Positions 1 to 64,000 of a stretch of 64,000 nt of DNA are shown piece by piece. The stretch's first letter is position 1. Every line of letters starts with the position of its first letter. The position numbers were made by a program, and so were the translations under genes. The notes under the pieces are model-generated. The model saw nothing but the letters and a program-made list of their open reading frames with translations. It ran no database searches and was not told the DNA's origin. Source of the stretch: Asterochloris sp. CNOR1 (lineage: Eukaryota > Chlorophyta > Trebouxiophyceae > Trebouxiales > Trebouxiaceae); assembly GCA_963969365.1 (NCBI GenBank), contig OZ017754.1, positions 1,240,001-1,304,000 of the forward strand, given 5' to 3'.

Positions 1-3000
1 CATGCCTTACTTTGGTCTTCAGGTAATGCATGCAGCCCCTGCCAGCGGCGAGCTCAGGTTGCACCCTTGCATCTGCTGTGTGCGCCTCTTGCCAGGCCAC
101 CCACTGCTCCACACTGCTCTGCGGTGTCTGCTGCCATTTATGCCAACCAGTCTTGTCATCTCTGTCTGTGTACTGCCCCGCCAGGCCATCAAGAGTGCAG
201 ATGGACTTGGGTGATATGTGTTATCGTTTGCAGGCCATCAAATTCACCGACGAAATGGATCTGCCCGCCAGCATTGTGGAGCAGCTGCTGGAGGCAGCTA
301 AGGAGGCGGCTGCTGCCCCAGTGCCTCTCATGCCCCGGCAGTCCAGCCCTTCCTCTCAGTCTGTAGGTGAGAGCCTGCAGCAATGCTGTGCACAGCACTC
401 CTCACGATTGTTGTTCACACCTGCGTGAGCTGCCGTGGGTGAGTTGCCTCTCACAGCCATGTCTGTAGGAGCCTCTTCACCCCCTGCCGCATCTTTTGAG
501 CCATGGTGCACGTGAGTGTCGCTTCTCCAGAGCCCCTGCCCGTGCAAATACCCTCACAGAGGAGTTGCAGTTCTGCCCGGCAGTGTCATCACGTCGCATG
601 CATGTCTCTCGGTGGATGATTACCCCTGCAGGTGGCATGCCTTCCCCTTGAGACTCTGTGGCATCTGGGCCATGATCTGGTGCGATGTGCAGTCCTGGCT
701 GGGACCTAACCCTGCAGAGTTTGTCAAGGAGCATGAAACCTCCTAAACCTGTTTTGGATGCATCCAAATGTGATCCCTGCATCTTGCTGACCTGATTCAT
801 GACTTGCACTTGCTGTACTACAGACACTGTCAAGGAGGAGGGGCTGCTGCATGGTGCTGTGGGCCTTCTGAGGGCGCAGCCACTGTTGCGCCTGCGAGAC
901 CGTTACCCTGGCGCCTTTGCGGGGTCAGTGGCGGCCCTGATGGCCACCAGCCGCTACACAGGGCCCACTGCCCAGCAGGCGATCAGCGAGTGCTTCGTGC
1001 TGACGGCGCTGCGCATGATCAGGCCGCCCTCACTGGTCAGGGCACAGGTGCGATCTTCCAGGCCTCGTGTTCTCGAGTGGCTGTCTGCCTACCCGGTACT
1101 TTCCTGTGTCTGTGTCCTTGCAGACCCCCCTCAACCACGGGCCCCCTGAACAGCAATCCTGCTGTCACTTCTTGTCTAGCATTCACTGTGCGGGAGAGGC
1201 AGGCATGTCAGTGACTTGAATATCTGTCAGCCTGAGTGCTCTGCCCCTTCTGCCATCACTGCACACATTGCAAGTCAAATGAAACGTTTGTTCTGCCTGC
1301 AGGGCCAGTACCCAGCAGGCATCCAGCAGCTCTACTCCAACCTGCTGCAGCTGCTGTCCCCCAGCCAGGGGCCGGCATCTAATCTGCAGGGTCAGCTTCA
1401 CTGGCGCTACGCACTGATGGCCAACTCGATTCTCATGTTTCTGCTGCCGCCCCCCAACGCCCAGGTCGCTGCGCAGCTGATGCGCCACTGCCTCAGCCTG
1501 CTGCTGACCCAGCAGATCAGCCAGCAGTCCATTGGCATGAGCGGGGTGCTGTTCTTGCTGCGGCCTGGAGCCCCCTGGCGCAAGGTGGGTGACTGTGGCG
1601 CTGCACTGCATGGCATGCTGCTTGGCCTGCCAAGTCCCACATGGCAGGCCATCAGTATGGGCAGGATGCAGCTGCCTGGAGGAGCCTGGACCCAGGCAAG
1701 CTTCTGTTAGACTGCTTCTTTGACACCTTGCCCTGCGCTCTTTGTTGGCAGCTATGGGGCAGGCGCCTGAGGATGCCACTCTGTGTACTGGCAGACGCTG
1801 CGCAGCGCAAGGAATGGCTGCAGCTGCGTGGTGTCACAGCCGCAGCCCTCGCAGTAAAGCTGTCATGTGGCCTGGCTGCCCAGAGCAGCTGACAAGTTGG
1901 ATGCCCTGCAGGATGAGCTGACCCAGGCTGTGGAGGTTACCGCAAGGGAGACCATTGCGGGCAACACAGCCTTTGGAAAGAGCCTGCTAGAGCAGCTCAG
2001 CCACTCCCACCCCAACACATCTGCAGGACAGGATGCAGCGCCTCAATCGTGAGTTCCCATTCTGCCAGCAAGCTGCACAGCCCTGCCTGCCAGTGTCTTG
2101 GGCAGCATTCCTCTAGAGCTCATTTGCTGCCAGCCCACCAGCACACCCATGTCCTATAGTGGCCACAATTGTGTGGCATGCATGGCTTGCAAGGCACATC
2201 ATTTGTGGGCCTGCACGCTGCCAGCTGCTTTGTTGCTCCCCCTCATCTGGCTTTGCCATGACTCCCATGAGCGTGCATTGCCAGTGCCCTGTTGCCACAG
2301 TGCCTTCTTGTGGGTTGCTACTAGACAACATGGCAGAAGGATGCAGCAGCATATGCAATTCAGCGACCAAGTGCGACATTGCCTTGCTTGCGGGCTTCAC
2401 TCGAGTAGCTGCAGCATACACTGGCCCTGGTCCGCGGTCTGCTGCCTGGTACACTTGGTAGGCCCCTCATTCTGCTGTGTCTGCAGGCAGCTGCAGCGCA
2501 TGCTGGCCATGTCGCGTGACGATGCAATCGCCCGCAGCCTGGGCAGTTCTTTTGAGTATCTGCTGTCATGGCCTGCCACAGCAGACATCCCAGACTCGGT
2601 TCGTGACCAGACCTTCATCGTGCGGCATGCTTGGCTGGTCAAGGTGTGTTGCGATTCTGCCAGCCTGATGCCAGGCACATCAATGCAGGCTGCTGCAAAG
2701 ACCCTTGATGATGTTTTCTCGGATGCGCTTGCGGTGCACTTGGGCTGATGACCTTGTCCAGCATCGGGCAGACATCTCCTGCAGGCAGGTGCAGGGAGGT
2801 CTCACCGTCACAGGACGTGCAACAACCTGCTCAGGCTGCAGCTGCAGGCATCTGCTTCTCCAGACCTCTGTTGAGTGCTTCATTCTGCAAGGCAGCCATC
2901 TGATCTGATACCTGTCTGCACCCGATTTGTGAGCAGGGTCAAGTTGCGCCCAACAGGTGAGGCCGCCGTCCTTATTGAATGTGCTGAGCTAGTGCTGGTG

Positions 3001-6000
3001 CTGGCAGCCCTCAGGGAGGTGCTGGTTAATCCTCAGGGCACCTTGCTGGAGCTTGGACCATCTGAGCCTCTTGCTGAAGTGAGTGCGCGCTCACACAGAG
3101 CAGCCCCAAGGAGATCCGACCTGCTTTCAGCCTCCCTTGACAAGGCTTCAGCCATTCTGAGCTCTCAATGCTGATGTTTGTGCTGCACAAGTGTCAATAA
3201 AGGCAGCCCAGGCCGCAGCGCTGTCTGTCCTGACAGAAGCCGTTGCTTTTGAGCACCCGTCGCTGACCCATGCGTGCCCCCTGCAGGTGCTGGCGCAGGC
3301 AGCCCCAGAGGAGGTGCTGGCTACCTTGAGGGCGCCGCTGACGGAGGCGCTCGCCGATGTGGCCCAGGAGGCCGACAGGGGGCGCACCTTTGCTGCTGCT
3401 GAGGCGCTCGGGGGCCTGGTGGCCTCAGGCTCAATTTTTGCGCAGTCTTCAGGTGGGTTTGCTGGTGGCGGGGGTTTGTGGGAGGCCCAGAGTTGGGTTT
3501 GTGGTGTAGCAGTATATCTGACAAGTTCACCCTGAAGGAGGCAGAAACGGGTGGCTCTATTGCTGGCAGCCAGCTCTGTATCTGCACAAGTAAGTTTGGC
3601 ACAATAGAGTTGGCAGCTTCAACTGATCTTCTCTTCTTGTTTCTCATGGGCAACGACGAGACCAACTTGACATTGCAAGCTTGATGGGCAGTGCAGTGCA
3701 GGCAGCAGTGGCCAACAAGTAGCTCCTAACAATGAGGTCTACATTCAGGCAGCTGTTGCATTCAGTCCCCTGGCCTGCGGCCTCAAGATTCACCTTCCAC
3801 AGAGGCAGGCTTATGTACATCCCTGTTGTGCCGGTGGGGCCAAGAGCAGCTGGTATGCTTAATTGCAGCTCTTGCAGTCTAAAGCCCTTTGGCTAAGCCC
3901 CTCCAGGCTGACTGCTCAAACCATGCTCGCTCTGCAGGTAGCGGCACGAGTGCGTGGGACGTGAGGCGCCCCCGTCGCCATTCCAGAGCCCACAGGCACA
4001 GCAAGCCTGCTCTGGGCTGACTGCATGGCCATTCTTGCCCTGCAGGTGATGGCGAAAGTGCCTGGGACACCTGGGTGCGGCCTCTGCTGTCTAAAGCGCT
4101 GGGAGCAGCCCCGCTGGACCTGCTGGAGCCGTGGTCCGTGGCAGTGCGCTATTCGGTCAATGGGCTGGCAGTGTCTGGTCACCCTGGGCTGGCTGAGGTG
4201 CTGGATCTGACATTGGAGGCAGCGCCAGGTAGGCGCTGCAGCCTGTAGTATCCAGTATGTGACAGTGTGCTACGCCGTTGATGGATTTGCAGTGGGCGGG
4301 CTCAGGTGCTCCCACCAGGTTGACTCACTGCCAGCAGACCGTCGGTATTAATTTGTCAGCCTGGTGTTGACAGCAAGCCCTCTGACTGTGCTGCCCAAGC
4401 TGACTGAGGCACAAATCATCTCCGGTGCCTGTGCTGTGTGCTCATGGTACAAGCAGCACATCAGGGTCTATGAGATGCAGGGTGCACCTTGCGCTGGTCG
4501 GGCAGATTGAGTCTCCAGAGGCTTGCTCAGCCCCTGAGGTGGATCAGTGTAGTGCTTGCGGAGCAGGTAGCACAGCAGCCGTCATGCCACGCCTGAGCCA
4601 CTTTGAGCAGGTTGTGAAGGACGCCTGGCCAAGCTTTTGCTTGTGCTGCTCAGTCCTTTGCTGCAGTTTGCAAGTTGGGATTTTGTCACTTGCTGCCAAT
4701 GCAGGCAGCACGGCGGCCATGATGCGTCGCCTGAGCCACCTGGGGCAGATTGTGGAGGAACTGGCAGCCCTGGGGGTCACAGGGCTGGGCACAGTGGACA
4801 ACACGCGCCTGCAGGGTGAGGTCACCTGCTGTGGTTCTGATCAGATGCCACGCAAGACTGCAGCTCTAGGGGTCATAGGGCTGGCAATCCTAATGATCAG
4901 ATGCCACGCAAGACTGCAGCTCTAGGGGTCATAGGGCTGGCAATCCTACCCTGCAGGGTGAGACTGCAGCAACGATCATGTGCCCTCAAGCGGACTGGCA
5001 ACTTTGACTGCACATGGCTGGGCACCATCAACAAGGACATGCCTGCAGCATAAGTTGCTTGTCGGCCGCTCTGCTGTCGGGCTGGGCGCTGCAGGCTCGA
5101 GGTTGCATGCCTGCTAGCGACCTGATGGCAGTCAGTAGCCTTGGCCTTGCTCTTACAACATCAACATGGGCACTCGTGTGCGCAGTGCACCCTCTTGAGC
5201 GGCAGGCAGCGCAACGGGAGCTTTCCAGTCTGAAGTGTGGACCTGTTGTGTTGCGCACCTCAGAGGCAGAAACATCGTTGCTGCCCGCATGTGCGCCTGG
5301 TCCTGACTGCGCATGCACTTGCAGTGCTGCATCTGAGGCCCATGCTGCCAAGCAACCACTGCACAGCACCACACTGCTCCTCATGAGGCCTCCTTGCTGC
5401 ACTGCAGCCTTGCCTGGGAAGGTGCTGATGCCTGTGTGCCACAGCTTTTTGCCAAGCAAGGGCTTGCCCCTCCTAAACTCGTTGGTGGCTGCCCTGCAGC
5501 CTCGCCCAGCAAGGTGCTGATGCCCATGGTGATTCCTCGCCGCAGCATTGTTCTGGGGCGGCGCTTCCAGCGGCGCCTGCTGTCTGAGCTGCCGCAGCAG
5601 ATGGAGCACTCGACCGAGACGCTGCGGGCTCGTGCCAGCTGGTGAGTGAGTCTGGAAGCCCTGCGTGGGGTCCTGCCGAGAGCAGGGCTGCGTAGCCGCT
5701 GCAGGCTGTCAGCACCTGCAGGACTGCCCAGGTGTGATTCAGTGCAAGGTGTAGCCGGTCCTGATGGAAGGTCCTGAGCGGCTGAAGCCTCTTGTAGCTG
5801 TGGCGCAAACAGTCCAGGTTGGCCTGATCTGGCCTGCATGAGCACAGCTGGTCTGACGGGGCCTGTTTCCCCTCCTGTGGCGGTCTGTGCTCTCCTCAGC
5901 TTTGCAGCACGCAAGCTAAGATCCCCCTGCCCACTGCTCTGCAGGGGTGCAGCTGTTCTGGTGGGTGTCCTCCTGTGGCAGCCCCCTTGCTCCTCTCCAG

Positions 6001-9000
6001 ATGAGCAGAGTGGCGCCCTCACGGCAGCAGAGCCCCAGCCAATGGAGCTGGATGCTGCACAGGCTGACGACGCCATTCCTCGTGCGGAGGTGGACCACTT
6101 CTGCAGCCTGCTAATAGATGGCCTGCAGGTGTGCTCAGACCCTGAACCCACCCTAGCCTATCTGTTGAAAGCCCCAGCAGCCCTGCCCCAGCTGCATGCG
6201 GCTTGGGCGCAGCACCAACCCCTCTGCAGTGATTGTGAAGTCTGCTGGCTTAGAGTCCTGCAGGCATGCTCAGGGATGCCTGTCAAGCATTCTAGACTTG
6301 CCTGGGATGATGTTCAGAAGCCGAGAGAGACAGCTTCTGCAGTCTGCAGGTGAAGGCCCTGCAGGTGTAGGGACAAACAGAGCTGGAGCACAGCCCTCAG
6401 CATCTTCTTGTCCTTCACTCCCTGGCCGCAGTTTTCAGCATCAGCTGCATCAGGCTCTCCCAGCCGCTGTTGCTGACTCCCTGGTGCATGCCTGCAGGCT
6501 GGCGTGGCTACCATTGCACCTGCTCCCGAGGGGGGTGAGGCTGCAGCTGCATCAGCTCCTAGCGAGGGGCCCGATTTCACTGCCGCCGTGGCCAAGATCG
6601 GCTTTGCGGTGCAGTTCCTGCGCAACGGCCTGGGCAACTGGCAGGGCAAAGTGCTCATGCCAGTTATTGTGGGCATGCTGCCTCATCTACTGCAGGCGCA
6701 GGTGGGTCAGTGCCTCACGCTTGCACATTGGCTGCAAGCAACAACAAATCGACCAACACTTCTGGGCTTCAGGTGGCAGCCTAGTTTGCCCTTGGGCCCC
6801 TGCGCTCAGGCCTAACTTGCACGCAAGTACATCTTATACCAGTTTGTCTATGACCAGTGAAAGCCGCATTGGCTGCAAATCGCCTGTACTTCCTGTCTGT
6901 TGACTAAAAACCTGAGCCCATCCTGAAGCTGCTGCTCATGGCATGACATGAGCATGCCAGTCTCCTGCCAGGTGTGTACATTGCTATTGCAGTGCTGTGA
7001 ATGCCAGGAGCTGCATCAGCTCAGGCTGCACCTGTCTCTGTCTACCTTTGCTCACATGGAAAACCAGCGTCCACTAAAGTGCTGTCACACTGCTGACCAT
7101 GCCTGTTGGTGCCTTGCAGGAGCTCCAGCAACCCCAACTGCAGCAGCTGTCCCTGGGAACCAAGTCGGCGGTGGCCTTGCTAAAGTACCTGCCCCTGAAC
7201 CCCAGCATCTTGCCACAGGTGCGGCTTGCAGCAAAGCAATGTAAGGCCGCGACTCCACCCCTGCTACATTGAGGCAGGCCAGTGGGATTCCAGCATCGTG
7301 TCAGGAACAGACCTTTGTTGCTCACCTCTGGTGCGTCTTGTGCACAAACCACCTTGCCTGTGTCTCCAGATCTTGCTGGCCTGTCGTCTTGTGATCTTGG
7401 CACAGCTTTGCTTACCGAAGCCTTAGTGTTTGTGCAAAATGGCCGGCCTGCTGGGCCAGGTGGCAGCTGACAACAAGAAATGGCAGCGCTGTTACGAAGT
7501 CCTGTTGTCTACGAAAGAACTGCTGGAAGGAGCCCCTGCGGCAAGCAGTGTTATTCCTTGAAACCACAACGCCTACAGCAGGAACCGAAGGCCCAGTGCA
7601 AGACTCTGCTTTCTTGAGCCGTCCAGGCGACTGCCCTGTTGGGCCAGCCCCTGTGGCACGCCCTGCTCCTCCCAAGCGGTGGCTGCAAGCAGAGGCTCAA
7701 AGTCTGAGCCCAGTGCAGGCCACTGGATATAGCCCCCTCACTGCCCCGTAAATAACAGCCCTGCTGGGGCCGTGGGCCCCCCTGACAAGCCCGGGTCCTT
7801 CCCAGCAGCTGCTGGAAGTGGAACCTCTGTTTGCAGGCCCAGCGCAAAACAGTGCCTCAGAGCCCCCTCTGGTGCCCTGCAGGTGACAGCCCTGCTGGGG
7901 CAGGCCTCACGCGGCGAGCCGTGGTCAACCCGAGCAGCAGCCCTGGCCTTTGCCCAGTACTTCTGGTTCCGCCACTGCTTCCTGCTGGGGCCCCGCCAGT
8001 CAGGCGCTCTGCACGACATGGTCGTCAGCATGCTTGCAGACAAGAAGCTGGAGGTGCAGGAGCTGGCAGCTGTGAGCCTGTCAGGTGGGGACACAGTCCA
8101 GCGGGGCTAACACCCCGCAGTTGACTGCCTGTACAGCAGGGAAAAAGGGGGCTGGAGCCATGGGGTTCGTGCGGGGCAGACATTGCATGAGCTGTCAGCC
8201 TCATGCCTGTCAGAAGAGTGCAGTCTTTCTACAGTTGCACCTGGAGCACTGCCCTGAAGCTGTCTGCAGCCAGCAATGTATGTCACACGCCAAACACACA
8301 GAGTGGACAAAGCAGGCAGACAACTGTGCACTGCTGGTGACAGGCTGCATGACTGGGGTGACCTTGATCCCCATCCACCAATGTTGGCTGCAGGACTGCT
8401 GAAGGGCCTCCCCCAGGATCAGTTTGAACAGCTGCGCCAGCGCTTTATGCAGAGGGTTGATGAGCTTTTCCCAAGCAAGCGGCAGAGAGTTGCCAAGAAC
8501 GCGGGCGATGCAGGCAAGCTGCCCTGTGCCAGGCAGGCAGCCAGTACCATTGGCTGCTTGTCACACTGAAGGGGCCAGACCTAAAGCTAATTGCTCCATA
8601 TTGTGTATGAGTGGGTATTGCCCAATCAATCTGCCTGCCAAAGAATGGCGGCCTTCCCTGCCAGCCTGTGTCAGGCACCTTAACTCTGTGCCTTGTTCAC
8701 AGACTCATCCCTGCTGGCCAGAGCTGAGTGCCATGCTTTGAGCTGCACTCTCATGCTTCATTAGATGTCAAGTGCCCTGCCTGCAGGGTCCCAGGCAGCA
8801 CCCTCTTTGACTGAGAAGAATGCTGCAGTCCTTGGTCTGATGTCATTTGTCTTGTCCAGCCCATATGAGGTGCCCCTATGGCTGCCAGACGTGCTGCTCA
8901 GCCTGGTCAAGGCTGCATCACAGCCTGCGCCTGTGAAGACTACTGTCAGGTGGGCAACAGGGTAGCACCTTGACTTGGGGACAGCACCCTTTCTTGCAGA

Positions 9001-9204
9001 GCACGCTTGATGCTTGCAAGGCAGCTTGTATGTGCGTGGTCTGCCCATCCCCTCACTGTGTCATGTTCAACCTGCAGGCGCACCCTGGCCGAGTTCCGAA
9101 GGACTCACGAGGAGGCCTGCATGGCAGAGGCTCGCCGCCTCTTGACTGAAGAGCAGTGGGAAGCCATTCAGGACGTGGCCTTCTCAACATCATACTTTGT
9201 GTGA
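1..9204 (+). CDS. PSME4: Proteasome activator subunit 4 (PA200/Blm10), 3' part of gene, multi-exon
   Basis: HEAT-repeat cap protein that binds the ends of the 20S proteasome in the nucleus and cytosol and stimulates peptide and acetyl-histone degradation. The 5' end lies outside the window. Exons read in order include 235-364, 825-1047, 1303-1586, 2487-2643, 2936-3079, 3287-3451, 4046-4227, 4705-4814, 5500-5641, 6499-6699, 7119-7216, 7883-8083, 8396-8525, 8766-8949 and 9079-9204; some small exons are probably missed. The last exons decide the identity. 7883-8083 reads LEVQELAAVSLSG, as in PSME4 (LEVREMAATTLSG). 8766-8949 reads VLGLMSFVLSSPYEVPLWLP. The final exon reads EFRRTHEEACMAEARRLLTE, then SYFV and TGA at 9202-9204. 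The family C-terminus normally carries the HbYX motif (YYA); here the last three residues are YFV. Introns end in TGCAG and several contain degraded copies of exon edges. Confidence 0.92.
179..268 (+). repeat. Acceptor echo upstream of a PA200 exon
   Basis: The exon starting at 235 (AIKFTDEMDL) is preceded 50 bp upstream by a copy whose reading is AIKSADGLG. The copy includes the CAG acceptor at its start (CAGGCCATCAA in both). Both the splice acceptor and the first coding triplets are therefore duplicated. Confidence 0.55.
3933..4068 (+). repeat. Acceptor echo upstream of the 4046 PA200 exon
   Basis: The real exon starts after TGCAG at 4041-4045 and reads GDGESAWDTW. At 3933-3960, about 109 bp upstream, a copy of the acceptor and first 24 coding bases is seen (GCAGGTAGCGGCACGAGTG against GCAGGTGATGGCGAAAGTG, both followed by GTGGGAC or CTGGGAC). 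The copy is degraded and not needed for the frame. Confidence 0.55.
4563..4963 (+). repeat. Exon echoes on both sides of a PA200 exon, including a perfect 55-bp tandem pair
   Basis: The real exon is about 4705-4814 (reads STAAMMRRLSHLGQIVEEL). A copy of its first 56 bases lies at 4565-4620 with 45 of 56 bases identical, preceded by its own GCAG. Downstream, 4838-4892 and 4894-4948 are identical 55-bp copies with period 56. The middle of each (GCAGCTCTAGGGGTCATAGG) copies the exon stretch GCAGCCCTGGGGGTCACAGG at 4764. After the second copy the donor sequence CCTGCAGGGTGAG of 4809-4821 recurs at 4951-4963. Confidence 0.85.
5402..5525 (+). repeat. Acceptor echo upstream of the 5500 PA200 exon
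   Basis: The exon start at 5500 (reads SKVLMPMVIPRR) has a copy at 5402-5432, 92 bp upstream. Both carry CTGCAGCCT, then GCC, then AAGGTGCTGATGCC. In the copy the frame continues differently, so it is a non-coding relic. Confidence 0.65.
7627..7910 (+). repeat. Three-unit tandem array (about 125-131 bp) ending at a PA200 exon
   Basis: Units beginning near 7630, 7755 and 7886 all carry an ACNGCCCTGNTGGG(G/C)C core. The last unit is the true exon start (TALLGQASRG, exon 7883-8083). The stretches between the cores, 7674-7737 and 7800-7867, are also alike, so the duplicated unit covers the intron end plus the exon start. Confidence 0.65.
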
Positions 9205-9369
9205 CAAGCATGCCCTTGAACATTTGAACTCACTGTCTGGCTCCGACCTCCCCACTGCAGGACTTGAATGACTGCATGAAGTGTGCAGCGTGCCTTAAGT
9301 CTCTTGTTTTGTGGGTGGGCTGCCAATGGAACAATGAGATAGGCGCCACGGGACGGCGCCACCAGATGA
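9205..9369. other. Short convergent intergenic gap, PA200 and NUP42-like
   Basis: There are 165 bp between the PA200 stop codon and the stop codon of the gene on the other strand. It must hold both 3' ends. I see no TGTAA polyadenylation motif placed clearly for either gene. Confidence 0.6.
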
Positions 9370-11440
9370 TTAAAAGCATACTTCTGGCGGGGGAGGCACC
9401 TCAGGGATCTTTTGGTACTCAAAATTGGGAGCTGCCCAGGGATCCTGCTGGCGTAATCCTGCAGCCTGGGCACCAGAGCTGCTGGCTGCCTGGAGCTGAC
9501 TGTTGCCTGACCCTTGCGAAGGCTGCTGCTGTGCATTTGCTTTTTTTGGGCCTTTCCACTGGAACACAGATGCAGCAGGCTGCTGGGTGCCAAAGGGGCT
9601 TGCTAAAGCCGGCTGTTGCTGCCTGACGAGGCCATCGACCAAGGCCGGCTGCTGCCAGCCAGAGCCTTCATCTGAAGCCAAGAACAGCAAAGCTCTGTAG
9701 GTGCCTGGCAGCACTGCATGAGATGTTGCAGGCCAGGATATACGCAAGTCAACAAGACAACACAAAGTACAGGGAGGAAGGCAAAGTGACTGTCGCATGC
9801 CTTTGCCCAGGGGTAGCCGCTTGCTGCTTCTAAGATTCTAAGCGATCTCTGCCGGCCAGACATGGCGCTAGGGCTGGCAATGCATGGCTCCTACTGCTGA
9901 AACCGAATCCTCACCTCGCTGCTGCTGCTGCCCTCGACCAAAGACAACCCTTTCCCTGCCAGAGGTGGCGGCAAAGTGGCCAGGTTCAGGGCTCTGCAGG
10001 GCAGCCGCGACGCCGCCGCCAAAGACAGGGCGCTGCTGTGCAGGAGTCATGAAGCTGGAGGGTGTGGCAGGAAAGATGTTCAGCGGCTGCCCAAAGGGTT
10101 GCACATGCTGTTGCTGCCCAAAGGGGTTGCCCTGCGGAGCGGGCTGCTGCTCAAAGCCCCAGGCCTGCTCAAAGGGGTTGGGGGGGGCCTGATGACCCGA
10201 CTGCTCAGCCTGACCGAAGGTGATGCGCCTGTGGCCCCCGGGCTGGGACCCAAACCCTGCGCCAGGCTGGGCCCCAAAGCTCAAGGGCTGCTGGGGCGGC
10301 GGGCCCAAAGGCCCAGAAGGGGCTGGCTGCTGTCCAGTGTAAGGATTCTGGGCCTCAAGAATAGGGGCGCCCATGGCGGAGGGCTGCTCACGGCTGGCCA
10401 GCAGGGCCTGCAGCAACAGAGCAGCGGACTGAAGTGAGGAACCTGAGGCGCAAAGCGGTGCAACCCTTGAAATGACTTGAGCCTGCCTTGTCATGATGCT
10501 GTGCGGTGAACGCTGCGAAGCAGCAGCATGCGCTACAAATGCGCTGTCAGCAGCTGCTACCCAGCTTAGTCTACTGCCCCGCTTGTACAATGCAAGCTGC
10601 TGCAGACAAAAGGCAAGGGCCCGGCTGGCCAACCTCATGCGATTGCAGCATTGCTGAAGCGGTGTCCAGGACACAAGCTGCTGCAGGCAATCAGCAAGGG
10701 GGCATGCAGCCTCAGCGCACCTGTGAGTGCCGCACGGCTTTAGCAGCTGCAGGCAGCCAGCATGGAGAAGGCTATGTGAGCTAGCACCTTGAACTGCTTC
10801 TCTTTCAAGGCCCTTGCTGCCTGCCACCGTGACTCCAGCTGCTGCCGCCCGGCCTGGCCAGACCGCAGCTCCCGGAGGTCTGCCCAGCGAACCTCCTCGG
10901 GGCTGGTGTCTCCCATGATCTCGTTTGGCCGGTGATCCCGGCCATAGCAGGAAAGGGACCACCTGGGGCGGTCCTCCAGGTCCTGCTGGCAGGCTTGCCT
11001 CCAGCCTCTGCAGGACAGGCATGAGTTTGCATTGATATTATGCAACACTGGCACAGTGCACCGTGCATGGAAGAATCTCTCCTTGAGGACAGGTTTAGGC
11101 CTTTGGTTTGGTGCAACTAGTGCATATTCTATGCCTGCGGTGCACTGTTGTGTGGACAAAGCCAACACCTGTCATGGCCTGAGCCTGAACCTCTGCTGCT
11201 CTGCTGCTGGTGCTGAGAAGCATACTGACGGTCATCTGAGAGGCTGGCAGGTCTATTGCCTGAGGAGCCTCCTGACGAACCTCCTCCCAGGCGACTGAAC
11301 ACATCCTTTCGCTGAGTTGACTGGCCCTGAGTCACATTTGGCCTTTGGGCTGATCCAAACTGGATCCTGCCTCCGCTCATGACCTCTGTGCTTTTGGAGG
11401 AGAATGGATTTAAAGTCCGGGGGCCACAATGAACGGGCAT
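9370..11440 (-). CDS. FG-repeat nucleoporin, NUP42/CCCH-finger type, first exon not found
   Basis: Likely a cytoplasmic-face nuclear-pore protein acting in mRNA export. Exons on the minus strand: about 11440-11140 (GRIQFGSAQRPNVTQ, Gly/Ser/Gln-rich), 11009-10790, 10432-9919 and 9674-9370. The 11009 exon reads LEDRPRWSLSCYG, then NEIMGDTSPEEVR, close to the conserved block of plant CCCH-finger nucleoporins (ERPxWxLxCYG, DIxGDxSxEE). The 10432 exon is full of FG or PF repeats (LSFGAQ, GFGSQ, NPFGQQQ, QPFGQP, PVFGGG, VVFGRG). The last exon ends EYQKIPEVPPPPEVCF and stop at 9370. The family normally starts with a CCCH zinc finger, which is not visible. The upstream sequence is a LINE fragment, so the first exon may be lost or displaced. 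Identity rests on motif memory. Confidence 0.72.
10592..10762. repeat. Degenerate intronic repeats in the NUP42-like gene
   Basis: Three related stretches at 10592-10618, 10674-10700 and 10740-10762 share a (CT/C)AGCTGCTGCAG(A/G)CA core at spacings of about 82 and 66 bp. They lie in the intron between the conserved exon and the FG-rich exon. Their relation to an exon edge is not clear. Confidence 0.35.
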
Positions 11441-11460
11441 GGGACTGACAATTCATGTAA

Positions 11461-12396
11461 TCATGGCAAAAGCAGCACTGATTGATGCATAAGCAGCGCT
11501 GCACGCACATACTTAGCAAGCAAAATTGGGGGATGGTCATCAAAGAGGTCTGTCAAAGTCTGTTCTGGCGTCTGGAATAGGTGGCTGTGGGCGTTGCGCA
11601 GGTCATCGAGCTGGGGACAGTGCAGCAAGATGTGTTGCTCGTCTTCTATGGCGGTTGCTGATGTGCAGAGGCGGCAGGTCCTCTCGTGTCTGGCTTCTGA
11701 TGTGTAGCGGCCTGTCTCAACTCTCAGCCTGTGGCTGCTGCAGCGGATATGGGCCATTGATTTGCGCAGTCTGTAGCCTCTGATCTGCTGGATGTAAGGT
11801 TGCGTGGTGTACGCTGCGCTGAAGCCGCGCATCTGCTTGTACGTTGCCACGGTGCTGTCTGAGTTCTCCGCAAAGAGCCGCTCATGGCGCTCTGTGCTGG
11901 GGGCGCTGGCAGGCCTCCCGCGGGCCTGCAAGGCAGCAAATCCAGCAGGGGTACGCAGGAGCCTAAGGTTTTCCACATTGGGTGTGCCGTCAAACATCGC
12001 CCAGAACAGTGGGTTGTCAGATGCAGTGCGAGTGACATTGCAGATGCGCAGCCTGAACTTGTCAACTTGTTTTTGCCAATGCACAGCAAGCGGGTATCTG
12101 CCAAACTCAGCCAGGGCAATCAAGTGGTGCGTGGTGCGTTTCACTCCCAGCAGGCCACGTAAGAACTGGAGGTGGACGCCTTCCAGCACTTTGGTGACTG
12201 TGCTGCTGGCATCATGGTGCCAGAACCACACCTCACAGCCATAGCTGAGGATGGGCAGCACCAATGCATTGAACAAGTTGCACATGCGCTGGGGGTGCAC
12301 ATAGCCAAGCTGGAAGCACCTGCGGCGCATGGCATGCATGGTCAAGGTTTTGGCATGCTGGTCAAGGTCAACCCTCTGGATCTGAAGCTCGAAGTG
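11461..12396 (-). mobile_element. 5'-truncated LINE (non-LTR retrotransposon) reverse transcriptase fragment
   Basis: The frame is open from 12396 down to the stop at 11461. It contains the end of a reverse-transcriptase thumb typical of LINE proteins (NALVLPILSYGCEVWF, then LRGLLGVKRTTHH) and a C-terminal zinc knuckle (CRLCTSATAIEDEQHILLHC, a C-x2-C...H-x4-C pattern). The catalytic palm (YxDD) and endonuclease are absent. The copy is therefore a dead-on-arrival 3' part, stopped upstream by TGA at 12397-12399. No poly-A tail or target-site duplication was found by eye. It lies exactly between two divergent genes that both seem to lack their first exon. Confidence 0.86.
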
Positions 12397-12580
12397 TCAT
12401 GCAGCATGCATGCCCTGGAATCAAGGCTCTGTCGCAATCTAGATGTGAACTGAGAAGTACCAGGGCACATTCCTTCCGCCAGAGATCCACACTTCCAAAT
12501 GGCTTGAAGGTCTGTCTGCAGCAAGCTGGCGGGCATGCTGGTGGGAGCCTGATCTCAGACACTTGAGGCATGCACTGCAG

Positions 12581-13659
12581 ATTAAGTGCATTAGCCAGGC
12601 AGATGTCAAATTCTTATGGCATGAGATCTTCGAGAAGCAGGCATACCTCCAGCATGGCATGGGGGTAGCCCCAGGTGACACAGTGCTGGACGTGGGGGCC
12701 AACATAGGTCAGCTGGGCTCTTGCTGACACCCCTCTGTGCACATCTGCTGCCCACACCCTGTTCAAGGGCAAGCCTCTGATGTTGCAGGCATGTTCAGCA
12801 TGCAGGCTGCCCAGTTGGCAGGCCCAGAGGGTAAGGTGCTGGCAATTGAGCCTGTTCCTGAGACATTCGCTGCGTTGGAGCACAATATCCAGGCGCATGC
12901 TGCCTGGGCAGAACGGCAAGGTAGATTACACAGTCAACTGCATGCTCACCGCCTTGAATATGCTGCTGGTTGCACCTGCCCTAAGCAGACATGCAGTGTC
13001 GCTGCAGGCTTGCAGATTGCTCCAGTTACCTGCTGCCGGACTGCTGTGGGTGCCAACAGCATAGCTGAGGTGCAGCTCACCTTCTACCCCAGTGCATCTG
13101 GATGGAGCACGATGTACCCTGACGATGAGGAGGTGCTGTCCGCCATGGATGTGTTCCTAGAGAAGTCTCTTTCAAGTTTGAAGGGTATCGACGCCACACC
13201 CTGGGCTAAAATTGGGCAGGTGCTTCAAAAGGGTGCCCCAGAGTGGCTCTCAAAGCGCCTTCAACGGTGCGTCGGAATGTCGGCGAGGCTGGGGTGCTAT
13301 AAACATGCCAATCACAGCATGTTGCCCCATGCTGCAGGTGGTACATACAGCAGATGCTGGGCAGTCAGACCAGAGTGGCTGCCCCTATGACCACGGTGTC
13401 ACAGCTGCTTATACAATACAACATTACAAGATTGCAGCTGCTGAAAATTGATGTCGAAAGGGCTGAGCTTGAGGTGCTGCGCGGCATTGCCCTGAATGAC
13501 TGGCCAAAAATCCAACAGATGGTGCTAGAGGTTCATGACATTGAGGAACGCCTTGAAGCTGTGAAACACCTTGCGCAAGAGACGTTCACGACTTGCATGG
13601 TGGTGCAGGATGATGCCCTGAAGGGCAGCACACTACACAATGTGTTCTGCCGCCGATAA
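12581..13659 (+). CDS. FkbM-family SAM-dependent methyltransferase, 5' exon not found
   Basis: Exons 12581-12707, 12789-12920, 13008-13266 and 13338-13659 join in phase (127, 132, 259 and 322 bases) and end with TAA at 13657-13659. The first visible exon holds the SAM-binding motif I (PGDTVLDVGANIG, completed across the splice). The second has acidic loop VLAIEPVPETF. The last has the FkbM signature LLKIDVERAELEVLRGI and then IQQMVLEVHD. The family methylates hydroxyl groups of sugars or small molecules; the substrate is unknown here. The frame is open upstream to 12449 without an ATG, after which the LINE fragment begins. Either the exon extends upstream, the start exon was removed, or the locus is a 5'-truncated copy. 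The rest shows no damage. Confidence 0.87.
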
Positions 13660-13779
13660 AGCAACAATTTGCATTTGTTCGCACAAAAGATGCTGAAGGC
13701 AAGATGGCAGCACAACATGAATTGAATCAATCGTCTTAGGTGCCAAAAGAAGACAAGAAACTGGCTAAGGGTGATTCAA
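13660..13779. other. Convergent intergenic gap, FkbM and cyanobacterial-type gene
   Basis: Only 120 bp separate the two stop codons. The stretch is more A/T-rich than its surroundings. No RNA gene or repeat is seen. Confidence 0.6.
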
Positions 13780-16700
13780 TTACTTAGGGGCCACCTGGGC
13801 TGGCTGCTCTGACGACTTGAGCTCAGGCAGCTTGCCATTGCCGTTGACATTGGCGTTGCCATGAAGCAGCTTCTGCAGGTTTGGGTTGTACCCCAGGAGG
13901 TGGAGGGACTTGATCTGGTCGCGGACATGGCTGGGCACCAGTTCCTCCCAGTCGTCAGTGCCTGCCAACAAGAGGTAGATGGTGGCAATGAGGAGATGTG
14001 GACTGCTCCTCGACATGGCTGGCAGTCGCATGGGCTGCCGGCCAATAATGAGGGGAGCCGAAGCAGATGGGAATGCTGGATAGCCACTTTGCAAGTTGTA
14101 AAGTGTGAGGAACTGAGGACACCAGAGGAAAGAGGCCACTGACTCCTGGACAGCATATTCTCCTAGCGGGTAAAGCAGCACAACACCCCTGCCTGTGGGT
14201 CTGCACAGTGCAAGGCATATGGCGGACCACACATGGTGCCTCAACAGCAGGGCAAAGGCAGGACCTGGGCACCTGTCCAGATTGTCTCAGCCCCGTGCAA
14301 CCACCGCTCACTATCTACTCGTGTGTATTCCAAAATCCAGATATGCCAAGCACTGGCTGCAAGGTAAGCTTTGCAGAAGAAGGCACATTAAGCAGACATC
14401 TCCTGATGCTATCAAGCGGGCATGGTACAGCAACACACTCTTACTTGCAGGCATGGGCACGCATCCGCAGACACAGGAATGAGCACAGTATCAGAGGCCT
14501 GTAAAACCCATCTGTGGCACCCAGCCACCACCTGAGACCCTACTCCCCATTTGATGATCCACACCACAGCAGGCAGTCAGGCGTCAGGGCACCAAGCAAG
14601 CACACGAGGGCAGGGGCACCTCTCCTGATGCTCTTGACAACCATGTTGGACATGGTCTTGCATATTGTGCAGCCGAAACGGTTGTATGTATTCAGCTGCC
14701 TGCTCAGGCGCACCTGTTCTGAGGCTCTTGGCCACCTGTCGCTGCAGCAACCCTGTGTGCAGTGACGCAGCGCTCTCACAGTGCACTGGCTACAGCGACA
14801 TACCTATACGGATGCTCTCAGCGACAACCTTGGACACGTCGCCGTGGATGAGCAGCTTCTTGTCGTACTGCTGGATGGCGATGATGGTCCCGCGCTCGCG
14901 AATGTAGTCAAACAGCTTCTGCACCTGGGGCTCCACCTGCAAGTGATCTGATGTGTTGGTCATGGCAGCCAGATTCTTTCTTGTAGTCAACAGCACTAGT
15001 ACCTTGACCTCCACACCTACAGCATATCAAAGGATGATGGAGCATCTTGTTGTCCAGCGCAGATCTGTGAGAACCTGGTGGTGGTAACCGCAATTTATTG
15101 CACCTTTCATTGCATTGCCTCATCAAACAGACCATGAAGAGGCTCCATACTTGACCGTCCCGGCAAGCCCATTCTGCAGCATCAGATTGCGCATGGCAAC
15201 AACCATTATCACCTTCAGGCTCACTCCAGGGATCCCACTCCCAGACCCATCAATCGGCTGCAAGCAATTATGCCCTTGGCCAATGCAAAGGCGGGGTCAA
15301 TCTACCGATGTTGCTGTTCCTAGCTCTGAGTCTTCAGCCTGTCTATTGTGTGGCAGCCCAGACCTGTCATTCAGCGCAGCCTGACAGATGGACTGCTCTA
15401 TGATCCTGACCTTCAGGGTATCTGCAGTGACCAGCTGCCCAGTCTTGTCGTCCTTGGTGGGGTAGACATACAGCTTCAGGTCATACTTGAGCAGGCGCCC
15501 AAAACCCTCCAGAATGCCTCCATCCAGGTCTGTGTAGTGCTTCTCCTTGAACAGCTCCTGCACGTCACAGCACAAGCTCGCGCAGCAAAGCTGTATCTGC
15601 CTCAAGTTGTGCGTAGGAAAGCAGGGTACAGTCTGCTACTGACCCTCAAGGCATTGCAATGCCCAAAGTGAGCCACCCTACTGCACATCGCGGGCATGCT
15701 GGCATGCCAACAAGATACTGAGGCAAAAAAATGTTCTTTGCACTCTCACAGCAGCCGCAGTAGCATGCAGAGAAGCTCAAAAGACTGAGGAGGGTGTGAC
15801 AGAACAAGAGCCACACAACTCACTGCCTGCCTTGCCGGCCACACAAGGAACCAGGCCACTTGCGGGGATGAGGGGAAACATCCCTGGCAAGGCCAGCCTT
15901 CTCAGGCTGCCCCACAGGTGCAAGTGAAGTATGATGCACACACTTGACAGCATGCAGCCCTCACAGACAGCCCTACAACTCACTGCCAGGGAGGGGATGC
16001 CCATGGCAATGACGATGGACTCCCGCGTGAAGGTTGACAGGTAGCCTGCTAGACTGAAGTACCTTCGGTAGTTAGACAGCAGCACACTATAGCCCTGCAG
16101 GCAAACACAAGCACGACGGTGCGGCCTGCGCTTGACATGAGGTACAGGCATCCTAAGGCTGCTCAACAAAATTCCCAAGCGCGAAGATGAGGGACAGGGC
16201 TTTATTTGTAAGGGGTTGGGCTGGCTGACTCTGCTGACAATGTGCAGAAATGAGCTTGCAGAGCAGCCATGCTGTGGCGCAGGTTGAGCCAATGCGTTGA
16301 CTCCAACCAACCATCTGCAGTCCACGTGGCTCACCATGGTAGAAAGGGCCTCGATGCGCTGGAGGAAGGCTGCCTCCTGGATGCCGCCATCCCGAGTGGT
16401 CCAGTCCAGCAAATCCCCGCCCTGCAGCATGCACAAGGCATGGTCGGCTTGCAGGTGGGTAGCACAGCGTGTGCCAATAATAGCTGGGGGAGCCACCCTG
16501 CAGGGACCATTGCGTTAGCCTGACAGCAGCTGTATGTCCGCTCAGACTGCGTCTAGGAGCATCCCCAGCAGGACAGCAGTTGTTCAAACGCAAAGCTGCA
16601 TGAGTTGCCTCCCTGTGGTCCACAGAGGGACCCCTCCCCACGCCCTGGCCTCCTGCTCCACTCAGCAGGGACCCAGCTTTGGAATCCACAAGCCCCAGCA

Positions 16701-19700
16701 ACAATTCCACACCCATCAAGCGGCGCACAGCAAGGTCAAGGAGCGTGCTGGATGCCCAGCGTGACTGCCCAGGCACACTGAACTTCAGAGGTGCTGAACA
16801 AGGCGTAACCCTCACCTCCATCATGTCGCGTGTGGTCAACTCCAGCAGCACCATGGTGTCGTCCCGGTACACACACTCATCATAGGACCCCGTGGTCACA
16901 GAGTCGTTGCTGTCAAACATGCTGCCCGCCGGGGGATCGCAGAAGAACTGCTGCGCCGCCCCCATGAGCATGTCATTGTGCAGCAGAGTGAAGGGGCGGA
17001 AGCGCCCGCGCGTGATCAGCACATTCTTCTTGCGCAGGGCCTCCTGGGGGATCTGCAGGCGCCCTGCAGGGGGGAGAAGAGGGCCATGGTCATATGCTAT
17101 AAAAACACATTGATACCTACTCATGCCAAGGGCCTCATGGGAAGTCTGCAGGCGCCCTGCACAGAGGAAGTAAAAGCAAGGGCCATCACAACGTATGCGA
17201 ATGTCAACAATTTGAGCATGGAACAACTGCTCTTTGAGCAAGCTGCCTTTGGCACATTTCAGATTGTACAGACAGTCTTGTGTCGGGAGCAAGGTTGCAA
17301 CCATGACTTGTGCGCGCACGCAATCAACACGTGCTTTTCTAGCGTGGCCTCCCTGGAGATTCGCAGGCGCCCTGCAGGGGCAGCAGCTGCAAGCGACCTG
17401 CACATGCCTAAGAAGGTCAAAGGTGACAGCACCAGCGCTTCAGACTAAAGGTGACAGCTGCTGCAGGCACCTGGCTGCAGAGAGGCGACTTCTCTAAGTC
17501 AGGCAGCTTCGCCTGCAGGCACACTTGCAGATGGGGTCCGGCTGAGCCTAGCAAAAGCTCAGTGCCCTGGCATGACATCACGGGTGCTGTGCCGACGCAG
17601 ACTAGCCAGTGTAGAGCAGCACTCCACTGCATGAAGCCCCACCTTGTGGGTCAAACAGCGCTGCATCACACAGGTTCTTCTGCACGAGGCGCAGCGCTGC
17701 GACCCTGTTGTCCACATGCCTAAACTCGGGGCCGCTGAAGTCAAGGAGGTCAACCTGCACCGGGACTGGACTGGTCAGAGTGCTGCGGAGCTTCACAAGA
17801 GTCAGGGGGCCCAGGGTTGGGCATTGGGCAGCCTCAGCCCAAACCCTAAGACCATTGAATGACAGGCAGTGTTTGGCACCTAAGCAAAACCCTCCCTACT
17901 GTTGGTCCAGGAGGAAACACATATTGGTCTGGGAGGAAAGCCATGAGGGAATGCTAATCCATCTGCTACACGGCTCACCTGCATGCAGCTGCGACGTCCT
18001 CTGTCCAGCAGGCGCCGAAACCATGACACAACTTGCAAGATCAACATGGCCAGATGCCAGGAAGACTTGGCAGCTAAGGGACCTGGCACCCTCGAGGCAG
18101 CAGATATGTTTGTCATTGACACTGCTCACCTGCATGCTGTTGCGGGGCAGGTCAATCAGCAGGCCATTCGGCCAGGGCAATGTGCTGAGAGCTGCTGTGG
18201 CCACTCACAGCGGTGTTCTTGTGCCTGCGGTTTAATGGCACCACGCTGAACACCACCATCTGACCTGCATGCGGCTGCGAGGCAGCTCTTCCAGCAGGCC
18301 CGAGATGATGTCCTGGTAGCGGGAGCCCTTGGTGAGGGCCCCGTGGATCAGGTTGACGCCCAGCACACCCAGGGCCTCTTGCTGTGCTTGCGCAGTGTTG
18401 TCCAGCATGCGGCAGTGCAGCATGATGGTGTTGGGCTCCCGCTGCCTGCAAGCAGGGTGACATTGCACTACAGTTTAGAGTCAGGTGACTCAGCCAAGTG
18501 ATGACGCCATTGGGGCTCGCCCTGCAGCCTCTGCAGCCCTTTGGGGGGTTTAGGTTCTTGAGGTCTTGTGTTGACCAGGCTGAGGCCAGTCTGCAAGATG
18601 GTAGTAGGCTCCTGCTGCTTGCAGGCAGAAGGCATGAGGTCTCAGTATCCAGCATGCGGCTGTGCAGCATGAACTTGCTGGACTCCTGCAACCCGCAGGC
18701 AGGAGCGCAGACACTGCACGGAGGCCTGCTCTGCTCAGCGTGCAGTGCGCCATCACAGCTAGATCAAGCTGCATCCAGGCAGAAGGTGCGACAGTCTTGT
18801 GGCCTGGGCCTGTGCATGGCACTGGTGGCTCAGCACGGGCATTGGCTTTTACACAGTCTGGCCATTGTACAAGGAACCCGTCCTGGCTGCGGTTTCACTC
18901 ATTCCTGAAACCCCGGCACAACGCAAGCGAAGACGCACACTGAGCACAGCTGGCGCACCACAAGATGCCCAAGCAGAAGACCTCCGATGCAGACTCAAGC
19001 TGTGAGACTCACCCTGGACGTAGCTGGTATTTGAAACCCAGCCAGCCATGGCACTCGTTGTCACGGTTAAACGCCTTTGCCACCACAGTGTCGGCAAAGG
19101 CAAAGAAGGCCGTGTTGTCCCCTCGAGCGTTGCGCAGTGTGAGGTTGCAGGACAGGTACTCTGAGTCCAGCATGGCTTCCACTCTGTCGCGTGTCACATA
19201 TCTGCAGGCAGCAGCTGGCATTGCATCGTGCAGTTGGCTTTCCAGTGCAAAGTGTGCAGGGGCAGGGAATGTCTCAGTACCGTGGCAGCTCATCTGTCAA
19301 CTTACACTTGCAGGCAGCAGGGGGACTTATCAATGTAATCAAGTCAGCAACAGGGCTGGCGGGTGCTTTCTGGTAGGGCAAGTCTCTGGAGGCCCCAACA
19401 GAGCCAGCACATCATTGCAAGGGCGACATGCAGCTGCAGCCATGTTTGGCAGGAGGCAGATTGGTAGAAATGGCAGCGCACATGAAGGGCAGCTGCAAGA
19501 TCCATTGACACTTCGCATGGAAAACATGGCTGAGGCAGCAAGCATTTCTTGTCAAGCAACCCAGTCAAAGACACCCATCTCAATCAGCGAGCTCTGGCCT
19601 CACCTGTCCGTCTTGCCATACTCAGCATCCGAGATGGTCATGTCGTATGCTGAGATGGACTTGGCAATGGTGCCTGCAGAGCGTCAGCTCCACTCAGTTG

Positions 19701-20520
19701 CATGTCATCAAGAGTGAGCTTTGCATTCACGCTTTGCATTCACGCCCTGAAGCATGTCCAAGCAGTATCGTTGCTGAGAAGCGCCGGCAACCCCAATGCC
19801 TCACACTGCACCACCAGCACGCATGCTGGGCAGTGTGTGCGGTCCTGAGGCATCACTTGCCCTCTCACAGCAGTATCGTGCATCACACTGTCAGGGCCAA
19901 CCGCCTCACCTGCTGCGCCGCCCACCCTGAAGAACCACCGCGCCACCTCCTGCCCAGCCCCAATCTCAGCCAAGACTCCATACCACAGAGGGCACAGATT
20001 CACCTCCAGGGCCTGCATCGGGGACGGGGCCAGTTGACAGCATGCAGGGAGCCAGGCTTGTCACAAGATGAGGCTGCTCAGAACATTTGTCACAACGCGG
20101 GCCTCACAGCTGACTGTGCTCAGTGCAGCGCTGGCCTGACAACCAAGCTTGAGAGTCGGGCAAGATGCCAGCACCTCACCTTTGCTGCACACTTGGAAAA
20201 CTGCTGTTCAATCTGCACAGCAGAAGGGACCCTTCAGCAGGTGCCTCTCAGAAGTCAGGCTGAACAGGGCGGGGTGCAGCGCCATGCTGCTCACGCTGTC
20301 TGCTGCTGCTCTGACGAGGCCAGCAGCATGCCTGTTCTGATGCACACGGCGCTGGCAGATCTGCCTGCTCAGCTTGGAGGTTTTGCCAAAGCATGCAGAG
20401 CGCCTGGGCTGCTGGGTTGGGTGCCCTTTCCAACTCTGTGAATTGGCCACAGGGGGAGCACATGTAGGCTTGGATGTCGATACCTGGCATAGCGGGACCG
20501 ATGCCGGCATGCTGACTGCG
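13780..20520 (-). CDS. Cyanobacterial/planctomycete-type conserved protein with nucleotidyltransferase-like motif
   Basis: Roughly 550-600 residues over at least eleven exons. Main exons: about 20016-19912 (AEIGAGQEVARWFFRVGGAA), 19673-19607 (SISAYDMTISDAEYG), about 19204-19012 (LTLRNARGDNTAFFAFADT), 18441-18265 (MLHCRMLDN, EALGVLGVNLI), 17754-17644 (DNRVAALRLVQKNLCDAALF), 17063-16817 (VLITRGRFRPFTLLHNDML), 16424-16339, 16098-15985 (VLLSNYRRYF), 15557-15411 (DLDGGILEGFGRLL), 14938-14805 and about 13964-13780. I recognise this order of motifs from a bacterial family carrying unreliable labels such as nicotinamide-nucleotide adenylyltransferase or TonB-dependent receptor. The RGRFRPFTLLH stretch resembles a nucleotidyltransferase HxGH loop, so NAD-related activity is possible but unproven. 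The N-terminal exon is unclear: MPASVPLCQ at about 20522 and MPGIDIQAYMCSPCG are both candidates. Confidence 0.72.
17050..17372 (-). repeat. Two acceptor echoes upstream of the 17063 exon
   Basis: On the minus strand the real exon begins after CTGCAG with GGCGCCTGCAGATC. Copies of the acceptor plus GGCGCCTGC occur at 17141-17156 (93 bp upstream) and at 17355-17371 (a further 216 bp). In translation the real exon reads RLQIPQEAL; the copies read RLQTSHEAL and APANLQGG-like. Confidence 0.7.
17979..18300 (-). repeat. Two donor echoes downstream of the 18441-18265 exon
   Basis: The real exon ends GLLEELPRSRMQ then GT at 18264-18263. Downstream copies end at 18130 (GLLIDLPRNSMQ then GTGAG) and 17979 (RLLDRGRRSCMQ then GTGAG), at 135 and 151 bp steps. 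Both copies keep a perfect GTGAG donor. Confidence 0.78.
18640..18700 (-). repeat. Acceptor echo upstream of the 18441 exon
   Basis: About 244 bp upstream of the real exon start (REPNTIMLHCRMLD) a copy with its own GCAG reads QESSKFMLHSRMLD. The two are clearly related over about 45 bases. Confidence 0.72.
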
Positions 20521-20522
20521 AA

Positions 20523-20579
20523 AGCAGGCCTCTTCAGTGGTGCTGTCAGGTGGGATAGATAAGCTGTCCAGGTCAATGC
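20523..20579. promoter_or_regulatory. Putative very short divergent promoter
   Basis: If the minus-strand gene starts near 20522, fewer than 100 bp separate it from the BIO3-BIO1 start codon. No TATA box is visible. The start of the left gene is uncertain, so the limits are tentative. Confidence 0.35.
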
Positions 20580-23500
20580 ATGGCCATGGGTGCCATGATG
20601 AGGCACCGCACCCTCATCTCCCGTATTTGGCGACGGTGTGTGAGGCAGGCGTCTCTAAAGGGTACAGCCTCATTGACTGGGGGAGGGGACCTGCCGTTTG
20701 GTCATTGGCAGCCCCTGGAGGTGCCCAGCTTCATGGTCTGGGGGGCCAACACTGATGTGGGCAAGACACTGGTCAGTGCTGGACTCATCAGGGCAGCAAG
20801 GCTACAGGTGAGGCATGTCAATCTCCGTTGACCATCAGATGGGCCCAGACTACAAAGCCAGATCACGGTGCTGTGCAGTGTCAGACCAACATGTCTGCCT
20901 GCAGGGGCTCCACAGCTTGTTTGTCAAGCCTGTGGCAACTGGCTTTCCCAAGGACGCAGATGGACATCTTGTGGTGGGCTGCCATGCCTCTGCTGCCAAT
21001 GACCTGTCTGAGATTCTGCAAACACACAACTCAGACAGGCTCTCTGCCAGCAGGGGACTGCTGCCGCCATCCCACACCAGCTGGGCTGGCATGCCGCCCA
21101 GCTTGCTGCCACACCAACGATAGCAACAAAGCGGCAGCCTGAGCACACACCCAGTCCGCACCAGGCCGCTAGTCATTTGCCTTCCTCTCCCAGCCTGAGC
21201 ACCACCCTCTTTGCCTGGCAGGAGCCTGTCAGCCCCCATGTGGCTGCAGCAAAGGAAGGTGCGTTCATTGCTGGCCAGCAGGAGCCCCGGCCATGAGCTT
21301 GCAGGGTCATCCAGAACTGTTGCATGCCACCAACAGGGCCTGCTTTCACCAGGACTCCTCTGCAGGCCGGGGCGTGTCAGATGGGGAGCTCCAAACTGCT
21401 GTCCTGCAGCAGCTGCAGGACTTTGCTGGCACATGCAGTCAGCGCCCCCTGCTGGCAGCAGGCGGCGTCAGATCTAGAGGCTCTGTGGCCACAGCAGTTG
21501 CACTTGTGGAGACCGCTGGCGGACCAGCAAGCCCTGGGCCTTCTGGGTCGCTGCAGGTGAGCTGTGGCTGTGGCTGTGGCTGTGGCTGTGGCTGTGGCTG
21601 GCTGCCGGGCCAGATGGCTGGTAAGTAGTTCACAACTTCTGTCGCCTGCTCAGCTGCTTACATCAAATGCCATGCTGGCTGCACCTTGATAACACACAAG
21701 GAAGGTGGCAAGCTGCATGGCCCACCCTCCCCTGGAGCAGCACTGGGCATGCCTGCCATGTGCAGTCAGCGCACCCATCACCGTGCCAAGAGTGCATGCA
21801 TCTCGGCTGAATGCAGTGCGACGCATGGCGGCCTCTGCGGATGCCCGCAATCCTGGTGGGTGACAGCCGCCTCGGCGGCATCTCGGCCACCATCACTGCC
21901 CTGGAGACGCTGAATGCACGGGGCTACACAGTCGCAGCCATCCTGTTCGTGGGTGACGAGTGTAACTGGCAAGCAGTCAGCCAGCATCTGGCCAGCCGCC
22001 CCAGCTTCGAGGGTGCACAGACGTGAGGCCCTTGCTTGTAGCGCCTGCATGGCGGGACTGACATGCTGGCATGGCTTGGGCAGGCAGGTCATATGCTAGA
22101 CTTCCAAACCCTGCTGGGCATGCATCAACCAGTTCCCTCTCTCGTGCCAGAGGTCGCTCTACGAGCATGAGGCTGTCAGTGGCTGCAAGGCAGCATGAGT
22201 ACCCAACTGCACCTGGCTGTTGTTCGTATACATCTTGCTGCTCTTTGATCTGGGCTGCTTGGTGCTGCAGGCCTGACATGCACATTGTAAGACATATAGG
22301 CAACGCTCCTCCACCACCCCCCAGGTCAGCTGGCATTCAACAACCCTGAGTTTCATTATGTGTGTCTGCTCATGGAAGGCTGGCTGCCTGGTCCAGCTGT
22401 GGGCCCAGTCCGTCAGGTGGCCAGGTTGGCACCTGCTCAGGCAATCTCGAGGGGTGTCCTTCTGACATGCTGCAGTGAACGCAGCCCTGATGGGCAGCTG
22501 GACCCTGCTCTACAGCAGTGGCTTGTGGAGACGCAGGGCACCTTCAGCACCGTGTTGCAGGAGCTGCAGGCCTGGCACCAGCTCCGAGGTTAGTATTCTT
22601 TACAAATATTACCGTCATATCCTCATGTATTGTTGAACTGAGCTGGGCCCTGTCTACTTTGCTGCACCCTCCCACTGGCAAGCCACCTTTTCATTGCCGC
22701 TTGGCCCCTGTCTGCCCTGCTGCACCCGCCCCCTGGCAAGCCACTCTGTCAATGCCGCGGGGGCTGCGCAAGGCAGGACAGCTGGTCTTGAGCACTTCTC
22801 GGGAATGCACAAGCTGCTTGGGTCTTGCGCATGTTTCACATCGCCCCTTGACTCCACCCTTGGCACACCCCTGCTGTGCAGCGTTGGGTACGACATAGCC
22901 TTGCATACAGGACCTGCACTGCAGCTGCATGCGCTGCTCTGTGGCCCGATGTTGGCTTTCAGCAGGGGCCATCCCTGCCAGAAGGCTGAAAATGCTTGAC
23001 ATGATATGTGCCAGCACCAGGCTGGTGTAGCACCCTGCAACATATCTCTGCTTTGCAGTGGACGGGCTGCAGAGCGCAGCAGGAAGGGCCCAGCAGGCCC
23101 TGTGGTGGCCCTTCACTCAGCACAAAACCCTGGGACCCAAAGACGTCACCCTCATCGATGCTCGCTGCGGCGAGAGCTTTGCAGTGGTGAGGCCTTCAAC
23201 AGGGTCATGCTCCTGGATCTGCTTTAAGTGTGTGCTGCTCATCATCAAGGCACGAGACCATTGGTGTAAGGTATGCAGCTTGAGCCTGCAGGTGGAATGT
23301 GCTGCCAAGGGTTGACGCCGGCTGCCTGAAGAGCTTTGCAGTGGTGCAGCGCGAGCCTTGCCTTGTGACGTGATGTGCTGCAGGGCTTGCCGCCCTGTTG
23401 CCTCAGCAGCTTGCAGTCATGCCAAGTGTATCTCTGCACGTGCGCTCTACCAAGCCATCAATGAGCCGAGGCTGCGTGCCACCATGAAACACACACTTGG

Positions 23501-26500
23501 CCCCTGTCTCTGTGAAGGCCACCATTCGTGGGCTGCCTGTCACCTGAGTCAGTTGCGTGCAGGTGCGCACTGCGCCAGATGCTCAGCAGGCAGGGCCGGA
23601 TGGCAGAGCTGCTCTGGGTTTGGAGACCCAATACGATGCCTGTGCCAGCTGGTGGACACAGGTGAGCCATGCAGCCGCCTCTGCCTGATTATGCCTGGGC
23701 TTGTACAGTTCTTAGCAAGCATGCCTAGATTGTCGACTTGTTTCACAAGATGCAGTGCGGGAAATGGTGACACCCTCACTGGACCAGGAACACCTGTCCT
23801 CAGCATATCCATTTGCTGCAAGGCAGTGTGCCTGAGGGTGCCTGCCCTGAGTGCAGTGCAACCCCTCTGCTGCAGGGCATGTCGTCAGGCTGTCATGCTG
23901 GCAACATGGGCAATGCCTGTTGCACCTGTTTGGTGATGATGTTGCTTGTGGTCCATGACATGCCTGCAGAGCTGCACTACTGGGCGGTGCAGCTGGCACC
24001 CCAGGGTCCTGTCTTGCTGGTGACTCACTGCTGCTGCAGGGTGTGCCACCAGTGCTGCTTTGATCCGGCAGAAAATGTCTGCAGAGCTGCAGCCCTGAGT
24101 GCCTGCCCTATGCGCAGTGTGGCGTCTTCAATGCCCTGCCTGTCTGCCAATCGGCAGCCTTGCAGGTGGTTGCCTTGCAGGTGGTGCACTGGCTTGCCCT
24201 GCCTGGCATGTCTGCTGAGCTGCAGCCCTGAGCAGCACTGGCACTGGCCTATTCTATTGTCTTGCTGATGAGGTTGCTGCTGTTGTGAGGGATGTCTGCC
24301 TGCACTGAGCTCAGTGGGTTATCTCTGCTGTTGGGCACGCCTGCCATGTGGCAGCCTTGAGTGCCTGCCCTGAGTGTGGCGCGCTGGCTCGCCCTGCAGG
24401 GCATGTCTGCTGAGCTGCAGCCCTGGGCGGCACAGGCAATGAGCCATGCTGCTGGGCGATACGGGCACGTCATGTTCCCAGAGAATGTGTATGAGCCAGC
24501 GCTGGAGTGTGCTGAGAAGCTCCTGAGGCTGGTGGGCGGCAGCTGGGCCAGCAAGGTCTTCTTTTCAGATGATGGGTGGGTGCAAGCCACCAAGTGCCAG
24601 ATGTGTGGCACCAGAGCTTGCCCTGCTGCTCAAGCTAAGAGAACCATTGCGTTGGGACATTGCTGAGTTTGATGAGCGGCAGGTGGGCCCCGAAGGGCTG
24701 CTGTTTGGACCACAACAGGCCCAGCTGGCCAGCTGCCCCACACCCGCGGTATTGCCTGGGCTGCTTCTTGGAATGTGAGGGACAGCCACGCGGCGGAGTC
24801 TGCACAAAGAGGGTATGCCTGGCTACAGTCTAGCATGTTTGCCTCAGACACACGCCCTAACAGCCAGCAGGAAACTCGATCAGGCTGCTACAAAGGGATA
24901 AGGCTTGACCCCAGCAGCCATCAGGGAACCCAGGCAGGCTGTTGGGTTCAAGCTGTTCCCCTTTGCTGCAGTGCTGCCTCCACAGCATCATTGGCTGCTC
25001 CCACCCATATTGATGAAACATCCCTCAGCTACACCCATGAGTCTGCCCTGTGTAGGTCTACAGCCAACGAGGTTGCTCTGAAGATGGCCTTTCGCAAATT
25101 TCGCCATGATCACGCCGAGGAGCTGTCTGTAGCTGCTACCCCAGGGCAGGACATGGAGCTGCATGTAAGCACAAAAGAGCCTGCACACATCTGCAGCGCC
25201 TTTGCTGCGGTGTTTGCGCCATGGCTCATGTTTGAGCTGCAGAGGCAGTTGGGGTGTGGCCTTCATCTGCTGTGATGGCAGTCTGCAGCTCCAATACTAG
25301 CTGCCGCGGGGGATGGCACCGCAACCTGTGGGTCATGTTGCACAACTTGATGGTGTGCCAAAACCATATTTGTGATGCTGTGCACGGGCTGCCCCTGTAG
25401 CCCCAAGCCACCCTGTGCTACCGTTTTTCTCACCATCGAGCAGCACCTGCAGGTGGTGGGCATCACTAATGGCTACCATGGAGACACCCTGGGAGTCATG
25501 GATGCTGTGGCGCCATCTCCTTATGTGGGTCCCGAGCAGATGCCCTGGTGAGCAGACTAAGCATTCTCAAGAAAACTCTCTGATGCAGATGACTGCTCCA
25601 ATGCCTGCATGAAGGCACACCCATAGCTGTTGGCAGCCAGGCACTGTGCGTGTCAGCCACAGCTGCTTTGCGGGCTTCAGGCCTGCGGTGAGCAGGCTGA
25701 GAAAACCTAAAATGTAACTGGCTACTGTCTTCTGAGGTGTTGCCACCTCCAAGCAGCTCGCTGTGTGAACGCCTTTGGCGCCGTGCAGGAACCATGCCAG
25801 GGGCCTGTTCTTGGACCCCCCCACTGTGGGCACCAAGGCTGGTGCGGAGGTCATCTTTGCGCCTGAAGCCTTGTCCCGGGAGGGTCAGGCTCTGCCCGCG
25901 ACACGGGAGGGGCGTGAAGAGCTGTACAGGGCCCACATCAGGACACAGCTGCAGCAGCACGAGGCCTCTGCTCGCTGCAGGGTTGGAGCCTGCATCATTG
26001 AGCCTGTGCTTCAGGTGAGCAGGCCCTTTGATCTTGTCCTCTGCACAGGGCCCATCAGCCGTCTTTGAGGGTCACAGCTGAGTAGGTCCAGACCACAACC
26101 CCAGTGTGGGACTCTGCATTATGCAGCTGGCTTTTCAGGCTTCATACTGGAGGCAGCCAAACGCGAACTCAACACGAACAACACTCTGCTGATGCGCCAC
26201 AGGTGGGCCACACATTTGATCTGCCCAGGCAGCTTCTCAGCAGATCTCATCAGCACAGCTACAGTTCCATCAGCATGGCTACAGTTGTGCCAAGTCACTG
26301 TGCATTCAGGGTGGAAGCTGGTGGTCTGTGCCTATTTACGCTGCTTCCCCATTCAGTCCCATACCACTGGTATTGCGGTAGTCAGTGTATACCTGATCAG
26401 TCACGCTGATGGCATGGTGTGCTGCAGGGAGCAGGTGGCATGATCATGGTTGACCAACCATTCCAGAGAGCGCTGGTGGGGGTCTGCCGTGAGCAGGACA

Positions 26501-27632
26501 TCCCAGTGATATTTGATGAGGTGTTCACAGGGCTTTGGCGCTTGGGCAGCCCCTCTGGCGCCATGCTGCTGGGCCTGGAGCCGGACATTGCCTGCTTTGC
26601 CAAGCTGCTCACAGGTGCGCAGTCTGCTGGTGGTGGAAACCTTGCGGCAAGACTCAGCTGAGTTTTTCATGGCTTGACCAACAAGGCGCGAGCTGAGTCA
26701 GTCACAGCGTGCTTTGCCAAGCTTGTCACATGTGAGCAGCCTCCTGCTGTCATCATGTGTAGCTTGCCTGCACACTGATGCGACGTTTTGTGAGCAGGCA
26801 GCCTAAACCTCAATGCGTAGGCTCGCACTGTAGATACATGCCTCATCAAAACAGCCATCAGCCAGACCCCTAAAAGCTCTGGAGGCAATTTGTGCTGTGC
26901 GCAGCCAGTGTTGTGTGCTGAGCTTGCCTGACCGTCAGGCCAGGGCATGCCACTGGGGACTGCACGCGGCGCATCCCTGCCTGCAGGTGGGATGGTGCCC
27001 CTGGCTGCCACCCTGGCCCGTGAAGACATATTCAAAGCCTTTCAGGGTGACAGCAAGCTGCAGGCTCTACTGCACGGCCACAGCTATACAGGCCATGCAG
27101 TAGGTTGCGCAGCTGCCAACGCAGCTCTGAGTGCCTACACAGATCCAAGGGCCAACAGGAACCTGTGCAGTCCCGCTGGTGGCAGTGCTGGAACCTGCCC
27201 GAGGCAGCCCCAATGTGAAGGCAACTGCGGATTGCTTGTCCCACTCTGGGACGAGGTGCTCGTGCGCAGGATCAGCCAGCATCCAGGCATCACTCGCGTG
27301 ACTGCGTTAGGTGGATTCTGGCAGTCCCTGCCTCAATGTACTGTCTGCTAGTGTCACTGATGATTGATTGAAGTGCTGCAAGTTGATGACCACCTCTTCT
27401 CTGGCTTGCAGGAACTGTGCTGGCAGTTGAGCTGCAGCCTGCTGAGGGCCAGGGCGGATACAGTGCAACAGATGCACTCAAGGTGGTAACACAGCTTCGA
27501 AAGCTTGGTGTCTTCGCCAGGCCTCTGGGTAATGTCGTGTACCTGATGGTTGGGCCTACCACAGCCAGGGAAACTTGCTCAGCTCTTCTAGTTACCCTCT
27601 GTCAGGCCTTGGCTGCTAGGAATCAAACATAA
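20580..27632 (+). CDS. BIO3-BIO1: Bifunctional dethiobiotin synthetase / diaminopelargonate aminotransferase
   Basis: Catalyses two successive steps of mitochondrial biotin synthesis: PLP-dependent transamination of KAPA to DAPA, then ATP-dependent ring closure to dethiobiotin. The first exon, 20580-20811, starts MAMGAMMRHRTLISR, a plausible mitochondrial leader, and contains the P-loop WGANTDVGKTLVSAG. Synthetase exons follow at about 20905, 21222-21259 (EPVSPHVAAAKEG), 21371-21555 (VETAGGPASPGPSGSLQ), 21810-22026 (ILVGDSRLGGISATI) and 22325-22589. The aminotransferase begins at 23060 (ALWWPFTQHKTLGPKDVTLI). It continues with DACASWWTQ (to 23661), GRYGHVMFPENVYEPALECA (24400-24573), NGYHGDTLGVMDAVAPSPY, IPVIFDEVFTGLWRLG and PLP-lysine motif IACFAKLLTG (to 26614). 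The end is FARPLGNVVYLMVGPT and TAA at 27630-27632. Fusion order matches plants. The alternative start is Met at 20598. Confidence 0.95.
21561..21604 (+). repeat. Hexanucleotide microsatellite GCTGTG, six copies
   Basis: Six perfect GCTGTG units (21561-21596) followed by two GCTG units lie in the first 60 bases of a BIO3 intron, just after the donor GTGAG at 21556. They are not coding. Confidence 0.9.
23170..23350 (+). repeat. Donor echo after the BIO1 domain's first exon
   Basis: The exon end AGAGCTTTGCAGTG followed by GTGAGG (donor at 23187) recurs as AGAGCTTTGCAGTG followed by GTGCAG at 23330-23349, 157 bp downstream, with 17 bases identical. Confidence 0.6.
23958..24440 (+). repeat. Array of acceptor echoes before the 24400 BIO1 exon
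   Basis: The real exon start reads MSAELQPWAAQAMSHAAGRY. Copies of its first 25-40 bases lie at 23958-23996 (GCAGAGCTGCACTACTGGGC), 24073-24110, 24205-24240 and, more degraded, 24349-24381. The 24205 copy shares 26 identical bases with 24400-24425. In-frame stops in the copies rule out simple extra exons for most of them. Confidence 0.75.
26593..26731 (+). repeat. Donor echo after the PLP-lysine exon of BIO1
   Basis: TGCTTTGCCAAGCTGCTCAC at 26593 followed by AG and the GTGCGC donor recurs at 26710 as TGCTTTGCCAAGCTTGTCAC followed by AT and GTGAGC, 117 bp downstream. Confidence 0.75.
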
Positions 27633-27774
27633 ATAAGTGCAGGGCTCTGGTTCGTACATGAGTAAACATAGTGGGAGTGATACAACTCTCGAAATCAGTT
27701 TCAGATGAAATGCGTGAAGACATCTTGGGGTAGCCTTGCAGTCAGCGAGTCAGCAGAAATGTAGCTGACGTCGC

Positions 27775-27779
27775 TGTAA
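27775..27779 (+). terminator. Possible polyadenylation signal TGTAA of BIO3-BIO1
   Basis: TGTAA is the usual chlorophyte polyadenylation signal. It sits 143 bp after the BIO3-BIO1 stop codon in the convergent gap that precedes the Nudix gene stop. A five-base motif can occur by chance. Confidence 0.4.
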
Positions 27780-27889
27780 CATGACAAGTTCTGCGAAAGC
27801 TATGAAGTCACGGCATGCTCTGCACAGCACTGTCAGAATGGGCCGCGATGGTGAAAAGTAGGTGATAGAGTACACAAGAAGCACGGCTG

Positions 27890-29440
27890 TCACCCGCTGG
27901 CCTCCAAGATGCAGGGAAGCCTCTGAATGATGGGCGCAAAGTGCTTTGCCACTTGCTCATACACCTGCACACTTAGGCACTACTTCAGCAAACAGTAAGC
28001 AGCATGGCCGGTCAGCTGCAGTAATGCCAGCGAAACCAATCTTGTGGTGAAAGCCTGACATGTTGACAAGGCCTCATCAAGCCGACCATATTGCCAGGCA
28101 GCCTCACCGGCCGCTTGAAACTGACAACGTTGCGGGGGAGCTCCTCAATGGGCATCCAGCAGTACTCTGAAAATTCTCTTTTCCCATGCAGCTCCAGATC
28201 AATCTGAGATTCCTCGCCATCGAACCTGTATAGCGTCCTGCAGGGAGGAACAGCACGCTTAGGTGAATGTTGCCGTCCACCCAGCCTTGGAGTCTGCACA
28301 GCCTTGCAGGCCAGTCCTTACCCATCACTGCTTCGAAGAGCCCTGCAGGGCACTCTGTGCCTGCATACACCCTTACATGAGCCAGGCCGATCAGATGGAA
28401 GCAGGCAGCTCGCCAGTGCAGCTACGAGAGTAATATGAGCCTCACCACTTCTGTGTCTGGCCGCGATATCTGGTCCAAGGCAGGGTGTCCCTCACTGTCG
28501 TTGGGAACTCGTAGTCCAGCCACTGATCGATCTGCATGCAGGCACGAAACTGGCATGCACCTTGCAAATGTGCTGAACCAGCGCTGGAGCACCAGACTGG
28601 AGTCTGGGCAGCGCCCCTTTCCCACCGTGTATCTCAGCACTTGAGCCATCAAGCCGCAGTGGACTAGCAGACAGTGCTGTGCCAGGCGCACGGTGCGAGC
28701 CTTTGAAGGCTCCGCAGGTCCAAGCAGGGATGTGGGCAGGAACAGCAGCCTGCCAGAGCACAGCAGCCAGGCCTGCGCAGCCTGTGCTGTGGAGTGTCCT
28801 ATCGCAGCTGACCCGGCTGATGCTCCCTGGGAGCACGGCAAGCTGGGAGCAGGGCTGACCTGTGCTAGAAAGGTCACGCTGTGCATGCCTGTCTCCTCAA
28901 GCAGCTCTCTCCTGGCGGCCATCAAGGGGTTCTCTGGCGGTGCAATGCCACCCTGCAGTCACAGCTGCACCTCCATGCGAAGCGCCCGTCCGACGCAACC
29001 CCGCAGCGCGCCCTGACTCGGGGATGGGGCTGCTGAAGGTATCGCCCAGGTACGCTGGCCGTGGAGAGCATTGCTGCACGGTGAGCAACCTGCAGCACGA
29101 TCTCACCTGTGGCATCTGCCAGGAGCCCTCTGTGTCGTCCAAACGTCTTGCAGCGAAGACCAGGCCATGCCTGTTGCACACGCAGATGCCAACATTTCTC
29201 CTGTAGGTGCCAGGTGGTATCGGTGATGCAGATCTGATTTGTCTGGGATGCTGAGCAAGATGTGGAGCCTGTCCTGCACCTGAGGTCTGTGGTGTGTAGG
29301 ATATCTGCAGCTGCCTGATGGGACAGTGGCACAATGCTGTTGTTGAGCAACATCTGCTGTGCATGGGCGAGCCGCTGGCCCTGCCTGAGAGACAGGCCCT
29401 GTCTGCCCAGTTTCTTCGCTGCAATGCCATTGTGGGCATC
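27890..29440 (-). CDS. Nudix hydrolase, RppH / diadenosine polyphosphate hydrolase type
   Basis: Expected to hydrolyse dinucleoside polyphosphates or pyrophosphate-capped 5' ends, as plant NUDT25-27 and bacterial RppH do; plant homologues are often organellar. Exons: up to about 29439-29107, 28952-28860, 28531-28446, 28237-28108 and about 27960-27890. The phases fit. The first reads YRRNVGICVCNRHGLVFAAR then SWQMPQ. The next is a complete Nudix box, GGIAPPENPLMAAR then RELLEETGM. The third reads DYEFPTTVRDTLPW and RYRGQTQKW, the family substrate loop. The fourth reads YRFDGEESQIDLELHGKREF. The last ends VYEQVAKHFAPIIQ and a TGA at 27890-27892. The start is uncertain: the frame is open upstream to a Met at 29439, and this extension could be a transit peptide or include a missed intron. 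Confidence 0.9.
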
Positions 29441-31464
29441 GTTGTGATGTGAACCCAAGATTGGCTGCAGGGATTGCCTTTGGAACGCAGTTGGGCACAT
29501 CATGGCACCCTGTTCAAAGGCTCCTGCAAAGCCAGCAACGCCCAGAGGGCTGGTGCCCGTTCCCTCGCAGATCCTTCAAGATGCTGCCTTTCTTCCCCCG
29601 AAACAGCGTTGTGCCACCCTTTCTTTTGCAATGATTTGAGTAGCCTGCCTTGAGGCACAATTCCTACTGACCTGAATGCACAGAACGACCATAGCTGCCA
29701 ATGCATCACAGATCAAGAGCTCCCAGCGTGGCAGTAAGAATATTCATCCCTGGGCACACAGCTCCCACTGCAGGTTGTTCATAGATGTGGCATTAATCCA
29801 CCTGGCACAGTAAGTGGCAGTTCACTCATTTTGTGGCTGACACAGATTAGTGACTAGGCAGACAGTTTGCAGAATCCTCATCCGCCAAGAAGTTTTCTTG
29901 CTTACCAGGCAGCGCTGCAAGGGCACCTCGCAGACTGTGCAATGCAGAACAGTAAGTTGATGCAGATGGCGTGCACAGCCTGCCCAGGACATGCACACAC
30001 CCACCCTTAGTGCCATCTCCTGCCATCCACCATACATATAGATGGTCAGTGCCGCAACAATCTCTGCAGCAGAGGGCATGCTAAACAGCGGCGGCATGGG
30101 GCACTTTGACAATGCGAGAGGGGCTGGCACAGCCTGCGGCACCAGGTGCATTCAAGGACAGCAGTGCTGCCACTGCACGTGCTGGGGTGGCTGCCGTACT
30201 GGTTACGCTGCCTGAAGTGCGGGTGCTTCTCCAGCAAGCAGAGAAAAGCTGCGCACTCTGCAGTTCCTGAGTGGTTTTCACGCACCCTGCCCCTGGGACT
30301 TCAACATGTGCGCACTGAGCCTGAACCATCTTGACGAGCAGCGCTGCCCTCTGGCGTCCCGCTGAAGCAGCAGATCATGCTGACTGAGGGGTCCAGCAGC
30401 GCTTCTCAGGGACAGCATGCAGACATGTACTGATGCGTAGTAGAAGGGAAGCCAGGAGAGGAACACAAGGGGTCCCACGCCAAAGAAGCAGTGAATGATG
30501 TTGACGATATGTTGCTGATCTTGGGCATATGACCGAGCTGCCTTGCAGCTAGTGCAACCTACTCACCGGTCCAGCGTCTCTTCTTGGTGCCATAGGTGTG
30601 CTTAAGCTGCCCTGGTGGACATCAGAGCCAGTGCTTTGCCTGCCCCCTGAGCTGCTGCAGCTAGTATTAGGCAGAGCTTCAGAGGCACCCATTCTAGACA
30701 ATGCCTACAGTGATATGTGAGAGGCTCAAACAAGCTGATACAAGCAGCGATTGCAAGTCATATTCGCAAGATTGGCAGCAAGACAAGTCTGAATGGTGCT
30801 CCGCAAAAGCAGTCTCAACAGGACCTGTCAATGTTGACAGGTCATGGTGCTCCAGAACCATAATCAGAAATGGGGCGGATGTCGCCAGGCTTGATACTGT
30901 TGGCCGCTGCAGGCGTGGCAGCAGGCTACAGAGTGACACTACCGTACCGGTAGAACCTGGCACGCACCCGCAAAGCTGCTGGCTGGCCGTGCACGCGTAC
31001 GAAAGCCCTCTTCGGACGAGGCCATCGAGTCACCTACATACACAATGCTGATTCCTTTAAGACATTAGTGCTGTGCTTGTTTCCCCCACTCGTGTTGGTG
31101 CCCAAGTTCCTGTGGTGGGATTTGTTGAGTGTGCCTGAACACTTGATAGAGGGCAATGACGAGTGTCCCGGACCGCTGTAAAAGCCTTTTTACAACCCAA
31201 ACATCAGCATGCATGCCATGCAAAACCAAAACTTGCTCCCAGAAGCATGATAAGATCCTCAATCAGTTCATCCGGTGGGTGTGCAGCTTTAACAGCACGA
31301 GGAAATGCCATGGCTGTGCTGAGAGCAGGCGCCGCTGATTCATCAGGGCCTCCTCGGGCAGCACTTTGCGATGCCTGCGGCCTCTCTTCTGCACCTCCAG
31401 AGAGACCCTGATTGCTCTGGCCCTAGCTCGTCCTGACTCTTGAGCACGGTGCAGCAACCACACT
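29441..31464. other. 2-kb stretch with no recognised gene; weak minus-strand exon candidates
   Basis: Two minus-strand pieces join in phase around a good donor and acceptor: 30615-30574 (LKHTYGTKKRRWT then GGTGAG) and about 30510-30400 (YAQDQQHIVNIIHCFFGVGP, LVFLSWLPFYYAS). The second has a hydrophobic run that could span a membrane. Another stretch, 30075-30010, reads EIVAALTIYMYGGWQEM after a CTGCAG. I do not recognise a family, and no start or stop can be assigned. The part nearest 31464 is 3' flank of URM1. Confidence 0.3.
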
Positions 31465-32160
31465 TCAGCCGCCGTGAAGTGTAGAGATGAAAGTCACAGT
31501 GTCGCCTTCCTCCACTTCAGTGTCAAGAGCTCCACTGCAGATGCCAGCATCTGCTTGTTGAGATGCACAGCTTTTGGGCCAGAGGGAAGCTGAAGACGCA
31601 GACAAGCAGGAGCACAAAAGAGCCCCTAGCTCAGCTGAGGATTACCTCAGCTCCCAGTCTGTGTCATTCACCAGCACAAGGATGCCAGGCCGCCTGCATG
31701 AGAGGGGCAAGCTCTCAGTGCCTGTGCGGTGCTCTAGGGCTGCATGAGGCACCGCACAGCGGCTGTCTCCAGCCTGAATGTGTTGCCATGCTGGACAGGC
31801 ACTAGCAGAGCCTTACACGCTGTTGCCCTTGATGAACAGCTCCTCCCGCTCTGTCAGTGCATTTTGTCTGAGCCAGGACAGAAGGGGAGCAATGGTAAGC
31901 TACAGGCAGCATGACAGGTGCAGGTCAGTGACAGCAAGGCAGGTGTAGGTCAGTGGCTGTTCGCGTGGCCGCAGTCCAAGGCAGCAGTCACCTGCTTGTT
32001 CTTTGCCACAGGGACATCTGCTGTCAGCTCCTTTTTGTTGCCAAAGAGGAGCTCCAGCCCACCACTGGAGCAGGAATGGCACTCTGAGTCCTGTAAGCAG
32101 CCTGCATGGAGCCAGTCATGGGCTGCATTGTCACCTGAGATTGATGTTCAGCTTGACCAT
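31465..32160 (-). CDS. URM1: Ubiquitin-related modifier 1 (tRNA thiolation sulfur carrier)
   Basis: Small cytosolic ubiquitin-fold protein. Its C-terminal glycine is thiocarboxylated by Uba4/MOCS3, supplies sulfur for 2-thiolation of wobble uridine in Lys, Glu and Gln tRNAs, and can be conjugated to proteins. Five exons close exactly: 32160-32135, 32064-31992, 31899-31817, 31693-31646 and 31534-31465 (26, 73, 83, 48 and 70 bases), giving 300 bases and 99 residues, the same length as the yeast protein. Visible family blocks are GGLELLFGNKKE, LLSWLRQNAL, RPGILVLVNDTDWEL and the terminal FISTLHGG with the required GG before TGA. The start ATG at 32160 directly precedes VKLNINL. Every junction has GT and AG. 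The gene is head to head with the PP2C gene. Confidence 0.97.
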
Positions 32161-32514
32161 GGCCTTGAGCTTGCTGGGAAGGCCAGCATCAGAATGGATC
32201 TGCAGGGAAACCCTGCCTCAACCCCAGGTCGACTTTGACCACCTTGTTGCTGCTGCATTTGCAGCACGGAGATGCACCCACTGGCACACGGATCCCTTCC
32301 ACGGCATTCACTCAGGACCTGTCCCCAACACCCAACGGCCTCGCAATTGCTTGTCACTACGGCTCCTGGAGGGTCTTTGCTGAAGCGGTGGAGCTGCTCG
32401 GGGACGAAGAGCAGGAGGCATCACAGCTCAAGTGGTGATCTCCAAGATGTTTAGCGAGATCTTGCTTCTGATGTGTTCACTGATGGCTGCAGCTGACTGT
32501 GCTGTGATGCAGGC
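32161..32514. promoter_or_regulatory. Divergent promoter region of URM1 and PP2C, with unresolved PP2C 5' exon
   Basis: Between the URM1 start codon and the first clear PP2C exon lie 354 bp. The PP2C start exon should be here, for example near the ATG at 32432, but no joining that keeps the frame was found. No TATA box is obvious. Confidence 0.45.
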
Positions 32515-35500
32515 TGCAATTCCGGCGCCAGCAACTCTGCTTCAGCAGTTGCTGAGCAATCCTCTGCAGCTCCTGACCAGCAGACTGCGGCAAACAGTGG
32601 CCCCCTCAAGCTGATAACTGCAGCATGCGTCATCCCTCATCCGGACAAGGTGCGGCAGCAGTTCAGAATGCTCTCTGTTTCCAGCCAAGAACTTTGTCCC
32701 TGCGACTTGTTTGCCATTTCAGCCGCTGTCATGCAGTGCTGTCCTACAGGAGTCATGCATTGCTGATCTGTACCTGGCGCTATGCCTGCTCTGCACCCAA
32801 CTCATTGAGAGCAGCTGCCCAGCATGCTGCAGCATGAAGTAGTGCTTCCATGAATGAGTTGATGCTTCCTGTGCCTCAGCTGTCCTAAATCTGAATTCAC
32901 TGTGCTGTTCAGCCCTGCTCAACTGCAGGAAAGGGTTGAGATCACTGAGCAGTGCTGTGGTGCTGCAGCGGAGCTATGGTGGGGAGGATGCACACTTTGT
33001 CAGCAACATTGGTGGAGGCGCGCTCGGCATTGCTGATGGAGTTGGGGGCTGGGTGCGGGACGGCATCAATCCAGCAGGTGCGTGACTGCAAGTCAGTCAC
33101 GTTGTCCAGTGCTCTAGCAATGTGTCACGAGCACTGCGGCAGCCATGCACACAACCAGTGCTGCTGCCCTGCGGCTACACTGCTCAGTTGCAAGTGGTTT
33201 GGCACACTTGTGGCCACAAGTGGCGGGCAGATCCTGTGCTCACGCCTTGCCTTGTGGGGGACTTTGTTTCGTCTCTCGATCAATGTCATGGCATGCAGTC
33301 TTTGTGTCATCAGGGTGAGCACCCCACTGTAGCACACCATCTGCTGCCCCCTCAACTGCGGTTGTGAAGCAAGGCGCCTGACCCTCAATGTTGACTGCTG
33401 CCATACCCTGCAGAGTACAGCAGGACTTTCATGATGAAAGCCCGGGAATTCCTGGAGCAGGAGAGCCTGTCAGGCAAAGAGCCAGCTGAGGGTGCAGAGA
33501 CCTCCATCACAGGTGAAGCAGACATGTCATGGGACCTGGCCCTCTGTATGCCATTGCAGCACTTCTGTGCGTACCAGCTGCAGAGCCAGCATCTAAGGGT
33601 ACGGCAGCACTTCCTCTTTGGTGAGGCAGCTGTCACGTGGCACTACCTCCCTTGACCCAGCAGGCTGAGGGTGCCTGAGCGGCAGGTAGAGAGCAGTGGC
33701 CACAGGCAGCTTATTGCCAGAAACGCAGGGTGACAAGGGGAATGGCAGAGGGGTGTGTGTGGGCCCTGAGTTGGTCAGGCCTGGCTCCCTTCAGGTGTGA
33801 CTCTGCAGGCTTGCACGCGTTCCCGAGGACGTCCGCCTGATGTGATTCTGTCTGTCCTGCAGGACACACCGTGGATGCCACGCCCTCCCTGCCGCTTGGC
33901 GAGCAGAAGCAGTCCTCAGAGGCAGAGCGCGCAGGTAATGAGAGCACCAGGTTGCGCATTGACTTCGGCCCCTGCAGTGACAACGGCCACCAAGCGCCAG
34001 AGAAAGAGCGGTGCTGGGCCCCCTGCCCAGCAGTCTCTGCACATGCGCAAGGCGTCCACTTGACCTCAGCATAGCGGCCACTGGAGCCCAGCAAGGCCTC
34101 CCAAGCATGCTTCCTGTGCTCTGCAGCGTCTGTGTCACAGCTCCCGCCCACGCAGATGCTGCTGGAGCCCTGCTAGCAAGCTTGCGGCTTGCCAAGTCCT
34201 GCAGACCAAAGCAACTGCCCCCGCATCTGCCCTGCAGGCATCAGTGGGGCACAGGCGGCAGGAGCGCAGCAAGGCAAGCCTGCGGCCACGCAAGATGGCC
34301 CATCTGGCCGCCCAGACCTTTCGCGGACGACAGCCGTGCCCCTGGCGCGCTCCCCAGAGGCCGCAGCGCAGCCAAACCCTTCTGAGGCACACAGCGCTCC
34401 CGCAGAGGCGCAACCCCCGCAACAGCAGGCGGCGCCTGACGAGCTGGCCACCCCCCAGGCAGCCCTGGCTGCAGCTCATGCTGCCACCAAGCTGCCTGGG
34501 TCCAGCACAGCTTGTGTCATGCGCCTCACACTAGACCGGCGGCACCTCATGGCAGCCAATGTGGTGAGTGCCCTACTCTGCAGCCAGCAGCTCACCAAGG
34601 AGCTTAACATAGCTGTGGTCCTGCATGACCGTTCTGGTCAACGCCGGGCCAAATGCAGCTTTTGAAGCCAGTGTGGTAAGGAGATTGCTCTGTAGGCAAT
34701 GCCCTCTAGGTCTTGATGCGGGGACTGTCGTGAGCGTGGCTGTGCAGCCAGCCTGCTGATGTAGCGAGTGCATTCCTGTGAGCCTCTGGTTGTTGTGCTT
34801 CCCAGCTGCTGGGGTCCAGCCTCGCTCGTAGCATGTGCCTCAGTCATGGACCTGCAGCACCTTGTGGTGGCCTACGCGGTGAGTGCCAAATGTCAGCTTG
34901 TCTCTGGCAGGCAGGCAGCACCTTCATGATAAAGGGACGACTGCCTAGGCCAGCATGTGCACAAGCAGCATTGATCGCTGGCACTGGTACTGGTGTGAAA
35001 TTGAGGCTTGCAGTCAGTATGACATTGGCCATGCACATTGACTTTTGCAGCCCCGCCAGTCTTTACATTATCAGAAAGGGCTGAGGCTTGTCCTCTGCTG
35101 TGCAGGGAGACAGCGGTTTTGCACTTTTCCGCAACAGGCAGCTCATTTTCCAGTCGAAGCCGCTGCAGCACTTTTTCGACTGCCCTTTACAATTTGCTGG
35201 TGAGCTGCCTTGCCAGGCTGAGCATCAGCACCACACTGCACCACTCACAGGTTGTATTGTGGTGTGCTTCATTACGATGTGCACAAGGCAGCTGCAGCCT
35301 CACAAGGCTGCTGCCTATTGCGTCTGTGCCAAGCCTCTGGACGCTGTAAAGTGCTATGCACAAGCTTGCTGCAGCCTCACAAGGTTGCCATCCAACACTT
35401 GTGTGCCCAGACCCTACAGACTCCGAATCGTCAACCGACAAGGCTGAGGACGCAAGCCTCTCAGAGCTTGAGCTGCAGCCAGGCGACCTGATTGTGATGG

Positions 35501-36396
35501 CCACTGATGGCGTGTGGGACAACCTCTACATGGATGAGCTCATATCATTGCTCCCCAAATCCCCAGAGGAGTTGCAGCGGGTGAGCCTCTAGAGGATGGT
35601 GCTGAGTGTGCGCCTGCACTGGCAGGGCTTCATCCTTGACGTCTTGACTGCTGTACATGCCTCTCTACGCTGTTGAGCCTACCGGCCAAGGGCTGATAGT
35701 ATCTGTGACACAGCATGTGGAGCAATCCAGCTTTGCCTGACTAGGCTGTCTTGTGCTGGTACACAGCCACTGTCATCTGCTGCTGCCTACACCATAAGGG
35801 CACTGGCAGTGTCAGCTGCCTGCACTTCTGGGCTACTGGCGGGACTGCACTCAGCATGCTCACCATAGAATGCTCCCTCACTATTGCTGTGCTGACAGGC
35901 CTCTCTTGTACTGCGCAGGCAGCAGACGCTATTGCTGGTGCCGCTGAGGGGCATGCACATGATGACGAGTTTGACTCCCCCTACATTCAAGAAGCCCTGA
36001 GGCAGGGCATGGATATCTCCATCTGGGACAAGCTGAAGGGCATCAAGTTTCGGGGGGGCAGGCTGCAGCTGGGGCGCCTCACGGTGACAAAATGCCTGCT
36101 TTTGGCTGATGCTCCTTTGTAGTGCGGGCAGCGGCATTATACACAAAAAAATCTGATCAGCTGTCCATATGCTCAACTGCTGAGGGATGCAGATTGCTTC
36201 TCAGAAGGGCTGCACACCTGTGTCTGATGAGGCTAAGAATGCTTCTGTCTGTCAGTGCATCCATAGCGTATTGCTGGGTCAGCATCAGATGGTCTTGCAT
36301 GTCCTGGTCATCAGCTGAAGGAGCCCTCCTTTGCTACAGGGTGGCAAGGTTGATGACGTCACCTGTGTTCTGGCATGGGCACAGCCTGCGGAATAG
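32515..36396 (+). CDS. PP2C-type Ser/Thr phosphatase, PPTC7 / plant PP2C26-55-80 group
   Basis: Metal-dependent protein phosphatase, in plants usually plastid or mitochondrial. Exons: about 32515-32649 (LKLITAACVIPHPDK), 32969-33077 (YGGEDAHFVS and GIADGVGGW), 33414-33512, 33863-33934, 34238-34563 (long Ala/Gln/Pro-rich insert then MAANV), 35106-35196 (GDSGFALFRNRQLIF), 35411-35580 (LIVMATDGVWDNLYMDEL), 35919-36083 and 36340-36396 (GGKVDDVTCVLAWAQPAE, stop TAG). Phases agree from 32969 to the end. The four acidic metal-site motifs of the family (ADGVGG, GDSG, TDGVWDN, DDVT) are all intact, so the enzyme should be active. The insert of about 130 low-complexity residues is longer than in plant relatives. 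The N-terminal targeting exon is not resolved. Confidence 0.92.
34500..34890 (+). repeat. Donor echo after the 34563 PP2C exon
   Basis: The real exon end (CACCTCATGGCAGCCAATGT, then G and donor GTGAGTGCC at 34564) has a copy 315 bp downstream ending GGTGGCCTACGCG then GTGAGTGCC at 34879. The similarity extends upstream (GGTCCAGC at 34500 and 34812). Confidence 0.65.
35281..35420 (+). repeat. Tandem 77-bp repeat ending at the 35411 PP2C exon
   Basis: Unit 35281-35343 and unit 35358-35420 share CACAAG, GCTGCAGCCTCACAAGG and a GTGCC(A/C)AG acceptor followed by related exon bases. The second unit holds the true acceptor (AG at 35409-35410). Confidence 0.8.
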
Positions 36397-37042
36397 AGGC
36401 CTTTTCACTTTGCCAACACAAAGGACTGGGTTAGCTGACTTTTGGGATTTATGCTGAAACGACCTTTGTACCATACAGCCACAATGAGCAACCATGGCCT
36501 GGCCTTCCTCCATCTACTGAGCAGCGTCTTTAACACTGTTCTCAGCTCTTCACTTTTGCTTGTTGTGGTAAGCGTTTTGCTGCCATGGCATAGGCACAAG
36601 TGGCCAACTGCTGGGACAGCACTTTCAATTTTGACAAAGCAGAGACCACAGTGCCCTCCTGCAAGTTATTGTGAGCAAAGTTGGGGGTTAGATTGAGCGA
36701 GCAATGCTGTGAGGGCTGGCCCTTCAATTACTGGGTCCGCTGCAACACTCAAGAAGCTGTGCACTGGACCAGCCAGCAAGCTGACACATATAACACAAGT
36801 CCAGGCGTGGCCGAGTTATTTTGGTAGGAAAGGTGACGGGCAGACTTTGTTGGAGCTGCTCTCCAGCGACATTGACAGATCCAGCTGTTTCCACCCAACA
36901 CACAGCAGACCTTTATACTGTTTTCAACTGATGTGCTGAATAGCTCAGGAATCAAATCAGGTGGTTTCTAGATGATCAACATGCATTGTGCAAGACGTGT
37001 CTTCAAAATGGGCATACTGTACAAAATGTCCTCAACCAGGCC
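36397..37042. other. 646-bp convergent gap, PP2C and ISCU
   Basis: It holds the 3' flanks of two genes. Short open frames on both strands have no recognisable motifs or splice support. No repeat or RNA gene is seen. Confidence 0.55.
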
Positions 37043-38922
37043 TCAAGCTGTTGCAGCCTGCAGCTCCTCAGCAGGCTGTGCTGCAGCAGCCTTGGCCCTC
37101 TTGGCCTGGATGTCCTTCACGGCTGCCTTGATGGCATCTTCTGCCAGCATGCTGCAGTGCAACTTGACGGGCGGCAGGCTGAGGTGCTTGGCGATGTCGC
37201 TGTTCTTGATGGTCAGCACCTCATTCACTGAGCGCCCTTTGACCCTGCACAGACAGCACAGAAGGTCAAATGGCACCTGAATGGGCGCAGAGGCAAGCAG
37301 AGGCATGAAGGCCTGCTGATCTGAAGGCAAGCAATTGAGGAGCACCTGGCGGGAAGGGGAACCTGGACAAAGGCCAGGCTTGCATCTCAAGGCAGCAGGT
37401 GTGCGCAGGCAGGGCACTTTGCTAAAAGCACTGGTGGCACGCTTACCACTCTGTGGCGACACTGCTGCTGGCAATGGCGGAGCCACAGCCAAAGGTCTTG
37501 AAACAGCTATCCACAATGTTGCCCTCATCGTCAACCTGCAGCAAAAATTGAGAGGTCTAGGCCTGCCCATTTGTTTGCAGTCTCACCAATGTCAATCAGG
37601 CAATGGCAGTCTGGCCCAAGCATCAAGTGCTCGGCGAGCCAGCCTGCAGTCTCTGTCCAAGACATGATGACGAAGACACAGCAGTGGCACCAGCGCAGTT
37701 TGCTGCAGAAACAGCTTGCTATGGAATGCAGCTGGACGAATCTGTGGAGTAACCAGCCTTGCGCTGGGCGCGCGAGTGACTCAGTACAGCAAACCTCAGC
37801 CAGGCCAGCAGGCTGCACAATCGGACTAGCTCACTGAGTGCAGCATCTGCGAGCTCACACTGACCATTGAACAGGAGGCAGCATGGCAAGCATATGACCA
37901 TCCATGTTTCGGGTTGCGGCAAGATGCACCTGCAAAGGCAACGCTGATCTGCAGCCAGACCCCGTTGCGCTAGGCAGGCGCCCTTGAGCTTAGCATGTTA
38001 ACTTCAAGGTGGGGCACAGGGCGACCATGCATCAGACTACCCAGTCTGCACTGCCACAGCGTCTCCAGCAGGTGTTTCGGCCAGGCACAAATCAGCTCTG
38101 TCTCCAGGACTTCAGGATGCATGGTAGTCCAAGCACTAACCCTGAACCAGGCTCATCTGGATCTGTAGATCTGCGATGATGGAACCTTTGCAGGCAGGTA
38201 TGGCGACGGCATTGCTGCCCCCAAATTGCTAGAGACAGGAGCACTCCAGACAAGCATCTGCAGGCTCATCCAATGTCCAGCTGTCCGATATCGTGATGAC
38301 AGGTGTAGCAGCCACAAACTGCACAGAACAAGCGCAGCCCAGGCTCACCCTGATTCAGAGTTTCATGAGAACCCCGCAGACAGGTGCCCCACCTAAACCC
38401 CTGTCCTAGACTGTGCTCAACAATGTGCAGACTCACCCTGATCTGCAGCTTCATGACGTCTCCGCAGGCAGGTGCCCCGACAAGCCCTGTGCCTACATTT
38501 GCGTCGCTCTTGTTGAAGGCACCCACGTTGCGGGGCTTCTCATAGTGGTCGACCACCTGCAGAAGCCGGGTCAGAGCCCTTAGACAACTCATGCAGAGCA
38601 TCAACCGCCAGATACGCTGGCAGACATAAAGCAAAGCCTCCACCACAGCCAAGACAGCACAGGAGGGACACAGCTTGTCTGCGCAGGCAGCACATGCATG
38701 GGTGTCGCTCCTGGTGCAGGGTCACCAGCACAAAGCCAGGCGCCCTGCCAGCAGGTTTTCCACTGCAGCTGCTGCCTGCTTCCCTGGGTTAACCAAGGGA
38801 TCTGTGCAGCTCACGTTCTTATGGTAGCTCCTGCTCAATGTGGTGGCCGTCACACAGCTGCTGCTTCTCAGCAGCTGCTCCACAGCGGGAGTTCTCAACG
38901 CGCTCACGGTCTGGCGCAGCAT
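37043..38922 (-). CDS. ISU1: Mitochondrial iron-sulfur cluster assembly scaffold ISCU
   Basis: Scaffold on which NFS1-ISD11, frataxin and ferredoxin build a [2Fe-2S] cluster in the mitochondrial matrix. Four exons close exactly: 38922-38815, 38556-38437, 37535-37447 and 37244-37043 (108, 120, 89 and 202 bases), giving 172 residues. Exon 1 is an Arg/Ser-rich presequence (MLRQTVSALRTPAVEQLL to SRSYHKN). Exon 2 reads VVDHYEKPRNVGAFNK and APACGDVMKLQI with the first cluster cysteine. Exon 3 has FKTFGCGSAIASSSVATEW with the second. Exon 4 has VKGRSVNEVLTIKN, the HSC20/HSP70-binding LPPVK and KLHCSMLAEDAIKAAV with the third. All key residues are present. Its Ala/Glu-rich tail ends at the TGA 37043-37045. 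It is head to head with UNC50. Confidence 0.97.
38344..38480 (-). repeat. Donor echo after ISCU exon 2
   Basis: The end of exon 2 (GAPACGDVMKLQIR then GTGAG, end at 38437) is copied 88 bp downstream, ending at 38349. The copy still has GGGCACCTG, TGCGGGG, CATGAAACT and an intact GTGAGCC donor, but it is frameshifted. Confidence 0.8.
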
Positions 38923-39201
38923 GTTGGCTGCTGTGCTGTTTGCTTCGAGGTGTTTGCGAAGTTGTGCACTTTTCTTTCTTGGAAGTTCACTTCAAGCAGG
39001 CATCACGAGCTCAGCACTAAAGCCACACCAGCCCGCTCCATTCAAGAAAGCAGATCCAGGCAACCAGTTGATGCAGATTGCACTTCATTGAGGGGCAATC
39101 AGGAGGCAGGGGACATTGAAGTGCTACAAGCAGAGGTCTGAGGTACTGCAGGGGCACTGAGAACGCTCACCCTCACTTAGCCTGTCCTGACTGGGCAGCC
39201 C
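38923..39201. promoter_or_regulatory. Divergent promoter of ISCU and UNC50
   Basis: 279 bp separate the two start codons. No TATA box or other motif stands out by eye. Confidence 0.5.
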
Positions 39202-41358
39202 ATGCTGCCCACGCATGATGGCAACAGGAGGGCGCCTCGGCGCAGCACATCATTGTTGCCCACCTACCTGCGGCGCATCATCAAGCCCAAGCAGATGGAT
39301 CTGGAGTGAGTGGCGCTCTCATCAGGGCCCGCATTCTGCTGTGTATCTGCTGATGCTAGCACCATGTTCCCAGTCAGCAGCTGCCTGATACTGCTGCTTG
39401 TGTGCAGGTACACATCCTGGCTCATGCTGCAGCTTTGCACTGCCCCTAAGACCGCGTGAGTCGCAGCTACTGTCTCAGATTATGATCACAGCCTCCAAGG
39501 AATGCGAAGCCCATACGCTGCCATGCACAAATATGCTGCTGGACCCCTGTAGATGGCACTCCCTGCTGTGCTGTAGGTACCGACACACCTCCTACCACAA
39601 GCAGACCAAGAACCAATGGGCACGGGACGACCCAGCCTTTGTGCTGATCTGCTGCGGCCTGGTGGCAACTGCAGCTACTGCTTACTGCCTAGCGTGAGTG
39701 ATCTATGGCTGCCCTGCCCCGCGGGACGCTGATGCTTGCTGAATGCAGGGGCCTCAGCCTGCTCTGCATGCACTGCCCATGGCCTGCTGAATGCGTCTGC
39801 TGCTCCTTCTTGGACCTTGAGCATAACCCCAACAGAGCGTGAGCCACGGCAGGCAGACTGCCCTGTTCACATGTCCTTCTTGCCAGCCAGGCACCATGCT
39901 ACTGCTTTGAAGTCTTCGCTGTGGAAGGTGCTGACGGCCCAACCTTCTGCAGATTCAGCCACTCCTTGTGGCGAGCTGCAGCCACAGTGGCGTCTGCAGT
40001 GCTCGTGGACTTCTTGGTCGTGGGATGGTTCATTTGCACAGCTGGCTGGTGAGCTGCAGCTGTGCTTTTGTTGCCCAGGGACGGAGAGAGGCCCAGTCAT
40101 GCTGGAGACCAGGCAGGGGTAGCGCTGCCAGGGTTGTGACAGAGCATGCCCACACCTGCATGGCTGTGCTTTGCCCTGCCAGGACTCACACTGTAGCGCA
40201 TCAGCGTGCAGATGCTCTTGCCCCTCTGAGCTGGGCCTTCATGCACACAAGCTGATCCATCCTGCTGCTGCAGGTTTTGTGCAAATCGGTTCCTGCGCCG
40301 GCAGCAGCTGCACAGCCATGCCGTGGAGCAGCACGTAGAGTGGTGAGCGGCTGCCGCTTCTAGCATCTCCTTGCCATGCTTCCCCCGCCCTGCTCTGGTG
40401 GCCCCAGCCAGAGTGGCTGTGTCACTTGCGCCTTTCTGTCAGGTGCCTGCTGCAATTGGGTATCTGGCACCTGCAGGCGCATAGGCCTGTGATGTGGTCT
40501 CCACTGCCAAATGGCGTGCTGACTGTTGCCTGCAGGATGTACGCCTTTGACGTCCACTGCAATTCTTACTTTCCCCTCTTCATCCTGCTCTATGGTGAGG
40601 CTGCCTACAAAACTTTGGCGGCCCCACCGACACTGCACACCTCATCCAGCAGTTGCTCAATTGGCAGCCTGCCACAGCCTGTGAAGGCTCCATGATTGAC
40701 GCTGCACACACGGCACCTTTGGTAACCCCGCTCGCTGACATTGGCTGACACTGCATAATTCACAACTCTGCAGCTGCCCCAAAATGTGGACCTACCTGCA
40801 TGTAGCACGCTTGCAAAGACCAGCAGGTGACATCTGTCTCACCCTGGCCCTTGCAGTGGTCCAGTTCATTGCATCACCAGTCCTATTGCATCGCAACTTC
40901 CTGTCAACGGTCCTGGCGAATGCTCTGTACGGCGTCGCTCTGTCCTATTATCACTACCTCAACTTTCTTGGGTACAGCGCGTTGCCCTTCTTGCAGCATA
41001 CAGAGGTCAGTTCCTGCACACTGTCATTTTCTTCCCCACATGCAGCATATGAAGGTCTGCCACCTGTGCTCATTCGCTGCCTGGTGGTGTGACATGATGT
41101 GGTAATGCACACTGCCAACACCAGCCACTTCTGACAATACCACCTTGCCCCTGAAGGCCTGCGTCTGACCTGTCTTCTGCTCTTTGTGATTGCCTAAGCC
41201 TTGACCCACCATGTGCAGCACCTTGACACTCATTTCCTGACTGCTCTGCGCTGCAGGTGTTCCTCTGGCCAATTGCAGGCATTCTAATAGCTGTCCCTAT
41301 AGCAATACTAATGGGGTTCAACCCCGCCAGGTTCACGCTGGGCATCTACTTTAGTTGA
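39202..41358 (+). CDS. UNC50: UNC-50 family inner nuclear/Golgi membrane protein
   Basis: Multi-pass membrane protein of the nuclear envelope and Golgi; in animals it is needed for trafficking of receptor subunits, and its role in algae is unknown. Eight exons close exactly: 39202-39305, 39408-39455, 39577-39693, 39953-40048, 40274-40342, 40536-40594, 40857-41005 and 41257-41358, giving 247 residues (the human protein has about 259). Signature blocks are YLRRIIKPKQMDLEYTSWLM, YRHTSYHKQTKNQWARDDPA, FLRRQQLHSHAVEQHVEW, MYAFDVHCNSYFPLFILLY and the hydrophobic HRNFLSTVLANALYGVALSY. Membrane segments are visible in exons 3, 4, 6, 7 and 8. The ATG at 39202 is the first in frame. Introns contain no obvious echo copies. 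Confidence 0.97.
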
Positions 41359-41464
41359 CCAAGTGACAGCGTCAGAAATCAAATTTGCATAAAGTCACAG
41401 CTTCAATGAATGTGGGCCATAAGCAGCATGAAGTGGGGTGAAAAGGGCAGAGGTTCAGAATGAA
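41359..41464. other. Convergent intergenic gap, UNC50 and LysRS
   Basis: Only 106 bp lie between the two stop codons, and both 3' UTRs must fit or overlap here. Nothing else is seen. Confidence 0.6.
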
Positions 41465-48285
<6,821 letters not shown>

Positions 48286-48720
48286 GCTGCGGTGTAAAGC
48301 ATTGCCGTGATTGCAGTAACTGTGGCGCATGTCTTAGCTCTCCAGAGGCTTTGGTCTAGATCTGCTCCCATTCTTGCCAGAGGAGGAGCTCTCGTCAGTT
48401 CAGTGCATTCACAGACTGATCTGGCAGAACTTACATCAGAAACAGTCATGAAGCAGACAGGACTATGGAATGCTGAAGGGCTTGTAGGTACACTGTTGGG
48501 ATTTACTTGTATGCCCAGTGCATCAGAATCTGACTTCTTGCTGTTTGTATCATGATAAAATATGGGTAGGAAAGCCCATTCGCAACTCAGAACACGGCCA
48601 CTTCATGCAGTGCTGCAAGCAATTCCAGGGCAGTAGGTGGAGAGGCAGATCTCTGTTGCTGTTATGCCATGACCTCGTCTTGGTAATGGGGACAGATGAA
48701 TGCCATGTGTGAGGCAGAGA
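48286..48720. other. Promoter side of LysRS / 3' flank of the receptor-like gene
   Basis: 435 bp hold the 5' flank of LysRS and the 3' UTR of the next gene, both on the minus strand. No gene-like exon was found. Confidence 0.5.
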
Positions 48721-51700
48721 CTACTGAGTGGTTCCCAGAGACGGCTGAGAAGGCTGGTAGATGAAGTCTCCACTGGTGCCTGTGTTCAAGGCGAAGTCCA
48801 GGTCCTCGGCAACAGAGCCCAGGCCAACAGTGGTGCGCATGGCAGACTTGAAGTCGTGGCTCCAGGTGACGGACTGCCTGTCGGCTTGGCTCTGGGCCAT
48901 GCGCTTGAAAATGCTGTGAGACATCACCTGCACCAGATCAATGGACACAGTTGACCAGACCAGTGGCAGCCAACCATGCCACTGATCGTGGCGGACTGCA
49001 CAGATGCCATGTCATGTGCCGGGTCACACACCCCAGCCCCCAGGGGTGTCAGGGGGAAGGAGTTCTGAGGGCAATCCCTGTGTTCGTGAGGCTGCTTTTC
49101 AGTGACACAATTGCTGTGTCAACCTTTTCTCTGACGCTGGGCCTCATAGCAGCCTTCTCAGACATGCTCTGCCGCACCAGAAGCGTGAAGCAGTTCAGCC
49201 TGAGTGATCAGGCTGCAGGGGAGACCCCACCTCCTCCAGGGTGGGTCTCTCAGCAGCATTGCGAGACAGCATCCTCTGCACAACATGCCCAAAGTCCTCG
49301 GGGGCCTCGAGAATGCTGGATGAGAGGAGGTCTGCTTCAAACGGTAGGGGTGTGAACCCCAGCAGCATCCTGACAACACTCTCGTCCGACCAGCCAGCAT
49401 CGTACAGGGGCTGCCCTGCATCAAGTTGAGGCTGGGCTCAAGAGTTGTAGCTTATGAGATGACCTCAAGCAAGCAGCGCCAGCCACATGAAGAAGAAATG
49501 CACAGGCTACCCTGCAGCAGCTTGTGCAACAGGCGCCATGCACAAGCAGAAGCAAAGGGTTTAGCTGAACTGCAAAATCTGTTGCCATGGCCGCAGCTGT
49601 GGGGGAAGCTGCTTAGGCCCAGCAGCAGTGACGAGGTTAGTGAAGCAAGGCGTGCAGAGCCTGCCAAAGTGCAGCATGGAGTTGGTGTGTTACTGCTTAC
49701 CCTGCAGCATTTCGCAGGCTATCGCGCCAAGCGACCACACATCAGCAGCAGGGTCTGCCACACAGCCAGGGTCGTTAAACACATCGCCCTGGACAACCTG
49801 CAGCGGCAACAGTGCTGTTGTGGGTGCCATGGTGTAGCATGGCCTTCCCCATCAGTGCATGCAGCGCCCTCGAGATGCGCGCTGCAGTGTTGGTGCCATC
49901 ATAAGATACAGCTGCAGACAGCAGTGACATGCTGGCTGCTGCAGCACCTGCAACAAGTGCTGCGGGGTGCAAGTTGCCATGCCTCATCTAGCGACAGGCG
50001 AGCTCAGTACAGCTGCTGCGCCACTGTCACAGATGCTGGTCGCGTCCAGCTTTGCATTGCAAGCAGAGCTGTGGCACCACAGCTGGCCATGTGAGTAGTC
50101 TGCTGTGCCCCTGGATAGCACATTATCAGTCGAGCTCACCTCAGGGGCTGCATAGCGCAGGGTGTAGTTGCTGCGCATGTACGTGCCTGCCTCCGTCCAG
50201 CTGGAGAAGGCCAAAAGTTTCCAGCTGTTTGAGGCTGCAGCATGCAGGTGCGTTGGTGGTTGAAGGGAATCTTGATGAGTCTAAGAGGTCCCATCTATAT
50301 CAAATTGCACCCTCCCTGGGGATCACAGGTCCCAGGACAGAGTGACAGGGCTGAGTACCTCAGTTGCTTTCAGAGGGGCTGCACCATCTGCCTGTAAAGT
50401 GACCTCGGCAGGCAAGCATGCGTATGTGCTTGTAACCATGTTGGAAGTGCTGGCCCATGCACGGCTATGCTTTGTTCGAAGCCACAGCTGCCAGTGCATT
50501 TTGGAGCTTTCTTCACTGATCTCACCTGTGAACCAGGCAAATTGGGAGGGGCTGAGGTCAAAGTGAGCCACCTGCCGCTGATGCAGGGACTGCACCACGC
50601 GCAGGATGTTCCAGAGCGAGGCCGCCTGCACAGCACAGCAGCTTGAGGTCAGGCGGCCTGGAGCGGCATATGCACCACTGCTGCATGAACGTGAGCAGAT
50701 TGTGAAGTGCGCCCAGCTGCTGGGTCAGCAACAAAGATTGTATGCTTCATGTGCCTGTGCAGAGCAAGGCAATGCAGGCGCTGTGCCACGGGAGAACAGG
50801 CGGCACAACTGAATGGTCAGAGGCTTATTCACCCTGTGGGCGCTGTGCTGTCTCATGGTATGCATGGACCAGAGACGAGTGATGCACCTCAGTCAGTCAG
50901 CAGCCTGGTTTGTGAACTGACCATGTCGTCCCAGGGAGGCTGGTGGCCACTCTCCTGGCGCCCGAGGAACTCCTCCAGCGTCCACTGGGGGCACTCAATC
51001 ACAGAGCTGGCGGGGCACATGTCGCCATCAGTGCCCGTGGCTGTGGCAGGGAAGAGGCCGTGTAGCCCTGCAACACGGGAGAGACTGACTGTCAGCATTG
51101 CTCAGCAGTTGCTATGCTGACGAGCTGGCTGACTCACACAGCAAACTGCCATCATAGGGACTGGATTGCACTGCAGTCTGACATGGGCTGTACATCAGCA
51201 CATGTTTGGCAAAGCTCTGCCCAAGCACTGCAGGTGGTTCACTTCTTCATGGTACAAAGCCCTAAGCAGCTGCGCACAATGGGCTGCCTGCTTTCATGTC
51301 AGCATCTCGGCATCCTTGGCAACCTGCATCAGAATGAAGGGTGCTCTTACACCTGGCAGGTCATCCCAGCCTGGGCTGGCTCTGGCAGAGACTTCTCCTG
51401 CTGCCTGTCTGCTTGCGCATTCACATATACAGCTCTCAGGATTGACTACCCTTTTACGAGACGCTGTCAGCAATGCCTGCCGCCCGCATCTGCAACAATC
51501 ACCCATCTAGAGTTTATGGATTGGCTGCTCACCAGGCAGGTCGTCTGAGCTGTAGGGGTGCTCCAGCAGAGCCTTCTCCTGCTGCCAGTCTGCTGCGCTG
51601 CCAAAGAGCTTGACAGCCAGCTCCTTGTCAGGCTGCCCCACTGGGGTGGCAAAGCACAGGATGTGCCCAGGGCCGCGCCGCCGCCCGCTGGTCACAATGA

Positions 51701-54700
51701 AGCTGCCCTTGAAGCGGGTGCCCTCCTGCAGAAGTGTATTGAGCATGCCAGTGAGATCAGCAGAGGGCTGCACCCAGCGTTCAGGGCAGAGTGAGACAAG
51801 CACCGCAGGACCTGAGGACATGCGAGTCAAACGGGAAACCCCTCTGCTGTGCAAGGGATGTTCAGGGGCCAAGGCAGCACCTGCTGAAGCCAAGCACCCA
51901 ACATGCCATAGGCACGCATTGCCCTGCTCCCTCAAAAGCCCTTGAGCGCAGAATGCAACATTGTGCAGTGCTTCAAGTAGCAGCTCCTGGGGGAGGCTGG
52001 GCGGTCGGTTTGTGCTGTCCCATGTGGCTGCAGACATCTGCTGGGCAGCCTGGGCACAGGTGAAAGATGTGTTGGAGTGCCCCACCTGCATGTGTGTGAT
52101 GGCATAGGTGGAAGCCTCTGCCAGCGCATACGCACGCCCGGTGTCTCGCATCTTGATCCGTTGCAGTACCCTCCTCACAGCCTGCATCACAACAGGGACA
52201 TCACTTACATGAATGAGCATCTGTGGCGTCCCAGCATAGAGCGTCACCCACTTTCCTGTCAGGGAGCTGGCGTTGTTTGTACAGCTTTGCCATTTGTTTT
52301 TTGCTCATGCAGCCAACACCAGCCACCTGTATCATATCAGTTGTGCCAGTGCAACAGCTTGCAGGCGGCAGGAATCTGCGTGTGCAATCAGACAGAGTGC
52401 TGTTCTGGATTCACCCGCTGAGGACTGCTGGAGACTAGTTGCCGAAGAAAAGGACAGCCTGCATCACAACCTGAGCTTGACCCTGCTAACTCAATGAGAA
52501 CCACCTACAGTCATTGATGCACGCATAAATGCCAACAAAGGACATTGCAGCCTCCCAGTGCAGGCTGCATTGCTGGTCATAAGTCTGCCACAAAATGCAG
52601 AGCACTCACCGAGGACTGCATGTAGTGGTTGATGCCCTCCTGGTCCGCCCACATGGACGAATCCCGCAGCCGTGCAGCCTCGTCCAGGCTGAGCTGGTAG
52701 CCCAGCTCCTCGTGCTCCTGCTCCAGCTCGCTGAAACGCTTGCTGCTGGTGCAGGAGGGGGAGGGCAGCATGCAGCGCATGGCCTGCAGCGGCAGTGCAG
52801 GGGTGCGGGAGGGGCAGGCCAGCATGCAGCGCAGGGCTTCCAGCATCTGTGGGGGAGCGTCAGCAATGGCAGAGCCCTCTGCCAGAAGAGGCTTGCCCCT
52901 CTGGAAAGTCACAGGTGTACAGGTCATGCAGCAACCCTGTGCGCTTTGGAGGCATCAAGCAAGCACCCTGGAGTCACACAGGCCTGCAGGGCCATCAAGG
53001 TGGGCTGCCGCTCTGTACATTCCAATCCCACAACAGTCTACAAGGCGTCCCATGCCAAGATCGCACCTGCAGCATCTGGAAGCTGTTGGGCGCCGCAAGG
53101 GTGGCCTCCCTCATGTTGTTTCGCAGGCCTTGGAACACGGCATAGGTGGGGAACCTCTTGTGCCCCTCTGCGGCCAGCGCCTCCTGCGTCTTCTGGAACA
53201 GCTGAAAGCTAGCTGTGGCCTCGATGTCTCCACCTGCACATGCAGGGAAGACAGGCTCAGAGCCTTGCTGCAGCACACTGAATAGTCAAGCCTGAATAGT
53301 CAAGCTGCAGCACGTGGAGACTACAAGATGGATTTGCATTGTTCTGGCACACCTGGCTCTCAACATCGGTGCCTGAAGCATGCCTGAAGACTGGCAAAGA
53401 AACACGCACCACACAAGCCACCTCCCAGCTGAGGATTGTGTCCTTCAGGGAGCAGCAGCTTTGCCTATGGCTGGGGACTTTATACAGCTTCAGAGTTGGC
53501 CCAGCTGTCAGAGTATCACAGCCAGGCAGCTTAGCCCCAGGCAAGCCTGCACCGTGACTAAGCTCGTCGCAGCCTCTTCTTTGTGCTCAGCATGCAGGAC
53601 CTCAGGGATCTGAGAGTCTGCCCGTGCATCAGCAGCCAGTCTTGAGCCTCACCATCTGGCGAGTGCCAGCAAGCACCAGGTCAGGCACCCATGGCTTGCT
53701 TTTGCACAGCATACAGGGCTCCATGGGCAGGCAGTGCTGCCTCAAGCACACCCTTGAAACCTGTGAGCAGCGTCACCTTCTGGCGCAGCATGCAGGGCGT
53801 CTGGGCCAGGCAGCTTTGGGTGGGGGACCCGGTCCTTGATGGCCGAGTCCTGGAGGTCCACCGCCGACTCCAGAATCCCGCCTGTACGGTCGCACATCTT
53901 GACAGCAGGCGGGGAGGTCCAGGCGGGCTCGCGAGGGAAACCTCCGCTTGGCTCTGGTGGTGGCACCACCATCTCAAGCTGGGCCTTCTGGGCAGCCTCC
54001 TGCCTGCGCTGCCTGCGGCGTCTGACCAGCAGCGGTGCCAGGACCAGACCTGCAGGGAGAGGCCAATCGTCTCTGCACCTCTTGAGTGTCTGATGTCTGT
54101 GCCAAGCAGGCCCCAAAGAGATGCAGTGCCACGCTGCCAACCCCTACCACGTGCAACAGGCAGTGAGGCACAGCCAGACGTGCAATAAGTACACTCAACC
54201 TGTATTCAGGAATGTTCACCATCATGCAGTGGCAGAAGAGAGGCATGTCAATCGCTGTACCGCTTAAAAGAGAGGCAGGCATGGGGGGCACAGCAGGGGA
54301 GCTCACCCACTGCCCGCTGCGACAGAGACTGTGCTTCGTGATCAGCAAAGAGGGCGTCTCAAGGTACAGGCAGGCTGCTGCCAGACAGGCTCACCCACTG
54401 CCAGCAGGCTGCCCACCACCACAGCAGGGACAGCGATGGCGGCCGCCGGGACCCCTCCTCCGCCACTGGGAGCTGCTGCTGCCTGAGCCTGGTTGAGGGG
54501 GGCTGTGTTAGCTGAGTAGAAGAAGATGGTGATGGGCCAACCTGCAAAAGGGAGGTGTACGCTGTTGGGCAGCGGAAAGCAAGGTCTGCTGTCCAGGCGG
54601 CCGCTGCCAGCTTGGCATCTTGGTGCTGTGCTGCAGGGGCTGCGGGGCCCTGCTACTGTGATTGGCCAGCCTGCACGCCAGAGGTCCTAGTGTTGGGCAG

Positions 54701-57700
54701 TGCATGAGCACAGGGCTGCTCTTCATGGGTCTCAGATGGTCCAGCCTGCACTGAGGAGGCATTCACCTGGTGGACAGTGCTCAAGCAGGTCTGGCTGCTG
54801 ATGCAGCCCCCAAGCTGGCAGCTTGTGCTCAGAAGGTGGCAAGCTGCTCAGCTGGCGCCACAAGATCATAAGTCTGAGGCTGCGGACCCTGGGCAGACAG
54901 CAGTAGGGTGCTAGTATGACCCGATGACGATGATCCCGCACAGCGGCAGCGGCGGCGGCGGCGGCTGCTGGTCTGCAGCAGACATGCTGCCTCACCTTGC
55001 ACGCCCATGAGAGTCTGGACGTCTGACCCAACCCCGCCTCCCAGCAGCTGCAGGCTGACATCAGCCACCTGACTGACGTGCAGCAGCATGCTGATGTCGG
55101 CAGACACGCCGCCTGCAGGCCGGCATTGCAATTTGAGCACATGGGAGCAGACAGGCAGTATGCAAAAGCATACTGGCACCAGCAGAGGCACCTGCCAGGT
55201 CACCGTTTCACCTCACAAGCAAGACTTTGTACAACAGCATTTTGGTGACAGCAGAGGCTGTGTCTTCTCACATTCAGTGTCGCACTTTGTCAACAATGTG
55301 CGATTGGATCCGCTTCACATCCTTAGAGGTACAGCATCTAAGGAGACTGACTGGGGCAGAAGCACCACCTGGCAGTGATGATGTACTGATGCCCACATGG
55401 AGCCCACAGCAGCAGCACAGCACAGAGCAGTGCGGGTGCACAGCCCTGTGCCGACACAGACAGCAGCTGTCCGCCATGTGCCCAGTTGGGCAGGCGACCT
55501 CTCCCCAGACTGCACCTGGCTACTAAACTGACAGCAGCGGGCATGTCCACCACAGGCAGCTTCTCAGGCGCGTGCGTGCCCTGACAGGCGGCCTCTCACC
55601 AGACTGCAGCAGCGCCCTATGCCTGGCAGCAACAGGCATCTCCTCAGGGTAGTCATCCAACGGCTGCTGGGGTCGGATCTTGGAGCGGAGGCTGACATGG
55701 GCGCCAACCTTGTGCGGGCTGTGGAGGAAGCTGTCGCCGATGGGGGCAGTGGTCCCCCCCAGGTGGCGGCCGCGCAGTGCCTGTGCCTCGTTTTTGCGGC
55801 GCTGCTCCTGCACAGGCTGCATGCTCTCCGTAAATGGACAGCAGCCACAGTGACACGAAGCCTGGCAGTTGCCAGCTGCACAGACTGTGGACAGGCATGG
55901 GCGCAAGCAGGTGCTGTGCCTGATGGGCCTTCAACAGTGGGCAACTCCTCAGGTGACAGCTGCATCATGATAGCTGGCAGACTGGGCTTGCTGTGCACAC
56001 TTGGATGGCACAAAAGCTACAGGAGTAAGCACACGATCAGGCACTGACACAGCAATGTATAGGCAACTAGACAGGGGTTAGGGTAATGATCTGCACTCAC
56101 AAAGTTGCAGCAAAAAGAGAAAATTACATTCAGCCGCCACACATGCACACAGCCAGCCAGGAGCATACAGTCCCAGATGCCACCTCTGCAGCTCTGGCCT
56201 GAGGAAGCACCGCAACCACGGCCCCGCAAGCATTGTGCGCGTTTGCAGCGCACTTTCCGATACCAGCTGCAGCAGTGCACCATATCAGGCTGCTGGGCAC
56301 ACATGGTCCCACCTGGATGTGCCCCCAGATGCCACATGCAAGAATGCACCAGACGCCTTCAGGTTGATACCTGATATCTGCAGCAGTGTACATGCAACCC
56401 TCATCTGTAGAGCTGCACAGCATGTATGCCCGTCTGCCTCCTTACGCAGATCACCCTGACCCCGGTTGCCACTAGCACCTTGCTGTACATCTGCATCCTG
56501 GACCTCCTGCCCACAGAGCCCATAGGCACGGGCATGGAGTGCGCCTTGCACCTTGAGCTCCCTGTAGTGCTCATCGTTTGATCCCAGCAGCGGCTTCTCT
56601 ACCAGATCCAGCAGCTTCCCAAGCATCCCGCACATCTCGGGCAGGGGCGAGCTGCCACAATCCACCTGCATTCTCAGCTCCTGCGTCTATTAACTGCAGA
56701 GCCCCACAAGGGTGCAACATGGACTCTGGCCCCACCCACCTGCATTCTGAGCTCCTGGTCTCTCTCATCTGCTGACTCCCAGAGGCGCTGGCTCCAGCTC
56801 TCACTGCTGGTCAGCGCCTGCTCCGCCTCAGCCAGCAGGTCATGCTGCTGCTGGTCATGGCTGCGCCCAGTGACGAAGGAGTCCTGCGTGATGCGAGCTG
56901 TGGGCTCATCTGTGGCGCCGTCTGCCTCCCCGGCTTGGTGCTGGCGCCACTTGGTGGGCTCCTGTTGCTGCCACTGTTGGCGCCAGGGTGGGAGATCCTG
57001 GGAGGGGGTGGGGGTGCCGTCCTGCAGGCAGTGAGGCACAGTGGTCTCTTGGCAGCCTGCATGGCATTCACCGTCTCCGCACCACTGCACTGCACCGGAG
57101 GCCAGCCTGGCCACTTCCCCAGCATGCGGCATCTTAGCAGCGTGTCTCGCTGCGTCTGTGGCTGCCACGGTGGGCCCCTGAGGTACCAACTACAAGGCCA
57201 GTGACCATTAGACATAGGTGGCGCGCTCTGCATTCTGGCCCTACCTGAGAGGCCAGAACCCACAGCTTGTCATCAGCATCGAAGCTCTGCATCTGCAGGA
57301 GCACGCAGTCAAGCATGTCAGTACTGGCGCTTGAATCCAAGCAGACAAGGACCTGACAGAGCCAGGCGCAGTTATGGCTGAGACTCAGCCTGCAAAGGAG
57401 CCAGATGGGGGAGGGACCATGCACCTTGTGGTGAGCAACTGAGTCAAATACAAGCTGCCGCTGCCCAGCAGCGCTGCCCTACATCAGACGTCCAAACAGG
57501 ACAGGCCAAGACACTGGTAGGCCAGCTGCAGTTTGTTGGTGGCACATGTCACAGCAAGCCCACCGCTTGACTGTTGTCCAGGTTCAGTCCCTGGGCTGCA
57601 CCAAACCGCAGCAGGGGCGCCTTGTCGGCAGGATGGATGGACACGGCAGACTCCAAGCTGATGTGATCGCCATGATGCTCTGAAAAGCCCATGCTCTCGG

Positions 57701-60700
57701 ACAGCACCTGCAGGTAGGGGAGGTCACACTGGATTGCACAGTGTGATGATTGGTGCCCCAGCAATCAAGAGTACCTACAGGCCAGCAAGAAAGGACTATG
57801 GCAAAGCAGGTACCACTCACACACACACACAAACACACAGACACCCCCACACACACACACACAGCTCAGCTGCCCTGTTCTGAATCGCTCATGCTCCCCT
57901 CGCTGGCCAACACATCGTGCTGACGACACAGTAGACACACCAATGCTCAGAGGTGCATGAAGGCCATGCTTTTGAACAGCTTTTGCTGGCCAGCAAGTGA
58001 GGCTAGAGGCAGTGCAAGTTCAATCTATGCTCAGCTCTGCCTGAATACGAGGACACAATGCCCTGAAAAGTCCACAATGTCAGATAGAGCCTGCAGGCCA
58101 GCAGGAAAGCCAGAACACAACAAGGACACTGCTGCTCAGAGGTGCCAGAAATGCTCATGCTCCCAGACAGCTCTTGCAGGCTAGCAAACAAAGCTGACAC
58201 TACAGCAGATTCAAGCAGCTCAGCTGTTGCCCTGCCCCTCAACAGCCCATGCTCCTGGGCAGCACCTCAGGCTGGCGCGCGAAAATATAGCACAGCACTA
58301 ACACTACAGCTTAATCCTGCCTGCTCATGAGATGTCCATGGGATCACACACGGCACCTGCTGTCCACCACAATTGATAGAGCCTTCACCTGTGTATTGCT
58401 CTGGGTAGTGCTTTGACAGGCCCCTCTTTCCAGACAGCCCAAACAGGCAAGCACTACCCTGTACAGCTTGAGCCCCGCAAATTTGCTGTGATCAGTGTGC
58501 GACCAACACTCAGTGGGTTTGCGGGGCAGCAGCCCAAGGCGATGGCTGCCCAGAGTACTGCCCAGCCCCTTGAATCGCACAACAAAGTGCCCCTGGTCGC
58601 AGTGAGTCATGATGATGGTCCGCTCAGTCACCTCAGCATCATCTGGCACCACGCTGCTGGCAGCATCAATGGCCAGGGCTTGGTCAGCCTTGTCGCGGCG
58701 GTGGCTGACAGCCTTGCTGCTGTCCGCGTGGCCCGCATGGTGGGGCTGCATCAGCTCTCGCCCTGCATCCTGGCTCTGTGTGCTAGAGCCTGACCCCTGG
58801 GGTTTCCCATCCAGCAGCTGGCGCCCAGATCCTACACGTTCAATGCCGAGTCCAGGCTCCACAGGTTGGGCACCCAGCAGCCTGCGCCCGCCCAGGGGCA
58901 GTTCGCTGGTCAGATTGAAAACAGAGGCTGGCAACTGGGCTGCCTGGCCGTTCAGGGAGTAAGACTGTATCTCTGTCAGCGTGACGCCCAGGAGGCTGCC
59001 CGCCTGCACCAGGCAAAGGAACAACAGCTTGAGAAAGGTGCATGCCTCCGTGCACATAGGGTGCATAGAAGGCTGAACTTGCGCCAGGTGCTATGCTTGG
59101 CCCTTGCCGTGGCTACAGTAGCAGCCACAGGCTAGCAGGCTGCAGCAGGCATCTGGCAGTTGTTGCAGGCAGGAATCGTCCGCTGGGGAATGCAGTGGCC
59201 TGCAGTCTATGACTGGCAGGTTGTTGCCGCGCTGGACACCCCTCTTCGAAGCAGGGCTGCAGCAGCTCAGACAGCCCACAGTCTGTGAAGGGGTCAAGCA
59301 CTTGCCCTTCACTTTCTGCTGTGCCGTGTCCCAGATCAAGCAATTGCAGCCTGTCACTGCCTGGGTACAACATTACTGCACTGCCGCACCGACAGCGGAG
59401 GCAAGCACACACACAGGAGGTGCTTGTGCAACAGCTGCTGTGTACAGGCATTTCCTGAAGCATGTGACAGAGAGCATCTGTGCGAGCAGTTCTGCACAGC
59501 GCCTGCTGTGTGGCGTGTGTGGTCTGGGCGAGGGGATCCAGCATGCAGCACTGCAGCAAGGGGACCAGCAGCGTTGCACACTCACCCGGAGGATAGAGGC
59601 GATCAGGTCCATCTGCTGTTCAGCAGTCATGGGCAAGCTGCTTGCATTGCTGGCTGTCACCCTGGCAGTGACTGCCAGCCCACTCAGATTTGTCACCAAG
59701 CTGGGGGCTGGCATCTGCTGCAGCCTGGCAGGCACAGCTTCTGCATTGAAGGAGTGCCCTATGGCCGCACTCACCACCTCCACGGTGACCACGTAGCCTG
59801 CAGGGGGTGGCAACTTGTCAAGAGGCAGTATCATGATTATCATGGCACTGCATCATGTGCACTATGCATCCCAACTGATGGCAGCACCTCAGTGTGGGCA
59901 GCCTTGCTCTACAGACTGCACCTGGTGCAGCAGCCAGCCCTTTTCAACCGGGGAGATGGCGGCAGCGCTGCCAGGGGCTGCAACGTGGCTCAGACAGCGC
60001 GTGCTGTGCAGTGTGTCTGGAATAGTTCCCATGCAGAGTGACCGCCACAGGGGCCCTGGCAAGCACCAAGAAGCTGCTGCCAGAGTTGACAGCAGCCAGC
60101 CCACTTGCTGCCGTCACGCCCGTGGCCAGCCTTTTATGGTGCTGCCTGACACCTCAACGCTGGCAGGGCCGCCCCGCACCTTGCTGAGCCACCGCCTGCG
60201 TGTACAGCTGCACAGCATCCTTGAAGAAGGAATTCAGCTGCGCTCTGACCGTGACGCTGTTGGTGTTGATGAGCCACAGCCTGCAGCATCAGCAGCCAAG
60301 GCTGTCACAGGCCTCCCTGCACAAGGCGGCAGCCTGTCCAGAGAAGCAGGCTGGGCATCGTGCAGGAAGCTGCTGGGTGCACCAGGACACCTGCTGCAAC
60401 GGGTCTGCCAGGCAAGCAACAGATGCCTGATGGAGGCTCCAGCTGCCAGCAGCGGTGCACTGAGCTGGCCCTGGCTGATTATGCTGAGCTTGTGTGCTCA
60501 TGTGGAATGCCGTGGCCGCTTTGTCCCAAAGCCGTAGCCCGCAGGCTGGGGTCAACATGCTGCTATGATGGGAGATTGCCACGGTGGAGCGGCGGCTGCC
60601 ATTGTGGGGCAGGCTGCTTAAGCTCCAGTTCACCTGATGCTGATCATGACAGCAGGCCCTGCTGCTGAGGGTGGTGCCAGTGCCAGGCCCAGGGTGTCAA

Positions 60701-61728
60701 TAGCTACTCCAAGAGATCCGCCAATCTCCTCAGCCACCACCCTGCAGCCCAACACAGGCGTCACAAGCCTTGCCGACATGCTGGCAGCCTCGAGCCGCCT
60801 GTGCATGGAGAAGGGCCCTCTGTGCAGCAGCATCTGTCCTGCAGAAAGCTAAGGCTGCCGGCACCATGTCTCACTCTGACTGACGTCTGAGGCACACGCA
60901 CCTGTTTACTGCCGCAGCCCGCTCAATGTCTGCTGCAAACTGCGCGCCAGCCACTTGTAGGACAACCCCCATCTGGGTCAGTAAGCTCTGCTCTGTGACC
61001 TGCACGGGGACAGTGGTGTGCTGTGAGATGGCCGCTGGAGCTGTCCCATGCTGTGCAGCTTGCATGTTGTGCAGCTTGCAGTGGGAAGGCTGTAGCCAGA
61101 CGGCAGTGGAGCCAACAGCACTGGCGTAAGCACAGATGGTGCAACCAGCAACACAGTGGGGGTGGGGAGAAGGGGGGTTAGCTCAGCGACAACAGCAGTC
61201 CAGCCTGGGTCAGGCATGCTACAGCTGTACAAGCTTGTCCTGCAAGCGCGCGCACTCACTGTCTCGTTGATGGCCTGTATCTCCGCCAGCGCTACAGGGG
61301 CTGGAGCCAGCGCAGCAAAGTTGCCAGCAGGGGCTGGTGCGCTCCGCCACAGCCCGGGAGCCACAGCTGCAAGCTGCTGGGCATGACCTGCAGACGGGAA
61401 CCATGCCAGGTGACATTGGGCACTGGGGAGCCCTGACCACAAACGGTGCTGAAGAGCTGAAGGCTGTGATTGTTGCAACTGTTGGACATGATTGTGATCC
61501 TGAGTCAGCGTACTGGGCTGCATTAGCAGGACCCTCAAGGGAGAGGCTGCTGAAAGGGCAACGTACAATGAGGCACCACCCCCTACAGAACAAGCGGCAG
61601 GCGTGTGAGGTTGTTCTGCGCTTACCGCAGATACTCCCGCACAGAAACAGGATTCCAGTGATATGGCATGCTGCTGTGATGCCCGTACGTTGAGTGGTGA
61701 CTGTCATGTGTTGTGGGAACCTTCTCAT
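48721..61728 (-). CDS. Single-pass receptor-like protein with C-terminal (pseudo)kinase domain
   Basis: Minus-strand gene of about 13 kb. Exon 1, 61728-61626, encodes a probable signal peptide (hydrophobic TAACHITGILFLCGSICG) and ends at GTAAGC. A long extracellular part follows, for example 61390-61260, 60250-60150 (TNSVTVRAQLNSFFKDAVQL), 59800-59590 (NLSG and NASS glycosylation sites) and 58990-58400. Then come a transmembrane stretch at 54470-54395 plus about 54050 (AAAIAVPAVVVGSLLAVG, GLVLAPLLV) and a stop-transfer RRRRQRRQ. The cytosolic part has a kinase-like fold: VAIK-like ELAVKLFG (about 51600), HFDLSPSQFAWF in place of HRDLKPxN (50526-50575), LLAFSSW in place of DFG (50201-50220), YTLRYAAPE, DVWSLGAIACEMLQG and ERPTLEE. 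It ends at TAG 48721-48723. Loss of the DFG Asp suggests a pseudokinase. Ligand and substrate are unknown; several exon limits are approximate. Confidence 0.75.
52764..52844 (-). repeat. In-frame 54-bp direct repeat in the receptor-like gene
   Basis: RCMLACPSRTPAL and RCMLPSPSCTSS are encoded 54 bp apart (18 residues). The copies could both be coding, or the upstream one could be an acceptor echo of an exon beginning QAMRCML, since each is preceded by an AG. Confidence 0.6.
53690..53820 (-). repeat. Donor echo after the juxtamembrane exon
   Basis: The exon end LPGPDALHAAPE with donor GTGACG (end 53777) is copied about 87 bp downstream as LPAHGALYAVQK without a GT donor. Confidence 0.65.
54302..54424 (-). 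repeat. Donor echo after the transmembrane exon
   Basis: GGCAGTGG then GTGAGC at the real donor (exon end 54395) recurs as GGGCAGTGG then GTGAGC at 54307, 88 bp downstream. The donor is fully conserved. Confidence 0.6.
55496..55610 (-). repeat. Donor echo after the 55970-55600 exon
   Basis: CTGCAGTCTG then GTGAGAGG (real exon end 55600) recurs about 94 bp downstream as GTGCAGTCTG then GGGAGAGG; the GT has become GG. Confidence 0.6.
57676..58265 (-). repeat. Array of four acceptor echoes before the 57707 exon
   Basis: The real exon begins after CTGCAG and reads VLSESMGFSEHHG. Related starts lie upstream at about 57980, 58090, 58172 and 58265. They read ELSGSMSISGT and LPRSMGC-like. The 58090 copy keeps CTGCAG and CTGAAAAG on the plus strand; the 58265 copy keeps CCCATGCTC and GGCAGCAC. 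Steps are 273, 110, 82 and 93 bp. Confidence 0.78.
57814..57861. repeat. Imperfect (CA)n microsatellite
   Basis: A run of CA dinucleotides broken by AAACAC, AGACAC and CCCCC lies in an intron of the receptor-like gene. Confidence 0.9.
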
Positions 61729-64000
61729 GCTGAGAAATGCACCTCAGAAGCGTGCAGTCAGTTGCTCATGAAGGGTGTAAAACCACTCAGTGGGCGATGC
61801 ATCGTATTCAAGAGGATCTGAGCACTCGTGTTAGGCTCCCATGGAGTGGCTCATCCGCGCACGGGCATGGGGCAACTTAGGGGTTCAGAGGGACTTGGCT
61901 GCCTGACACTAAGATGTCGTCTACCTAGCTCAACAGGCTGTTCGCATTAGATGGCAGAGATCCAGGAGCCGGTCGACCGGGTTTGGCTGGGTCAAAGAGG
62001 TCCAACTTTCTAAGTTTTCAAAATGACGCTGTGTTCGCTGCTCGTGCAATCCAGGTTCGTGGCCAGCAGGATCGAACAAGCCTTCACGCCTGCACCTTCT
62101 GTAAAAGCCCTTTGCGTCATGCATCGACCAGCATCATCTGCTAATTCCTGTTCCTGATTGCAGCCAGGGCTAGAGTGCCTCCCTCTGGCCTGGTACACTA
62201 TAGATATTTAAAGCCTTAGACACTTCTCGGTGTCCCGATCGACAGATCAGCGTTCTCAGAAGTCAGCCACAAACACAGCATGGGCCTGTTTGCACCACCA
62301 AGAAGCCCACATGCCCCTCCCGCCTCTGCAGAATCATCATTTTACCTGAGGCGCTGTTCCTGGCAGGATGTGATGCGGCATGACATGCAGCGTGTCAGCA
62401 GCTCCCAGGCATAGGCTCATCTGCTGCCTGAGCTGAAACTGGTGCCTCTGCCCAAGGTCAGCAACTGACGTTTCCTGGGTGCAGCCACATACAGTGGGTG
62501 CCGGCCCCCAGAGTGCAGGGTGTCGCCCTGCCATAAATAGCCCTTAACTGCAGCATCGCCCTGGCAGCATGGACCGCAGGCACGCAGCACATGCAGCAGC
62601 CCCGGGCAGAGGACTTTGCCGCAGTCAGCAGACCACCTGGTGCAACATCGATAAGGCTTGTCCATGGGCCACTCAGATGACGCAGTATGAGCCACGCATC
62701 AAGCTCAATCTGTGTGGCGACGTCTGCACCCGGGAGCCAGAGGTGCTGCTGGCGCTTTCCCTTCCTCACCTCGGCCCGAATAGCTACCAAGAGCAGCCAG
62801 TGGAGCCATCTCAGCTCAGCTGACACAACAGCATCAGCCTGCGCCACAGACCCTTTCAGACCACCTTGGGGCTGCCACAGGCTCTGAAGCAGCTGCCTGC
62901 CCTTGAGCCTGCCAAAGTCAGATGGCAAGGAGGCTGCGCGGGAGAATGCTGCACTAGGAAGTCCTGACTGGCCTGCCCTGCTGGTGCGACTGTCTGCGTC
63001 TGGAGGACCCACTGGGCCCCACTAGCAAGGCATGCAAATACTGGAGGCTGGACTCAAGGACAGTCAGCAATTTAACTCACCTGCCTCCGCATGAAAGATA
63101 TTCAGGAATCAGGTCTTGAATGACTTAGTTGGGTGCCCCAGGCAAGGCTGGATGTCCCCTCAAGCGTGATGCCTGGCAACACCCTCCTGAACCTGGTTCA
63201 GCTGTGCTTCCTGTCTGAGACTACCCCTCCTGGGACATGCAAGCCTTTCAGCTCTGGTGTGCCTACACCTGCTTTAGTACAAGCCCACAGCTGAGATGTT
63301 AACATACTGGCACTATCCCCATTCACTTGCAGTGGCACACTTCAAGGCTTGCATCTGAGCAGAGTGACATCTAGGCACACCAACTTCCCTCTGCCAGCAA
63401 GTTGCAGACCCTACCAGGCCTAGCAGTGCTTTGCAGCAGTGTCGCCCAGATTGGGTTGCCAGGAACTTATTAGGTTATAAAAACAGGGTCACCTGCCCAG
63501 ACGCATTTCATGTTCATCGCTCTATGGGCTCACAGGAACGGTGAGATGCCATGCTGCAGCTTTGGCATGACTTATAGACTGTTGTCCTTCTCAAAGAGTG
63601 CCTAGGCGCGGTGTCAAAGCACTGTGGAATGGCCATACTGCCAACGGTGTGTCAGCACAGAAATAACAGTTGCCTGTCCAGGACCTCTGCCTGATATTGA
63701 GGCCTCAAGAACCAGCCAACTTCTTGTGCCAGTACTTGCTGCGCAGTTTGTAGACCTTTGCAAATTTCATGTTAACTGGTGAGGGAGAAATATCTCCAGC
63801 ACTGCCAGGCACCACCAAAGATGCTGTCTGCTGCCCCAGTCCTGACCCAGTCTTGTATTCGCAGCAACAAATGACATGATTTTGCAGGATATCATGGCAT
63901 GGCTGGTGCTCCCTGTTGCACTGCAGTGGCTACGCCCGCCTTGGCACCCACACTTGACCATCAGATATGCTTTGTAACACAAGGCCGCCATTGCTGCTTT
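61729..64000. other. 2.3-kb end region without a recognised gene
   Basis: It includes the 5' flank of the receptor-like gene. A 184-codon minus frame (63012-62458) has no recognised domain and uneven composition. A short minus frame at about 63773-63711 begins MKFAKVYKLRSKYWHKKL and stops after 21 codons; it could be a first exon but has no good donor. A plus-strand TATA-like motif is listed separately. Confidence 0.4.
63476..63483 (+). promoter_or_regulatory. TATA-box-like element
   Basis: TATAAAAA lies 34 bp before an ATG at 63510 that opens MFIALWAHRN and runs into a GTGAG donor at 63541. It could be the start of a plus-strand gene continuing beyond the window. The 5' UTR would be very short, so support is weak. 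Confidence 0.3.

Follow-up and report, generated by a model that had tools for sequence, protein, structure and literature searches.

Exon-edge echoes in introns of the alga Asterochloris sp. CNOR1 and their probable origin in small tandem duplications

Introduction

Introns within a 64-kb stretch of the Asterochloris sp. CNOR1 genome (hereafter the window) contain what look like copies of the adjacent exon end, splice site included. A first-pass annotation reported such "echoes" in seven genes. Are these copies real, are they particular to splice junctions, and what process leaves them behind?

Sequences and gene models

We examined the window together with pieces L005-L029 (26 pieces and 314 kb of one algal genome). 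The gene models comprise 418 ab initio exons across the 26 pieces, of which the edge test excluded exons shorter than 60 bp and edges close to piece ends; the intron penalty of the gene finder was raised after initial self-training ran off into false introns. LysRS and BIO3-BIO1, modelled by homology, served as a second set of edges. The repeat scan used ungapped segments with a score of at least 18 at lags of 25-400 (direct repeats only). In the edge test, run on all 26 pieces, a copy had to score at least 16 and lie 25-335 nt from the edge. Gapped extension of pairs followed a strict version, as cheap gaps had over-extended the homology. Low-complexity pairs were removed (14 of 297 in one pair set and 21 of 377 in another), although the repeat counts per window and per 10 kb given below are without this filter.

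Homology searches supported the names ISCU (NifU_N), LysRS and BIO3-BIO1. Neither protein search, PDB sequence nor Pfam gave a PA200 homologue, and hence the exons of the PA200-named region rest on the ab initio model. Pfam scans did not confirm the names PP2C, "cyanobacterial-type" and "receptor-like".

Results and discussion

Local direct repeats are abundant in this genome. The window holds 46, compared with 2, 0 and 0 in three far-lag controls and none in any of three local dinucleotide shuffles. Across 250 kb from 11 contigs, we counted 7.5 local repeats per 10 kb vs 0.12 in the control. For comparison, 50 kb of E. coli sequence gave 3 pairs; judging by the coordinates, one of these is two 5S rRNA genes. 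Exon-intron pairs occur in 24 of the 26 pieces and are not confined to the seven genes first described. Pair identities span 100% down to about 65%, supporting the suggestion of a continuing process, and assembly error is ruled out as the source because most pairs are less than 85% identical. Exon-edge echoes are confirmed as real and genome-wide in this sample; we found no genome-wide count of such echoes in the literature searched.

The echoes and related duplications of the window are as follows (strand in brackets):

4563-4621 (+): acceptor-edge echo of exon 4705-4815; partner 4701-4759, lag 138, 80%
4838-4948 (+): youngest tandem duplication, 55 bp exact with 1 extra base between copies, within a predicted intron
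5396-5432 (+): acceptor-edge echo of exon 5500-5641; partner 5488-5524, lag 92, 86%
6320-6368 (+): donor-edge echo of exon 5945-6128; partner 6084-6132, lag 236, 71%
17121-17168 (-): acceptor-edge echo of exon 16816-17063; partner 17028-17075, lag 93, 79%
17312-17380 (-): additional copy of the same acceptor edge
18574-18629 and 18648-18703 (-): two acceptor-edge echoes of exon 18265-18445; partner 18401-18456
22644-22758 (+): 58-bp tandem duplication in a BIO3-BIO1 intron, 82%
23314-23346 (+): donor-edge echo of BIO exon 23059-23186; partner 23157-23189, lag 157, 79%
23954-23992, 24065-24097 and 24166-24255 (+): graded echo array of the acceptor edge of BIO exon 24400-24575; best pair 24166-24255 vs 24361-24450, 79% over 90 nt (51 nt exonic, 39 nt intronic)
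24648-24705 (+): copy of the 3' part of BIO exon 24400-24575; partner 24508-24565, lag 140, 69%
26695-26749 (+): donor-edge echo of BIO exon 26428-26614; partner 26578-26632, lag 117, 76%; unit of 37 nt exon and 18 nt intron
34796-34842 (+): copy of 34482-34528 (lag 314, 74%), lying downstream of exon 34238-34563; the donor edge of that exon is positive
38340-38390 (-): donor-edge echo of exon 38437-38556, ISCU region; partner 38428-38478, lag 88, 78%
45702-45732 and 45610-45642 (-): two donor-edge echoes of LysRS exon 45844-45980
46624-46801 (-): 90-bp tandem duplication in a LysRS intron, 82%; copy 46762-46799 matches the donor edge of the upstream exon at 47271-47308
46989-47027 and 47071-47094 (-): more donor-edge copies of LysRS exon 47271-47428
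52802-52851 (-): acceptor-edge echo of exon 52610-52783; partner 52748-52797, lag 54, 82%
55491-55548 (-): donor-edge echo of exon 55600-55807; partner 55585-55643, lag 94, 76%, edge score 15

The copies keep to one side of their exons, as the first-pass annotation had stated. Acceptor edges have an upstream copy in 38 of 375 cases and donor edges a downstream copy in 47 of 368, whereas on the opposite, wrong side of the exon the same probes find 3/375 and 1/368, respectively (all 26 pieces, score at least 16). Pooled, 85 of 743 edges have a right-side copy, or about one in nine (11%). When the acceptor probes were compared with a 310-nt stretch drawn at random from an unrelated locus, 0/375 matched at a score of at least 16 and 2/375 at 14 or more; exon-middle probes gave 0/165 and 2/165. 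Random intron positions are positive in about 5% of cases per side. The homology-modelled edges of LysRS and BIO3-BIO1 behave alike: 6/50 on the right side vs 0/46 on the wrong side at a score of at least 16, and 9/50 vs 1/46 at 14 or more. Among 170 pairs with one exonic member (80 upstream copies, 90 downstream), the matched exon sequence extends to within 15 nt of the expected edge, or beyond it, in 84% and 78% of cases, respectively.

Within the window, we searched the right side only of 160 predicted edges, with a target of up to 535 nt; 38 reach a score of 14 and 21 reach 16. These 21 fall in the PA200-named region (6), BIO3-BIO1 (4), the 51-58k gene (4), 14-19k (3), LysRS (2), 28-36k (1) and the ISCU region (1). 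The weakest of the reported echoes are marginal. The first, at position 179, has a lag of 49 and a score of 11; its own 20 shuffles reach no more than 7-9, but the score falls short of the threshold of 14, and the gene model lacks the exon concerned.

The distribution of lags has a single broad peak at 50-150 bp and a tail, and does not show the separate steps at 77-95 and 109-157 bp first described. Leaving exon-exon pairs aside, there are 29 pairs at 50-75 bp, 49 at 75-100, 33 at 100-125 and 26 at 125-150, then 13 and 16 in the next two 25-bp bins, with the tail reaching 500. This agrees with the sizes of break-repair tandem duplications (mostly 50-200 bp, falling above 125-200). The lag is divisible by 3 in 48 of 56 exon-exon pairs vs 42 of 130 exon-intron pairs (35/45 vs 37/121 with overlaps removed). 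The one-sidedness of the echoes follows from geometry plus selection, as these in-frame exon-exon and frameless exon-intron lags indicate.

Twenty-one tandem pairs are complete, with at least 75% identity and homology over 0.8-1.25 of the lag; two of these rows are one array in L009. Their lags are 41-130 bp, and they comprise 8 intron-intron, 4 outside-outside, 4 exon-intron, 4 exon-exon and 1 exon-outside. For strong pairs, the ratio of homology to lag falls most often between 0.9 and 1.0 (13/69, the fullest of all bins). Homology covers over 0.8 of the lag in 8% of exon-intron pairs, 45% of intron-intron pairs and 21-32% in the simulation described below; the low exon-intron figure counts against tandem duplication as the source. 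The better-preserved pairs are adjacent head to tail, while most exon-intron pairs are too decayed to display this. With 8 of the 21 complete pairs wholly intronic, and random intron positions also positive, a junction-specific phenomenon is not supported: the echoes are edge-anchored and one-sided, yet belong to a wider background of small tandem duplications.

The duplicated units also include intron sequence. Beyond the splice motif, the intron flanks of acceptor pairs (n=69) have a gapped score of 13.7 vs 9.7 for their own shuffles (p=3e-8), and those of donor pairs (n=72) 12.2 vs 9.6 (p=4e-6); likeness is also higher than against the flanks of other echoes. In an ungapped register, intron-side similarity is weak past 15-25 nt, another point against this source, and exon-side homology is longer. 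As for novel joints, there is one exact case, the 55-bp repeat at 4838-4948, whose 1-nt insert looks like end joining; the remaining pairs are too diverged.

Most echoes had been said to keep their splice site. In junction-spanning echoes this holds for AG (45/68 intact), but GT is intact in only half (25/51), and neither clearly differs from flank identity. AG identity is 112/136 (0.82) in echoes vs 1183/1527 in exon flanks and 717/871 in intron flanks (0.78-0.82). For GT, a first set suggested selective loss of decoy donors (46/68 vs 658/832 in exon flanks, p=0.03; stricter set 26/42 vs 406/498, p=0.004). We do not claim such loss, because the larger set gave p=0.10 (73/102, 0.72, vs 826/1046; flanks 0.78-0.79). 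Echo splice sites thus appear to decay about as their flanks do, with no sign in their sequence of use in splicing, and the proposed creation of cryptic sites holds as sequence only.

Taken together, small tandem duplications of about 40-200 bp, which occur genome-wide, are the probable source of the echoes, each echo being a second copy in decay. This supports the earlier proposal of tandem duplication across splice junctions. Such duplications would arise throughout the genome, introns included. If one of them takes in an acceptor or donor, the simplest protein-preserving outcome would be splicing at the outer of the two sites. The redundant exon end, with its splice site, would then sit within the intron and decay like neutral DNA. 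The copies themselves are local, edge-anchored and one-sided, with intron flank in their units, complete head-to-tail copies among the better-preserved pairs, and decay that shows neither a frame constraint nor a clear splice-site one. Splicing presumably uses the outer site. Repair of paired nicks or staggered breaks presumably gave rise to the duplications, and introns probably grow by those that span junctions. Introns with an echo do have a median length of 512 nt (n=59) vs 333 (n=249), so sequence has probably been added, although longer introns also offer more target.

Alternatively, splice junctions may be preferred duplication sites, for example through transcription- or splicing-coupled breaks, making junction echoes a separate process. 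Junction edges do exceed random intron positions about 2.1-fold (85/743 vs 44/802, both sides pooled), and random placement predicts 76 +/- 10 exon-intron pairs (130 observed) and 103 intron-intron pairs (82 observed). We simulated uniform births with neutral decay (6 settings, lags from 28 short complete pairs, territory including stretches without gene models). The simulated ratio of exon-containing to non-exonic detected pairs was 0.42-0.53, vs 1.46 observed, a mismatch that counts against general duplication as the whole source. Slower decay of the exonic member by itself yielded a 1.4-1.9-fold detection advantage. In a hand sum inside predicted genes, intron-intron counts multiplied by birth ratios give about 59 exon-intron pairs, or 83-110 with this advantage, compared with 121 seen; conditioning on lag there leaves a narrower gap. 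The excess after allowing for lag and decay is about 1.1-1.5-fold by hand sum; slower exonic decay explains most of the twofold excess. The complete pairs also argue against a separate process (exon-intron to intron-intron 4:8; birth expectation 0.33-0.79 at lags 50-140), which we consider unlikely. Somewhat more doubtful is the reading of junctions as hot spots, where splicing- or transcription-linked breaks copy exon edges as the main route of intron growth; the residual excess would be its trace.

Other explanations fare worse. The intact AG and GT dinucleotides might suggest that echoes serve as alternative splice sites, or are alternative exons in the making, and are kept by selection, but these dinucleotides are preserved no better than their flanks and the lags carry no reading-frame signal. 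Copies of whole exons, with both splice sites and frame, are nearly absent as well; whole-exon duplication would give far-side copies, whose rarity (3/375 and 1/368) argues against the suggested birth of alternative exons. We consider selected function very improbable. Insertion of exon fragments via RNA/cDNA or a dispersed element such as an introner would suit the longer ungapped homology on the exon side. However, the copies adjoin their own exon, anchored at its nearer edge, the intron flank is copied along and complete head-to-tail pairs occur. The absence of matches between the probes and an unrelated sequence (one random 310-nt stretch, 0/375 at a score of at least 16) and the near-zero far-lag controls would also tell against introner-type sharing, and we regard insertion as more improbable still. 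Chance similarity, or common composition and splice motifs, might account for marginal echoes such as that at 179, since a TGCAG-like intron-end motif is common to many sites. For the strong class of echoes it is already refuted by the far-lag and shuffle controls, the rarity of pairs in E. coli and the identical probes that find almost nothing across the exon; as a general explanation it is scarcely credible.

Small tandem duplications as the source of the echoes have counterparts in other organisms. In a potato RdRp gene, a tandem genomic duplication is described that covers the 3' portion of an intron plus the 5' portion of the exon that follows (PMC4974935, which also mentions an 83-bp tandem duplication within an intron). 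As in the alga, the duplication crosses an intron-exon boundary and splice signals are copied, but in potato it created a new spliced intron, whereas here the spare copy apparently stays in the old one; that report concerns one case, compared with 85 of 743 tested edges in our 314-kb sample. In Drosophila, intron gain is reported through tandem duplication of AG/GY proto-splice sites (PMC2891723). There too, duplicated exon sequence becomes spliced out, but a duplication inside an exon gives a new intron, while one across an existing junction gives a longer old intron; the alga's existing introns appear only to be lengthened.

The mechanism would fit break repair in plants, which leaves tandem duplications of 50-200 bp. 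In a rice study of patch-mediated break repair (PMC7971508, citing Vaughn and Bennetzen 2014 and Schiml 2016), tandem duplications are over-represented among mutations of 50-200 bp, their share of events dropping from 70% to 5% by 200 bp. The algal duplications resemble these in size range, head-to-tail form and prevalence as the commonest insertion; the rice events are recent ones dated by outgroup, and splice junctions are not the subject of that account. In mouse cells, small tandem duplications are attributed to fill-in and end joining at staggered breaks (PMC8355091), which would account for adjacent copies without long homology at their ends, although the breaks described there are experimental and splicing is not concerned.

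Recognisable local pairs make up 9.4% of predicted intron bases, and exon-paired copies 4.4%, both probably lower bounds. Small tandem duplication is therefore a measurable source of intron DNA in this alga, beside transposable elements. As echoes resemble exons, they call for caution in gene prediction. They also form a natural set of decoy splice sites with a traceable fate and, because one member of each pair is held by selection, a datable record of small tandem duplication.

Local direct repeats in the genome

Using a scan for ungapped direct-repeat segments of short lag (the distance between the two copies) in direct orientation only, we found 46 segments in the window with a score of at least 18 at lags of 25-400. 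Three far-lag control runs returned 2, 0 and 0 segments, and three local shuffles returned 0. Twenty-five further 10-kb pieces from 11 contigs carried 7.5 segments per 10 kb (range 1 to 24 per piece; far-lag and shuffle rates both 0.12 per 10 kb), which makes the window representative of its genome. The direct-repeat scan of E. coli gave 3 in 50 kb. One sampled piece (L011, 8477-9316) holds a crowded cluster of nested local duplications, with a 128-bp pair of 91% identity that is complete (homology fills the lag) and a 95-bp pair at lag 96 (93%) within a predicted exon.

The assembly spans 56.4 Mb in 21 contigs at ~58% GC, and the contig ends listed carry TTTAGGG repeats. Its size, GC content and intron richness agree with the values given for Asterochloris in excerpts of PMC6652019 (56 Mb, 56-62% GC, 9 introns per gene).

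Exon models

For two window genes, exon models came from spliced alignment against homologues: LysRS, on the minus strand, has 12 exons, and BIO3-BIO1, on the plus strand, has 15, of which 21054-21258 is weak. The best named protein match of the chained query was from Trebouxia for both (48% and 47%, respectively). The remaining exons come from a simple trained ab initio gene finder. Trained on BIO3-BIO1 alone, at the setting used, it predicted 13 exons for LysRS, recovering 8/12 exactly and finding 10/11 of the acceptors and 9/11 of the donors. With LysRS as the sole training gene, it failed on BIO3-BIO1 (0/15 exact at the setting used and at most 3 at any setting tried). After self-training it recovered 8/12 LysRS and 11/15 BIO3-BIO1 exons, both genes being inside the training set, and its output was 418 exons in 314 kb. 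These exon labels are supported by the repeats themselves, as lags between two exonic copies are mostly divisible by three (48/56) but exon-intron lags are not (42/130); with overlapping pairs removed, the counts are 35/45 and 37/121. Other window features are:

1-8700: gene called PA200; several exons clear to the gene finder; chained peptide without a recognisable homologue in protein, PDB-sequence and Pfam searches
11461-12396 (-): intronless 311-aa ORF with an apparent resemblance to the terminal part of a LINE-type reverse transcriptase fragment; no Pfam match at 0.001
21561-21600: (GCTGTG)n simple repeat, directly after the donor of BIO3-BIO1 exon 21366-21556
40739-41092 (+): exon assigned to a gene of the UNC-50 family (PF05216, E 6e-16), absent from the first-pass annotation
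57814-57863: (CA)n simple repeat

Exon edges are copied into the adjoining intron

We searched for copies of each exon edge using a probe of constant design, 45 exonic plus 8 intronic nt, and counted scores of at least 16 at 25-335 nt. Acceptor edges had a copy upstream in 38/375 cases, downstream of the exon in 3/375 and at an unrelated locus in 0/375, while donor edges had one downstream in 47/368 and upstream in 1/368. The first-pass annotation had proposed such one-sided, decayed copies (echoes) for seven genes; wrong-side copies are far from equally numerous, and the edge test both confirms the echoes in the window and extends them to the genome sample. The homology-modelled LysRS and BIO3-BIO1 edges gave 6/50 on the right side and 0/46 on the wrong side. 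For comparison, copies were scored for 0/165 and 2/165 probes taken from exon middles, for 21/401 and 23/401 placed at random in introns, and for 9/359 and 5/359 placed at random outside the gene models.

The copies are anchored to the edge: the expected position is crossed, or approached to within 15 nt, by 84% of the 80 copies lying upstream and by 78% of the 90 lying downstream, and the intron flank past the splice motif is duplicated along with the edge. Echo pairs occur at 80 exons, with two or more pairs at 27 and three or more at 9, and copies of the BIO3-BIO1 acceptor at 24400 form a graded series. Complete tandem pairs number 21 (lags 41-130; two from one array in piece L009). The youngest pair (4838-4948), within a predicted intron, consists of two identical 55-bp copies separated by a single additional base.

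Within echoes, AG identity is 112/136 (exon flank 1183/1527, intron flank 717/871) and the site is intact in 45/68; for GT, identity is 73/102 (826/1046 and 539/690; p=0.10 and 0.16) and 25/51 are intact. Neither splice use nor purging is evident from these comparisons with the flanks. A GT purging hinted at by an earlier, smaller set is gone in this larger one.

Origin of the one-sidedness and junction excess

For an unchanged protein, the redundant exon start left by a tandem unit across an acceptor would have to lie upstream, and the redundant exon end left by one across a donor would have to lie downstream. Far-side copies would require duplication of the whole exon, and are rare. Together with the in-frame bias of within-exon units (48/56), this traces the sidedness to geometry combined with selection rather than to a copying mechanism with a preferred direction.

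A modest preference of duplication for splice junctions is a possible but less likely contributor to how often they are hit. Placing all 356 pairs at random predicted 76 +/- 10 of the exon-intron kind, and 130 were seen. Exon-exon (56 vs 40 predicted) and exon-outside pairs (40 vs 29) also exceeded prediction, while intron-intron (82 vs 103), outside-outside (48 vs 102) and intron-outside pairs (0 vs 7) fell below it. After deduplication, 121 exon-intron, 66 intron-intron, 45 exon-exon, 43 outside-outside and 38 exon-outside pairs remained. Part of the exon-intron excess is expected, since the exonic member decays slowly; units including an exon edge were detected 1.4-1.9 times more readily in simulation. 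The first simulation gave 0.42-0.53 exon-containing pairs per non-exonic pair against 1.46 observed, which counts against a purely uniform model, although it used short lags and unannotated territory. At lags beyond 50 bp, the binned exon-intron to intron-intron ratio exceeds the birth expectation by a factor of 1.3-3.5; in the 25-50 bp bin the counts over all pieces are 0 and 8 (small numbers), perhaps because splice sites so near may be untolerated. Summing bins by hand, ~59 exon-intron pairs are expected, or 83-110 after decay, against the 121 seen; among complete pairs the ratio (4:8, again small numbers) is close to expectation. General duplication with slow exon decay thus accounts for most of the junction excess.

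Tandem duplication and probable intron growth

Excerpts of published work describe tandem duplications as the most frequent class of insertion in rice, with an enrichment at 50-200 bp (PMC7971508), and as arising in mouse cells via end joining at staggered breaks (PMC8355091). They also describe a new intron created in one potato gene by tandem duplication over an intron-exon boundary (PMC4974935), and attribute some Drosophila introns to the duplication of proto-splice sites (PMC2891723). In a limited search of open-licence PMC papers, the titles and abstract openings announced no genome-wide tally of exon edges copied beside splice junctions. Here, 9.4% of predicted intron bases lie within a detected local pair and 4.4% within an exon-paired copy. 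Median intron length is 512 nt with an echo (n=59) and 333 without (n=249); although long introns also offer more target, and the difference is not proof, it is consistent with intron growth.
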